A stretch of 64,000 nucleotides of DNA from Odontesthes bonariensis (lineage: Eukaryota > Chordata > Actinopteri > Atheriniformes > Atherinopsidae), in the NCBI RefSeq assembly GCF_027942865.1, contig NC_134524.1, positions 34,247,780 to 34,311,779 of the forward strand, written 5' to 3'. The notes beneath the pieces were generated by a model. The model was not told where the DNA came from. It ran no database searches and saw nothing but the letters and a program-made list of their open reading frames with translations. Positions within the stretch are counted from its first letter, which is position 1. The number at the start of each line of letters is the position of its first letter. Below are positions 1 to 64,000 of the stretch, piece after piece. The translations under genes and the position numbers were made by a program.

Positions 1-59
1 ATGTCCTATGCTATTGAATTTCAGACAGTATTCCTGAGTATTCTTATTCATTTTTCAAA

Positions 60-400
60 CAATGAGTTTGAAGAAAAGATTTAAAGAATATACAGTGAAG
101 AGGCCTGTCTGATGTGCAGTGGCAGCGAGTTCCAAAGCCAAGGTGCAGCCAGAGAAAGAGCTCTGTCCCCTCTGAACATCCAGGAGAAGCTGGTCCGCTG
201 ACCTGAGCGCCTGGAGGGGCAACTGTTAAAGCTCAGGCCGAGAGCATTTAAAGATTAAAAAACAAATTAAAGAATCTTAAAATGAACCCCTAAAATGAAC
301 AGGCAGGAGTGCAGAGACGCTGGAGTAATGGGCTCTCTCTTCCTTGCACCAGTTAAAGACCTGCGGCTTCATTCTGCATGTGCAGCTCAGGGGGCTAAGT
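60..400. repeat. degenerate interspersed repeat, LINE 3'-end-like
   Basis: The stretch has the wording of a widespread fish repeat: a phrase on a guttccaaag-type motif, then a run around 'gagagcatttaaagatt', then a segment near 340-400 resembling the 'vector' part of non-LTR 3' ends. The match is from memory and the copy is diverged. I see no conserved coding sequence. Confidence 0.3.
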
Positions 401-1036
401 CAGCAAGTAATAATCTTATTTGTCCCATGCATGTTTCCCACCTTTGTGTAACACTCCACCTCGGTATGTATACGTACTCATGTAAGTTCAGACTTCTTCA
501 GAGTTGCAGCTCTCTTTCATAAAGCACTACAAGCCTTGGAGACGTTGGTGCAGTCTGTCTTACTGAGCTTTCTTTACAGAGATTTCCACCACAGACCTCT
601 CAACAGAAGAGCACCTAAAAGATTTCTGAGGAACGTGAACATCAATCCCGCCACATTTTGCATGGAAAACAAGCTTTCTATCATTTGATCTAATTCGCCT
701 TCTATATTTGAGTAGATACTGAAGAGATTGTACAATCCCAACCTTAAATTTGACTTATCCTAAGTGCAGCTGCATTTGTTTTGCCCTATTTGTAAATCAA
801 ATAACCTCAAACATCCCTACATGAAACCACATTTAGATAATAATAATGATTCTCCTTTTGAGAAAGGAGGAGGAATTCATATCCTTAGCCTACTTAGACC
901 TGGAAGTATCTACAGATTCTTTGGAGATCTTTACATCTGTGAATGACAAGATACCTGCAAGCCGGCCATTTGGCACAAACCAAATCAAAGAGGAAGCTTG
1001 CCCAACTTGACAGGTAACTTGTTGACATTTTGTAGA

Positions 1037-1039
<3 letters not shown>
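401..1039. other. no recognisable gene
   Basis: No conserved protein, RNA gene or clear transposon terminus is visible. The short open frames here (60-75 codons) show no recognisable family signature. The right part is probably flank into which the L2 LINE inserted. Confidence 0.4.

Positions 1040-1079
<40 letters not shown>
1040..1079. repeat. (TA)n microsatellite, about 20 units
   Basis: An uninterrupted TA run lies directly against the 5' edge of the recognisable L2 LINE sequence, so the 5' boundary of the LINE coincides with the simple repeat. Confidence 0.9.
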
Positions 1080-1082
<3 letters not shown>

Positions 1083-1114
1083 GTCTTACAGAAACCTGGC
1101 TGCAGCAGGAGGAT

Positions 1115-1147
1115 CATGTTAGCATCATGTTAGCATCATGTTAGCAT
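1115..1147. repeat. 11-bp unit in triplicate inside the LINE frame
   Basis: CATGTTAGCAT occurs three times head to tail. Reading with a single copy restores the expected endonuclease frame, so the two extra copies (+22 bases) are a later slippage event. Confidence 0.9.
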
Positions 1148-2019
1148 TAATGAAGCAACTCCCTCTGACTGTTTAAATGTTCACGTTCCTGGAACCACAG
1201 GCAGAGGAGGAGGAGTGGCAGCTATCTTCAGATCAGGGTTACTAATCAGTCCCAGACCCAAGATTAGTTTGAGCTCTTTTGAATCTCTGATTCTCAGTTT
1301 TTCCCACGCAAAGTGGAAATCCCAGAAACCTCTTGTGTTTGTTGTTGTGTATCGTCCACCTGGCCCTTATTCTGAGTTTCTGTCTGAATTCTCAGAGTTT
1401 TTATCCCAGTTAGTGCTGAGTACAGATAAAGTCATTGTAGTGGGTGACTTTAATATTCATGTAGATGTTGAAAATGACAGCCTGAATATGAACTTTAATT
1501 CTATATTAGACTCTACTGGATTTTCTCAAAGTGTTCACAGACCGACTCACTGCCTTAATCACACCCTTGATCTTGTGCTGACTTATGGCATTGAGAGTGA
1601 ACAGTTAACAGTGTTCCCTCATAACTCTGTCTTATCTGACCATTTTCTGATAACCTTTGAGTTTACATTACTTGACTATACAGTTTCTGAGAAGAAATGT
1701 ACATATAGAAGGTGTCTATCAGAGGATGCTGTAACCAGATTTAAAGAATTAATTCCATCATCCTTTTCTTCACTGCCATGTGCAGATATGACAGAGGACG
1801 ACTACCTAAACTTTACTCCAGCAGCACTTGACTCTCTTGTTGACAGCACTATAGTTTCAATGCGTACAGCACTGGACAGTGTTGCCCCTCTGAAAAGGAA
1901 GGTAATCAGTCAGAAGAGGCTGGCTCCTTGGTATAATTCACAGCTGCGTGCTTTAAAGCAGACTGCAAGAAAGCTGGAGAGACAGTGGCGTTCCTCTAAT
2001 TTAGAAGAGTCTCAATTAG

Positions 2020-2032
2020 TCTGGAAAGATAG
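2020..2032. repeat. left target-site duplication of the Penelope-like insertion
   Basis: TCTGGAAAGATAG is repeated exactly at 9974-9986. The LINE reading frame resumes directly after the second copy. Confidence 0.9.
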
Positions 2033-2200
2033 ACAAAGACGATAGGTCAGAGGGCTTCGGCGTTCAATTTAGTAGTGCGAAGGGGCTCTTTGGTTAGACT
2101 TACTTGTCACAAAGGTAATGAAGATATCCAAGGCACTCTTCTTCTTTATTAAAAAGCTTTTAATAAACTGAGCTAGTTCATACTAGAACAGATAAAATTG

Positions 2201-2237
2201 CCAACATGTTTCGGCCTACAAAGGCCTTCATCAGGGC
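2201..2237 (-). ncRNA. type I minimal hammerhead ribozyme of the PLE
   Basis: On the minus strand the core reads GCC-CUGAUGA, a GGCC/GGCC stem II closed by a short UUUGUA loop, then GAAAC, a very short ACAUGU stem III, and a GGC that pairs with the leading GCC as stem I. CUGAUGA is at 2234-2228 and GAAAC at 2212-2208. The cleavage site would be after the U that follows the second stem III strand. Hammerhead motifs with tiny stem III are known from Penelope-like elements. All core bases appear intact, although activity is untested. Confidence 0.85.
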
Positions 2238-2486
2238 TTACAAACAAATTCAAAATCACCAACCACTTCCTTATAATCATGTAAAAGTAATGTTCAGGTG
2301 CGCGTCGTCAGGTCTCCAGACCGTGCGCGCCTGTGAACAAGCGCGCCCTCTCCAGTCTGTGCTTGCGCAGGTACCCAAATCAAACATAGTGGACACATTA
2401 CTACCCATACCACAGTATTCAAGAAATAAATACATCACACCAAACTCCCTAAAAACAACCACCAGAAATACACACACAACACCAAA

Positions 2487-4298
2487 TCAAAGAAACGCAA
2501 TCATATCAATGCTATCGTTTAAACCCGGGTGTGACATGGCGTTTAAATTATGAATCCATCTGCTCTCTTTTTGGTTAAGAAGTCTTTGTCTATCCCCTCT
2601 TCTTGTGTTTATGGGGATGTGGTCAATGCCTATTGCAGTGAAAGTGGCAGTTCCGTTGGGATGTGCTTCTGTAAAGTGCTTTACAATGGCGTAATCGCAA
2701 TTGCCACTTCTCACTGCATATTTGTGTTCCGCCACGGTCCTTCAAGCGCCTTTTGGTGCGTCCGACATAAAAGGCATCGCAAAGAGAGCATCTCAAAATG
2801 ACATGAGTAGTTTGGCAGTTTATAAAATGTCATATTAAAAACCTTGTGCGTATTAGGGTGCGTAAAAACAGTAGATTTCCTCACAATGTCACAAATCTTG
2901 CAATGCCCACATTTATATGTGCCATTAGGTTTTTGCGGGATCCATGTTTTTGGTTGTTCCCTGGTGGATATGTGACTGCGCACTACTCTGTCACCTATTG
3001 TTGGGGCTTTTTTAAAAGAGAAAATCGGGGGTTCGTTAAAAGTGTCCCTTAATGCTTCATCACATTGGAGAAGGCTCCAGTTTTTTTTGATGATCTTGCG
3101 GATGTCGTTGGCCTCTGTGCTATAGCGCGTTGCGAAAAACATTCTGTTGTTGTCGTTGCCTTTCTGTTTTCTTTTTAACAGTTCGCTTCACTCCTGTGCT
3201 TGGGCTTTAGCAAGGGCTGTGTTCAGTACATTAGATGGATAACCCCGTTCTCTAAAGCGATCCAGCATCTCTTTGCTTTTCGTCTCAAAGTCGTCTTCCT
3301 TATCGCAAATTCTGCGCAGCCTTTGAAATTGTCCATAGGGGATGTTGTTAATTAAGGAAGGAGGGTGAAAACTTTTTGCATGTAATAGTGTGTTTTTGTG
3401 TGTCTCTTTTCTGTAGATAGAAGTATGTAGATGTCCATTCGTGTCTTTGGTGATTTCCAGATCTAGGAAGTTGATTTTCGTTTTGCTGTACTCCAATGAT
3501 AGTTTTATATTTGCGTTAGTGTTGTTCAGATAGTTATGAAAGCCTATAGCTCCTCTTCGGTGCCATCCCATATCAGTATGACGTCATCAATATATCTTGA
3601 CCACCAGGCTACCTTATCTTTGTAGATATTGTTATGTCCAAATACAAAGTCCTCTTCCCATTTTCCCATAAACAAGCCGGCATAAGACGGACTAAAGCAA
3701 GCACCCATAGCGCAGCCTTTGATCTGTTTGAATAGTTTCTCTTGGAATAAAAATATATTATTATTCAATGTCCACTCCGTTAAATCCATTAGAAATTCAG
3801 TAGGTGGGTTATGTGGGTATGGCCTAGTATTCAGAAAGTGCTTAAGAGCTGTCAAACCCTCTTGGTGGTCAATATTTGTGTAAAGACCTTCAACATCCAT
3901 AGTGGCTAGAATACAATCTGAATTGACAGTCATGTCCTTGATTTTACATAGCACTTCAGTTGTGTCTTGTATAAATGCTGGCAGTGTGAGGAGCAACGGC
4001 TTAATAAAAAAATCCACATACTTGGATATCGGCTCCAGTAAACTTTCATTGCCGGAGATGACTGGTCTGCCAGGGGGGTTGGTTATGTTTTTATGCACTT
4101 TGGGTAAAAGGTAGAAAGAGGCTATCCTTGGGTATGGCTTGTATAAGAATTCAAATTCTTGAGATGAGATGAGGTCGTCATCCTTCACTCTTAGTAGTCG
4201 CTCTTGAAGTTCTTTAATTAGTGTTTCCATTGGGTTTGTTTTCATAGGTCGATAGAACGACTCATCATTGAGTTGTCGTTGTGCTTCCTTGACATATT
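2487..4298 (-). pseudogene. PLE reverse transcriptase and GIY-YIG endonuclease
   Basis: Reading down the minus strand, the first frame has the PLE signature LLPKVHK, then GRPVISGNES, motif A (TMDVEGLYTNI), motif B (KGCAMGACFSPSYAGLFMG) and the catalytic YIDDVILIW. After a frame change near 3560 comes TKINFLDLEI and a conserved thumb region. After another break (about 3185-3142) comes a C-x2-C-x2-C knuckle (KCGHCKIC) and then GIY-YIG-type sequence (EHKYAVRSG, VKHFTEAHP, ESRWIHNLNAM) split across two frames near 2720. At least three frame breaks make it a pseudogene. The reverse transcriptase belongs to the telomerase-related PLE family. The endonuclease cuts target DNA. Confidence 0.88.
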
Positions 4299-4314
4299 GG
4301 GCCTCATGCAAGAA
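4299..4314 (+). repeat. left terminal inverted repeat of Harbinger
   Basis: Sixteen bases are exactly complementary to 9726-9741. The flanking ATT at 4296-4298 is duplicated at 9742-9744. Confidence 0.9.
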
Positions 4315-4667
4315 GCGTTCGTACGCACAGATTTGTTCTTAAATCGTCTGTACGAGTGATTTAAGAGAATTTGCGCATTCACCAATCTTTTCGTATTTTA
4401 CGTTTTCTTTCAGGTACGAACAGAATTTACGAGTGATCCAGACCTGTCGTAGGAGTTTCGTAAAATAGTCCGCTGTTATTCAAATCAAGTTTGCTTGACT
4501 AATGGATTGTATATTTAATTACTTTGAAGAAAACATAAATAAATATACATTATACCCCATAATTATGCTGACATTATTTTGTTTGACTTAAATTGTGCAC
4601 TATTGAAGGTTCATTTGAATCTGTAACGGGAAGCGCAGTGGCTGTCTTGCTACTTTTGGATGCCTAA

Positions 4668-5361
4668 GTGCGTCAGGCTCTTGGAAGAGAGCGTGTGGAG
4701 ACAGACGAATGGCTGACATCGCGATTAAGGTTCCCAAGGACTGTGCTGCTACAAATATGCAGCTTCCTAGAGCCACGACTCCAGAGAGAAACACGCCGAT
4801 CAAACCCAATTCCACACACGCCCACCATCCTTACCATCTTTGGATTTTTGCCCACTGGAACCTTTCAGAGGGAGATGGGAGACAGATCGGGGGTGTCCCA
4901 GTCCTCTGTGAGTCGTGCGCTCCCCTTGGTCATCAAAGCTCTCATCTGTTTATCACCCGTGGTACATCAGATTCCCACACACCGCTGTCCAACAAGTACA
5001 AATTAAGAGGGACTTTCATGCCATGGCTGGACTGCCAATCATAATTGGAGCACGAGACACATATACGCATCAAAGCACCCGTGCCCCTGTCGTGCAGCGC
5101 ACTGAGCTGAAGGCCAGGTGGGTGCCAGATTTGCGCAATATTGCCATGATGAACGAGGGTCTCCACCTGAACCAGCCCAGGCAGACAAGAAGCTGTGGTG
5201 CCAGAATACCCCCCTCATGGACCACCCCATCAAAGTGCCATCATGATGAGGCAACAACTGATTGCACGGCTTTACTTGCAGTCATCGAGCGCCTGCCCAT
5301 GGCGAGACGTTTTGTTTTAAGCCATTTTCATATCAAACCATTTATTTTTTTATTTCGCTGA
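4668..5361 (+). pseudogene. Harbinger transposase (HARBI1-like), decayed
   Basis: The frame from 4668 gives the N-terminal helix-turn-helix region (LLQICSFLEPRLQRETRRSN, then TGTFQREMGDRSGVSQSSVS). A frameshift near 4950 leads to the frame with YIRFPHTAVQQVQIKRDFHA and a decayed first catalytic block (IIIGARDTYTHQSTRAP, where family members have GAIDCTHI-like sequence). The following catalytic middle is deleted. The text jumps to a family C-terminal phrase (LKARW, then RNIAMMNEGL). At least one frameshift and one internal deletion rule out activity. The complete enzyme is a DDE transposase acting with the Myb-like partner. Confidence 0.8.
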
Positions 5362-5500
5362 CATGGTATTAACAGCACTCGTAATTGCTTCCCATTTCTT
5401 CACTTTAGCAGGTCCCGTCCACTGCTTACACTGCTAAAAATGACAGATTTTTCTTTTTGGATCTCTGAAAGCAGAACTTTAATCTCAGAGCCCGTATTCT
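5358..5500 (-). pseudogene. Harbinger Myb/SANT-like protein, fragment
   Basis: The minus strand reads SEIKVLLSEIQKEKSVIFSS in one frame and then, after a one-base frame change, AKVKKWEAITSAVNT. This is the trihelix-like pattern of the second Harbinger protein (E..VL..E..K....F...S......K...W..I..AVN). It lies tail to tail with the transposase, as is usual for the superfamily. Only about 48 codons remain. Confidence 0.65.
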
Positions 5501-5941
5501 CAGCACTCAACACTTCCTGGCACAGCAGCGAGGAAGCACAGCCTTATATGGTATTATTTTGGGCGTGGAGTATGCAAATCTACTATCCTCGTGCACGTGA
5601 ACTTAAGATACGCACAGGTGTGATTCATCATTTACGCAGGTCGTTTACACACTTTTTCCGAAGTTAAAGTTCCCATGGCATGGTATAGTAGCGGCGCTTT
5701 AAATGGGCTTTCGGAGGCTTCAGGATGTTATACCCCCAGCCGTTCTCAAAATTCACCCGAAAAACGCAGATTTGGCCACTTAGAAGAAAGCCGCATTTCA
5801 GCGCTCTCTCCAGTGCCCTGTTTTCCTAATGAGAAGCAAGGAGGAGCGCGAGGGGTGTGTCATGGCTGAAGGGGGGCGTGTCTGATTCTCTGTTTTGGCT
5901 CCGCGCATGTTAGCTGCCTGCTAGTAGGAAAAAAAATAGAA

Positions 5942-7354
5942 ATGGCAGGTGAGCAAACCATCGTACCTTTCGCCTTCAACCCGGAATTGGACCCTGAAGC
6001 CGAGGCGCAGGCAGTTCAGCAACAAACTGCAGATCAGCAGCGCCTTCAGCAAAACGTCTCAGAATGGTGAGTTTGAAATGTTATGTCTGGAAACGTTTAT
6101 AGTTGGGTCGGTCCGAACCACTGAGGTGCGCAGATACTAGCAGTGGCTTAGCCTACGGTAGCCTAATTAGAGCAGAAATTGTAGTCACTACGTCAGGACT
6201 ACCTAAAATATTATTTTTGCTTACAAAACGTATAAGTTCCCAAACTTATTTTGCAATGTGGGCACGTATTTGCAGTGCTAACATTAGTGAGTATGGCTGC
6301 TGGCATCTCCAGTCTCTACACCAAGTAACTTTCTCAATGTCGCCTTGCATTGTACAACAGTAACACTGGCAAAGTATTTCCCATAGTACACATTGCCAAC
6401 ATGCAAATGATTCTCCACCCAGTGTTGACATAAGGGGAGCGATTTATAACCAAGTTTTCTAGACAAAAAGGTTTACATGCTGTAATATACAAAAAAAAAA
6501 AAAAACATACCTCATCATATCCTGACCAGGTGCTGGATCCAAAGTGTAGCTACACGGAATGAAACTTATGCTACATATTTCTGTGTACCCCTTTTTAGCA
6601 GCCCGTCTTCACTGGGAACAGCTAGCTGTGCGTTGCCCATGTAGTTATACAGTAGCCTATGGCATGCAAAAAACATGATAGTATTCTGACCAGCATGTAA
6701 TTATTCTCATGCTCACCTGTTAACTCATTTACTTGCCACTAAAGATGTTTCATTGTTATATTTGCCGGCATTACCTGAAAACAGAATATCATTACACTGC
6801 CTTTTTTTTTAATAATAGGTGTCAATGTGGAATTTGCGAGATAATGCCCACAGAAAGGGAGAATAGATGCTGCATGGAGATCCCTCAGGTAACACTGTAA
6901 ACATTTGGATCTACCTGTTTGGCAGTTTACGCCTGAGAAGAACCCATCGGTAAGTGTTGTAAAATAATCACTCATAGCCACATACATAGAGTTTACAGTA
7001 CACCCACCCAACAGAGCCTGATAATTCAACTATGCAGACAGTATGAAGAGTGTTTGTAGATTTATTTACAAGACATTATTAAAACACAATCAAGAATAAT
7101 CCTTAGGAATATGTAAATATGTACAACATAGCAATAACAGAAGAACAACAACATTCTCTTCAAGTGTAATTTTTTCTATCTGTTCTTCCAGGCGCTTCAG
7201 GTATTTGGCCTACAGGCAGTTCGTGGCGTGGTGCTGGGGCTTTTTGGGTCGCCGGATCAGAGTGGTCATTCCTGCCTGTGTGGTCCTGCGTATCCGTGCC
7301 GAGTACTCCGATGATGAAGAACACTGCACCGGGTTTAGACTGCCTCGCATGTGA
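5942..7354 (+). CDS. P2X7 ballast-domain-like protein, spliced, in transposon
   Basis: Exon 1 is 5942-6066 (starts MAGEQTIVPFAFNPELDPEA, donor gtgagt). Exon 2 is 6819-6888 (acceptor aatag, donor gtaaca). They join in phase to give the zinc-binding opening W-C-Q-C-x2-C, then MPTERENRCC. A last exon begins at 7191 after a good polypyrimidine acceptor. It reads RYLAYRQFVAWCWG, GRRIRVVIPACVVLRIR and ends GFRLPRM with stop TGA at 7352. This is the pattern of the cytoplasmic C-terminal (ballast) domain of P2X7 receptors and of many fish 'P2X7-like' proteins. The channel part is absent. Sequence near 6895-6949 (donor gtaagt at 6950) may be a middle exon, but its phase does not fit cleanly, so the middle is unresolved or damaged. 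Confidence 0.65.
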
Positions 7355-7634
7355 AAAATTAGGTCCATCAGGACATCCACATTCCCTTTTCACACAGAAC
7401 ATTCATACACACTGTACACACACAACATTTGTATATTTCAGTTAGTCATTTGTACATTTCAATATTTATTTATATATTTATATTTGTTCTATATATATAT
7501 TTATGTTTGTTTAGATTTCTATTTCTCACATTTTTTGTATTCCTATTTGTTGGAATTAACCTCAGTAAATTTGATAAAGGCAAAAGTAGTTGGACTTGAA
7601 TTCTTGAACTTTTGAGGTCTTACCAAAGGTTGGC

Positions 7635-9285
7635 TTAGTCTTTTGACGTTTGACTGCACTCTCCCTTCTTGGATTTGGGAAAGGAGATTTTGAAGAGAGG
7701 TACACCGTCTGCTGTCTGGGCCTGTGGTCGGTTCGCATTTTCATTAAAGTGGATCGCTGCCAAGTACAGTCTGAAAGAACAAGAAACAATGTGTAAACGG
7801 TGTTTCTCACAGAATTTTCATTTGTCATGGTGGTGGGGGTTAGCTGGTAGAGACACATGCATCATCATGGGAGAGCATATGAAAAGCTCTTTTCCAAAAT
7901 GCTATAGAAGCTGTTCTCATTACTTTTTTTTTAATCTGATTTCAAGCATCAGGAAAGTGATACCAGCTGAGATAGCATTTGAAACATTTAAATGCTGCTT
8001 TTAATGGTAGTAACAAATAAAACAATATTTTTGAAAGTAGGTATAAAACATTTTGGAAAAAGCTTTTCATATATTGTGAAGTTTCATAGGAACTATGATC
8101 TGAAAACCCCCTAAAAGTATACATTTTTTGGTAAATCAAATATAAATTACATTCACAAGACAATCTTTTCAGGGGACCTGGTCTAGGTGTTTTGTGCCTT
8201 ATAGTGCGGGAGAAACCCGGCTCAATTATGACATTTCAGACAACAAAAACTTTCAACAACTACAAGGTAAAACATCTCACCTGCAAAGCATTCCACTATA
8301 GAGAAAGACAACATTCTTCGGTGTGGCTGCAGTCCTAGTGACAATGGGGTCAGTCTGGCAGGCAGCATCCCTGGTCCGGGATGTCTGGATGTGAGCACTT
8401 GATGTGCTGGCCAGTGAAGAGTGAACCTGATGCAGACAGAGAGCACACATCTCATGGTTCGAAAGCCGAGCATTACACTCGTGATAAACTGACGTGTCAC
8501 GACAGATTTGAAGTAAAATTGTGTTCGAATTGACAGATACGTAATGGTGTATGTTCGAGGGTAGTCAGCAAACGTTTGCTAAACACCCTTCACCCAGCCA
8601 CAACACCCGATCGCATATCACACACGAAAGACGCAGAAACGACTCGACGTTTAAAAAAAAATTCACCAAACCGTAACAAAAGCTTTCAAAATATAAAGTC
8701 ACCAATCTAAAGAAAGGCTTACAAAATATGAATTGTTATCGTCGGGCGTCATTTTCCGTGTAACAGACGTATCTAGCCGCAGAACAGAACTAGACTTGCT
8801 TACCTAAGTATTCATGCTGTTTGTAGTCCCCTACATGTAAGATACTTGGTCAAATGTCTTGTTTTACAACCAATTTTCCAAATCTAACCAGTTTAACAGA
8901 GTATTGGTTTTGTAGCGCAGTGTAGGTTTCATGGATAAATACCTCCACAGCTAATGTTGGCTAGTTAGCTGCCTGTCACCCATAAAGTGCTAGCGGCTAG
9001 CAAATAATTATGACTTACTTGATCGGTGTGGGTAGCTGATGGACCGGCAAGGCTTGGCACTGATCCAGGCTTCAACTTCAGGTGTATGGTTGTGAAAACA
9101 TTCCTCTGAAATGTGTCGCGCAAACACTGACGCTCTTTGGAACATGCATGGGCACCCGTACCTCTAAATGAAATTAGCCATTCCGTTTTCAAAGGGACAG
9201 CGGATGGAAGCGGAAACATATTCTTCTCTTCATCTTCACATCCTGGCACAGTACATTTCGCATGGTAAAGTCGTTTGGAAGCCAT
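7635..9285 (-). pseudogene. THAP-domain transposase-related protein, core missing
   Basis: Three phase-compatible exons are seen. Exon 1 (9285-9019) starts MASKRLYHAKCTVPGC with FPLPSAVPLKTEW, a THAP-like layout, but the C-x2-H that should close the zinc site is not intact. Exon 2 (8426-8281) has a linker with AACQTDPIVTRT. Exon 3 (7770-7635) gives LYLAAIHFNENANRPQA and FKISFPKSKKGEC, the C-terminal signature shared by many fish THAP transposases. It stops at 7635, whereas the family continuation (KTKPTFG) lies in another frame just beyond, so a small indel truncated it. No DDE catalytic block lies between exons 2 and 3. Splice phases are 0 and 2 at both junctions. Confidence 0.6.
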
Positions 9286-9725
9286 TGCTGTATCTTCTGT
9301 GACTGTCTTCAGTCGTGGCGAGTCTCGGTCTACTCCACATGAGTTGGGCGGGTAAGATACAGGTAGTTTACCAGCAGTGGGTGGAGACAGAGGGCGTGGC
9401 GGAGAGAGGGGGTGGGAAATTTTGATGAGCTCTATCCTGGCATGACGTCATGCCAGGAGCCTTGAGTCAACGAGACAATTCGAGGCGCTCTGTTCAAAAC
9501 ACGGAAGAAATGCTGTACTGCTCTGTGAATACATTTCGCAATTTCTACTCACTGGGGTGACTTAAGGAGGCTAGAGAAACTCATTTTAAGGCTCAAAAAC
9601 CTCTGAAAGTGAAATTTTCATGCCATGGGACCTTTAAGAGCGTTTGTTGAATCTGACGTGGCGTGTTCGTACGAGACCTTCTTACGAAAAAAGTAAGAGA
9701 AATTTAGAATAAAAATACGAAAATG

Positions 9726-9741
9726 TTCTTGCATGAGGCCC
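9726..9741 (-). repeat. right terminal inverted repeat of Harbinger
   Basis: This is the exact complement of 4299-4314. Confidence 0.9.
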
Positions 9742-9928
9742 ATTGTTCGTATCCCCAAACCACAATAGCTCCTCCCTTGTCAGCTCTTTTTATCACAATG
9801 TCTTTATTGTTAGTTAATTCTTTGAGTGCATCACTTTCATCTTTAGACAGGTTTTGTCTGTACTGGGTGTTTTTCTTTGTGAGCACTTGCTCTATCTCAT
9901 AGCTGACTTTCCTCTCAAAAGTATTCAA
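9742..9928 (-). pseudogene. PLE protein N-terminal segment
   Basis: The frame has the conserved PLE leader with KDIVIKRADKGGAIVVW near its end. It is cut at the Harbinger insertion. Removing the insertion plus one copy of the ATT duplication joins this frame directly, in phase, to the Tyr-Val-Lys-Glu-Ala segment at 4295. This confirms both the junction and the 3-bp duplication. The segment starts at a Met at 9928, but upstream sequence to 9973 has stops, so the original 5' end is probably lost. Confidence 0.85.
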
Positions 9929-9973
9929 GGTGGCGTTTTGTACTATTGGGCAGAAAACTGATTTGGGCTAAAA

Positions 9974-9986
9974 TCTGGAAAGATAG
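9974..9986. repeat. right target-site duplication of the Penelope-like insertion
   Basis: This is an exact 13-bp copy of 2020-2032. The L2 frame continues into the Asp-Ser-Leu / Tyr-Lys-Lys-Ala-Leu linker as in the second L2 copy near 26380. Confidence 0.9.
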
Positions 9987-11760
9987 TTTAACAATGTATA
10001 AGAAAGCCCTTCGTAAAGCTAGAACTGCTTATTATTCATCATTGATAGAAGAGAATAAGAATAATCCCAGGTTTCTTTTCAGCACTGTAGCCAGTCTGAC
10101 TAAGAGTCCGAGCTCTGCTGAGCCAGTTATTCCTTTAAATCTCAGCAGTGATGATTTCATGAGCTTCTTTATTAATAAAATTGTTTCTATCAGAGAGAAG
10201 ATTGATGGAGTCCTTCCCACTATTATCAGTGATGTATCATCAAGTACAGCAGCTTTAGAAGTATCTTTAGAACCTGATTTGTATTCAGACGGCTTCTGCC
10301 CAGTTGATCTCTCTGAGCTAACAACAGCAATAGTCTCTTCTAAACCATCAACTTGTGTTTTAGACCCAATCCCAACCAGACTGTTCAAGGAGGTTTTCCC
10401 ATTAATTGACACTTCCATATTGGATTTGATCAATCTGTCTTTGTTGACAGGATATGTACCTCAGACTTTTAAGGTTGCTGTAATTAAACCTTTACTTAAA
10501 AAGCCTACTCTTGATTCAGAGGTGTTAGCTCATTATAGACCTATATCCAATCTCCCTTTTATGTCTAAAGTTCTTGAAAAAATAGTTGCAGCTCAGCTTT
10601 GTGATCACTTACACAGAAATAATCTGTTTGAAGAGTTTCAGTCAGGATTCAGAGTGCATCATAGCACAGAAACTGCACTGCTGAAAGTTACCAATGATCT
10701 CCTCTTAGCCTCTGATAGCGGACTTGTGTCTGTGCTTGTCCTGTTGGATCTCAGTGCTGCATTTGATACGGTCGATCACAGTATCTTATTACACAGACTT
10801 GAACATGTTATTGGGATTAAAGGAACTGCATTAGGCTGGTTTAAGTCATATTTATCTGATAGATTTCAGTTTGTTCTTGTAAATGAAGAATCTTCCTCAC
10901 ACACCAGAGTAAGTCATGGAGTTCCTCAGGGTTCTGTGCTTGGACCGATTCTTTTCACTTTATACATGCTTCCATTAGGTAACATTATTAGACAGCATGG
11001 CATAAATTTCCATTGCTATGCTGATGATACCCAGTTGTACTTATCTATGAAACCAGATGAACCCAATAGGTTGGTCAGACTACAAGCATGTCTTAAATAC
11101 ATAAAGACCTGGATGACTCAGAACTGTCTGCTTCTAAATTCAGACAAAACTGAAGTCGTTATCTTTGGACCTGAGCGCTTCAGGGAGAAATTGTCTAGCT
11201 ATATAGTTACTCTAGATGGTATTTCCTTGGCTTCTAGTTCTACAGTGAGGAACCTTGGAGTTATTTTTGACCAGAATTTATCATTTGACTCGCATATAAA
11301 ACAGGTTTCTAGGACTGCCTTCTTTCATCTTCGTAATATTGTTAAAATCAGGAACATCTTGTCTCAGAGTGATGCAGAAAAACTGCTCCATGCATTTGTT
11401 ACTTCAAGATTGGACTACTGTAATTCTTTATTATTGGGCTGTCCCACATATTCTCTGAAAAGCCTCCAGCTGATCCAAAATGCTGCAGCCAGAGTTCTGA
11501 TGAGAACTAACAGCAGAGATCATATTTCTCCAGTTTTAGCTTCTCTTCATCGGCTCCCTGTTAAATTCAGAATAGAATTTAAGATTCTTCTCCTTACATA
11601 TAAAGCTCTTAATGACCGAGCTCCATCATATCTTAAAGATCTCATTATAAGATATTTTCCTAACAGAGCACTTCGTTCCCAAACTGCAGGTTTACTTGAG
11701 GTTCCCAGAGTTTCTAAAAGTAGAATGGGAGGCAGAGCCTTCAGTTATCAGGCCCCTCTC
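9987..11760 (+). pseudogene. L2 LINE ORF2, reverse transcriptase half
   Basis: The frame is open for the whole reverse transcriptase and the C-terminal region. Motifs in order are [45 protein letters not shown], motif A ([13 protein letters not shown]), motif B ([18 protein letters not shown]), motif C (CYADDTQLY), motif D/E ([12 protein letters not shown]) and the tail with [11 protein letters not shown] and APSYLKDLI. The catalytic aspartates are present, so this half is not decayed. It is inactive only because the nested insertion separates it from the endonuclease half. The last conserved phrase ([11 protein letters not shown]) is duplicated by a 55-bp-spaced repeat, after which family similarity ends. 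Confidence 0.92.
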
Positions 11761-11815
11761 TGTGGAACCAGCTGCCAGTTTGGGAGGCAGAGCCTTCAGT
11801 TATCAGGCCCCTCTC
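11726..11815. repeat. 35-bp direct repeat at the LINE 3' end
   Basis: Positions 11726-11760 recur at 11781-11815, 55 bases apart. This replaces the expected continuation of the LINE C-terminus. Confidence 0.8.
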
Positions 11816-12387
11816 GTCATATCTTCTTTTCTTTGCCATGGAAGGAAATGGCTTTGGAATCACCTTTGGCAATGCTTCATCCTCTGCTCTGCGTTTACAT
11901 AGGAGCCCCATCAAAAACTTTTCCATGTTCTGCTAGCAGTGTCATTCATTGATTGATTCATTTGTGCATCCCACCCGCACGCTCTCCCCTGCAATTGCTC
12001 TGCGCCCCCCACTTTGGGAACCACTGGTCCAGATGTAGTAGCATTCTCAGACAGCAGGTGCCCGATGGAGATTTGGTTTGGGTCATTTGGAATTTCCGTG
12101 AATACTGCCATGTACATGTCTCTGTGTCGTTCTGATCAATAAATTCCCCATAAGAGGCTGCAAAGGTGAGTCCGACTCCTCTTTTCTGCACAACAGTTCA
12201 GTAAACAAGACGTAGGACGTCTAATCTGTATATCTCAGCAGGACATTCAAGAAGAAGGTTTCTTGCAGTTGGATTGGCTTGGAAAAAACACTTATACTTT
12301 GTCATACATATCAAAGTGTATGTGAAAATATATGTATGTGTAGACAGAGAGATGGAGGAAGACTGCAACTTTGCAAAATCATAAAAC
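11816..12387. other. unassigned sequence downstream of serpine1
   Basis: No gene or transposon end is recognised between the LINE 3' end and the predicted polyadenylation site of serpine1. Confidence 0.4.
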
Positions 12388-12846
12388 TTTAATAAATAGA
12401 AATAGAGCAAAAATACAAATATAGCTTTGTAACAAGAACACAAATAACATAAGCACACAATTCAATCAGCATTCTGTATGAATGAAGAATAAAAATACCT
12501 TTTTGTACAAATGCAGGCATGAGTCTATCAGCCACAAAATATCTCTGAGCGGTGCATCAGTGTCTTTTGTGTCAGTTTTGTCTCATTTGACTTTCTCTCT
12601 GTCTGGTTACACACAAACATTCAGAGAAATAAATAAACAGCAAACATGTAAACTCTTCTCAGAAAGTCTCAGACAGTCCTCGCTCAAGTGGAACTGAAGC
12701 CATTGGAAGTGAAACTGTCAGTGAATCTGAGGCTAACGTGTGGAGTCACTGGAGTTGCGCTGGTCTTGTGAGGATGGTCATCATGAGAAGATGTGAGCAG
12801 CAGTAGTCACACACAGAGGAAGACAGCAGGTCTTCCAGGTTTCAGG
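12388..12846 (-). promoter_or_regulatory. serpine1: predicted serpine1 3' UTR with AU-rich element
   Basis: Downstream of the stop codon on the minus strand is an overlapping ATTTATTTA core (12640-12621) of the kind that destabilises mRNA. The first hexamer that could serve polyadenylation is ATTAAA at 12393-12388. AU-rich control of PAI-1 mRNA is known in mammals. Its use here is inferred. Confidence 0.45.
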
Positions 12847-15800
12847 TTATTGAGGTTGGTTGAACTGACCCATGAACAGAACGGCACCTGAACACACACA
12901 GGAAAGCATTGGACACCTCTGCTGCTCTTGTGGAATGGGATTGAGTGCAAATGGATCATGAGTGTTACCAGTATGCTTGTGCTGAATTAGAAAGAGGAAA
13001 GGTCGGTCCAGAGTGATCTCCTCCACCGCCATACGGGAGAACATGATGGCAGCTAGCAGCAAGAAGAGAACACAACATCTGCTCAGTGAGGTGTGTGTGC
13101 ACAGAAACCTGCTTGTGCTCACATTTCCAAAAGGTTCTTCATTGGCTAATTTACTTTTTACAGTCTTTACCTCATGAGCAACTGACTGAGCACAGGCAAT
13201 ACTCCCAACCAAAAAACAGCACTGGCAACGGCCCTGGTGACAGACTACTCATAGACCAAAACACACCACTCGCCATCAAATTCACGGCCCTGTTCCTGTG
13301 ACCTGATACAGTTAAGAACTGTAATCTTTGCTACCTAGAACACTTATCCTGGAAGCTGGGATCATCTAACCACCTCTCCCAGTTACTCACTCATCTCCCA
13401 CAACAACTGCAGTTGCCTAGCCTAGAAATCTAGACGCCCCTAGCGGCCGCAAATGGAATTAGCTCCGGGGCCAGTCTAGTCACTTGCGGTCGTTTTGCAA
13501 CGTTCCAAATCAAAACTTGATCGAGCCAATCAAATCGTGAGGAGCGGGGTCAGAGGCCGGGCTACCTAGTGACGACAGAGGTGCGACGTTTCACTGTGTA
13601 GTTCCAGAGAGAGGTAAAAAAAAAAAAAAAAAGTCCCAGAGAGAGGTAAACAATGGCTGCGCCCGGCGAACAGGCTTATATAACAGCTATATTGCCTTCC
13701 ATTAGCTAGCTCTCTTTAGATTTATAGGGAAACGAAGTAAACTTACATCTGAGAGCAATCCCCAGTCAATTGCGAGCATGATGTACCGAAGACGGCGGGC
13801 CGAACGGCAAAACCAGAAGTGCGTTGCTCACTGCGGCTAGCTTTAGTAGCGACAAATTCGTGGGAACAAAATTGTAAATAGCTGGTATTTTGTCAGATTT
13901 TCAACACCTTGGGGGTCTAAATGACTACTTTCTCACCTGAAAATGTTTCAAATGTTGCTAAAGTTATATATTTACAGAGTTTATAGCTTAAGAGTAATCA
14001 GCTTTTCAGGCCTTAGACTACAAACCATGATGTACATTCCGTCGCGTTGACTACATAAAACTTCTTCATCGCTCTGATTGGTTGTTGCGCCATCCAATTG
14101 CGTGGCGTTAAACTTGACAGACAGCCGTTTATCCCGCCCACACTGCTATCCAGCGTCACTAGACCCCTGTACAGCTTTTTGCTGTACGGGTCTGGCTTGC
14201 TAGGCTAGCAGTTGCCCACAAAGCTGCTGACTTTAAGGAAAGCTTTGGCTGGTAATAAAGCATCGGGTTCAAGTATATTTCAAGTTTTAGGAGCAAATAT
14301 TCTTTCAATTATCGTGAAAAAAAGTGTAATCTCTATTTAACCCTAACCCCGAGTACCATTGCTAACAGAGGGTCAGGCAGCTGTGGCACAAGGGCTTGAT
14401 CAATATTCCCAGAGTGGCATCGTCCATGATCCTGCCCACCAGCTGTTCCCCCCATGCCTTCTGGAAGGAGGCTGCGCAGCATCCCAGCTCGGACCTGCAG
14501 ACTGAGAAGCAGCTTGTACCCGGAGGTTGTCACACTGCTGAGCTGCTCCGCCCATCCAAACATTTTACTTCCCCCTACATTCCACTAAAATAAACCGTCA
14601 CTTTTTGTCTTTTTGCTATGCTCACACCTGCTGCTGCCGTGCATTGTGCAATCTTCTCTTTAGTTTATTCATTTAGGCTCCTTGCGTTTTATATTTATAC
14701 ATACATCTATGTATATATTCTTATATTTCTTAATATTTTATGCAAACTGAGAGCTGAGAAACTGTATTTCCTTCTACCACACTGTGGTTTTGAGTCTGAG
14801 TGGGATTGAGTCTTATCCCTGGGCTTTCTGACTCCCTCATATGCCCCAGGTGTCCTCGGGTAATAACTGAACTTAAAGTTATGGGAAAGCCCTTTCCAGG
14901 GCAGCTCAGCAACCATTGCTCCCTGTCCATAAGCCCCGTGGCTCTGCCTCCAGTCTGTGTGCATTCAAAACTGAAGCTCAAAGTTTCTGATTCAGGCAGG
15001 AATGATGAATTACTTTCTGTGTGGGAGACAGAGAAGTTCATACTGAGGGTACCTGTTGCTGCCGCGCCCTTGGTTCCTTGTTCATTGACCTCAATCTTCA
15101 CTCTCTGCAGGACCTTTGACACACAAAGCCTCTCCTCAGCTGGGGGGGATAAATGCAGGTTACATGCAAACTTCATGTGGGTGCATTCACACATCAACTA
15201 AATACAGAATTAGAATACTTACAGAAAAAAACTGTACAATAAATCTTCTAACAAACTAACTGGCTTTTTTGAAAGTTGGGTGTCAACTTACAGGTTATGC
15301 GTGTAAAATCAGCAGTAGCCAAGTTGAAGATGCCTCCCAGTCCCATGTTGTGCAGAGCAGGCTTCAAATTCACCTCCGAGTTCAGAGAAAACCTGACAAA
15401 ACATGCACATATGTTCAAATTCCATCTGTCTGGATCAGGGCTGGCAGCCATGGAATAATGAATAGAAATCAGCCTTATTTGATCTGAGCCACACAGACAT
15501 GGACAGCCTCTCCCCCTCACCTTGGCATGGCCAGCTGTCTCTTGACGCTCTTCATCTCTGACCTCCACTGCTGAATCCTCCGGCTGCTCAGATCTGCACT
15601 GAGGACGCTCAGTGGAACTTCAGGCTCAAAAGGTGACACCAAGAGCATGCTCAACGAATCCCCCTCATAGGGTACCTCAATGACATCATAGTCCACTCCA
15701 TCAGGGGTCACAAATTCACCTGTGAGTCCAGGAGAAAGACATAGATGGGATTTTGTAATTGTGTAATGATTGGCATGTCCCCGGGGCCCAAATGCTACCT

Positions 15801-18369
15801 TTTGGAGCTGGTGGCAGAGTCTCAGAAAGGGATCAGCTTACCATAGTTGAAGTAGTTAGTGAGTGTCATCATGTGCACAGGTACAGTACTGCCATTGGCA
15901 CAATGGAAAATCCTCTCCTGTGTGAGTTTGGGGTCAAAGGGAACCTTCCATAGGTGCTGGAAGTGAAGAGCATTAAGGAGGACGAGGCGGGTCTCATCAG
16001 TCAGAGATCCAGATGCCAAGAACTCGGGGATGGCACCTGCAGATGAAAAGAACAGTTTTCCAGCTGGCTTCACATTTCAGTCAGACTTCCATTGTGCCAT
16101 ATGTATAATGTTTATTCATTTATGCGTTTAATGGCACACAGAAAGCAGCCCCACAGTACCTGCGGTGTGCTCGGACACCCACGCGTTGATAACCTCCACA
16201 GCCTCGTCGGCTTTGCTGAAATCCACCTGGTGGGGATGGGTTTGGAAGGTCTTGGCCAGGGCCCGACGGAATCCCTTCTCCAGGCTCATCTTCCTCTCCA
16301 GCATCACCCCGCTGGCCACGTCCACGCCCTCCTCCCTGGCCAGGCTCCGCTGCAGCAGCCTCTGCTGCCGGGGCATGCCCCGCTCTGCAAGGGGGGCAAG
16401 GCAGTTGCTTTCATGCTCATGGTTCTCTCCAGCCTAATGATCTCATATGTTTAGTCACCTTTGTTGTGATCTGTAGTTAAGTGTCCAACAAACATTCTTT
16501 AGTTTTTAATGCAACTTTTATACTTCATATTTGAACTGCTTTTTAATTTGGAAAAGATTGCCCTCCTTGCATCCTGTGTGTTGTCTTACTTCCTGTCCTC
16601 TTCCACTGTCCACCTTATTTGTCCTCGCACCAGTTTGCCTCGCTGTGCTCTGCTCTGCTGATCGCCTCCTTATGATCTTTGATGCACTTTGCTTACATAT
16701 TATTCTGCATTTTCTCTTCTCTTCTGATCTCTTTTGTCCCCCAGCTTCTCTGGATCCACTGCAGTCTTTGGGGGCTTTGGGGACTCTTTTTAGCTGGACC
16801 TGCTTCTAGAACCTGACTGCCTGCAGACTACAACTACTAACGAGTCAAGTGAGAGCTTCCTGACTGATCCTGACTCAGCACTATCACAGAGCACCTGTCA
16901 GCTGAGTCTGCTGATAGTAAGACACACCCGTCTGCCAAGCATGAACTGCATGGAACTGGCCATATGGTGGCCATATGCCTGATACCTCCAGTTCCCACTC
17001 TTTCTGCTATTAGACCATGAGCCCGAGCCTTTCTTATTTGTGCTTTCCTTAACAATGTTACAAAGTGCTTTACGAGAGGGGATTGGCTGTTTTAGGACGG
17101 AGGGTTGTTCCAAACAACGCAATGATAGAAAGTGGGATCAATGTATCCTTTCCAAAAGGCTTCCCCAAAGAGCAAAGTTCCCAGGAGGGATTTGAAGGTA
17201 GCTACTGACTTGGTTTTCCTGACTTCAGAGGCAGAGAGTTTCATATAATGAGGGATTTACTAGAAATGACCCCTTGTCCATTTTTTTACACAAACTGTGA
17301 TCTGGCAATAGTCAGCAAGGCAGTATCTGTGGATCTTAGTAATAATGCTCGGCCCAAAACTCTGAGATGAGAGAGAGCAGCAAGTTTAAAATCTGTAGTA
17401 ATTGTGACAGGGAGCCCCTGCTGAAGTGTTTCTGCCTTTTTGTCCCTGTAATGAGTCGAGCTAAACCAGCTGTAGACAGCAGAGGAGCCCTCAGCGTGGG
17501 GAATCACAGTAGCCAAGGGGAGAGGATACAAAAGTGTGCAGAAGTCTGTACTTAGATAAAAAAGACCTGGTTGACTTAAGCCATAAGAAACAAGATGGGA
17601 CAACATGTTTAGGGGGCGGCTGTAGCTCAGGAGGAAGAGCAGTCGCCCACCAAACGGAAGGTCGGTTCGACTCCGGCTTCCCCGGGTTGAAGTGTCCTTG
17701 GGCAAGACACTGAACCCCACATTGCCTACCGATGGTTAGAAAGCACGTAGTTATGTACAGACTTCAGACGTGCTGTATGAGTGCGTGTGGATGGGTGAAT
17801 GCGGCATGTAGTGTTAGCAGCGCTTTGAGTGATCAGCTGGACTACAAAAGCGCGATACTAGTACAGTCCATTTACCATGTTTGACTGCCGTTAGAATGAG
17901 ATGTTTTTATCTGAGAGACGGCCAAGGTTAGAACCAACAGCACTTAAAGAATTGACCTCCAACTTCTTATCATTGAATTTCATGTAATGTTGGCCCATTC
18001 AAAATGTTATGTGAGAAAGTCAACCTGTGAGATTAGCTTAGAATACCGCTGGGATCTGTGGTTTAAACACTTGGTAGCTTCCAGCTGCTTGTGGCTTAAG
18101 ACATTTTTTACATAATCTATGAGCCACTCACCTTGCAAAGAAAAGCCCATAGCTGTAGTTATGGCCCTGTGCGTGTTTCCATCTGCACCAAGCTGAGCCA
18201 TGGCCATGACACAAGCCACGCCATATGGGGAGAAGGCCAGGCTTTTCTCCACAGAGTCCCGGGTCAACTGGGAGAAGACCCTCAGGCCAAAGTCAGTCTG
18301 CTTATCCTGCAGAGAGCTCACTCCCACCTTGCTTAGGGTCAACAACAGGAAAATAGACACAGAGTGCAT
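12847..18369 (-). CDS. serpine1: plasminogen activator inhibitor 1 (serpin E1)
   Basis: Eight coding exons were read from splice sites, and all phases agree: 18369-18132, 16384-16160, 16036-15842, 15719-15521, 15392-15292, 15139-15053, 13052-12969 and 12887-12847, giving 389 residues. The product is a secreted serpin that traps tissue-type and urokinase plasminogen activators and so limits fibrinolysis. The start MHSVSIFLLLTL is a signal peptide. SPYGVA, DETRLVLLNALHF, NKFNY-like TNYFNYG, KVKIEVNEQGT and DRPFLFLIQHKHTG are in the expected order. The reactive loop keeps P1-P1' Arg-Met (about residues 355-356) followed by AVEEI, as in mammalian PAI-1. The exon number and the acceptor one base before the ATG (AG at 18372-18371) match the mammalian gene, in which exon 1 is noncoding. 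No disabling change is seen. Confidence 0.95.
13418..14207. mobile_element. 790-bp nonautonomous DNA transposon, 9-bp target duplication
   Basis: Imperfect inverted ends (TAGCCTAGAAA... at 13418 and ...TTGCTAGGCTA at 14207) are flanked by GCAGTTGCC at 13409-13417 and 14208-14216. It lies in serpine1 intron 7 and has no coding sequence. It contains a poly-A run and a duplicated CCAGAGAGAGGTAAA phrase near 13605-13650. The superfamily is uncertain. A 9-bp duplication fits MuDR- or Merlin-type elements better than hAT (8) or Harbinger (3). Confidence 0.75.
14217..15052 (-). other. rest of serpine1 intron 7
   Basis: The rest of the intron between coding exons 6 and 7 shows no recognisable gene, and its short open frames do not match any known protein pattern. 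Confidence 0.5.
17050..17600. repeat. degenerate LINE-3'-end-like repeat in serpine1 intron 2
   Basis: Phrases such as ACAAAGTGCTTTAC, CAGTATCTGTGGATCTTAG and 'GTCCCTGTAATGAGTCGAGCT' in order resemble a common fish non-LTR 3' region, related to the repeat at 32553-32815. The copy is diverged. The rest of this intron (16385-17050 and 17880-18131) shows nothing recognisable. Confidence 0.4.
17612..17880 (+). mobile_element. tRNA-derived SINE
   Basis: The 5' part has an A box (TGTAGCTCAGGA, about 17621-17632) and a B box (GGTTCGACTCC, 17664-17674) in tRNA-like order. It is followed by the typical body 'AGTGTCCTTGGGCAAGACACTGAACCCC' shortened here to its key words GGGCAAGACACTGAACC, and an L2-like tail AAAAGCGCGATACTAGTACAG. 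It sits antisense in serpine1 intron 2. Confidence 0.85.
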
Positions 18370-18869
18370 GCTGGGAAGAGGAAAAAAGAAGAGGGTATAT
18401 TTGACTATGGTTGGTTATTCAGATTCAATGTGCAGTGAATACACTTAAATAATGATATCTAAAAACAGAAGCCTTTTGTAGAAAGAAAACTCTTTATATC
18501 AGTTATAATTTCCTGACCTGAATGAACTCAGGGCCTGTAAGCTTTGCTCTGATCCTTCTTTGCACACACTTGTAGAATGTATCAGTCATGAGAATATAAA
18601 TATCACACCTTTTTCCAAAAGAGTGGAAAATGTGTTGGATCATCTTAAAAATGAAAAAGTTGAGCACTGAAAACAGGTCAGTGTATTCAGTGTATCTATT
18701 GGGAAATAATGCCCTCCACTTTTCTGTATTTTCAGTACACTGTTTCTGCCTCTTATTAAGAAGGAGCAGCAGCAATAAAAGGATTGCTCAACAGTGTTGA
18801 GGCCATACATCTGTTAGCCATAACCCTTAAAGGAAACAAAGAAAAAATTTCAATAAGGACAGTGAATGT

Positions 18870-19362
18870 TGCTGAAAAATAGTTGCAGCTCAGCTTTGTG
18901 ATCATTTCCACAGAAATAATCTGTTTGAAGAGTTTCAGTCAGGATTCAGAGTGCATCATAGCACAGAAACTGCACTGCTGAAAGTTACCAATGATCTCCT
19001 CTTAGCCTCTGATAGCGGACTTGTGTCTGTGCTTGTCCTGTTGGATCTCAGTGCTGCATTTGATACGGTCGATCACAGTATCTTATTACAGAGACTTGAA
19101 CATGTTATTGGGATTAAAGGAACTGCATTAGGCTGGTTTAAGTCATATTTATCTGATAGATTTCAGTTTGTTCTTGTAAATGAAGAATCTTCCTCACACA
19201 CCAGAGTAAGTCATGGAGTTCCTCAGGGTTCTGTGCTTGGACCGATTCTTTTCACTTTATACATGCTTCCATTAGGTAACATTATTAGACAGCATGGCAT
19301 AAATTTCCATTGCTATGCTGATGATACTCAGCTGTACTTATCTATGAAACCAGATTAAACCA
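18870..19362 (+). pseudogene. L2 LINE fragment, reverse transcriptase motifs A-C
   Basis: This copy is almost identical to 10580-11060 and includes [37 protein letters not shown] and [15 protein letters not shown], with an intact frame. Both ends are truncated. It ends at a stop directly after the shared sequence. It lies antisense in the predicted serpine1 intron 1. Confidence 0.9.
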
Positions 19363-19889
19363 ATCAGTTCTATTTTCATGTTTATTCCAATGGTTTTGCA
19401 GTAAACTATCAATCCCTCCCCATGAAACAGTACATGGTCCTACACACCCCATATTTCTAATGATGGGTAAGGCATTTGCACATTAGTATCCTCTCACAGT
19501 CAGTGCGCCACCTACTGGCTACAGAAAGTTAGCCTGATGTGACTGACAACCATGTTTCAATAAAATCTCTACAAGAGCACCTTCATTTTTTGTTGTTTCT
19601 TCAATTGATACAAATTTGAATAACTTTAAAAAAAATAAAAGCATGTCATAACAATCAGGTTTTGAGTGAACAGTACTTTCATTGTACCTTGTATCTTTGT
19701 TTTTGTACTTCAACTCTAGTTACACACAGTTACAGACAGACATTGCTTTGTAATAAGAAATCAAAATGTTAATTTTGCAGCACTGTTCTATGGTATGGGG
19801 GGCAGAAGAAGGTGGGGGCCTAGGCATTCTGATCCTAGGAGTCGCAAAATGGGTCACATACTGGGTTAGGTTGGGAACATGGAATCTGA
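19363..19889. other. no recognisable gene (serpine1 intron 1)
   Basis: This is AT-rich sequence without a conserved reading frame or clear repeat ends. Confidence 0.4.
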
Positions 19890-20450
19890 ATGAACCATGA
19901 TCAGGACCTCCATTGCAGATACAGCTTCCAAGAGCTGTGGCCTGAGGTTGTCAGCGCCTGTCATGATGGTAAGCAGAAGACTTGCTGGTGGTTGTTGCTG
20001 AAGTTAAAACTGCGATGTTGGAGGAATTTGGTGAGGCCATGGACAGGGACCACGGTTTTACCTGAAGAATGTTCTGGCAAACCATTTGATAACTCAAAGA
20101 GGGTAAGCAGGGTCCCTGGGGTGGTGGTTCCCATTTTTAAGAAAGGGGACTGGGGGGTGTGTTCTAACTGCAGAGGGATCACACTTCTCAGCCTCCCTGG
20201 GAAAGTTTAAACCGGATTTCTATCCTTGCAGAATTACTGAGGGGGTCATGGGTATTTTGACCATCCAGTCTACATTTGTTTTGTGGACTTGGGAAAAGCT
20301 TATGACCTTTGTACCTCTATATGGGAATCTGTGGGGGGTGCTGAGGGACCGGAATCGCTTTTGAAAGTGATTTGGTCCCTGTATAGCCAAATTAAGATCA
20401 TTCAAGTATTTGAAACCCACATTTGTCATACTGACCACACCAAATGAAAG
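19890..20450 (+). pseudogene. RTE/Rex3-type LINE reverse transcriptase, fragmentary
   Basis: Reading frames on plus show VVVPIFKKGDWGVCSNCRGI, then TLLSLPGKV (family: NYRGITLLSLPGKV), and after deletions VDLGKAYD-like sequence (family: FVDLEKAFDRV) followed by GAEGPESLLKVIWSLYSQ. Order and spacing fit a LINE reverse transcriptase with several frame breaks. The assignment to RTE/Rex3 is from memory of similar fish elements. Confidence 0.6.
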
Positions 20451-20496
20451 AGGTAAGTCTGGGGTACACATTTAGAATGTCTGTCATAAGTATTAC

Positions 20497-20612
20497 AATG
20501 AATTGGATTGTAATTGAATGCTTGAATGTGGCTGTATCTTTAAAGTGCTTTGAGATGACATTTGTTGCGATTTGGTGCTACATAAATAAAACTAAACTCA
20601 ATTGAACTGAAC
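20497..20612 (+). repeat. non-LTR 3' tail
   Basis: This has the characteristic AAAGTGCTTTGAGATGACA ... TTTGGTGCTACATAAATAAA ending in an ATTGAACTGAA-type repeat. It is a common fish retroposon 3' end. Confidence 0.6.
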
Positions 20613-21699
20613 TTGACCTATCAGTGGGTAAGTGGTCAGATTCTACTTCTGACCATTGCAAACATTTGTTGGACCATTTGTTGAATCCGCAAACACAAAA
20701 CACACAGTAGGCAAGTCCTGTTCAATATGGTTTTGTGTGTAACTAATATGTTATATAATGAGCCCACATATGATGAACACAAATTAAGCGCTCCTCTTGA
20801 TGTAACACCAGATGATAAACTGTCACTTTCTGTTTTTAGTTGCCTTAGATCTAGATTTTTAGATCCAGAAATGTTGGTCCATGCTTGGTCCATGTTTCTA
20901 TATTTTGTTGTAACATGCCCAAACAATAATTTGCGGTAATATAAGCTAAATCTCACAGTTAGGTTAACGGAGGACTGTAATTACACTTGAATTTCTTCTC
21001 TTGCCCGTAAGAAAATGATTCTTTTGAAGGCTTCTACCTAAAAAAAAGGTTTTACATGAAATGACTCTGACAACGAGTAAATAGGAAAATAACCATAGGA
21101 CAAGTCCCACAAAAGAGCAGTTTAATTTTTGAAATGGCACCTCATGTTGTGCAGAATTGAACAGTGAGACAACATGTCTCCTGTTATAGTAACTCACAGG
21201 CACGCTGCTACCATCTATCATTATGTTGAATTCATATGTTGTACTTGTCATGATTTGTCAGGATGTCTGAGGACAGATCAACACCACTGAAGGCCAAGTT
21301 TGGAGATGGATGTAGTGTGACAAATTATTATTGACTTCACAAGTAATGATGTCTACTCAGAAGCAGCAGGCTTCCACATAGGTTAGAATGTCAGCATGCT
21401 GAAGATGCTGTTGACTTCTGCATCTGTTCCTATTTGTCACACAACAGTAATACCTCAGTGTTTTTAACTACTGCCTATAAAGCTTTAGAAGCATCACATT
21501 GTAGACTACAACTGAATGTTGCTTCCTCTGCAGTTTTCTTATAGAATTACAAAATAAACTGAAAGCAACACGTTAATGTTAAGGACATTTTCAGAAAATG
21601 TTGCTGCTTAGACAGGAAGTCTGATGGTGAAATGTCTCTTTCCCAACATTTTGACATTGTTTTATAGAGGCAAAGCTGTAAATGTGAAGTAATATGGCA
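20613..21699. other. no recognisable gene (serpine1 intron 1)
   Basis: I see no transposon termini and no conserved protein on either strand. The short open frames are not family-like. Confidence 0.4.
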
Positions 21700-21905
21700 G
21701 TTCTTACCTTGTGATTGTATGTTGCAGATGACGAAGATGAAGAAGATCAAGAAGGGTAGGTCTCAGTTGTTTCAACTTTGTTCTCTTTCCCTGCTGCTGC
21801 TTGAGTCTGAAGAATTGAAGGAGTTTGTCTTTTTGTACTCCTGATTTGCACAGCCAGAATCCCACCCTCCTCCTACGCACACGCTCACAGACACACAGAA
21901 AAAGT
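21700..21905 (-). promoter_or_regulatory. serpine1: predicted serpine1 core promoter and noncoding exon 1
   Basis: The coding part begins at a splice acceptor, so an upstream exon is required. On the minus strand a TATA-like TACAAAAAGA lies at 21838-21829. About 95-100 bases further on comes a strong donor (CACAAG|GTAAGAA, exon end 21708). This gives exon 1 of roughly 21803-21708 and an intron of about 3.3 kb. Upstream is a CRE/AP-1-like TGACATCATCGTCAC. The coordinates are inferred from signals, not from transcripts. Confidence 0.45.
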
Positions 21906-22382
21906 CATTAGTGACGATGATGTCATCTGACAGTGTCTGGACTGACTTCCTTTCATGAACACCCCCCAACCCTCCCCCTCTCCCTTCTCTGTCTGCCTGT
22001 GCTGACTAAAGCATGACGGAGCATATGGAAAGTCACGGAACTGTTTTCCCATTCAAACACACATACATTCCTCTGTCTCTATTACTCAAGCAGGAGAAAT
22101 GTAGCAGAAATATTCTGGGTCTTCACATGAAAAGCCATAAATGTTACAAGTTATCATCAGCTGTCTAACAGCCTGCATCAAAACATTCTCTGTTTCTCCT
22201 CAAGGAAAATCCCATGAGCATGGATGGACTGTTTCTATATTTTGCTTCGTCGGGAAGAACAGTACTTTTTTAAAAATTGGTCAAATAAATAAAACCATGT
22301 GGGTTTTAGGTGTGATGATAATCAACAATGACAGCTTCATTGCACTGACTAGCCTGGAGCTTCCTGCTCATACCACCTTATA

Positions 22383-23972
22383 GATGGTGTGTACCATTAA
22401 ATGTGACTCACAGTTGCTGTGTACCATTAAATGTGACACAGAGATGGTGTGTACCATTAAATGTGACGCATAGATGGTGTGTACCATTAAATGTGACACA
22501 CAGTTGGTGTGTACCATTAAGTCTGACGCATAGATGGTGTGTACCATTAAATGTGACACATAGATGGTGTGTACCACTAAATGTGACACACAGATGGTGT
22601 GTACCATTAAATGTGACACACAGTTGGTGTGTACCATTAAATGTGACACACAGATGGTGTGTACCATTAAATGTGACACACAGATGGTGTGTACCATTAA
22701 ATGTGACACACAGTTGGTGTGTACCATTAAATGTGACACACAGATGGTGTGTACCATTAAATGTGACGCATAGATGGTGTGTACCATTAAATGTGACACA
22801 CAGATGGTGTGTACCATTAAATGTGACACACAGATGGTGTGTACCATTAAATGTGACACACAGTTGGTGTGTACCATTAAGTGTGACGCATAGATGGTGT
22901 GTACCATTAAGTGTGACGCATAGATGGTGTGTACCATTAAATGTGACACACAGATGGTGTGTACCATTAAATGTGACACACAGTTGGTGTGTACCATTAA
23001 ATGTGACACACAGTTGGTGTGTACCATTAAATGTGACACACAGATGGTGTGTACCATTAAATGTGACACACAGATGGTGTGTACCATTAAATGTGACACA
23101 CAGTTGGTGTGTACCATTAAATGTGACACACAGTTGGTGTGTACCATTAAATGTGACACACAGTTGGTGTGTACCATTAAGTGTGACGCATAGATGGTGT
23201 GTACCATTAAGTGTGACGCATAGATGGTGTGTACCATTAAGTGTGACGCATAGATGGTGTGTACCATTAAATGTGACACACAGATGGTGTGTACCATTAA
23301 ATGTGACACACAGATGGTGTGTACCATTAAATGTGACACACAGTTGGTGTGTACCATTAAATGTGACACACAGATGGTGTGTACCATTAAATGTGACACA
23401 CAGATGGTGTGTACCATTAAATGTGACACACAGTTGGTGTGTACCATTAAATGTGACACACAGTTGGTGTGTACCATTAAATGTGACACACAGTTGGTGT
23501 GTACCATTAAGTGTGACGCATAGATGGTGTGTACCATTAAGTGTGACGCATAGATGGTGTGTACCATTAAGTGTGACGCATAGATGGTGTGTACCATTAA
23601 ATGTGACACACAGATGGTGTGTACCATTAAATGTGACACACAGATGGTGTGTACCATTAAATGTGACACATAGATGGTGTGTACCATTAAATGTGACACA
23701 CAGTTGGTGTGTACCATTAAATGTGACACACAGTTGGTGTGTACCATTAAATGTGACACACAGATGGTGTGTACCATTAAATGTGACACATAGATGGTGT
23801 GTACCATTAAATGTGACACACAGTTGGTGTGTACCATTAAATGTGACACACAGATGGTGTGTACCATTAAATGTGACACACAGTTGGTGTGTACCATTAA
23901 ATGTAACACATAGATGGTGCGTACCATTAAATGTAACACATAGATGGTGTGTATCATTAAATGTGACACACA
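22383..23972. repeat. 30-bp minisatellite, about 53 copies
   Basis: The unit is ATGGTGTGTACCATTAAATG followed by TGACACACAG, with variants CAGTTG/CAGATG/TAGATG and GTGTGACGCA against ATGTGACACA. Variants are arranged in larger blocks: triplets of the GTGTGACGCA type at about 23190 and 23520 are 330 bp apart (11 units). Because 30 is a multiple of three and most units lack stops, both strands show open frames of over 500 codons, which I do not regard as genes. The array ends about 0.5 kb upstream of the predicted serpine1 promoter. Confidence 0.97.
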
Positions 23973-25020
23973 GAAGTGACCTAAACTCAACCCCAGAAGC
24001 TGCAGAAATATAAGACATCTCAGATCTAAATGACCATACAGGATGTTTGTTTTTTCCTTGAAATTTGATTCATATGTGTGTTTCCAAATAGGAACAAAGG
24101 TCATTATAAGGTGTTATGACATGTATCATGTACGTGCACAACTGTATTTCTTCACAGCTTTTTATTCATTCATTCTTTTCTGTCAGTTTCACTAGCTGTT
24201 TAAACTTAAAAAGATCATGGTTAGGGCTAAAAGAACATTTTAAAAAATAGATTAAAAAACACATCAACACCAGATGTCACATGGACCTAAAGGTCAACTA
24301 TTTCAGAAACTCAGATGAAAGCTGATAATTCCTTCAGGAGCAAAAGACAATGAGAGGAGAAGAGTCCCTGAGACATATGCTTCATCCATTAAAGTGCCAG
24401 CCCCTTTCCAGACAGAGCACAGGTTAATACGACGGTTCACTGTTTGAAAAGGGAATCAAATGACAATATAACAATACAGCAAATGTCTGACTGTGAAAAT
24501 AGTCCCCACACTCTTTCCCACATTTGGAGGACAGCCAAGATTCACTGTTGCTCTAAAAGAGGTCCATCATGTTATTTTTAGAAACCCAAATTTTATATGG
24601 CTTAAAAAGTATGAAATAAGATTGAATTCAACAATAAAGTTTTTAAAGTATTTTTGATTCATGTATTTAAAGAATATCCAGATAAAAACTGAATGCTATG
24701 TTTTCATTGGCATTGTCCTAGCCTATTACTCTGTGTCATACAGTAAACAACTACAGAGAACACAACACGTTCTATCTACTAATGTCTCATTTAAGTTTTC
24801 TGATTACTACCAAGTACAGCAGCTCCTGTTATTTAGCATCAGTTTATCTTCCACACACTCATCCTGTCAACTCTCACTTTGGGAGGTGACACATTACATC
24901 ACCAAATTTGGTTGTAGCTTTCAACATTACTCACCAAGCCTCTGGAGGACAGAGAAAGGGAATTGCCACACTTTTTTGAAGGCTGTTCTGGCCTTGAGCC
25001 CTTTATTTCTTATATGATGA
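23973..25020. other. no recognisable gene
   Basis: Nothing in this stretch matches a known gene, RNA or transposon. The longest frame (24661-25017, plus) has no visible domain. Confidence 0.4.
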
Positions 25021-25136
25021 CAATAGCCGCATTCGCACTGTAGGAACCTTTGGCAGTTCCTATAACCTTTTCAGGAACGGGGCCGTTTTTCCTGCATTCG
25101 CACATGCAGGAACTCGGGACCATCGCCCTCAGTTCC
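25021..25136. repeat. partly palindromic short repeat
   Basis: CAATAGCCGCATTCGCACTG...GGAACC...GGCAGTTCCTATAAC recurs in reverse orientation at about 28956-29029 (CAATAGCCGCTTTCAGACTG, GGAACCATTGGCAGTTC, GGGGCCGTT). The block also has internal inverted similarity (GCATTCGCAC twice, GGAACT/AGTTCC). It is probably a terminal piece of a nonautonomous DNA transposon. Confidence 0.6.
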
Positions 25137-25666
25137 TATAACCATTTTAGCTCCTTCTCCTCAGCTGGGTCTGTTCTGGGTTCTATAGGAACACATTTGA
25201 CGGAGGTGTTTGGTGGTTGGTAGCTACGCCCTACGACCTTTCTGACTATAGAGCTGCCAGTTACCAGGGTTTTGTCCTCAGCGGGTGTGTCGCTGAGTGG
25301 GGAAAATCTGTTTGAAGCGTGGACAGGTCGATGGTGAACAACGGGCTTGACTTTAGAGCTATGCCTCTTCCTGACAGTCATCCAGCCACCCTGTGATCCT
25401 GGCTGCTCGGGTTCTGCTAGGGGGAGGCTAATTGAGCTTGCTACGCTAGGTGGCTCCACACTGGCTAAAGGGACCTGGCTCGCTATCGGTTGATTTTCAA
25501 CAGTGCAGAGCCGAGCTTCCAATTCAGATAACCTCGCCTCCAAAACTACAAAAAGACTACATTTGTTACATGTAGCATTATCGCTAAAGGAGGCCGAGGA
25601 GTAACTAAACATCTGACACACGGAGCAGGTGAAAGCAGGCGATGGAGGGAGAGAACTGGTAGCCAT
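25137..25666 (-). pseudogene. L2 LINE ORF1, N-terminal part
   Basis: The 176-codon frame begins MATSSLPPSPAFTCSVCQMF and has a Cys-rich N-terminus (C-x2-C ... C-x2-C), a short coiled-coil-like LEARLSELEARL and the segment NRFSPLSDTPAEDKTLVTGSS that precedes the esterase-like domain in L2-group ORF1 proteins. The frame is cut before that domain, at the boundary with the palindromic repeat. It is the only ORF1 sequence in the window. Confidence 0.7.
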
Positions 25667-25903
25667 GCTACGCTAGAGAACCAGACACACCGCTAAAAAG
25701 TGAGAATAAAGATTAAAGATCTGTAGGAGTGTGTTAGAACAGAACGGTAAGCTATAGAGTTTAACTATGCAAAAATATGTAAGTTATAGACAGAAATAAA
25801 GTGATTATCAGTAGTCCAAGCGGAGCAAGAAATTCCACAGTGCACAAGCAAGGTAACAGAAAGTGATGCAATACGTCTTACCGCAAAGCAAAACGCCACA
25901 GCA

Positions 25904-26891
25904 AATCACACCCTTGATCTTGTGCTGACTTATGGCATTGAGAGTGAACAGTTAACAGTGTTCCCTCATAACCCTGTCTTATCTGACCATTTTTTGATAA
26001 CCTTTGAGTTTACATTACTTCACTATACAGTTTCTGAGAAGAAATTTACATATAGAAGGTGTCTATCAGAGGATGCTGTAACCAGATTTAAAGAATTAAT
26101 TCCATCATCCTTTTCTTCACTGCCATGTGCAGATATGACAGAGGACGACTACCTAAACTTTACTCCAGCAACACTTGACTCTCTTGTTGACAGCACTATA
26201 GTTTCAATGCGTACAGCACTGGACAATGTTGCCCCTCTGAAAAGGAAGGTAATCAGTCAGAAGAGGTTGGCTCCTTGGTATAATTCACAGCTGCGTGCTT
26301 TAAAGCAGACTGCAAGAAAGCTGGAGAGACAGTGGCGTTCCTCTAATTTAGAAGAGTCTCAGTTAGTCTGGAAAGATAGTTTAATAACGTATAAGAAAGC
26401 CCTTCATAAAGCTAGAACTGCTTATTATTCATCATTGATAGAAGAGAATAAGAACAATCCCAGGTTTCTCTTCAGCACTGTAGCCAGTCTGACTAAGAGT
26501 CCGAGCTCTGCTGAGCCAGGTATTCCTTTAACTCTCAGCAGTGATGATTTCATGAGCTTCTTTATCAATAAAATTGTTTCTATCAGAGAGAAGATTGATG
26601 GAGTCCTTCCCACTATTATCAGTGATGTATCATAAAGTACAGCAGCTTTAGAGGTATCTTTAGAACCTGATTTGTATTTAGACGGCTTCTGTCCAGTTGA
26701 TCTCTCTGAACTAACAACAGCAATAGTCTCTTCTAAACCATCAACTTGTGTTTTAGACCCAATCCCAACCAGACTGTTCAAGGAGGTTTTCCCATTAATC
26801 AACACTTCCATATTGGATTTGATCAATCTGTCTTTGTTGACAGGATATGTACCTCAGCCTTTTAAGGTTGCTGTAATTAAACCTTTACTAT
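25904..26891 (+). pseudogene. L2 LINE ORF2, endonuclease end to RT start
   Basis: The frame from 25922 (LTYGIESEQLTVFPHN, SDHFLITFEF) runs across the site that is interrupted at 2032/9987 in the other copy. It stops at 26633 by a single-base change (TCA to TAA) and continues in the same frame with [15 protein letters not shown] and [14 protein letters not shown]. It is truncated at 26891. It is very similar to the first L2 copy, with scattered substitutions. Confidence 0.9.
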
Positions 26892-27834
26892 ATGGCGGTG
26901 AATGAATCGAATTATAGGCACAAAGCATGTCATATTCCAGTATGATAGGTGGCGCTCTACCCATTCCAACTGTTGCTAATAGATCCACTTCCTGTTGAAT
27001 TCTTCACCACCAACAACAACAACAAACTCAGGCATTGGAGAAAGATGGAGAACGCAGAGTCAGATGAAGCTACGTCCCTCTACATTTGGTCTGTGATGAG
27101 CTGCTTGTTGCACAAACGATGCCCAACGGAGCATTCTCCATCGCTTCGGTTTGGCTTTAGGGACCCTCTACTCACTACAACGTAAGTGTTATGTTGTTTG
27201 GAGCTGTAGAAGAGGTATAAAAATAGCGTTTTGTAGCGGCGATACTCGATGCCCTCATCACTTCCAGGCTAACGACTTTTGGCTAAAAACGGTCAAATCG
27301 AAATTCTCAAAACACATCCGAATGACATGATTTTGATGTCAACTCAACGTATGTACTCCCAACATCCCGTAAATTGATCTAAAGTGCATTTTACTCCGGA
27401 TTATCCCTTTAATCCGATCGCGAGTAACCCGATCCGAATCAATTTCTTGTCAGATTAAGATGTCTACATGAACTTAATAACTCTTATGTAATTTAGCCAT
27501 TTTTACAGTGCCATGTAACCCCACTGGTTTTAGCAGTGGAAGCTGCAGTGGCAGTGACATTACCCCCCCCCCCCCATACTTCACCATCTCACCAACTAGG
27601 TATTTGGCTTCTTTTGCTTTCAGATTTCAGAGAGCCGAAACAAATATCAATAATGTTCAAGTCTGGTGCGTTAATTCAACAAGAGAGCCAGCTTTTGTTC
27701 ACAAGATTGTTATTGAATTCAGTATCATTGTATTTTACATTGTGTACTATAAATAACCACAAGAGCTTTTTAGATTTCCAGAGAGCCAGTGAATAATTCA
27801 AGATTGTGAATCTTGGGCCCGGCTGCCCTCGGCC
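26892..27834. other. unassigned, probably transposon-derived
   Basis: There is no conserved gene. A 13-base C run lies at 27563-27575. Phrases near 26945 (GGTGGCGCTCTACC) and 27410-27480 (TTAATCCGATCGCGAGT, TGTCTACATGAAC) sound like ends of fish DNA transposons, but I could not find paired termini. Confidence 0.3.
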
Positions 27835-28262
27835 CGGAAAGTGGCACTGTGCCACCGACTGGTAGAACATCCTCAGTATGATGTTACATACATCGAAGGA
27901 CCGGAGCCTCCTCAGGACATAGAGCTGGCTTTGACCCTTCTTGTACACAGGCTCTGTGTTCTTGGCCCAGTTCAGTTTACTGTCCAGGTGTACTCCAAGG
28001 TATTTGTAATCCTGTACAACAGTCTCACTGTTGATGGAAATGGGTGTGGGGGCAGATTTCCTCCTGCGGAAATCCACCACCAGCTCCTTTGTCTTGGTGG
28101 TATTAAGATGCAGATGGTTAGTCTCACACCACCTGACGAAGGAGTCCACCACACCCCTGTACTCCTCCTCCTTCACCTCACTGACACAGCAGAGTCGTCT
28201 GAGAAATTCTGCAGGTGGCTGGACTCAGAGTGGAACTGGAAGTCAGAGGTGTACAGGGTGAA
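27835..28262 (-). pseudogene. LINE reverse transcriptase C-terminal fragment
   Basis: The minus strand reads LFTLYTSDFQFHSESSH and the catalytic block FSDDSAV, then after a frame change RWCETNHLHLNTTKTKELVV and VQDYKYLGVHLDSKLNWAKN, LYVLRRLRSFDV and MLRMFYQS-like sequence. This is the palm-to-thumb part of a CR1/Rex1-type LINE. It is cut on the right before the earlier RT motifs and on the left after FYQSVAQ. Confidence 0.8.
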
Positions 28263-28381
28263 CAGAAATAAGCAGCAGGACTCACTCAAACAATAATACA
28301 GTGTCTACAAAGATAGGCCCTTGATTACAAGTCTACAAGTCTTGATACAGTTAAAGCAGTGCCTGAGGTTGATTTTTTTTT

Positions 28382-28830
28382 GTGTATGTGTGTATGTCTG
28401 GCTCCTACGTTGATGAAAAGTGGTTTTCAGTTCAGAGGCACATGTGTAAAGATGCACCCAGAGAGCTACAGACACTGAGTGATACTAGGTGGGCATGTAG
28501 GTACCATGCCTGCAAAAAGCTCATGGACAGACTGCCAGCTGTCTTGTGTATACTGCATGAGATGTATGTAGAGAACAGTGGTGAGAGATCTGTGGAAGCA
28601 CGTGGTTTACTCATCCACATAGACCTGATGTCTACTGGAACACTGGCAGTATTTAGAAAGGTCCTTGGTGCTGCTAAGTGTGTCTCTGACATGCTTCAAG
28701 CACCATCACCTGACCTTGCAAGGGCTGTGGACTTGAACCATGCCTTGCAGGAGGACTGTAAAGCTGGATCTTGTTTTGATGATCTTCGGCAGCAGACTGT
28801 GGAGACTGCACAGCAATGTAGTGTTGCAGT
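28382..28830 (+). pseudogene. hAT-type transposase fragment (ZMYM1-like)
   Basis: The frame has GSYVDEKWFSVQR, RELQTLSDTRWACRY, DRLPAVLCILHEM, EARGLLIHIDL, FRKVLGAAKCVSDMLQ and DLARAVDLNHALQE in order, the C-terminal half pattern of DUF4371/ZMYM1-like hAT transposases. The DTRW and DLARA motifs are the strongest. Both ends are missing. Beyond residue about 148 the frame runs into unrelated repeat sequence. Confidence 0.75.
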
Positions 28831-28955
28831 TTATGTCAGGGTTCGGCAAAGGACGAGGACCCAGGTGCAGACACGGGACAAGAGCCAGAAGGAAACTTAA
28901 AGGGTTTATTATAAATATAAATGAAAATCACAGCCAAGCTGGAACACCATGAACA

Positions 28956-29029
28956 GAGAGAAAACGGCCCCGCGGATTAAAACGTTATTAGAACTGCCAA
29001 TGGTTCCTACAGTCTGAAAGCGGCTATTG
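28956..29029. repeat. second copy of the 25021 repeat, reverse orientation
   Basis: This is the reverse complement of the 25021-25090 text with substitutions. It abuts the RTE 3' end that starts at about 29030. Confidence 0.6.
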
Positions 29030-29118
29030 TTTCTCGGCTGGCCTGGGAACGCCTCGGGGTCCCCCCAGAAGAGCTGAAGGAAGTGGCCGGGGACAGGGAC
29101 GTCTGGGTTTCTCTGCAA

Positions 29119-29442
29119 AAAAACAGCTTTTTCAGCACTCACTGATCATCCCTTTGGACAATTCCCTATTCTTGTGCAATATTCAAAATTATGTCCAAAA
29201 ACTGTTGTGTGCAATATATCCATTTACTTGAATTTACTTACACCTTATTTATCTATCACCACTAACATCATATTTTATTTATTTTATTTACCGTAACAAA
29301 AAACTGTTGCATCTTACACCCTTCCCTTTTTGTACATACTTATATATTTTTTTATATTTTTATTTTTTCTTTGCACTGTTTTGGTGGCTTTAAATTTCGC
29401 TGTACCATGTACAATGACAAATAAAGGCATTCTGATTCTGAT
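29119..29442 (+). mobile_element. LINE 3' UTR inserted in the RTE tail
   Basis: The T-rich sequence ends with the common fish LINE tail AATTTCGCTGTACCATGTAC, AATGACAAATAAAGGCATTC and a short TTCTGA repeat. An AATAAA is included. No coding sequence remains. Confidence 0.65.
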
Positions 29443-29481
29443 TCTGCCCCCGCGACCCGACCCCCGGAGAAGTGGCAGATA

Positions 29482-29521
29482 ATGGATGGATGGATGGATG
29501 GATGGATGGATGGATGGATGG
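29482..29521. repeat. (ATGG)n microsatellite, about 10 units
   Basis: An uninterrupted tetranucleotide run forms the 3' tail of the RTE element. Confidence 0.95.
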
Positions 29522-29530
29522 ACAACTGCA

Positions 29531-30412
29531 TCCGTCACGACAGGCTGGAGTGCTGTTTTAATTCAGGTTTGACTTTTTTTCTGTTTTTGCTGTTCATTTT
29601 CAGCCAGTCAATACTTAGGGAAGCATTGGACGTAAATTGAAGGCCATTCAGGCTTCAATAGTCTTGAGACTATTGCTTGAGATACTACTGGAGCTTGCTT
29701 TCTAGCTTTTTTCTGTGTAATTCCTTGCTCTCAGTTCTCTTCTTTTACAGCTGTTTTTAGTCCTCCCTGTCTCCCTTCCCGAAGGCTTTCTTTTTTATGT
29801 TCAGCAGCAATGCAAAACAGTCCAAACAGTGTGTGGGTGTTTCTTCTGCGTTCTCACATTTGTTCATCCTTTCCCTAAGCACATTCAGTATTTCTGGGGA
29901 AAATGGGTTAGGCTGAATTAGAATGAGAAATGGTGATGGAAGGAGCAGATGTCCGTGTCTGTGTAGACATGACAGAAGAGAGTGTGAACATAGTATTTAA
30001 TCCAAACTGTGAGCGTTTCAACAACAAAGAGGGAATATGCTGGGAGAGGAGGAAGCTGGAAGAAGTCTGGTGTTTGGGATAATAAGTAACAGGAAATTAG
30101 TCATGAGCAACAAATGTTACACACGGGAGAAAATATGTGTGTTTCTATTTTAAGAAGAATGATAGATGTTGGAAAGTTTGTATATTGGAGAGAATGTGTC
30201 ATGTTGAATCACACACAGGGGTATCCTGAGCCGGTTCTCACTAACACAGCATCATGTTCTGTGGAATGTGTTCACTCTCCCTATTAGAAGTCTGTATATC
30301 ACCACAATGATTTTTAATCATTTTGTAAAATTCCTAGGTGTCACGGCTACATGGTTGCATTTTATTCAGAAGGTTCATTAACACAGTTATTGCAAATCAA
30401 CAAAATGTTACC
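29531..30412. other. no recognisable gene
   Basis: I see no gene, RNA or transposon boundary in this stretch. Confidence 0.4.
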
Positions 30413-30560
30413 CTGAAGAGAAGTTTTGGTCAAGATTAAGAACTCATCATAGCACAGAAACAGTGCTGATGAAATTGACCAATTATCTCTTAATGCCTCT
30501 GATTATGGAGATTATATTGTTTTAGATCTCAGTGCTGCATTTGATATGATACGGACATGA
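30413..30560 (+). pseudogene. old L2 LINE fragment
   Basis: GTTTTGGTCAAGATTAAGAA, CATCATAGCACAGAAAC, GATCTCAGTGCTGCATTTGA and neighbouring words align in order with the reverse transcriptase at 10636-10770, with many substitutions and a deletion. This is an older copy than the others. Confidence 0.75.
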
Positions 30561-31218
30561 GATACATATTAATTGAATCCCTTTATGACTGAGTTAAGTG
30601 ACACGATTGTTATACATTGACCAAAATAGGATTAAGATTCTTAAAATGCTAAAAGTAATATAAAATTAATATCTTTAGTGTTTCCAGATGGCCCTCAAAT
30701 CCATGAGAAACTGGAATATGAAAGGTGTGTATCTCCCATTTATCATAACTACGTAACTGAAAGTGCTGACAAGCTTCCAAATCTGAGAACATAATTTGTT
30801 CTCTTACACTCTGTAACTACTTTAAAATTCAAACTATCCATTTCATCTGAGCCAAGTAGCAGCCTAAAGATAAAGATGTTAATGTTAAAGATGTTCTTGG
30901 TTTCATTATGCCCTGTTGACAGTGCTGTGGCTGCATTAGTTAGAGATAACGGGTTTGAATCCTTGTGGTTTTGTAATGATGGCACACTTTTACACACATA
31001 TACAGTATGGCCCACTTCAAATTTGTTGAACAGGAAGTGATAAAGAGACAAGTTAACATTTCTGTATGCTTTGGTCCGGTAACAATTAGCAGGTTAGACG
31101 TACATATTACCAACATCGTTCCCAGAAGTGAATACTTTATGGGAAAAGACGAGCTTTTTTATGCATATCTATCAAAATGTTTATCTCCTGTATATTTGTG
31201 TTATATAAAGTTAAAGTT
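30561..31218. other. no recognisable gene
   Basis: Nothing is recognised apart from the region 3' of the tRNA gene. In the tRNA orientation the first run of four T is about 45 bases beyond the gene end (near 31174). Confidence 0.4.
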
Positions 31219-31300
31219 CGCTGCGAGCAGGGTTCGAACCTGCGCGGGAAGATCCCATTGGATTTCAAGTCCAACGCCTTAACCACTCGGCCATCGCAGC
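31219..31300 (-). tRNA. tRNA-Ser (anticodon UGA)
   Basis: This is an 82-nt class II tRNA on minus. The acceptor stem GCTGCGA/TCGCAGC pairs fully, with discriminator G at 31219. The D arm has TGGCCGAGTGGTTAAGGC, and the anticodon loop CTTGAAA has TGA at 31267-31265. There is a long variable arm, and the T arm has GGTTCGAACC. No intron is present. All serine identity features (G73, long variable arm) are present, so it looks functional. Confidence 0.96.
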
Positions 31301-31592
31301 AGATACCCGCCACATGAAGCCATACAGAGACTTCCATGTTCTACACCGTCACTATACCAACAGTATGGACTGCTTTGTCCGTAATATAGTAGTATATGTA
31401 TTATGTATGCAGTTTATCTTAGTGGATTAACTACTGTACTCCCCAGTCACCGAATGACCTGTCCATTTCGCCTACTTTAAGTGAAGTCAAGCCAGCCGAC
31501 ACTCGTCCGCGGATGGAATTTCGCTGTGCACAAGCACAGCCCTCACGTAAAAGGCCACGCCCCCATTCCGGTGAAAACAGAGGACCAGTGTT

Positions 31593-31640
31593 CAGGCTGA
31601 TTTAAGGCTGATTTAAGCCTGATTTAAGGCTGATTTAAGC
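31593..31640. repeat. 11-bp tandem repeat, four units
   Basis: GGCTGATTTAA occurs about four times, one unit with a single substitution (GCCTGATTTAA). Confidence 0.85.
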
Positions 31641-32550
31641 TTCAGACGCAAAGCCTCTGACGCTCGGACGCAGAGTCTCTGCGAGCGTCAAAATCTTGAC
31701 CACTCCCCCACGCAGAGGCTCTGCGCGCGTTGTCGTGCACCTCAGAAAAATCCTGACTACGCGACAGACGCACGCAGACCACCAACGGAAGTGCGCAGAC
31801 AAAAGCGGCTGTGATTGGTCCTCGGTGTGCCTTTCCGGTTGTCTGTGTGGCTTCCTCCTTTGCATTTTCGCCAACTCCAATAAAAGAAGCTGTTCTTCTT
31901 CGATGTCGAGCAACTCCAGATCCATATCTTGCATACACTTTTTTTTTTTTTTTGAAAGATAAACACTTCCGCCGGCGCCGCCGAAGTTCTCGTCACCGCC
32001 CACCGAAATTCTCGCGAGGGGAAACTGCTGTGCGTCCCGAGAAATTCCAGACCGAGGTTGCAGAACCATAACATGAAAAGTGGTTCGCGACCAGAGCAAA
32101 GCAACACGTCAAGACGATAGACGCAGAACTATAATCTGCCCTTTATGGCCACCTACGCAGAGCCCTCCCGGAGCAACCTCCGTAGCTGGCGTGTGTCGGC
32201 CAAAATGTCTATCTATCCATAGAGGCAACGGAGACCACAAGGGTTGTGATTGGTCGGCTAATTTTATAACATAATTCCGGAATCACTTTTCCGGTTAGTA
32301 AGTACCCTCCTCTCACAACAACAACACCGCCATTTTTGAAAGAGTTTACTGTGTGCCGGTCAACAAAATGATTTGCATTTCAACATCAATAAGCTCCAAC
32401 TCCAACAAACAGTCTTTCTCTCTCGGTCGCCATTGCTCACTGTGAGGAGCGTAGACATAATATATCAACCACTTTCACCATCAAGGCAGTTCCTCTCCCG
32501 ACCAGTAGGCGACGCTACGTTAGACGACCCAATCTCGCAACGTCTATCAA
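31640..32550. repeat. possible decayed DNA transposon, GC-rich
   Basis: Words of the type GACGCAGAG / CTACGCAGAGCC recur, and GTGATTGGTC with TTCCGGTT occurs twice (about 31810-31840 and 32246-32294). The minus strand from 31938 has an acidic frame (MDLELLDIEEEQLLLLELAK) reminiscent of Harbinger transposase N-termini. No termini were found, so the identity is weak. The inverted CCAAT words (ATTGG) could also indicate promoter activity. Confidence 0.3.
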
Positions 32551-32552
32551 AT

Positions 32553-32815
32553 CAAATCAAATTTATTTATATAGCACATTCCATGTACAAACAGTTCAAA
32601 GTGCTTTACATAAAATAAAAACATTGCAGCAGGGAGTGCAAGAAGCATTAAAAATACATAAAAGAATATAAAGAGAAACAAATAAAATCATTTAAATTAA
32701 TTTAAAAACAAGCAACAGTCTAGATAAGTTAAAAGATATTTCATGCATAGACACATGAGAACAGAAATGTCTTTAACCTGGATTTAAAAATGTCTACATT
32801 TGGTGAAAGTTAAGT
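32553..32815 (-). repeat. non-LTR 3'-end repeat
   Basis: Read on plus it begins with the reversed tail ATCAAATCAAATCAAATTTA, then TATATAGCACATTCCATG, CAAAGTGCTTTACATAA and ends near TGTCTACATTTGGTGAAAG. This is a frequent fish retroposon 3' region in reverse orientation. Confidence 0.65.
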
Positions 32816-32821
32816 TTAGCC

Positions 32822-33186
32822 GTGCTGAACTCGGAGAGACAGAGCCCTCGCAAGGCCTCTATCAGAGAGCCCCGATATCCGGAAACATTTCATATTTATG
32901 TCCACCTTTATCTCTCAGAGGTTGTACCTACACTTGACAAAGTATAATTGGACATTTGCTAGTGATCTGAGCAGGCCATCCACCGTCTTTGTCGTGTTCT
33001 TTGGATGTGATAAACAATGTGTGTGTCTGAGTGTTGTTTCAGGCGTGCATCTACTGCACCAGACCTATCTGACATACATTGCGTTTGTATGAGCAGAGTG
33101 TAAACGTACAGACTAGGAACATAGATTATTTAGTGAACTACAGAATATGAATACATAAAGTTTAAGAATAAAGCCAATTTATAACA
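32822..33186 (-). mobile_element. possible endogenous retrovirus 3' LTR
   Basis: On minus, a purine tract (AAAAGGGGGAA, 33197-33187) is followed at once by TGTTATAAATT, the layout of a polypurine tract and LTR start. The other end could be the TG/CA near 32822. Upstream (33240-33537, minus) is a frame with a hydrophobic stretch and a basic tail, compatible with but not proof of an envelope end. No second LTR was found in the window. Confidence 0.35.
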
Positions 33187-33199
33187 TTCCCCCTTTTGG

Positions 33200-34843
33200 C
33201 ATGATTTCATCATGTCAACCTTAAAATGAGGTCGGAGTGTCATATTCTGTATTGTGTCACCCCTGTTAGCACCAGCCAACCTAGCAGGGCCCCAAACTGC
33301 AAGTCTGCGGCCACTTTAAGGTGCAGCACAACCAGAGGAGATTTTTTATCATCATTATGTAAGCGTCTATGTGTAAGCTGTTCTTCTTTGCGTTTATCAG
33401 CAGCAAGCAAGTCTTCTTTGCACAGGCATGTGGAAATAATAAATATAATAAACAATTCTAATGCGTTAGCAAAAACTTTTCTATCAGGAGTATTCCATCA
33501 TTTTGCTCGGAACAGAACCTCTTTCCGAGAGGGTTAAGACCTTCATAACTCACTGATTATAACTCTGCAAATGAGCACATTTCTTAAAAACTATAAGTAT
33601 CACGCCTCTACGTGTGTGCAAGGACTACATGTATAAATATTTCTTGATATTATTCTGTGTGTATGTGGCCCCGAACTCATCTTCTGTGTGGAAAACTATA
33701 TGTGGTTTGAGCAGTGTCAAGGCCCTGCTCACCCATAAGCACCATCATAACACATAATAATAAATAACGAAGCTACAAAAAATTTGTAACATCTTGAAAC
33801 TCAAACATTGCATAAGGCAATTAACATTACCAGCAGGCTCGTCCACCGTTCGCAGCGAATATGAGCGAAAACCCGATGGCTGAACCGGGAAAAATTCTCC
33901 TATGGCCCCAGTTCCACTTGGCGACCGACCAACCTATTACCGTTCAAAGTCTAAGGTCCCGCTCCGAACAGCCGAGTCACCCCACTGGCAATGGTTATAC
34001 TAATGATTGGTTAGTAAAAAATGATTAATTAGCTTAATGATTACATGAAATGCAAAAGATGAACAAATACAATTTTTTATGATGACCACGTGACGAGTCG
34101 TGTGGTCTCTTCTGGTCCAATCCTGTCACTGCTTGGTGCTCGGTTCTCCTCATGGCTGAACGTCTGTTCAGGATTCTGATCCGGAACTAATCTTGGAAGA
34201 AGAGGTTCCCAGCACTTAACTTCCATAAAGGGATCTTTACCATCCCTCTCCCTAACTAATCTGCTTTTAGGACAATTCAGGAGAGAATTCAGATGTATTA
34301 TGTTGACCGTGGTTGAAGATTGTGTGATTGTTCAACCATCATCTTGGCATGATGGGCACAGCCTTCCAGAATTTCAGATGGACACCTTGTCCGTTGCTTG
34401 GCTGTGAGTCCCGTAGTGGTTCTGAATCTGTGGATTAATTATTAGTAGGAGAACAAATCGTGCAGCACACCAGAGCAATTTGTCATTTGCACTGTTTTTT
34501 TTTTAATATACTTAGGACATGTCTTTCTTGACAGGTCCAGTCCTAGTGCCCAATTCATCATTTTTCCTTATGTTCCCCAAACCAAAACAAAAACAACCAA
34601 ATAAAATAACATAAAATAAAATAACCCAAAACAAAACAACTGGCCAGTTGATATAACCCTTGTGTGCTCATATAACTGAATGCTGTGCAGCATTACTGCA
34701 GAATTCAGTACCATCAATTTCCTTTTGCTGTGGAAAAAACTTCAAATCATTTAGAGAACACATCACCACAGAGACACAACACATAACAAAGACAAAAGAA
34801 GACAAAAACACACAAACTTTTATTGGGAAAACTTGAGAAGTAA
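33200..34843. other. unassigned, perhaps retrovirus-derived
   Basis: There is no conserved polymerase or capsid motif on either strand. This may be the remains of the element whose LTR is proposed at 32822-33186, or ordinary intergenic sequence. Confidence 0.3.
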
Positions 34844-34847
34844 TTAA

Positions 34848-35501
34848 AGGATAAGACCGGTTTTTTGACATTGGGCCCTTGATTTCACATTATAACATGA
34901 TGTTCTACTCACCCCTGCTTGTTGTTGGTAATTTGGAGCTGTTCCGAAGATATTCGAGAGGCGTCTGGCTGCTCTCTTGAGATATTCGGCCATGAAACGG
35001 TTTCCTATGGGCAAGCTTATACAGGCACAAACTATGCTGTTTATAATTTATTAATTACTGTACACTAGCACTGATAACGTGGAGGTGTGTCGCTTACTTA
35101 AAAAAATCCGGTTATTGTAATTTTGATTTTTTTGTCGTAAAGTGGGTGTTAATGACGTCATCGTCGTGCTACTGCCACAGACAGCCCACAGACCTGCTGC
35201 CTATTTATTCATTCGGCTAAAATTCAAAATTAGTAACCCGGATTTTTTTAAGTAAGCGACGCACCTCCACGTTATCAGTGCTAGTGTACAGTAATTAATA
35301 AATTATAAACAGCATAGTTTGTGCCTGTATAAGCTTGCCCATAGGAAACCGTTTCATGGCCGAATATCTCAAGAGAGCAGCCAGACGCCTCGCGAATATC
35401 TTCGGAGCAGCTCCAAATGACCAACAACAAGCAGGGGTGAGTAGAACATCATGTTATAATGTGAAATCAAGGGCCCAATGTCAAAAAACCGGTCTTATCC
35501 T
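34848..35501. mobile_element. 654-bp foldback transposon with TTAA duplications
   Basis: Two arms of about 285 bp (34848-35137 and 35210-35501) are near-perfect inverted copies around a 70-bp centre. They start with AGGATAAGACCGG and are flanked by TTAA at 34844-34847 and 35502-35505. There is no coding sequence. It is a nonautonomous element of a TTAA-targeting superfamily (Kolobok or piggyBac). The 30-bp giant array begins directly at its right edge. Confidence 0.9.
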
Positions 35502-35760
35502 TTAATTGCTGAACTCCTCCACTGCAGTTTCTGCTCCTGTGTTGCTCTCTGCTGCAGTTTGTGCTCCTTTGTTGCTCTCTGCTGCAGTTTCTGCTGCTGT
35601 GTTGCTCTCTGCTGCAGTTTCTGCTCCTGTGTTGCTCTCTGCTGCAGTTTCTGCTGCTGTGTTGCTCTCTGCTGCAGTTTCTTCTCCTGTGTTGCTCTCC
35701 GCTGCAGTTTCTGCTCCTGTGTTGCTCTCTGCTGCAGTTTCTGCTGCTGAGTTGCTCTCC

Positions 35761-38700
35761 GCTGCAGTTTCTGCTGATGTGTTGCTCTCTTCTGCAGTTT
35801 CTGCTGCTGTGTTGCTCTCTGCTGCAGTTTCTTCTCCTGTATTGCTCTCTGCTGCAGTTTCTGCTTCTGTGTTGCTCTCTGCTGCAGTTTCTGCTGCTGT
35901 GTTGTTCTCTGCTGCAGTTTCTGCTCCTGTGTTGCTCTCTTTTGCAATTTCTGCTCCTGTGTTGCTCTCTGCTGCAGTTTCTGCTCCTGTGTTGCTCTCT
36001 GCTGCAGTTTCTGCTCCTGTGTTGCTCTCTACTGCAGTTTCTGCTCCTGTGTTGCTCTCTGCTGCAGTTTCTGCTCCTGTGTTGCTCTCTACTGCAGTTT
36101 CTGCTGCTGTGTTGCTCTCTGCTGCAGTTTCTGCTCCTGTGTTGCTCTCTGCTGCAGTTTCTGCTGCTGTGTTGCTCTCTGCTGCAGTTTCTGCTGCTGT
36201 GTTGCTCTCTGCTGCAGTTTCTGCTCCTGTGTTGCTCTCTGCTGCAGTTTCTGTTCCTGTGTTGCTCTCTGCTGCAGTTTCTGTTGCTGTGTGGCTCTCT
36301 GCTGCAGTTTCTGCTACTGTGTTGCTCTCTGCTGCAGTTTCTGCTCCTGTGTTGCTCTCTGCTGCAGTTTCTGCTCCTGTGTTGCTCTCTGCTGCAGTTT
36401 GTGCTCCTGTGTTGCTCTCTGCTGCAGTTTGTGCTCCTTTGTTGCTCTCTGCTGCAGTTTGTGCTCCTGTGTTGCTCTCTGCTGCAGTTTCTGCTCCTGT
36501 GTTGCTCTCTGCTGCAGTTTCTGCTGCTGTGTTGCTCTCTGCTGCAGTTTCTGCTCCTGTGTTGCTCTCTGCTGCAGTTTCTGCTCCTGTGTTGCTCTCC
36601 GCTGCAGTTTCTGCTCCTGTGTTGCTCTTTGCTGCAGTTTCTGCTGCTGTGTTGCTCTCTGCTGCAGTTTCTGCTCCTGTGCTGCTCTCTGCTGCAGTTT
36701 CTGCTGCTGTGTTGCTCTCTGCTGCAGTTTCTGCTGCTGTGTTGCTCTCTGCTGCAGTTTCTGCTCCTGTGTGGCTCTCTGCTGCAGTTTCTGTTGCTGT
36801 GTTGCTCTCTGCTGCAGTTTCTGTTGCTGTGTTGCTCTCTGCTGCAGTTTCTGCTCCTGTGTTGCTCTCTGCTGCAGTTTCTGCTCCTGTGTTGCTCTCT
36901 GCTGCAGTTTCTGTTGCTGTGCTGCTCTCTGCTGCAGTTTCTGCTGCTGTGTTGCTCTCTGCTGCAGTTTCTGCTGCTGTGTTGCTCTCTGCTGCAGTTT
37001 CTGCTCCTGTGTGGCTCTCTGCTGCAGTTTCTGTTGCTGTGTTGCTCTCTGCTGCAGTTTCTGCTCCTGTGTTGCTCTCTGCTGCAGTTTCTGCTCCTGT
37101 ATTGCTCTCTGCTGCAGTTTCTGCTCCTGTGTTGCTCTCAGCTGCAGTTTCTGCTCCTGTGTGGCTCTCTGCTGCAGTTTCTGCTCCTGTGTTGCTCTCT
37201 TTTGCAATTTATGCTCCTGTGTTGCTCTTTGCTGCAGTTTCTGCTCCTGTGTTGCTCTCTGCTGCAGTTTCTGCTCCTGTGTTGCTCTCTACTGCAGTTT
37301 CTGCTGCTGTGTTGCTCTCTGCTGCAGTTTCTGCTCCTGTGTTGCTCTCTGCTGCAGTTTCTGCTGCTGTGTTGCTCTCTGCTGCAGTTTCTGCTCCTGT
37401 GTTGCTCTCTGCTGCAGTTTCTGTTCCTGTGTTGCTCTCTGCTGCAGTTTCTGTTGCTGTGTTGCTCTCTGCTGCAGTTTCTGCTACTGTGTTGCTCTCT
37501 GCTGCAGTTTCTGCTGCTGTGTTGCTCTCTGCTGCAGTTTCTGCTCCTGTGTTGCTCTCTGCTGCAGTTTGTGCTCCTGTGTTGCTCTCTGCTGCAGTTT
37601 GTGCTCCTTTGTTGCTCTCTGCTGCAGTTTGTGCTCCTGTGTTGCTCTCTGCTGCAGTTTGTGCTCCTGTGTTGCTCTCTGCTGCAGTTTCTGCTGCTGT
37701 GTTGCTCTCTGCTGCAGTTTCTGCTCCTTTGTTGCTCTCCGCTGCAGTTTCTGCTGATGTGTTGCTCTCTGCTGCAGTTTCTGCTGCTGTGTTGCTCTCT
37801 GCTGCAGTTTCTTCTCCTGTATTGCTCTCTGCTGCAGTTTCTGCTTCTGTGTTGCTCTCTGCTGCAGTTTCTGCTGCTGTGTTGTTCTCTGCTGCAGTTT
37901 CTGCTCCTGTGTTGCTCTCTTTTGCAATTTATGCTCCTGTGTTGCTCTCTGCTGCAGTTTCTGCTCCTGTGTTGCTCTCTACTGCAGTTTCTGCTGCTGT
38001 GTTGCTCTCTGCTGCAGTTTCTGCTCCTGTGTTGCTCTCTGCTGCAGTTTCTGCTGCTTTGTTGCTCTCTGCTGCAGTTTCTGCTCCTGTGTTGCTCTCT
38101 GCTGCAGTTTGTGCTCCTGTGTTGCTCTCTGGTGCTGTTTCTGCTCCTGTGTTGCTCTCTGGTGCAGTTTGTGCTCCTGTGTTGCTCTCTGCTGCAGTTT
38201 CTGCTCCTTTGTTGCTCTCTGCTGCAGTTTGTGCTCCTGTGTTGCTCTCTGCTGCAGTTTATGCTGCTGAGTTGCTCTCCGCTGCAGTTTCTGCTGATGT
38301 GTTGCTCTCTTCTGCAGTTACTGCTGCTGTATTGCTCTCTGCTGCAGTTTCTGCTTCTGTGTTGCTCTCTGCTGCAGTTTCTGCTGCTGTGTTGTTCTCT
38401 GCTGCAGTTTCTGCTCCTGTGTTGCTCTCTTTTGCAATTTCTGCTCCTGTGTTGCTCTCTGCTGCAGTTTCTGCTCCTGTGTTGCTCTCTGCTGCAGTTT
38501 CTGCTCCTGTGTTGCTCTCTACTGCAGTTTCTGCTCCTGTGTTGCTCTCTGCTGCAGTTTCTGCTCCTGTGTTGCTCTCTACTGCAGTTTCTGCTGCTGT
38601 GTTGCTCTCTGCTGCAGTTTCTGCTCCTGTGTTGCTCTCTGCTGCAGTTTCTGCTGCTGTGTTGCTCTCTGCTGCAGTTTCTGCTCCTGTGTTGCTCTCT

Positions 38701-40860
38701 GCTGCAGTTTCTGTTCCTGTGTTGCTCTCTGCTGCAGTTTCTGTTGCTGTGTGGCTCTCTGCTGCAGTTTCTGCTACTGTGTTGCTCTCTGCTGCAGTTT
38801 CTGCTCCTGTGTTGCTCTCTGCTGCAGTTTGTGCTCCTGTGTTGCTCTCTGCTGCAGTTTGTGCTCCTGTGTTGCTCTCTGCTGCAGTTTGTGCTCCTGT
38901 GTTGCTCTCTGCTGCAGTTTGTGCTCCTTTGTTGCTCTCTGCTGCAGTTTGTGCTCCTGTGTTGCTCTCTGCTGCAGTTTCTGCTCCTGTGTTGCTCTCT
39001 GCTGCAGTTTCTGCTGCTGTGTTGCTCTCTGCTGCAGTTTCTGCTCCTGTGTTGCTCTCTGCTGCAGTTTCTGCTCCTGTGTTGCTCTCCGCTGCAGTTT
39101 CTGCTCCTGTGTTGCTCTTTGCTGCAGTTTCTGCTGCTGTGTTGCTCTCTGCTGCAGTTTCTGCTCCTGTGCTGCTCTCTGCTGCAGTTTCTGCTGCTGT
39201 GTTGCTCTCTGCTGCAGTTTCTGCTGCTGTGTTGCTCTCTGCTGCAGTTTCTGCTCCTGTGTGGCTCTCTGCTGCAGTTTCTGTTGCTGTGTTGCTCTCT
39301 GCTGCAGTTTCTGTTGCTGTGTTGCTCTCTGCTGCAGTTTCTGCTCCTGTGTTGCTCTCTGCTGCAGTTTCTGCTCCTGTGTTGCTCTCTGCTGCAGTTT
39401 CTGCTCCTGTGCTGCTCTCTGCTGCAGTTTCTGCTGCTGTGTTGCTCTCTGCTGCAGTTTCTGCTGCTGTGTTGCTCTCTGCTGCAGTTTCTGCTCCTGT
39501 GTGGCTCTCTGCTGCAGTTTCTGTTGCTGTGTTGCTCTCTGCTGCAGTTTCTGTTGCTGTGTTGCTCTCTGCTGCAGTTTCTGCTCCTGTGTTGCTCTCT
39601 GCTGCAGTTTCTGCTCCTGTATTGCTCTCTGCTGCAGTTTCTGCTCCTGTGTTGCTCTCAGCTGCAGTTTCTGCTCCTGTGTGGCTCTCTGCTGCAGTTT
39701 CTGCTCCTGTGTTGCTCTCTTTTGCAATTTATGCTCCTGTGTTGCTCTTTGCTGCAGTTTCTGCTCCTGTGTTGCTCTCTGCTGCAGTTTCTGCTCCTGT
39801 GTTGCTCTCTACTGCAGTTTCTGCTGCTGTGTTGCTCTCTGCTGCAGTTTCTGCTCCTGTGTTGCTCTCTGCTGCAGTTTCTGCTGCTGTGTTGCTCTCT
39901 GCTGCAGTTTCTGCTCCTGTGTTGCTCTCTGCTGCAGTTTCTGTTCCTGTGTTGCTCTCTGCTGCAGTTTCTGTTGCTGTGTTGCTCTCTGCTGCAGTTT
40001 CTGCTACTGTGTTGCTCTCTGCTGCAGTTTCTGCTGCTGTGTTGCTCTCTGCTGCAGTTTGTGCTCCTGTGTTGCTCTCTGCTGCAGTTTGTGCTCCTGT
40101 GTTGCTCTCTGCTGCAGTTTGTGCTCCTTTGTTGCTCTCTGCTGCAGTTTGTGCTCCTGTGTTGCTCTCTGCTGCAGTTTGTGCTCCTGTGTTGCTCTCT
40201 GCTGCAGTTTCTGCTGCTGTGTTGCTCTCTGCTGCAGTTTCTGCTCCTTTGTTGCTCTCCGCTGCAGTTTCTGCTGATGTGTTGCTCTCTGCTGCAGTTT
40301 CTGCTGCTGTGTTGCTCTCTGCTGCAGTTTCTTCTCCTGTATTGCTCTCTGCTGCAGTTTCTGCTTCTGTGTTGCTCTCTGCTGCAGTTTCTGCTGCTGT
40401 GTTGTTCTCTGCTGCAGTTTCTGCTCCTGTGTTGCTCTCTTTTGCAATTTATGCTCCTGTGTTGCTCTCTGCTGCAGTTTCTGCTCCTGTGTTGCTCTCT
40501 ACTGCAGTTTCTGCTGCTGTGTTGCTCTCTGCTGCAGTTTCTGCTCCTGTGTTGCTCTCTGCTGCAGTTTCTGCTGCTTTGTTGCTCTCTGCTGCAGTTT
40601 CTGCTCCTGTGTTGCTCTCTGCTGCAGTTTGTGCTCCTGTGTTGCTCTCTGGTGCTGTTTCTGCTCCTGTGTTGCTCTCTGGTGCAGTTTGTGCTCCTGT
40701 GTTGCTCTCTGCTGCAGTTTCTGCTCCTTTGTTGCTCTCTGCTGCAGTTTGTGCTCCTGTGTTGCTCTCTGCTGCAGTTTATGCTGCTGAGTTGCTCTCC
40801 GCTGCAGTTTCTGCTGATGTGTTGCTCTCTTCTGCAGTTACTGCTGCTGTATTGCTCTCT
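35761..40860. repeat. 2520-bp higher-order repeat in the array
   Basis: Diagnostic variants recur at 2520 bp (84 units). The CTGCTGATGT/TCTGCAG pair is at 35761, 38281 and 40801. TTTGCAATTTATGCTCC is at 37201 and 39721. The double GGTG units are at 38131-38190 and 40651-40710. Local offsets of one unit (2460-2490) occur between 35941 and 37080. Confidence 0.9.
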
Positions 40861-43350
40861 GCTGCAGTTTCTGCTCCTGTGTTGCTCTCTGCTGCAGTTT
40901 CTGTTCCTGTGTTGCTCTCTGCTGCAGTTTCTGTTCCTGCGTTGCTCTCTGCTGCAGTTTCTGCTCCTGCGTTGCTCTCTGCTGCAGTTTGTGCTCCTGC
41001 GTTGCTCTCTGCTGCAGTTTGTGCTCCTGCGTTGCTCTCTGCTGCAGTTTGTGCTCCTGTGTTGCTCTCTGCTGCAGTTTGTGCTCCTTTGTTGCTCTCT
41101 GCTGCAGTTTCTGCTCCTGTGTTGCTCTCTGCTGCAGTTTGTGCTCCTGTGTTGCTCTCTGCTGCAGTTTGTGCTCCTGTGTTGCTCTCTGCTGCAGTTT
41201 GTGCTCCTTTGTTGCTCTCTGCTGCAGTTTGTGCTCCTGTGTTGCTCTCTGCTGCAGTTTCTGCTGCTGTGTTGCTCTCTGCTGCAGTTTCTGCTCCTGT
41301 GTTGCTCTCTGCTGCAGTTTCTGCTCCTGTGTTGCTCTCTGCTGCAGTCTCTGCTGCTGTGTTGCTCTCTGCTGCAGTTTCTGCTCCTGTGTTGCTCTTC
41401 GCTGCAGTTTCTGCTGATGTGTTGCTCTCTGCTGCAGTTTCTGCTGCTGTGTTGCTTTCTGCTGCAGTTTCTTCTCCTGTATTGCTCTCTGCTGCAGTTT
41501 CTGCTTCTGTGTTGCTCTCTGCTGCAGTTTCTGCTGCTGTGTTGTTCTCTGCTGCAGCTTCTGCTCCTGTGTTGCTCTCTTTTGCAATTTATGCTCCTGT
41601 GTTGCTCTCTGCTGCAGTTTCTGCTCCTGTGTTGCTCTCTACTGCAGTTTCTGCTGCTGTGTTGCTCTCTGCTGCAGTTTCTGCTCCTGTGTTGCTCTCT
41701 GCTGCAGTTTCTGCTGCTGTGTTGCTCTCTGCTGCAGTTTCTGCTCCTGTGTTGCTCTCTGCTGCAGTTTCTGTTCCTGTGTTGCTCTCTGCTGCAGTTT
41801 CTGTTGCTGTGTTGCTCTCTGCTGCAGTTTCTGCTCCTGTGTTGCTCTCTGCTGCAGTTTCTGCTGCTTTGTTGCTCTCTGCTGCAGTTTCTGCTCCTGT
41901 GTTGCTCTCTGCTGCAGTTTCTGCTCCTGTATTGCTCTCTGCTGCAGTTTCTGCTGCTGTGTTGCTCTCCGCTGCAGTTTGTGCTCCTGTGTTGCTCTCC
42001 GCTGCAGTTTCTGCTCCTTTGTTGCTCTCTGCTGCAGTTTCTGCTCCTGTGTTGCTCTCTGCTGCAGTTTCTGCTCCTGTGTTGCTCTCCGCTGCAGTTT
42101 CTGCTGATGTGTTGCTCTCTTCTGCAGTTTCTGCTGCTGTGTTGCTCTCTGCTGCAGTTTCTTCTCCTGTATTGCTCTCTGCTGCAGTTTCTGCTTCTGT
42201 GTTGCTCTCTGCTGCAGTTTCTGCTGCTGTGTTGTTCTCTGCTGCAGTTTCTGCTCCTGTGTTGCTCTCTTTTGCAATTTATGCTCCTGTGTTGCTCTCT
42301 GCTGCAGTTTCTGCTGCTGTGTTGCTCTCCGCTGCAGTTTCTGCTCCTGTTTTGCTCTCTGCTGCAGTTTCTGCTGCTGTGTTGCTCTCTGCTGCAGTTT
42401 ATGCTGCTGAGTTGCTCTCCGCTGCAGTTTCTGCTGATGTGTTGCTCTCTTCTGCAGTTTCTGCTGCTGTGTTGCTCTCTGCTGCAGTTTCTTCTCCTGT
42501 ATTGCTCTCTGCTGCAGTTTCTGCTCCTGTGTTGCTCTCTGCTGCAGTTTCTGCTGCTGTGTTGCTCTCTGCTGCAGTTTCTGCTCCTGTGTTGCTCTCT
42601 GCTGCAGTTTCTGCTCCTGTGTTGCTCTCTGCTGCAGTTTCTGCTCCTGTGTTGCTCTCTGCTGCAGTTTCTGCTCCTGTGTTGCTCTCTGCTGCAGTTT
42701 CTGCTCCTGTGTTGCTCTCTGCTGCAGTTTCTGCTCCTGTGTTGCTCTCTGCTGCAGTTTCTGTTCCTGTGTTGCTCTCTGCTGCAGTTTCTGCTCCTGC
42801 GTTGCTCTCTGCTGCAGTTTCTGCTCCTGCGTTGCTCTCTGCTGCAGTTTGTGCTCCTGCGTTGCTCTCTGCTGCAGTTTGTGCTCCTGCGTTGCTCTCT
42901 GCTGCAGTTTGTGCTCCTGCGTTGCTCTCTGCTGCAGTTTGTGCTCCTGCGTTGCTCTCTGCTGCAGTTTGTGCTCCTGCGTTGCTCTCTGCTGCAGTTT
43001 GTGCTCCTGTGTTGGTCTCTGCTGCAGTTTCTGATGCTGTGTTGCTCTCTGCTGCAGTTTCTGCTCCTGTGTTGCTCTCTGCTGCAGTTTCTGCTCCTGT
43101 GTTGCTCTCTGCTGCAGTTTCTGCTGCTGTGTTGCTCTCTGCTGCAGTTTCTGCTCCTGTGTTGCTCTCTGCTGCAGTTTCTGCTCCTGTGTTGCTCTCT
43201 ACTGCTGTTTCTGCTGCTGTATTGCTCTCTGCTGCAGTTTCTGCTCCTGTGTTGCTCTCTGCTGCAGTTTCTGTTGCTGTGTTGCTCTCTGCTGCAGTTT
43301 CTGCTCCTGTGTTGCTCTCCGCTGCAGTTTCTGCTCCTGTGTTGCTCTCT

Positions 43351-44490
43351 GCTTAGGTTTCTGCTCCTGTGTTGCTCTCTGCTGCAGTTTCTGCTGCTGT
43401 GTTTCTCTCCGCTGCAGTTTCTGCTGCTGTGTTGCTCTCTACTGCAGTTTCTGCTCCTGTGTTGCTCTCTGCTGCAGTTTTTGCTCCTGTGTTGCTCTCT
43501 GCTGCAGTTTCTGCTCCTGTGTTGCTCTCTGCTGTAGTTTCTGCTCCTGTGTTGCTCTTTGCTGCAGTTTCTGCTCCTTTGTTGCTCTCCGCTGCAGTTT
43601 CTGCTCCTGTGTTGCTCTTTGCTGCAGTTTCTGCTGCTGTGTTGCTCTTTGCTGCAGTTTCTGCTCCTGTGTTGCTCTCTGCTGCAGTTTCTGCTGCTGT
43701 GTTGCTCTCTGCTGCAGTTTCTGCTCCTGTGTGGCTCTCTGCTGCAGTTTCTGTTGCTGTGTTGCTCTCTGCTGCAGTTTCTGCTCCTGTGTTGCTCTCT
43801 GCTGCAGTTTCTGCTCCTGTATTGCTCTCCGCTGCAGTTTCTGCTGCTGTGTTGCTCTCCGCTGCAGTTTCTGCTCCTGTGTTTCTCTCCGCTGCAGTTT
43901 CTGCTCCTGTGTTGCTCTCTGCTTAGGTTTCTGCTCCTGTGTTGCTCTCTGCTGCAGTTTCTGCTGCTGTGTTTCTCTCCGCTGCAGTTTCTGCTGCTGT
44001 GTTGCTCTCTACTGCAGTTTCTGCTCCTGTGTTGCTCTCTGCTGCAGTTTTTGCTCCTGTGTTGCTCTCTGCTGCAGTTTCTGCTCCTGTGTTGCTCTCT
44101 GCTGTAGTTTCTGCTCCTGTGTTGCTCTTTGCTGCAGTTTCTGCTCCTTTGTTGCTCTCCGCTGCAGTTTCTGCTCCTGTGTTGCTCTTTGCTGCAGTTT
44201 CTGCTGCTGTGTTGCTCTTTGCTGCAGTTTCTGCTCCTGTGTTGCTCTCTGCTGCAGTTTCTGCTGCTGTGTTGCTCTCTGCTGCAGTTTCTGCTCCTGT
44301 GTGGCTCTCTGCTGCAGTTTCTGTTGCTGTGTTGCTCTCTGCTGCAGTTTCTGCTCCTGTGTTGCTCTCTGCTGCAGTTTCTGCTCCTGTATTGCTCTCT
44401 GCTGCAGTTTCTGCTGCTGTGTTGCTCTCCGCTGCAGTTTCTGCTCCTGTGTTTCTCTCAGCTGCAGTTTCTGCTCCTGTGTGGCTCTCT
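43351..44490. repeat. 570-bp tandem duplication in the array
   Basis: The GCTTAGG unit at 43351 recurs at 43921 with the same 19-unit series of variants after it (GTTTCTCTCC, ACTGCAG, TTTTTGCTCC, CTGTAG). Confidence 0.85.
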
Positions 44491-46440
44491 GCTGCAGTTT
44501 CTGCTCCTGTGTTTTTCTCTGCTGCAGTTTCTGCTCCTGTGTTGCTTTCTGCTGCAGTTTCTGCTGCTGTGTTGCTCTCTGCTGCAGTTTCTGCTCCTGT
44601 GTTGCTCTCAGCTGCAGTTTCTGCTCCTGCGTTGCTCTCTGCTGCAGTTTCTGCTCCTGCGTTGCTCTCTGCTGCAGTTTCTGCTGCTGTGTTGCTCTCC
44701 GCTGCAATTTCTGCTCCTGTGTTGCTCTCTGCTGCAGTTTCTGCTGCTGTGTTGCTCTCTGCTGCAGTTTCTGCTCCTTTGTTGCTCTCCGCTGCAGTTT
44801 CCGCTGATGTGTTGCTCTCTGCTGCAGTTTCTGCTGCTGTGTTGCTCTCTGCTGCAGTTTCTGCTCCTGTGTTGCTCTCTGCTGCAGTTTCTGCTCCTGT
44901 GTTGCTCTCTGCTTAGGTTTCTGCTCCTGTGTTGCTCTCTGCTGCAGTTTCTGCTGCTGTGTTGCTCTCCGCTGCAGTTTCTGCTCCTGTGTTGCTCTCT
45001 GCTGCAGTTTCTGCTCCTGTGTTGCTCTCTACTGCTGTTTCTGCTGCTATATTGCTCTCTGCTGCAGTTTCTGCTCCTGTGTTGCTCTCTGCTGCAGTTT
45101 CTGTTGCTGTGTTGCTCTCTGCTGCAGTTTCTGCTCCTGTGTTGCTCTCCGCTGCAGTTTCTGCTCCTGTGTTGCTCTCTGCTTAGGTTTCTGCTCCTGT
45201 GTTGCTCTCTGCTGCAGTTTCTGCTGCTGTGTTTCTCTCCGCTGCAGTTTCTGCTGCTGTGTTGCTCTCTACTGCAGTTTCTGCTCCTGTGTTGCTCTCT
45301 GCTGCAGTTTTTGCTCCTGTGTTGCTCTCTGCTGCAGTTTCTGCTCCTGTGTTGCTCTCTGCTGTAGTTTCTGCTCCTGTGTTGCTCTTTGCTGCAGTTT
45401 CTGCTCCTTTGTTGCTCTCCGCTGCAGTTTCTGCTCCTGTGTTGCTCTTTGCTGCAGTTTCTGCTGCTGTGTTGCTCTTTGCTGCAGTTTCTGCTCCTGT
45501 GTTGCTCTCTGCTGCAGTTTCTGCTGCTGTGTTGCTCTCTGCTGCAGTTTCTGCTCCTGTGTGGCTCTCTGCTGCAGTTTCTGTTGCTGTGTTGCTCTCT
45601 GCTGCAGTTTCTGCTCCTGTATTGCTCTCTGCTGCAGTTTCTGCTGCTGTGTTGCTCTCCGCTGCAGTTTTTGCTCCTGTGTTGCTCTCAGCTGCAGTTT
45701 CTGCTCCTGTGTGGCTCTCTGCTGCAGTTTCTGCTCCTGTGTTGCTCTCTGCTGCAGTTTCCGCTCCTGTGTTGCTTTCTGCTGCAGTTTCTGCTGCTGT
45801 GTTGCTCTCTGCTGCAGTTTCTGTTGCTGTGTTGCTCTCTGCTGCAGTTTCTGATCCTGTGTTGCTCTCTGCTGCAGTTTCCGCTGATGTGTTGCTCTCT
45901 GCTGCAGTTTCTGCTGCTGTGTTGCTCTCTGCTGCAGTTTCTTCTCCTGTGTTGCTCTCTGCTGCAGTTTCTGCTGCTGTGTTGCTCTCTACTGCAGTTT
46001 CTGCTCCTGTGTTGCTCTCTGCTGCAGTTTCTGCTCCTGTGTTGCTCTCTGCTGCAGTTTCTGCTCCTGTGTTTCTCTCTGCTGTAGTGTCTGCTCCTGT
46101 GTTGCTCTTTGCTGCAGTTTCTGCTCCTTTGTTGCTCTCCGCTGCAGTTTCTGCTCCTGTGTTGCTCTTTGCTGCAGTTTCTGCTGCTGTGTTAATCTTT
46201 GCTGCAGTTTCTGCTCCTGTGTTGCTCTCTGCTGCAGTTTCTGCTGCTGTGTTGCTCTCTGCTGCAGTTTCTGCTCCTGTGTGGCTCTCTGCTGCAGTTT
46301 CTGTTGCTGTGTTGCTCTCTGCTGCAGTTTCTGTTGCTGTGTTGCTCTCTGCTGCAGTTTCTGCTCCTGTGTTGCTCTCTGCTGCAGTTTCTGCTCCTGT
46401 ATTGCTCTCTGCTGCAGTTTCTGCTGCTGTGTTGCTCTCC

Positions 46441-47340
46441 GCTGCAGTTTCTGCTCCTGTGTTGCTCTCAGCTGCAGTTTCTGCTCCTGTGTGGCTCTCT
46501 GCTGCAGTTTCTGCTCCTGTGTTGCTCTCTGCTGCAGTTTCTGCTCCTGTGTTGCTTTCTGCTGCAGTTTCTGCTGCTGTGTTGCTCTCTGCTGCAGTTT
46601 CTGTTGCTCTGTTGCTCTCTGCTGCAGTTTCTGATCCTGTGTTGCTCTCTGCTGCAGTTTCTGCTGCTGTGTTGCTCTTTGCTGCAGTTTCTGCTCCTGC
46701 GTTGCTCTCTGCTGCAGTTTCTGCTGCTGTGTTGCTCTCCGCTGCAGTTTCTGCTCCTGTTTTGCTCTCTGCTGCAGTTTCTGCTGCTGTGTTGCTCTCT
46801 GCTGCAGTTTATGCTCCTGTGTTGCTCTCTTTTGCAATTTCTGCTCCCATGTTGCTCTCTGCTGCAGTTTCTGCTGCTGTGTTGCTCTCCGCTGCAGTTT
46901 CTGCTCCTGTGTTGCTCTCAGCTGCAGTTTCTGCTCCTGTGTGGCTCTCTGCTGCAGTTTCTGCTCCTGTGTTGCTCTCTGCTGCAGTTTCTGCTCCTGT
47001 GTTGCTTTCTGCTGCAGTTTCTGCTGCTGTGTTGCTCTCTGCTGCAGTTTCTGTTGCTCTGTTGCTCTCTGCTGCAGTTTCTGATCCTGTGTTGCTCTCT
47101 GCTGCAGTTTCTGCTGCTGTGTTGCTCTTTGCTGCAGTTTCTGCTCCTGCGTTGCTCTCTGCTGCAGTTTCTGCTGCTGTGTTGCTCTCCGCTGCAGTTT
47201 CTGCTCCTGTTTTGCTCTCTGCTGCAGTTTCTGCTGCTGTGTTGCTCTCTGCTGCAGTTTATGCTCCTGTGTTGCTCTCTTTTGCAATTTCTGCTCCCAT
47301 GTTGCTCTCTGCTGCAGTTTCTGCTGCTGTGTGGCTCTCT
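46441..47340. repeat. 450-bp tandem duplication in the array
   Basis: A 15-unit block is repeated with the same variants, including CTGCTCTCA-type, CTGATCC, and the rare TTTGCAATTTCTGCTCCCAT at 46831 and 47281. Confidence 0.85.
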
Positions 47341-47970
47341 GCTGCAGTTTCTGCTCCTTTGTTGCTCTCCGCTGCAGTTTCCGCTGATGTGTTGCTCTCT
47401 GCTGCAGTTTCTGCTGCTGTGTTGCTCTCTGCTGCAGTTTCTGCTCCTGTGTTGCTCTCTGCTGCAGTTTCTGTTCCTGTGTTGCTCTCTGCTGCAGTTT
47501 CTGTTCCTGTGTTGCTCTCTGCTGCAGTTTCTGTTCCTGCGTTGCTCTCTGCTGCAGTTTCTGCTCCTGCGTTGCTCTCTGCTGCAGTTTGTGCTCCTGC
47601 GTTGCTCTCTGCTGCAGTTTGTGCTCCTGCGTTGCTCTCTGCTGCAGTTTGTGCTCCTGTGTTGCTCTCTGCTGCAGTTTCTGCTCCTGTGTTGCTCTCT
47701 GCTGCAGTTTCTGCTCCTGTGTTGCTCTCTGCTGCAGTTTCTGCTGCTGTGTTGCTCTCTGCTGCAGTTTCTGCTCCTGTGTTGCTCTCTGCTGCAGTTT
47801 GTGCTCCTGTGTTGCTCTCTACTGCAGTTTCTGCTGCTGTATTGCTCTCTGCTGCAGTTTCTGCTCCTGTGTTGCTCTCTGCTGCAGTTTCTGTTGCTGT
47901 GTTGCTCTCTGCTGCAGTTTCTGCTCCTGTGTTGCTCTCCGCTGCAGTTTCTGCTCCTGTGTTGCTCTCT

Positions 47971-50010
47971 GCTTAGGTTTCTGCTCCTCTGTTGCTCTCT
48001 GCTGCAGTTTCTGCTGCTGTGTTTCTCTCCGCTGCAGTTTCTGCTGCTGTGTTGCTCTCTACTGCAGTTTCTGCTCCTGTGTTGCTCTCTGCTGCAGTTT
48101 TTGCTCCTGTGTTGCTCTCTGCTGCAGTTTCTGCTCCTGTGTTGCTCTCTGCTGTAGTTTCTGCTCCTGTGTTGCTCTTTGCTGCAGTTTCTGCTGCTGT
48201 GTTGCTCTCTGCTGCAGTTTCTGCTTCTGTGTTGCTCTCTGCTGCAGTTTCTGCTGCTGTGTTGTTCTCTGCTGCAGTTTCTGCTCCTGTGTTGCTCTCT
48301 TTTGCAATTTATGCTCCTGTGTTGCTCTCTGCTGCAGTTTCTGCTCCTGTGTTGCTCTCTACTGCAGTTTCTGCTGCTGTGTTGCTCTCTGCTGCAGTTT
48401 CTGCTCCTGTGTTGCTCTCTGCTGCAGTTTCTGCTGCTGTGTTGCTCTCTGCTGCAGTTTCTGCTCCTGTGTTGCTCTCTGCTGCAGTTTCTGCTCCTGC
48501 GTTGCTCTCTGCTGCAGTTTCTGCTCCTGCGTTGCTCTCTGCTGCAGTTTCTGCTGCTGTGTTGCTCTCCGCTGCAGTTTCTGCTCCTGTGTTGCTCTCT
48601 GCTGCAGTTTCTGCTGCTGTGTGGCTCTCTGCTGCAGTTTCTGCTCCTTTGTTGCTCTCTACTGCAGTTTCTGCTGCTGTATTGCTCTCTGCTGCAGTTT
48701 CTGCTCCTGCGTTGCTCTCTGCTGCAGTTTCTGCTGCTGTGTTGCTCTCCGCTGCAGTTTCTGCTCCTGTGTTGCTCTCTGCTGCAGTTTCTGCTGCTGT
48801 GTTGCTCTCTGCTGCAGTTTGTGCTCCTGTGTTGCTCTCTACTGCAGTTTCTGCTGCTGTATTGCTCTCTGCTGCAGTTTCTGCTCCTGTGTTGCTCTCT
48901 GCTGCAGTTTCTGTTGCTGTGTTGCTCTCTGCTGCAGTTTCTGCTCCTGTGTTGCTCTCCGCTGCAGTTTCTGCTCCTGTGTTGCTCTCTGCTTAGGTTT
49001 CTGCTCCTCTGTTGCTCTCTGCTGCAGTTTCTGCTGCTGTGTTTCTCTCCGCTGCAGTTTCTGCTGCTGTGTTGCTCTCTACTGCAGTTTCTGCTCCTGT
49101 GTTGCTCTCTGCTGCAGTTTTTGCTCCTGTGTTGCTCTCTGCTGCAGTTTCTGCTCCTGTGTTGCTCTCTGCTGTAGTTTCTGCTCCTGTGTTGCTCTTT
49201 GCTGCAGTTTCTGCTGCTGTGTTGCTCTCTGCTGCAGTTTCTGCTTCTGTGTTGCTCTCTGCTGCAGTTTCTGCTGCTGTGTTGTTCTCTGCTGCAGTTT
49301 CTGCTCCTGTGTTGCTCTCTTTTGCAATTTATGCTCCTGTGTTGCTCTCTGCTGCAGTTTCTGCTCCTGTGTTGCTCTCTACTGCAGTTTCTGCTGCTGT
49401 GTTGCTCTCTGCTGCAGTTTCTGCTCCTGTGTTGCTCTCTGCTGCAGTTTCTGCTGCTGTGTTGCTCTCTGCTGCAGTTTCTGCTCCTGTGTTGCTCTCT
49501 GCTGCAGTTTCTGCTCCTGCGTTGCTCTCTGCTGCAGTTTCTTCTCCTGCGTTGCTCTCTGCTGCAGTTTCTGCTGCTGTGTTGCTCTCCGCTGCAGTTT
49601 CTGCTCCTGTGTTGCTCTCTGCTGCAGTTTCTGCTGCTGTGTGGCTCTCTGCTGCAGTTTCTGCTCCTTTGTTGCTCTCCGCTGCAGTTTCTGCTCCTGT
49701 GTTGCTCTTTGCTGCAGTTTCTGCTGCTGTGTTGCTCTTTGCTGCAGTTTCTGCTCCTGTGTTGCTCTCTGCTGCAGTTTCTGCTGCTGTGTTGCTCTCT
49801 GCTGCAGTTTCTGCTCCTGTGTGGCTCTCTGCTGCAGTTTCTGTTGCTGTGTTGCTCTCTGCTGCAGTTTCTGCTCCTGTGTTGCTCTCTGCTGCAGTTT
49901 CTGCTCCTGTATTGCTCTCTGCTGCAGTTTCTGCTGCTGTGTTGCTCTCCGCTGCAGTTTCTGCTCCTGTGTTGCTCTCAGCTGCAGTTTCTGCTCCTGT
50001 GTGGCTCTCT
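47971..50010. repeat. 1020-bp tandem duplication in the array
   Basis: The GCTTAGGTTTCTGCTCCTCT unit at 47971 recurs at 48991, and the variant series that follows is nearly the same over 34 units (about 22 match unit for unit before they diverge). Confidence 0.8.
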
Positions 50011-53000
50011 GCTGCAGTTTCTGCTCCTGTGTTGCTCTCTGCTGCAGTTTCTGCTCCTGTGTTGCTTTCTGCTGCAGTTTCTGCTGCTGTGTTTCTCTCT
50101 GCTGCAGTTTCTGTTGCTGTGTTGCTCTCTGCTGCAGTTTTTGATCCTGTGTTGCTCTCTGCTGCAGTTTCTGCTGCTGTGTTGCTCTTTGCTGCAGTTT
50201 ATGCTCCTGTGTTGCTCTTTGCTGCAGTTTATGCTCCTGTGTTGCTCTCTGCTGCAGTTTCTGCTCCTGCGTTTCTCTCTGCTGCAGTTTCTGCTGCTGT
50301 GTTGCTCTCCGCTGCAGTTTCTGCTGCTGTGTTGCTCTCTGCTGCAGTTTCTGCTCCTTTGTTGCTCTCCGCTGCAGTTTCCGCTGATGTGTTGCTCTCT
50401 GCTGCAGTTTCTGCTGCTGTGTTGCTCTCTGCTGCAGTTTCTTCTCCTGTATTGCTCTCTGCTGCAGTTTCTGCTGCTGTGTTGCTCTCTGCTGCAGTTT
50501 CTGCTGCTGTGTTGTTCTCTGCTGCAGTTTCTGCTCCTGTGTTGCTCTCTTTTGCAATTTATGCTCCTGTGTTGCTCTCTGCTGCAGTTTCTGCTCCTGT
50601 GTTGCTCTCTACTGCAGTTTCTGCTGCTGTGTTGCTCTCTGCTGCAGTTTCTGCTCCTGTGTTGCTCTCTGCTGCAGTTTCTGCTGCTGTGTTGCTCTCT
50701 GCTGCAGTTTCTGCTCCTGTGTTGCTCTCTGCTGCAGTTTCTGTTCCTTTGTTGCTCTCTGCTGCAGTTTCTTTTGCTGTGTTGCTCTCTGCTGCAGTTT
50801 CTGCTCCTGTGTTGCTCTCTGCTGCAGTTTCTGCTGCTTTGTTGCTCTCTGCTGCAGTTTCTGCTCCTGTGTTGCTCTCTGCTGCAGTTTCTGCTCCTGT
50901 GTTGCTCTCTGGTGCTGTTTCTGCTCCTGTGTTGCTCTCTGCTGCAGTTTGTGCTCCTGTGTTGCTCTCTGCTGCAGTTTCTGCTCCTTTGTTGCTCTCT
51001 GCTGCAGTTTCTGCTCCTGTGTTGCTCTCTGCTGCAGTTTATGCTGCTGAGTTGCTCTCCGCTGCAGTTTCTGCTCCTGTGTTGCTCTCAGCTGCAGTTT
51101 CTGCTCCTGTGTGGCTCTCTGCTGCAGTTTCTGCTCCTGTGTTGCTCTCTGCTGCAGTTTCTGCTCCTGTGTTGCTTTCTGCTGCAGTTTCTGCTGCTGT
51201 GTTGCTCTCTGCTGCAGTTTCTGTTGCTGTGTTGCTCTCTGCTGCAGTTTCTGATCCTGTGTTGCTCTCTGCTGCAGTTTCTGCTGCTGTGTTGCTCTTT
51301 GCTGCAGTTTATGCTCCTGTGTTGCTCTCTGCTGCAGTTTCTGCTCCTGCGTTTCTCTCTGCTGCAGTTTCTGCTCCTGCGTTGCTCTCTGCTGCAGTTT
51401 CTGCTGCTGTGTTGCTCTCCGCTGCAGTTTCTGCTCCTGTGTTGCTCTCTGCTGCAGTTTCTGCTGCTGTGTTGCTCTCTGCTGCAGTTTCTGCTCCTTT
51501 GTTGCTCTCCGCTGCAGTTTCTGCTGATGTGTTGCTCTCTGCTGCAGTTTCTGCTGCTGTGTTGCTTTCTGCTGCAGTTTCTTCTCCTGTATTGCTCTCT
51601 GCTGCAGTTTCTGCTTCTGTGTTGCTCTCTGCTGCAGTTTCTGCTGCTGTGTTGTTCTCTGCTGCAGTTTCTGCTCCTGTGTTGCTCTCTTTTGCAATTT
51701 ATGCTCCTGTGTTGCTCTCTGCTGCAGTTTCTGCTCCTGTGTTGCTCTCTACTGCAGTTTCTGCTGCTGTGTTGCTCTCTGCTGCAGTTTCTGCTCCTGT
51801 GTTGCTCTCTGCTGCAGTTTCTGCTGCTGTGTTGCTCTCTGCTGCAGTTTCTGCTCCTGTGTTGCTCTCTGCTGCAGTTTCTGTTCCTGTGTTGCTCTCT
51901 GCTGCAGTTTCTGTTGCTGTGTTGCTCTCTGCTGCAGTTTCTGCTCCTGTGTTGCTCTCTGCTGCAGTTTCTGCTGCTTTGTTGCTCTCTGCTGCAGTTT
52001 GTGCTCCTGTGTTGCTCTCTGCTGCAGTTTGTGCTCCTGTGTTGCTCTCTGGTGCTGTTTCTGCTCCTGTGTTGCTCTCTGCTGCAGTTTGTGCTCCTGT
52101 GTTGCTCTCTGCTGCAGTTTCTGCTCCTTTGTTGCTCTCTGCTGCAGTTTCTGCTCCTGTGTTGCTCTCTGCTGCAGTTTATGCTGCTGAGTTGCTCTCC
52201 GCTGCATTTTCTTCTGATGTGTTGCTCTCTTCTGCAGTTTCTGCTGCTGTGTTGCTCTCTGCTGCAGTGTCTTCTCCTGTATTGCTCTCTGCTGCAGTTT
52301 CTGCTTCTGTGTTGCTCTCTGCTGCAGTTTCTGCTGCTGTGTTGTTCTCTGCTGCAGTTTCTGCTCCTGTGTTGCTCTCTTTTGCAATTTATGCTCCTGT
52401 GTTGCTCTCTGCTGCATTTTCTGCTCCTGTGTTGCTCTCTGCTGCAGTTTCTGCTCCTGTGTTGCTCTCTACTGCAGTTTCTGCTGCTGTGTTGCTCTCT
52501 GCTGCAGTTTCTGCTCCTGTGTTGCTCTCTGCTGCAGTTTCTGCTGCTGTGTTGCTCTCTGCTGCAGTTCCTGCTGCTGTGTTGCTCTCTGCTGCAGTTT
52601 CTGTTCCTGTGTTGCTCTCTGCTGCAGTTTCTGTTCCTGTGTTGCTCTCTGCTGCAGTTTCTGTTCCTGCGTTGCTCTCTGCTGCAGTTTCTGCTCCTGC
52701 GTTGCTCTCTGCTGCAGTTTGTGCTCCTGTGTTGCTCTCTGCTGCAGTTTGTGCTCCTGTGTTGCTCTCTGCTGCAGTTTGTGCTCCTGTGTTGCTCTCT
52801 GCTGTAGTTTGTGCTCCTGTGTTGCTCTCTGCTGCAGTTTGTGCTCCTTTGTTGCTCTCTGCTGCAGTTTCTGCTCCTGTGTTGCTCTCTGCTGCAGTTT
52901 GTGCTCCTGTGTTGCTCTCTGCTGCAGTTTCTGCTGCTGTGTTGCTCTCTGCTGCAGTTTCTGCTCCTGTGTTGCTCTCTGCTGCAGTTTCTGCTGCTGT

Positions 53001-55664
53001 GTTGCTCTCTGCTGCAGTTTCTGCTCCTGTGTTGCTCTCTGCTGCAGTTTTTGCTCCTGTGTTGCTCTCTACTGCAGTTTATGCTGCTGTGTTGCTCTCT
53101 GCTGCAGTTTCTGCTCCTGTGTTGCTCTCTGCTGCAGTTTCTGTTGCTGTGTTGCTCTCTGCTGCAGTTTCTTTTCCTGTGTTGCTCTCCGCTGCAGTTT
53201 CTGCTCCTGTGTTGCTCTCTGCTTAGGTTTCTGCTCCTGTGTTGCTCTCTGCTGCAGTTTCTGCTGCTGTGTTGCTCTCCGCTGCAGTTTCTGCTGCTGT
53301 GTTGCTCTCCGCTGCAGTTTCTGCTGCTGTGTTGCTCTCTACTGCAGTTTCTGCTCCTGTATTGCTCTCTGCTGCAGTTTTTGCTCCTGTGTTGCTCTCT
53401 GCTGCAGTTTCTGCTCCTGTGTTGCTCTCTGCTGTAGTTTCTGCTCCTGTGTTGCTCTTTGCTGCAGTTTCTGCTCCTTTGTTGCTCTCCGCTGCAGTTT
53501 CTGCTCCTGTGTTGCTCTTTGCTGCAGTTTCTGCTCCTGTGCTGCTCTCTGCTGCAGTTTCTGCTGCTGTGTTGCTCTTTGCTGCAGTTTCTGCTCCTGT
53601 GTTGCTCTCTGCTGCAGTTTCTGCTCCTGCGTTGCTCTCTGCTGCAGTTTGTGCTCCTGCGTTGCTCTCTGCTGCAGTTTGTGCTCCTGCGTTGCTCTTT
53701 GCTGCAGTTTGTGCTCCTGCGTTGCTCTCTGCTGCAGTTTGTGCTCCTGCGTTGCTCTCTGCTGCAGTTTGTGCTCCTGTGTTGCTCTCTGCTGCAGTTT
53801 CTGCTGCTGTGTTGCTCTCTGCTGCAGTTTCTGCTCCTGTGTTGCTCTCTGCTGCAGTTTCTGCTCCTGTGTTGCTCTCTGCTGCAGTTTCTGCTGCTGT
53901 GTTGCTCTCTGCTGCAGTTTCTGCTCCTGTGTTGCTCTCTGCTGCAGTTTCTGCTCCTGTGTTGCTCTCTACTGCAGTTTCTGCTGCTGTATTGCTCTCT
54001 GCTGCAGTTTCTGCTCCTGTGTTGCTCTCTGCTGCAGTTTCTGTTGCTGTGTTGCTCTCTGCTGCAGTTTCTGATCCTGTGTTGCTCTCTGCTGCAGTTT
54101 CTGCTGCTGTTTTGCTCTCCGCTGCAGTTTCTGCTCCAATGTTGCTCTCTGCTGCAGTTTCTGCTGCTGTGTTGCTCTCTGCTGCAGTTTCTGCTGCTGT
54201 GTTGCTCTCTGCTGCAGTTTCTGCTCCTTTGTTGCTCTCCGCTGCAGTTTCTGCTTATGTGTTGCTCTCTGCTGCAGTTTCTGCTGCTGTGTTGCTCTCT
54301 GCTGCAGTTTCTTCTCCTGTATTGCTCTCTGCTACAGTTTCTGCTTCTGTGTTGCTCTCTGCTGCAGTTTCTGCTGCTGTGTTGTTCTCTGCTGCAGTTT
54401 CTGCTCCTGTGTTGCTCTCTTCTGCAATTTATGCTCCTGTGTTGCTCTCTGCTGCAGTTTCTGCTCCTGTCTTGCTCTCTACTGCAGTTTCTGCTCCTGT
54501 GTTGCTCTCTGCTGCAGTTTGTGCTCCTGTGTTGCTCTCTGCTGCAGTTTGTGCTCCTGTGTTGCTCTCTGCTGCAGTTTGTGCTCCTGTGTTGCTCTCT
54601 GCTGCAGTTTCTGCTGCTGTGTTGCTCTCTGCTGCAGTTTCTGCTCCTGTGTTGCTCTCTGCTGCAGTTTCTGCTCCTGTGTTGCTCTCTGCTGCAGTTT
54701 CTGCTGCTGTGTTGCTCTCTGCTGCAGTTTCTGCTCCTGTGTTGCTCTCTGCTGCAGTTTCTGCTCCTGTGTTGCTCTCTACTGCAGTTTCTGCTGCTGT
54801 ATTGCTCTCTGCTGCAGTTTCTGCTCCTGTGTTGCTCTCTGCTGCAGTTTCTGCTCCTGTGTTGCTCTCTGCTGCAGTTTCTGTTGCTGTGTTGCTCTCT
54901 GCTGCAGTTTCTGATCCTGTGTTGCTCTCTGCTGCAGTTTCTGCTGCTGTTTTGCTCTCCGCTGCAGTTTCTGCTCCTGTGTTGCTCTCTGCTGCAGTTT
55001 CTGCTGCTGTGTTGCTCTCTGCTGCAGTTTCTGCTCCTTTGTTGCTCTCCGCTGCAGTTTCTGCTGATGTGTTGCTCTCTGCTGCAGTTTCTGCTGCTGT
55101 GTTGCTCTCTGCTGCAGTTTCTTCTCCTGTATTGCTCTCTGCTACAATTTCTGCTTCTGTGTTGCTCTCTGCTGCAGTTTCTGCTGCTGTGTTGTTCTCT
55201 GCTGCAGTTTCTGCTCCTGTGTTGCTCTCTTCTGCAATTTATGCTCCTGTGTTGCTCTCTGCTGCAGTTTCTGCTCCTGTCTTGCTCTCTACTGCAGTTT
55301 CTGCTCCTGTGTTGCTCTCTGCTGCAGTTTCTGCTCCTGTGTTGCTCTCTGCTGCAGTTTCTGCTGCTGTGTTGCTCTCTGCTGCAGTTTCTGCTCCTGT
55401 GTTGCTCTCTGCTGCAGTTTCTGTTCCTGTGTTGCTCTCTGCTGCAGTTTCTGTTGCTGTGTTGCTCTCTGCTGCAGTTTCTGCTCCTGTGTTGCTCTCT
55501 GCTGTAGTTTGTGCTCCTGTGTTGCTCTCTGCTGCAGTTTGTGCTCCTTTGTTGCTCTCTGCTGCAGTTTCTGCTCCTGTGTTGCTCTCTTTTGCAATTT
55601 CTGCTCCTGTGTTGCTCTCTGCTGCAGTTTCTGCTGCTGTGTTGCTCTCTGCTGCAGTTTCTGC

Positions 55665-58600
55665 TCCTGTGTTGCTCTCTGCTGCAGTTTCTGCTCCTGT
55701 GTTGCTCTCTGCTGCAGTTTCTGCTGCTGTGTTGCTCTCTGCTGCAGTTTCTGCTCCTGTGTTGCTCTCTGCTGCAGTTTCTGCTCCTGTGTTGCTCTCT
55801 ACTGCCGTTTATGCTGCTGTGTTTCTCTCTGCTGCAGTTTCTGCTCCTGTGTTGCTCTCTGCTGCAGTTTCTGTTGCTGTGTTGCTCTCTGCTGCAGTTT
55901 CTGCTCCTGTGTTGCTCTCCGCTGCAGTTTCTGCTCCTGTGTTGCTCTCTGCTTAGGTTTCTGCTCCTGTGTTGCTCTCCGCTGCAGTTTCTGCTGCTGT
56001 GTTGCTCTCCGCTGCAGTTTCTGCTGCTGTGTTGCTCTCTACTGCAGTTTCTGCTCCTGTGTTGCTCTCTGCTGCAGTTTTTGCTCCTGTGTTGCTCTCT
56101 GCTGCAGTTTCTGCTCCTGTGTTGCTCTCTGCTGTAGTTTCTGCTCCTGTGTTGCTCTTTGCTGCAGTTTCTGCTCCTTTGTTGCTCTCCGCTGCAGTTT
56201 CTGCTCCTGTGTTGCTCTTTGCTGCAGTTTCTGCTGCTGTGTTGCTCTCTGCTGCAGTTTCTGCTCCTGTGCTGCTCTCTGCTGCAGTTTCTGCTGCTGT
56301 GTTGCTCTTTGCTGCAGTTTCTGCTCCTGTGTTGCTCTCTGCTGCAGTTTCTGCTGCTGTGTTGCTCTCTGCTGCAGTTTCTGATCCTGTGTGGCTCTCT
56401 GCTGCAGTTTCTGTTGCTGTGTTGCTCTCTGCTGCAGTTTCTGCTCCTGTGTTGCTCTCTGCTGCAGTTTCTGCTCCTGTATTGCTCTCTGCTGCAGTTT
56501 CTGCTGCTGTGTTGCTCTCCGCTGCAGTTTCTGCTCCTGTGTTGCTGTCAGCTGCAGTTTCTGCTCCTGTGTGGCTCTCTGCTGCAGTTTCTGCTCCTGT
56601 GTTGCTCTCTGCTGCAGTTTCTGCTCCTGTGTTGCTTTCTGCTGCAGTTTCTGCTGCTGTGTTGCTCTCTGCTGCAGTTTCTGTTGCTGTGTTGCTCTCT
56701 GCTGCAGTTTCTGATCCTGTGTTGCTCTCTGCTGCAGTTTCTGCTGCTGTTTTGCTCTCCGCTGCAGTTTCTGCTCCTGTGTTGCTCTCTGCTGCAGTTT
56801 CTGCTGCTGTGTTGCTCTCTGCTGCAGTTTCTGCTCCTGTGTTGCTCTCCGCTGCAGTTTCTGCTTATGTGTTTCTCTCTGCTGCAGTTTCTGCTGCTGT
56901 GTTGCTCTCTGCTGCAGTTTCTTCTCCTGTATTGCTCTCTGCTACAGTTTCTGCTTCTGTGTTGCTCTCTGCTGCAGTTTCTGCTGCTGTGTTGTTCTCT
57001 GCTGCAGTTTCTGCTCCTGTGTTGCTCTCTTCTGCAATTTATGCTCCTGTGTTGCTCTTTGCTGCAGTTTCTGCTCCTGTCTTGCTCTCTACTGCAGTTT
57101 CTGCTCCTGTGTTGCTCTCTGCTGCAGTTTCTGCTCCTGTGTTGCTCTCTGCTGCAGTTTCTGCTGCTGTGTTGCTCTCTGCTGCAGTTTCTGCTCCTGT
57201 GTTGCTCTCTGCTGCAGTTTCTGTTCCTGTGTTGCTCTCTGCTGCAGTTTCTGTTGCTGTGTTGCTCTCTGCTGCAGTTTCTGCTCCTGTGTTGCTCTCT
57301 GCTGCAGTTTCTGCTGCTTTGTTGCTCTCTGCTGCAGTTTCTGCTCCTGTGTTGCTCTCTGCTGCAGTTTCTGCTCCTGTGTTGCTCTCTGGTGCTGTTT
57401 CTGCTCCTGTGTTGCTCTCTGCTGCAGTTTGTGCTCCTGTGTTGCTCTCTGCTGCAGTTTCTGCTCCTTTGTTGCTCTCTGCTGCAGTTTCTGCTCCTGT
57501 GTTGCTCTCTGCTGCAGTTTCTGCTGCTGTGTTGCTCTCTGCTGCAGTTTCTGCTGCTGTGTTGCTCTGCTGCAGTTTCTGCTCCTGTGTTGCTCTCTGC
57601 TGCAGTTTCTGCTGCTGTGTTGCTCTCTGCTGCAGTTTCTGCTCCTGTGTTGCTCTCTGCTGCAGTTTCTGCTCCTGTGTTGCTCTCTACTGCAGTTTCT
57701 GCTGCTGTGTTGCTCTCTGCTGCAGTTTCTGCTCCTGTGTTGCTCTTTGCTGCAGTTTCTGCTCCTGTGTTGCTCTCTGCTGCAGTTTCTGCTGCTGTGT
57801 TGCTCTCTGCTGCAGTTTCTGCTCCTGTGTTGCTCTCTGCTGCAATTTCTGCTCCTGTGTTGCTCTTTGCTGCAGTTTCTGCTCCTGTGTTGCTCTCTGC
57901 TGCAGTTTCTGCTCCTGTGTTGCTCTCCGCTGCAGTTTCTGCTCCTGTGTTGCTCTCCGCTGCAGTTTTTGCTCCTGTGTTGCTCTCTGCTGCAGTTTTT
58001 GCTGCTGTGTTGCTCTCCGCTGCAGTTTCTGCTCCTGTGTTGCTCTCTGCTGCAGTTTCTGCTGCTGTGTTGCTCTCTGCTGCAGTTTCTGCTCCTTTGT
58101 TGCTCTCCGCTGCAGTTTCTGCTGATGTGTTGCTCTCTGCTGCAGTTTCTGCTGCTGTGTTGCTCTCTGCTGCAGTTTCTTCTCCTGTATTGCTCTCTGC
58201 TACAGTTTCTGCTTCTGTGTTGCTCTCTGCTGCAGTTTCTGCTGCTGTGTTGTTCTCTGCTGCAGTTTCTGCTCCTGTGTTGCTCTCTGCTGCAGTTTCT
58301 GCTGCTGTGTTGCTCTCTGCTGCAGTTTCTGCTCCTGTGTTGCTCTCTGCTGCAGTTTCTGTTGCTGTGTTGCTCTCTGCTGCAGTTTCTGCTCCTGTGT
58401 TGCTCTCTGCTGCAGTTTCTGCTGCTTTGTTGCTCTCTGCTGCAGTTTCTGCTCCTGTGTTGCTCTCTGCTGCAGTTTCTGCTCCTGTGTTGCTCTCTGG
58501 TGCTGTTTCTGCTCCTGTGTTGCTCTCTGCTGCAGTTTGTGCTCCTGTGTTGCTCTCTGCTGCAGTTTCTGCTCCTTTGTTGCTCTCTGCTGCAGTTTCT

Positions 58601-61600
58601 GCTCCTGTGTTGCTCTCTGCTGCAGTTTCTGCTGCTGTGTTGCTCTCTGCTGCAGTTTCTGCTGCTCTGTTGCTCTGCTGCAGTTTCTGCTCCTGTGTTG
58701 CTCTCTGCTGCAGTTTCTGCTCCTGTGTTGCTCTCTACTGCAGTTTCTGCTGCTGTGTTGCTCTCTGCTGCAGTTTCTGCTCCTGTGTTGCTCTTTGCTG
58801 CAGTTTCTGCTCCTGTGTTGCTCTCTGCTGCAGTTTCTGCTCCTGTGTTGCTCTCTGCTGCAATTTCTGCTCCTGTGTTGCTCTTTGCTGCAGTTTCTGC
58901 TCCTGTGTTGCTCTCTGCTGCAGTTTCTGCTCCTGTGTTGCTCTCTGCTGCAGTTTCTGCTCCTGTGTTGCTCTCTGCTGCAGTTTTTGCTGCTGTGTTG
59001 CTCTCTGCTGCAGTTTCTGCTCCTGTGTTACTCTCTGCTGCAGTTTCTGCTCCTGTGTTGCTCTCTGCTGCAGTTTCTGCTCCTGTGTTGCTCTCTGCTG
59101 CAGTTTCTGCTCCTGTGTTGCTCTCTGCTTCAGTTTCTGCTTCTGTGTTGCTCTCTGCTGCAGTTTCTGCTGCTTTGTTGCTCTCTGCTGCAGTTTCTGC
59201 TCCTGTATTGCTCTCTGTTGCAGTTTCTGCTCCTGTGTTGCTCTCTGGTGCTGTTTCTGCTCCTGTGTTGCTCTCTGCTGCAGTTTGTGCTCCTGTGTTG
59301 CTCTCTGCTGCAGTTTCTGCTCCTTTGTTGCTCTCTGCTGCAGTTTCTGCTCCTGTGTTGCTCTCTGCTGCAGTTTCTGCTGCTGTGTTGCTCTCTGCTG
59401 CAGTTTCTGCTGCTGTGTTGCTCTGCTGCAGTTTCTGCTCCTGTGTTGCTCTCTGCTGCAGTTTCTGCTCCTGTGTTGCTCTTTGCTGCAGTTTCTGCTC
59501 CTGTGTTGCTCTCTGCTGCAGTTTCTGCTCCTGTGTTGCTCTCCGCTGCAGTTTCTGCTCCTGTGTTGCTCTCTGCTGCAGTTTTTGCTGCTGTGTTGCT
59601 CTCTGCTGCAGTTTCTGCTCCTGTGTTACTCTCTGCTGCAGTTTCTGCTCCTGTGCTGCTCTCTGCTGCAGTTTCTGCTCCTGTGTTGCTCTCTGCTGCA
59701 GTTTCTGCTCCTGTGTTAATCTCTGCTGCAGTTTCTGCTCCTGTGTTGCTCTCTGCTTCAGTTTCTGCTTCTGTGTTGCTCTCTGCTGCAGTTTCTGCTC
59801 CTGTGTTGCTCTCTGCTGCAGTTTCTGCTCCTGTGTTGCTCTTTGCTGCAGTTTATGCTGCTGTGTTGCTCTTTGCTGCAGTTTATGCTCCTGTGTTGCT
59901 CTCTGCTGCAGTTTCTGCTCCTGTGTTGCTCTTTGCTGCAGTTTCTGCTGCTGTGTTGCTCTCCGCTGCAGTTTCTGCTCCTGTGTTGTTCTCTGCTGCA
60001 GTTTCTGCTCCTGTGTTGCTCTCTTTTGCAATTTATGCTCCTTTGTTGCTCTCTGCTGCAGTTTCTGCTCCTGTGTTGCTCTCTGCTGCAGTTTCTGCTC
60101 CTGTGTTGCTCTCTACTGCAGTTTCTGCTGCTGTGTTGCTCTCTGCTGCAGTTTCTGCTCCTGTGTTGCTCTCTGCTGCAGTTTCTGCTGCTGTGTTGCT
60201 CTGCTGCAGTTTCTGATCCTGTGTTGCTCTCTGCTGCAGTTTCTGTTCCTGTGTTGCTCTCTGCTGCAGTTTCTGTTGCTGTGTTGCTCTCTGCTGCAGT
60301 TTCTGCTCCTGTGTTGCTCTCCGCTGAGGTTTCTTCTCCTGTGTTGCTCTCCGCTGCAGTTTCTGCTTGTGTGTTGCTCTCTAAATGCAGTTTCTGCTCC
60401 TGTGTTGCTCTCTGCTGAAGTTTCTTCTCCTGTGTTGCTCTCCGCTGCAGTTTCTGCTCCTGTGTTGCTCTCTGCTGCAGTTTCTGCTGCTGTGTTGCTC
60501 TCTGCTGCAGTTTCTGCTCCTGTGTTGCTCTCTGCTGCAGTTTCTGCTCCTGTGTTGCTCTCTACTGCCGTTTATGCTGCTGTGTTTCTCTCTGCTGCAG
60601 TTTCTGCTCCTGTGTTGCTCTCTGCTGCAGTTTCTGTTGCTGTGTTGCTCTCTGCTGCAGTTTCTGCTCCTGTGTTGCTCTCCGCTGCAGTTTCTGCTCC
60701 TGTGTTGCTCTCTGCTTAGGTTTCTGCTCCTGTGTTGCTCTCCGCTGCAGTTTCTGCTGCTGTGTTGCTCTCCGCTGCAGTTTCTGCTGCTGTGTTGCTC
60801 TCTACTGCAGTTTCTGCTCCTGTGTTGCTCTCTGCTGCAGTTTTTGCTCCTGTGTTGCTCTCTGCTGCAGTTTCTGCTCCTGTGTTGCTCTCTGCTGTAG
60901 TTTCTGCTCCTGTGTTGCTCTTTGCTGCAGTTTCTGCTCCTTTGTTGCTCTCCGCTGCAGTTTCTGCTCCTGTGTTGCTCTTTGCTGCAGTTTCTGCTGC
61001 TGTGTTGCTCTCTGCTGCAGTTTCTGCTCCTGTGCTGCTCTCTGCTGCAGTTTCTGCTGCTGTGTTGCTCTTTGCTGCAGTTTCTGCTCCTGTGTTGCTC
61101 TCTGCTGCAGTTTCTGCTGCTGTGTTGCTCTCTGCTGCAGTTTCTGATCCTGTGTGGCTCTCTGCTGCAGTTTCTGTTGCTGTGTTGCTCTCTGCTGCAG
61201 TTTCTGCTCCTGTGTTGCTCTCTGCTGCAGTTTCTGCTCCTGTATTGCTCTCTGCTGCAGTTTCTGCTGCTGTGTTGCTCTCCGCTGCAGTTTCTGCTCC
61301 TGTGTTGCTGTCAGCTGCAGTTTCTGCTCCTGTGTGGCTCTCTGCTGCAGTTTCTGCTCCTGTGTTGCTCTCTGCTGCAGTTTCTGCTCCTGTGTTGCTT
61401 TCTGCTGCAGTTTCTGCTGCTGTGTTGCTCTCTGCTGCAGTTTCTGTTGCTGTGTTGCTCTCTGCTGCAGTTTCTGATCCTGTGTTGCTCTCTGCTGCAG
61501 TTTCTGCTGCTGTTTTGCTCTCCGCTGCAGTTTCTGCTCCTGTGTTGCTCTCTGCTGCAGTTTCTGCTGCTGTGTTGCTCTCTGCTGCAGTTTCTGCTCC

Positions 61601-64000
61601 TGTGTTGCTCTCCGCTGCAGTTTCTGCTTATGTGTTTCTCTCTGCTGCAGTTTCTGCTGCTGTGTTGCTCTCTGCTGCAGTTTCTTCTCCTGTATTGCTC
61701 TCTGCTACAGTTTCTGCTTCTGTGTTGCTCTCTGCTGCAGTTTCTGCTGCTGTGTTGTTCTCTGCTGCAGTTTCTGCTCCTGTGTTGCTCTCTTCTGCAA
61801 TTTATGCTCCTGTGTTGCTCTTTGCTGCAGTTTCTGCTCCTGTCTTGCTCTCTACTGCAGTTTCTGCTCCTGTGTTGCTCTCTGCTGCAGTTTCTGCTCC
61901 TGTGTTGCTCTCTGCTGCAGTTTCTGCTGCTGTGTTGCTCTCTGCTGCAGTTTCTGCTCCTGTGTTGCTCTCTGCTGCAGTTTCTGTTCCTGTGTTGCTC
62001 TCTGCTGCAGTTTCTGTTGCTGTGTTGCTCTCTGCTGCAGTTTCTGCTCCTGTGTTGCTCTCTGCTGCAGTTTCTGCTGCTTTGTTGCTCTCTGCTGCAG
62101 TTTCTGCTCCTGTGTTGCTCTCTGCTGCAGTTTCTGCTCCTGTGTTGCTCTCTGGTGCTGTTTCTGCTCCTGTGTTGCTCTCTGCTGCAGTTTGTGCTCC
62201 TGTGTTGCTCTCTGCTGCAGTTTCTGCTCCTTTGTTGCTCTCTGCTGCAGTTTCTGCTCCTGTGTTGCTCTCTGCTGCAGTTTCTGCTGCTGTGTTGCTC
62301 TCTGCTGCAGTTTCTGCTGCTGTGTTGCTCTGCTGCAGTTTCTGCTCCTGTGTTGCTCTCTGCTGCAGTTTCTGCTGCTGTGTTGCTCTCTGCTGCAGTT
62401 TCTGCTCCTGTGTTGCTCTCTGCTGCAGTTTCTGCTCCTGTGTTGCTCTCTACTGCAGTTTCTGCTGCTGTGTTGCTCTCTGCTGCAGTTTCTGCTCCTG
62501 TGTTGCTCTTTGCTGCAGTTTCTGCTCCTGTGTTGCTCTCTGCTGCAGTTTCTGCTGCTGTGTTGCTCTCTGCTGCAGTTTCTGCTCCTGTGTTGCTCTC
62601 TGCTGCAATTTCTGCTCCTGTGTTGCTCTTTGCTGCAGTTTCTGCTCCTGTGTTGCTCTCTGCTGCAGTTTCTGCTCCTGTGTTGCTCTCCGCTGCAGTT
62701 TCTGCTCCTGTGTTGCTCTCCGCTGCAGTTTTTGCTCCTGTGTTGCTCTCTGCTGCAGTTTTTGCTGCTGTGTTGCTCTCCGCTGCAGTTTCTGCTCCTG
62801 TGTTGCTCTCTGCTGCAGTTTCTGCTGCTGTGTTGCTCTCTGCTGCAGTTTCTGCTCCTTTGTTGCTCTCCGCTGCAGTTTCTGCTGATGTGTTGCTCTC
62901 TGCTGCAGTTTCTGCTGCTGTGTTGCTCTCTGCTGCAGTTTCTTCTCCTGTATTGCTCTCTGCTACAGTTTCTGCTTCTGTGTTGCTCTCTGCTGCAGTT
63001 TCTGCTGCTGTGTTGTTCTCTGCTGCAGTTTCTGCTCCTGTGTTGCTCTCTGCTGCAGTTTCTGCTGCTGTGTTGCTCTCTGCTGCAGTTTCTGCTCCTG
63101 TGTTGCTCTCTGCTGCAGTTTCTGTTGCTGTGTTGCTCTCTGCTGCAGTTTCTGCTCCTGTGTTGCTCTCTGCTGCAGTTTCTGCTGCTTTGTTGCTCTC
63201 TGCTGCAGTTTCTGCTCCTGTGTTGCTCTCTGCTGCAGTTTCTGCTCCTGTGTTGCTCTCTGGTGCTGTTTCTGCTCCTGTGTTGCTCTCTGCTGCAGTT
63301 TGTGCTCCTGTGTTGCTCTCTGCTGCAGTTTCTGCTCCTTTGTTGCTCTCTGCTGCAGTTTCTGCTCCTGTGTTGCTCTCTGCTGCAGTTTCTGCTGCTG
63401 TGTTGCTCTCTGCTGCAGTTTCTGCTGCTCTGTTGCTCTGCTGCAGTTTCTGCTCCTGTGTTGCTCTCTGCTGCAGTTTCTGCTCCTGTGTTGCTCTCTA
63501 CTGCAGTTTCTGCTGCTGTGTTGCTCTCTGCTGCAGTTTCTGCTCCTGTGTTGCTCTTTGCTGCAGTTTCTGCTCCTGTGTTGCTCTCTGCTGCAGTTTC
63601 TGCTCCTGTGTTGCTCTCTGCTGCAATTTCTGCTCCTGTGTTGCTCTTTGCTGCAGTTTCTGCTCCTGTGTTGCTCTCTGCTGCAGTTTCTGCTCCTGTG
63701 TTGCTCTCTGCTGCAGTTTCTGCTCCTGTGTTGCTCTCTGCTGCAGTTTTTGCTGCTGTGTTACTCTCTGCTGCAGTTTCTGCTCCTGTGTTGCTCTCTG
63801 CTGCAGTTTCTGCTCCTGTGTTGCTCTCTGCTGCAGTTTCTGCTCCTGTGTTGCTCTCTGCTTCAGTTTCTGCTTCTGTGTTGCTCTCTGCTGCAGTTTC
63901 TGCTGCTTTGTTGCTCTCTGCTGCAGTTTCTGCTCCTGTATTGCTCTCTGTTGCAGTTTCTGCTCCTGTGTTGCTCTCTGGTGCTGTTTCTGCTCCTGTG
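55665..64000. repeat. 4763-bp higher-order repeat in the array
   Basis: The GCTTAGG unit at 55951 recurs at 60714. The two-base deletion near 57566 recurs near 62329. The GGTGCTG unit at 58499 recurs at 63262. All three give 4763 bp, and I saw no difference between the copies at the variants I compared. The second copy is cut by the window end. Confidence 0.9.

Follow-up and report, generated by a model that had tools for sequence, protein, structure and literature searches.

A 30-bp tandem array of at least 28.5 kb carrying recent exact multi-unit duplications in Odontesthes bonariensis

The window analyzed here is a 64-kb stretch of the genome of Odontesthes bonariensis. Its left half contains a PAI-1 (serpine1) gene on the minus strand, whose matching open reading frames span positions 12850 to 18414 and which was recognized from matches to PDB chains and from Pfam, where the serpin family is named at this locus. 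Four open reading frames match (18007-18414, 16131-16433, 15825-16076 and 12850-13248); each has chain 4kds as its top PDB match, and jointly they cover positions 11-218 and 343-372 of that chain. The two best PDB matches, 4kds and 4dte, are presumably both fish proteins. By eye, further open reading frames look like the missing exons of the gene. The same half also contains pieces of a single LINE family, 97-99% alike, at 9974-11067, 18875-19364, 25904-26889 and 1557-2032. The LINE reverse transcriptase at 9907-11952 gave 7,886 hits at E <= 0.001; among the best 120, the named organisms are ray-finned fishes, with the exception of two rows labeled Vibrio parahaemolyticus, which were taken for contamination. 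The serpin and LINE matches are in line with a teleost host. A weak reverse transcriptase match at 3544-4338 on the minus strand, below the Pfam cut-off (27.5 vs 29.6 bits), is distinct from this LINE family. A tRNA match of 66.7 bits is found at 31219-31300, also on the minus strand.

Further to the right, a foldback (inverted-repeat) element occupies positions 34839 to 35510. Its two arms, at 34839-35130 and 35219-35510, are 292 nt long, are separated by 88 nt and are complementary at 278 of 292 positions, with AATTAA at both outer ends. The arms carry a 67-residue open stretch, which may be due to chance or to descent. Eleven bp separate the element from the tandem array that fills the remainder of the window.

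This array, at 35522-64000 on the plus strand, consists of head-to-tail copies of a 30-bp unit with the consensus CTGCAGTTTCTGCTCCTGTGTTGCTCTCTG. Tandem Repeats Finder (TRF) reports it as a single array with a period of 30, 949.7 copies, 93% matches, 0% indels and a score of 48,689. A walk along the units yielded 949 complete 30-bp units of 123 distinct types, with a mean of 1.25 mismatches to the consensus; 223 of the 949 are identical to it. The initial annotation, which described a 28.5-kb, roughly 950-copy minisatellite running off the window, is borne out by these counts. Its starting coordinate, 35506, is not: the first unit lies at 35522, and positions 35511-35521 separate it from the foldback element. 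Because the array occupies the final base of the window, 28.5 kb (at least 28,479 bp) is a lower bound on its length. The left edge is sharp and undecayed: the first unit matches the consensus perfectly, and mismatches in the first 20 units average 1.2, compared with 1.25 overall.

The composition of the array is strongly skewed (A 4.0%, C 28.1%, G 23.9%, T 44.0%), at about 52% G+C, and its units are 96% identical to the consensus. The 43% T and 3% A given previously fit the consensus, in which T and A account for 13 and 1 of the 30 positions, respectively. CTGCAG was correctly said to occur in nearly every unit, as it opens 872 of the 949. Consecutive PstI sites are exactly 30 bp apart in 794 of 871 cases and 60 bp apart in 66, and thus a complete digest should give mainly 30-bp fragments, with a ladder being clearest in a partial digest. 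The consensus, described as nearly free of CpG, contains none, and the entire array has 127 CpG dinucleotides against 1,913 expected from its base composition. In the left 35.5 kb of the window, the observed-to-expected CpG ratio is 0.45. The folding of a four-unit stretch is barely better than that of shuffled sequences on either strand (z of -1.48 and -1.34); 18 and 21 of 200 shuffles, for the two strands, folded at least as well. The exact 30-mer is absent from collections of viral and prokaryotic contigs, in which one would not expect a fish repeat and from which close records may be missing; the literature searched, which included few subscription papers, names no fish array of this unit.

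A second array of 30-bp units lies within the left half of the window, at 22382-23974 (53.1 copies, 95% matches). Its identical neighbors are slightly more numerous than after shuffling, 15 vs 11.1, and its longest exact block comprises 10 units, at a lag of 11. Kinship between the two arrays was considered and rejected, since their best ungapped alignment, over all rotations and both strands, reaches only 13 of 30 positions; the sequences are unrelated.

The foldback element adjoins the array so closely that the question arises of whether the array was born from it, in the manner of the Tetris repeats of Drosophila virilis; PMC4079207 describes how a satellite arose there from a foldback transposon. 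We consider this origin very improbable. When four units were compared with positions 1-35521 by BLASTN, only chance-level matches were obtained, and none of them falls within 34839-35510. Within the left flank, the top matches (83% over 29 bp; E = 0.10) fall at 10650-10677 and 18947-18974, in two LINE copies; they are the candidates for an origin from the LINE, and are likewise at chance level. We therefore regard the foldback element as a neighbor of the array, and not as a source of its unit.

Could the array instead be coding, as an exon that encodes a mucin or another repeat protein in units of 10 residues? The unit length is divisible by three, indels are few, and open frames of up to 2,674 amino acids are present. 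Such long frames are, however, made likely by the base composition, and no frame is open throughout: stop codons number 13 to 53 per frame over the whole array, in all six frames, and 8 to 44 per frame in the part that precedes the first indel (35524-57560). Nor is there an excess of synonymous changes among the 54 distinct substitution alleles in any of the six frames, the observed and expected synonymous shares being 0.333/0.333, 0.204/0.233, 0.315/0.333, 0.204/0.242, 0.148/0.192 and 0.222/0.267. Pieces of 300-310 residues from two frames were also searched against a protein database. The frame that reads AVSAPVLLSA had no match at E <= 0.001 among 3,888 candidates. The frame that reads ESNTGAETAA matched one protein, at 45% identity over 43%, with domains PF01476 (which we take to be LysM) and PF19077; this match was taken as compositional. 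With stops in every frame and no sign of codon constraint, a coding array is the least probable of the readings weighed here, and we rejected it.

Along the array, identical units are adjacent in 71 cases, compared with a mean of 76.5 after shuffling, a ratio of 0.92. Singly copied units should resemble their neighbors; that neighbors are not alike argues against single-unit copying. The only short-range signal is a slightly raised identity at lags 2 and 3 (0.098 and 0.100, compared with 0.081 +/- ~0.008 in shuffled arrays, or about 2.3 to 2.5 SD), for which some short-range copying is a possible source. By contrast with shuffled arrays, exact multi-unit blocks recur: 58 pairs of blocks of at least 7 units are found, while 100 shuffles averaged 0.03 such pairs and never gave more than 1, and 607 of the 949 units (0.64) lie inside such blocks. 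The lags of the largest blocks are 159, 84, 34, 61, 83, 19, 42 and 15 units. The longest exact run, seen both in unit runs and by offset comparison, comprises 110 complete units, compared with at most 6 in 50 shuffles. Its two copies, at 55681-58999 and, 4,763 bp downstream, at 60444-63762 on the plus strand, extend over 3,319 bp without a single mismatch, which bounds their divergence at about 0.09% by the rule of three. The array thus carries recent exact multi-unit duplications. At the same time, the pairwise difference between units is flat with distance, with a mean of 2.08-2.21 per unit.

The earlier proposal of a recently exploded local repeat is partly supported by these observations. 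Exact block copies of up to 3,319 bp, and the absence of the unit from the left 35.5 kb beyond matches at chance level, are in its favor, but 'recent' applies to the last rearrangements only.

Long exact blocks could also be produced by assembly errors. Tandem repeats are a recognized source of these, as noted in PMC6868369, and a 3,319-bp stretch that returns without mismatch 4,763 bp further on might be left by mis-joined reads that doubled a region. That the length of the array or its long exact duplicates are artefacts of this kind is nevertheless unlikely in our view. The other 57 pairs of exact blocks, each 7 or more units long and at many different lags, are beyond what one mis-join can explain, and if one 4.8-kb copy were removed, the array would still measure about 23.7 kb.

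To examine which sizes of copying event are compatible with this structure, we simulated the array with a model of growth and turnover in which copied blocks have a geometric length distribution. A first round comprised 24 settings with 4 seeds each; a second, with which the first agrees, comprised 90 settings with 3 seeds each, of which 10 settings with a homozygosity of 0.05-0.13 (observed, 0.081) were kept. When single units were copied, the adjacent-identity ratio was 4.53 and 5.53, far from the observed 0.92, whereas a mean block of 5 units gave 1.07 and means of 20-120 units gave 0.89-1.05. Exact blocks covered 0.56-0.66 of the simulated array for mean blocks of at least 20 units and a tenfold turnover, close to the observed 0.64, but only 0.15 for a mean block of 5. 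These simple simulations thus favor the copying of tens of units at a time over slippage of one unit. No setting in either round matched all of the observed statistics: in the 10 comparable settings the longest block averaged 43 units, compared with 110 observed, and the simulated arrays contained 140-299 distinct unit types, compared with 123. Because the model falls short of the 110-unit block and produces an excess of types, it supports a size class of events, and not a full history.

Taken together, these data lead us to regard the array as probably a very long non-coding teleost minisatellite, reshaped mainly by the exchange of blocks of tens of units. Under this mechanism, tens of units would be copied or deleted together, rather than single units being added or lost by slippage. 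Out-of-register (unequal) recombination, gene conversion and break-induced repair between copies are all candidate routes, which the data do not separate. Such exchanges would homogenize the array as a whole, and similarity between units would then hardly depend on their distance. The distribution of phase breaks counts against an array that is uniformly homogenized, as these are confined to the last 6.4 kb. All seven lie after position 57,500, in the stretch 57512-63503 on the plus strand, with none in the first 22 kb; six are the same 2-bp loss in CTCTCTG, one is a +1 change near 60384, and two of these breaks duplicate two others that lie 4,763 bp away. Most simply, the array would be a by-product of recombination acting on a neutral repeat, and we infer no selected function for it.

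The initial annotation also raised the possibility of a centromeric, subtelomeric or heterochromatic satellite, and the array might be the part in view of a satellite, whether centromeric, pericentromeric or subtelomeric, that extends far beyond the window. It is undecayed at base 64000, where the window stops; its strands are strongly asymmetric and poor in CpG; and repeats of about 30 bp are described at the centromeric domains of Trypanosoma brucei (PMC1868937). Against this, the array has exons of PAI-1 on its left at a distance of about 17-23 kb, and the left edge is sharp, with no rise in mismatches among the first 20 units, although neither point is decisive. An exact-pattern scan of the 64-kb window detected no CENP-B box and no run of two or more TTAGGG units, which is weak evidence in the same direction. 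The satellite proposal thus finds no support in these observations, and we consider it unlikely, if somewhat less so than an assembly artefact. The fuller scenario, in which the window is the edge of a chromosome-scale domain, with a strand-asymmetric, CpG-poor 30-bp unit as the principal satellite of the fish at its centromeres or in its heterochromatin and an abrupt start less than about 20 kb from a conserved gene, appears about as unlikely as such an artefact.

Provided that the assembly is correct, the probable minisatellite offers a long, readable record of minisatellite change. Each unit carries markers, and the exact copies therefore allow individual duplications, of 0.45 to 4.8 kb, to be followed. 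It also follows that a satellite-sized array can sit less than about 20 kb from a conserved gene. On its own, the array overturns no view of tandem repeats.

How, then, does this array compare with known systems? According to the account in PMC12692304, minisatellites have units of 11-60 bp and arrays of usually a few hundred bp, in a classification that is approximate. The 30-bp unit falls within this range, and the array resembles a minisatellite (VNTR) in being head to tail, non-coding and internally homogeneous to a high degree. Block duplication, a mode of minisatellite change described in PMC2674676, is akin to the block copying seen here. Against the few hundred bp that are usual, though not a strict limit, a length of at least 28.5 kb bears out the initial description of an array far larger than ordinary minisatellites. 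Satellites, as portrayed in PMC7004042, are set apart by a skewed composition and by arrays that reach at least tens of kilobases. The array shares both features, and it is non-coding, with stops in six frames and no codon constraint, but its unit is far shorter than the hundreds of bp typical of satellite DNA. The arrays at the centromeric domains of T. brucei are similar in their unit of about 30 bp and kilobase-scale length; by the description in PMC1868937, however, those repeats are AT-rich and degenerate, with 76-83% identity, compared with about 52% G+C and 96% in the fish. In Tetris of D. virilis, a foldback element also borders a tandem array, but the Tetris unit is, as reported in PMC4079207, part of its element, whereas the fish unit resembles no part of the element beside it. 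The array is therefore a minisatellite by the length of its unit and a satellite by the length of the array; its length is unusual for such a unit, while its kind is known.
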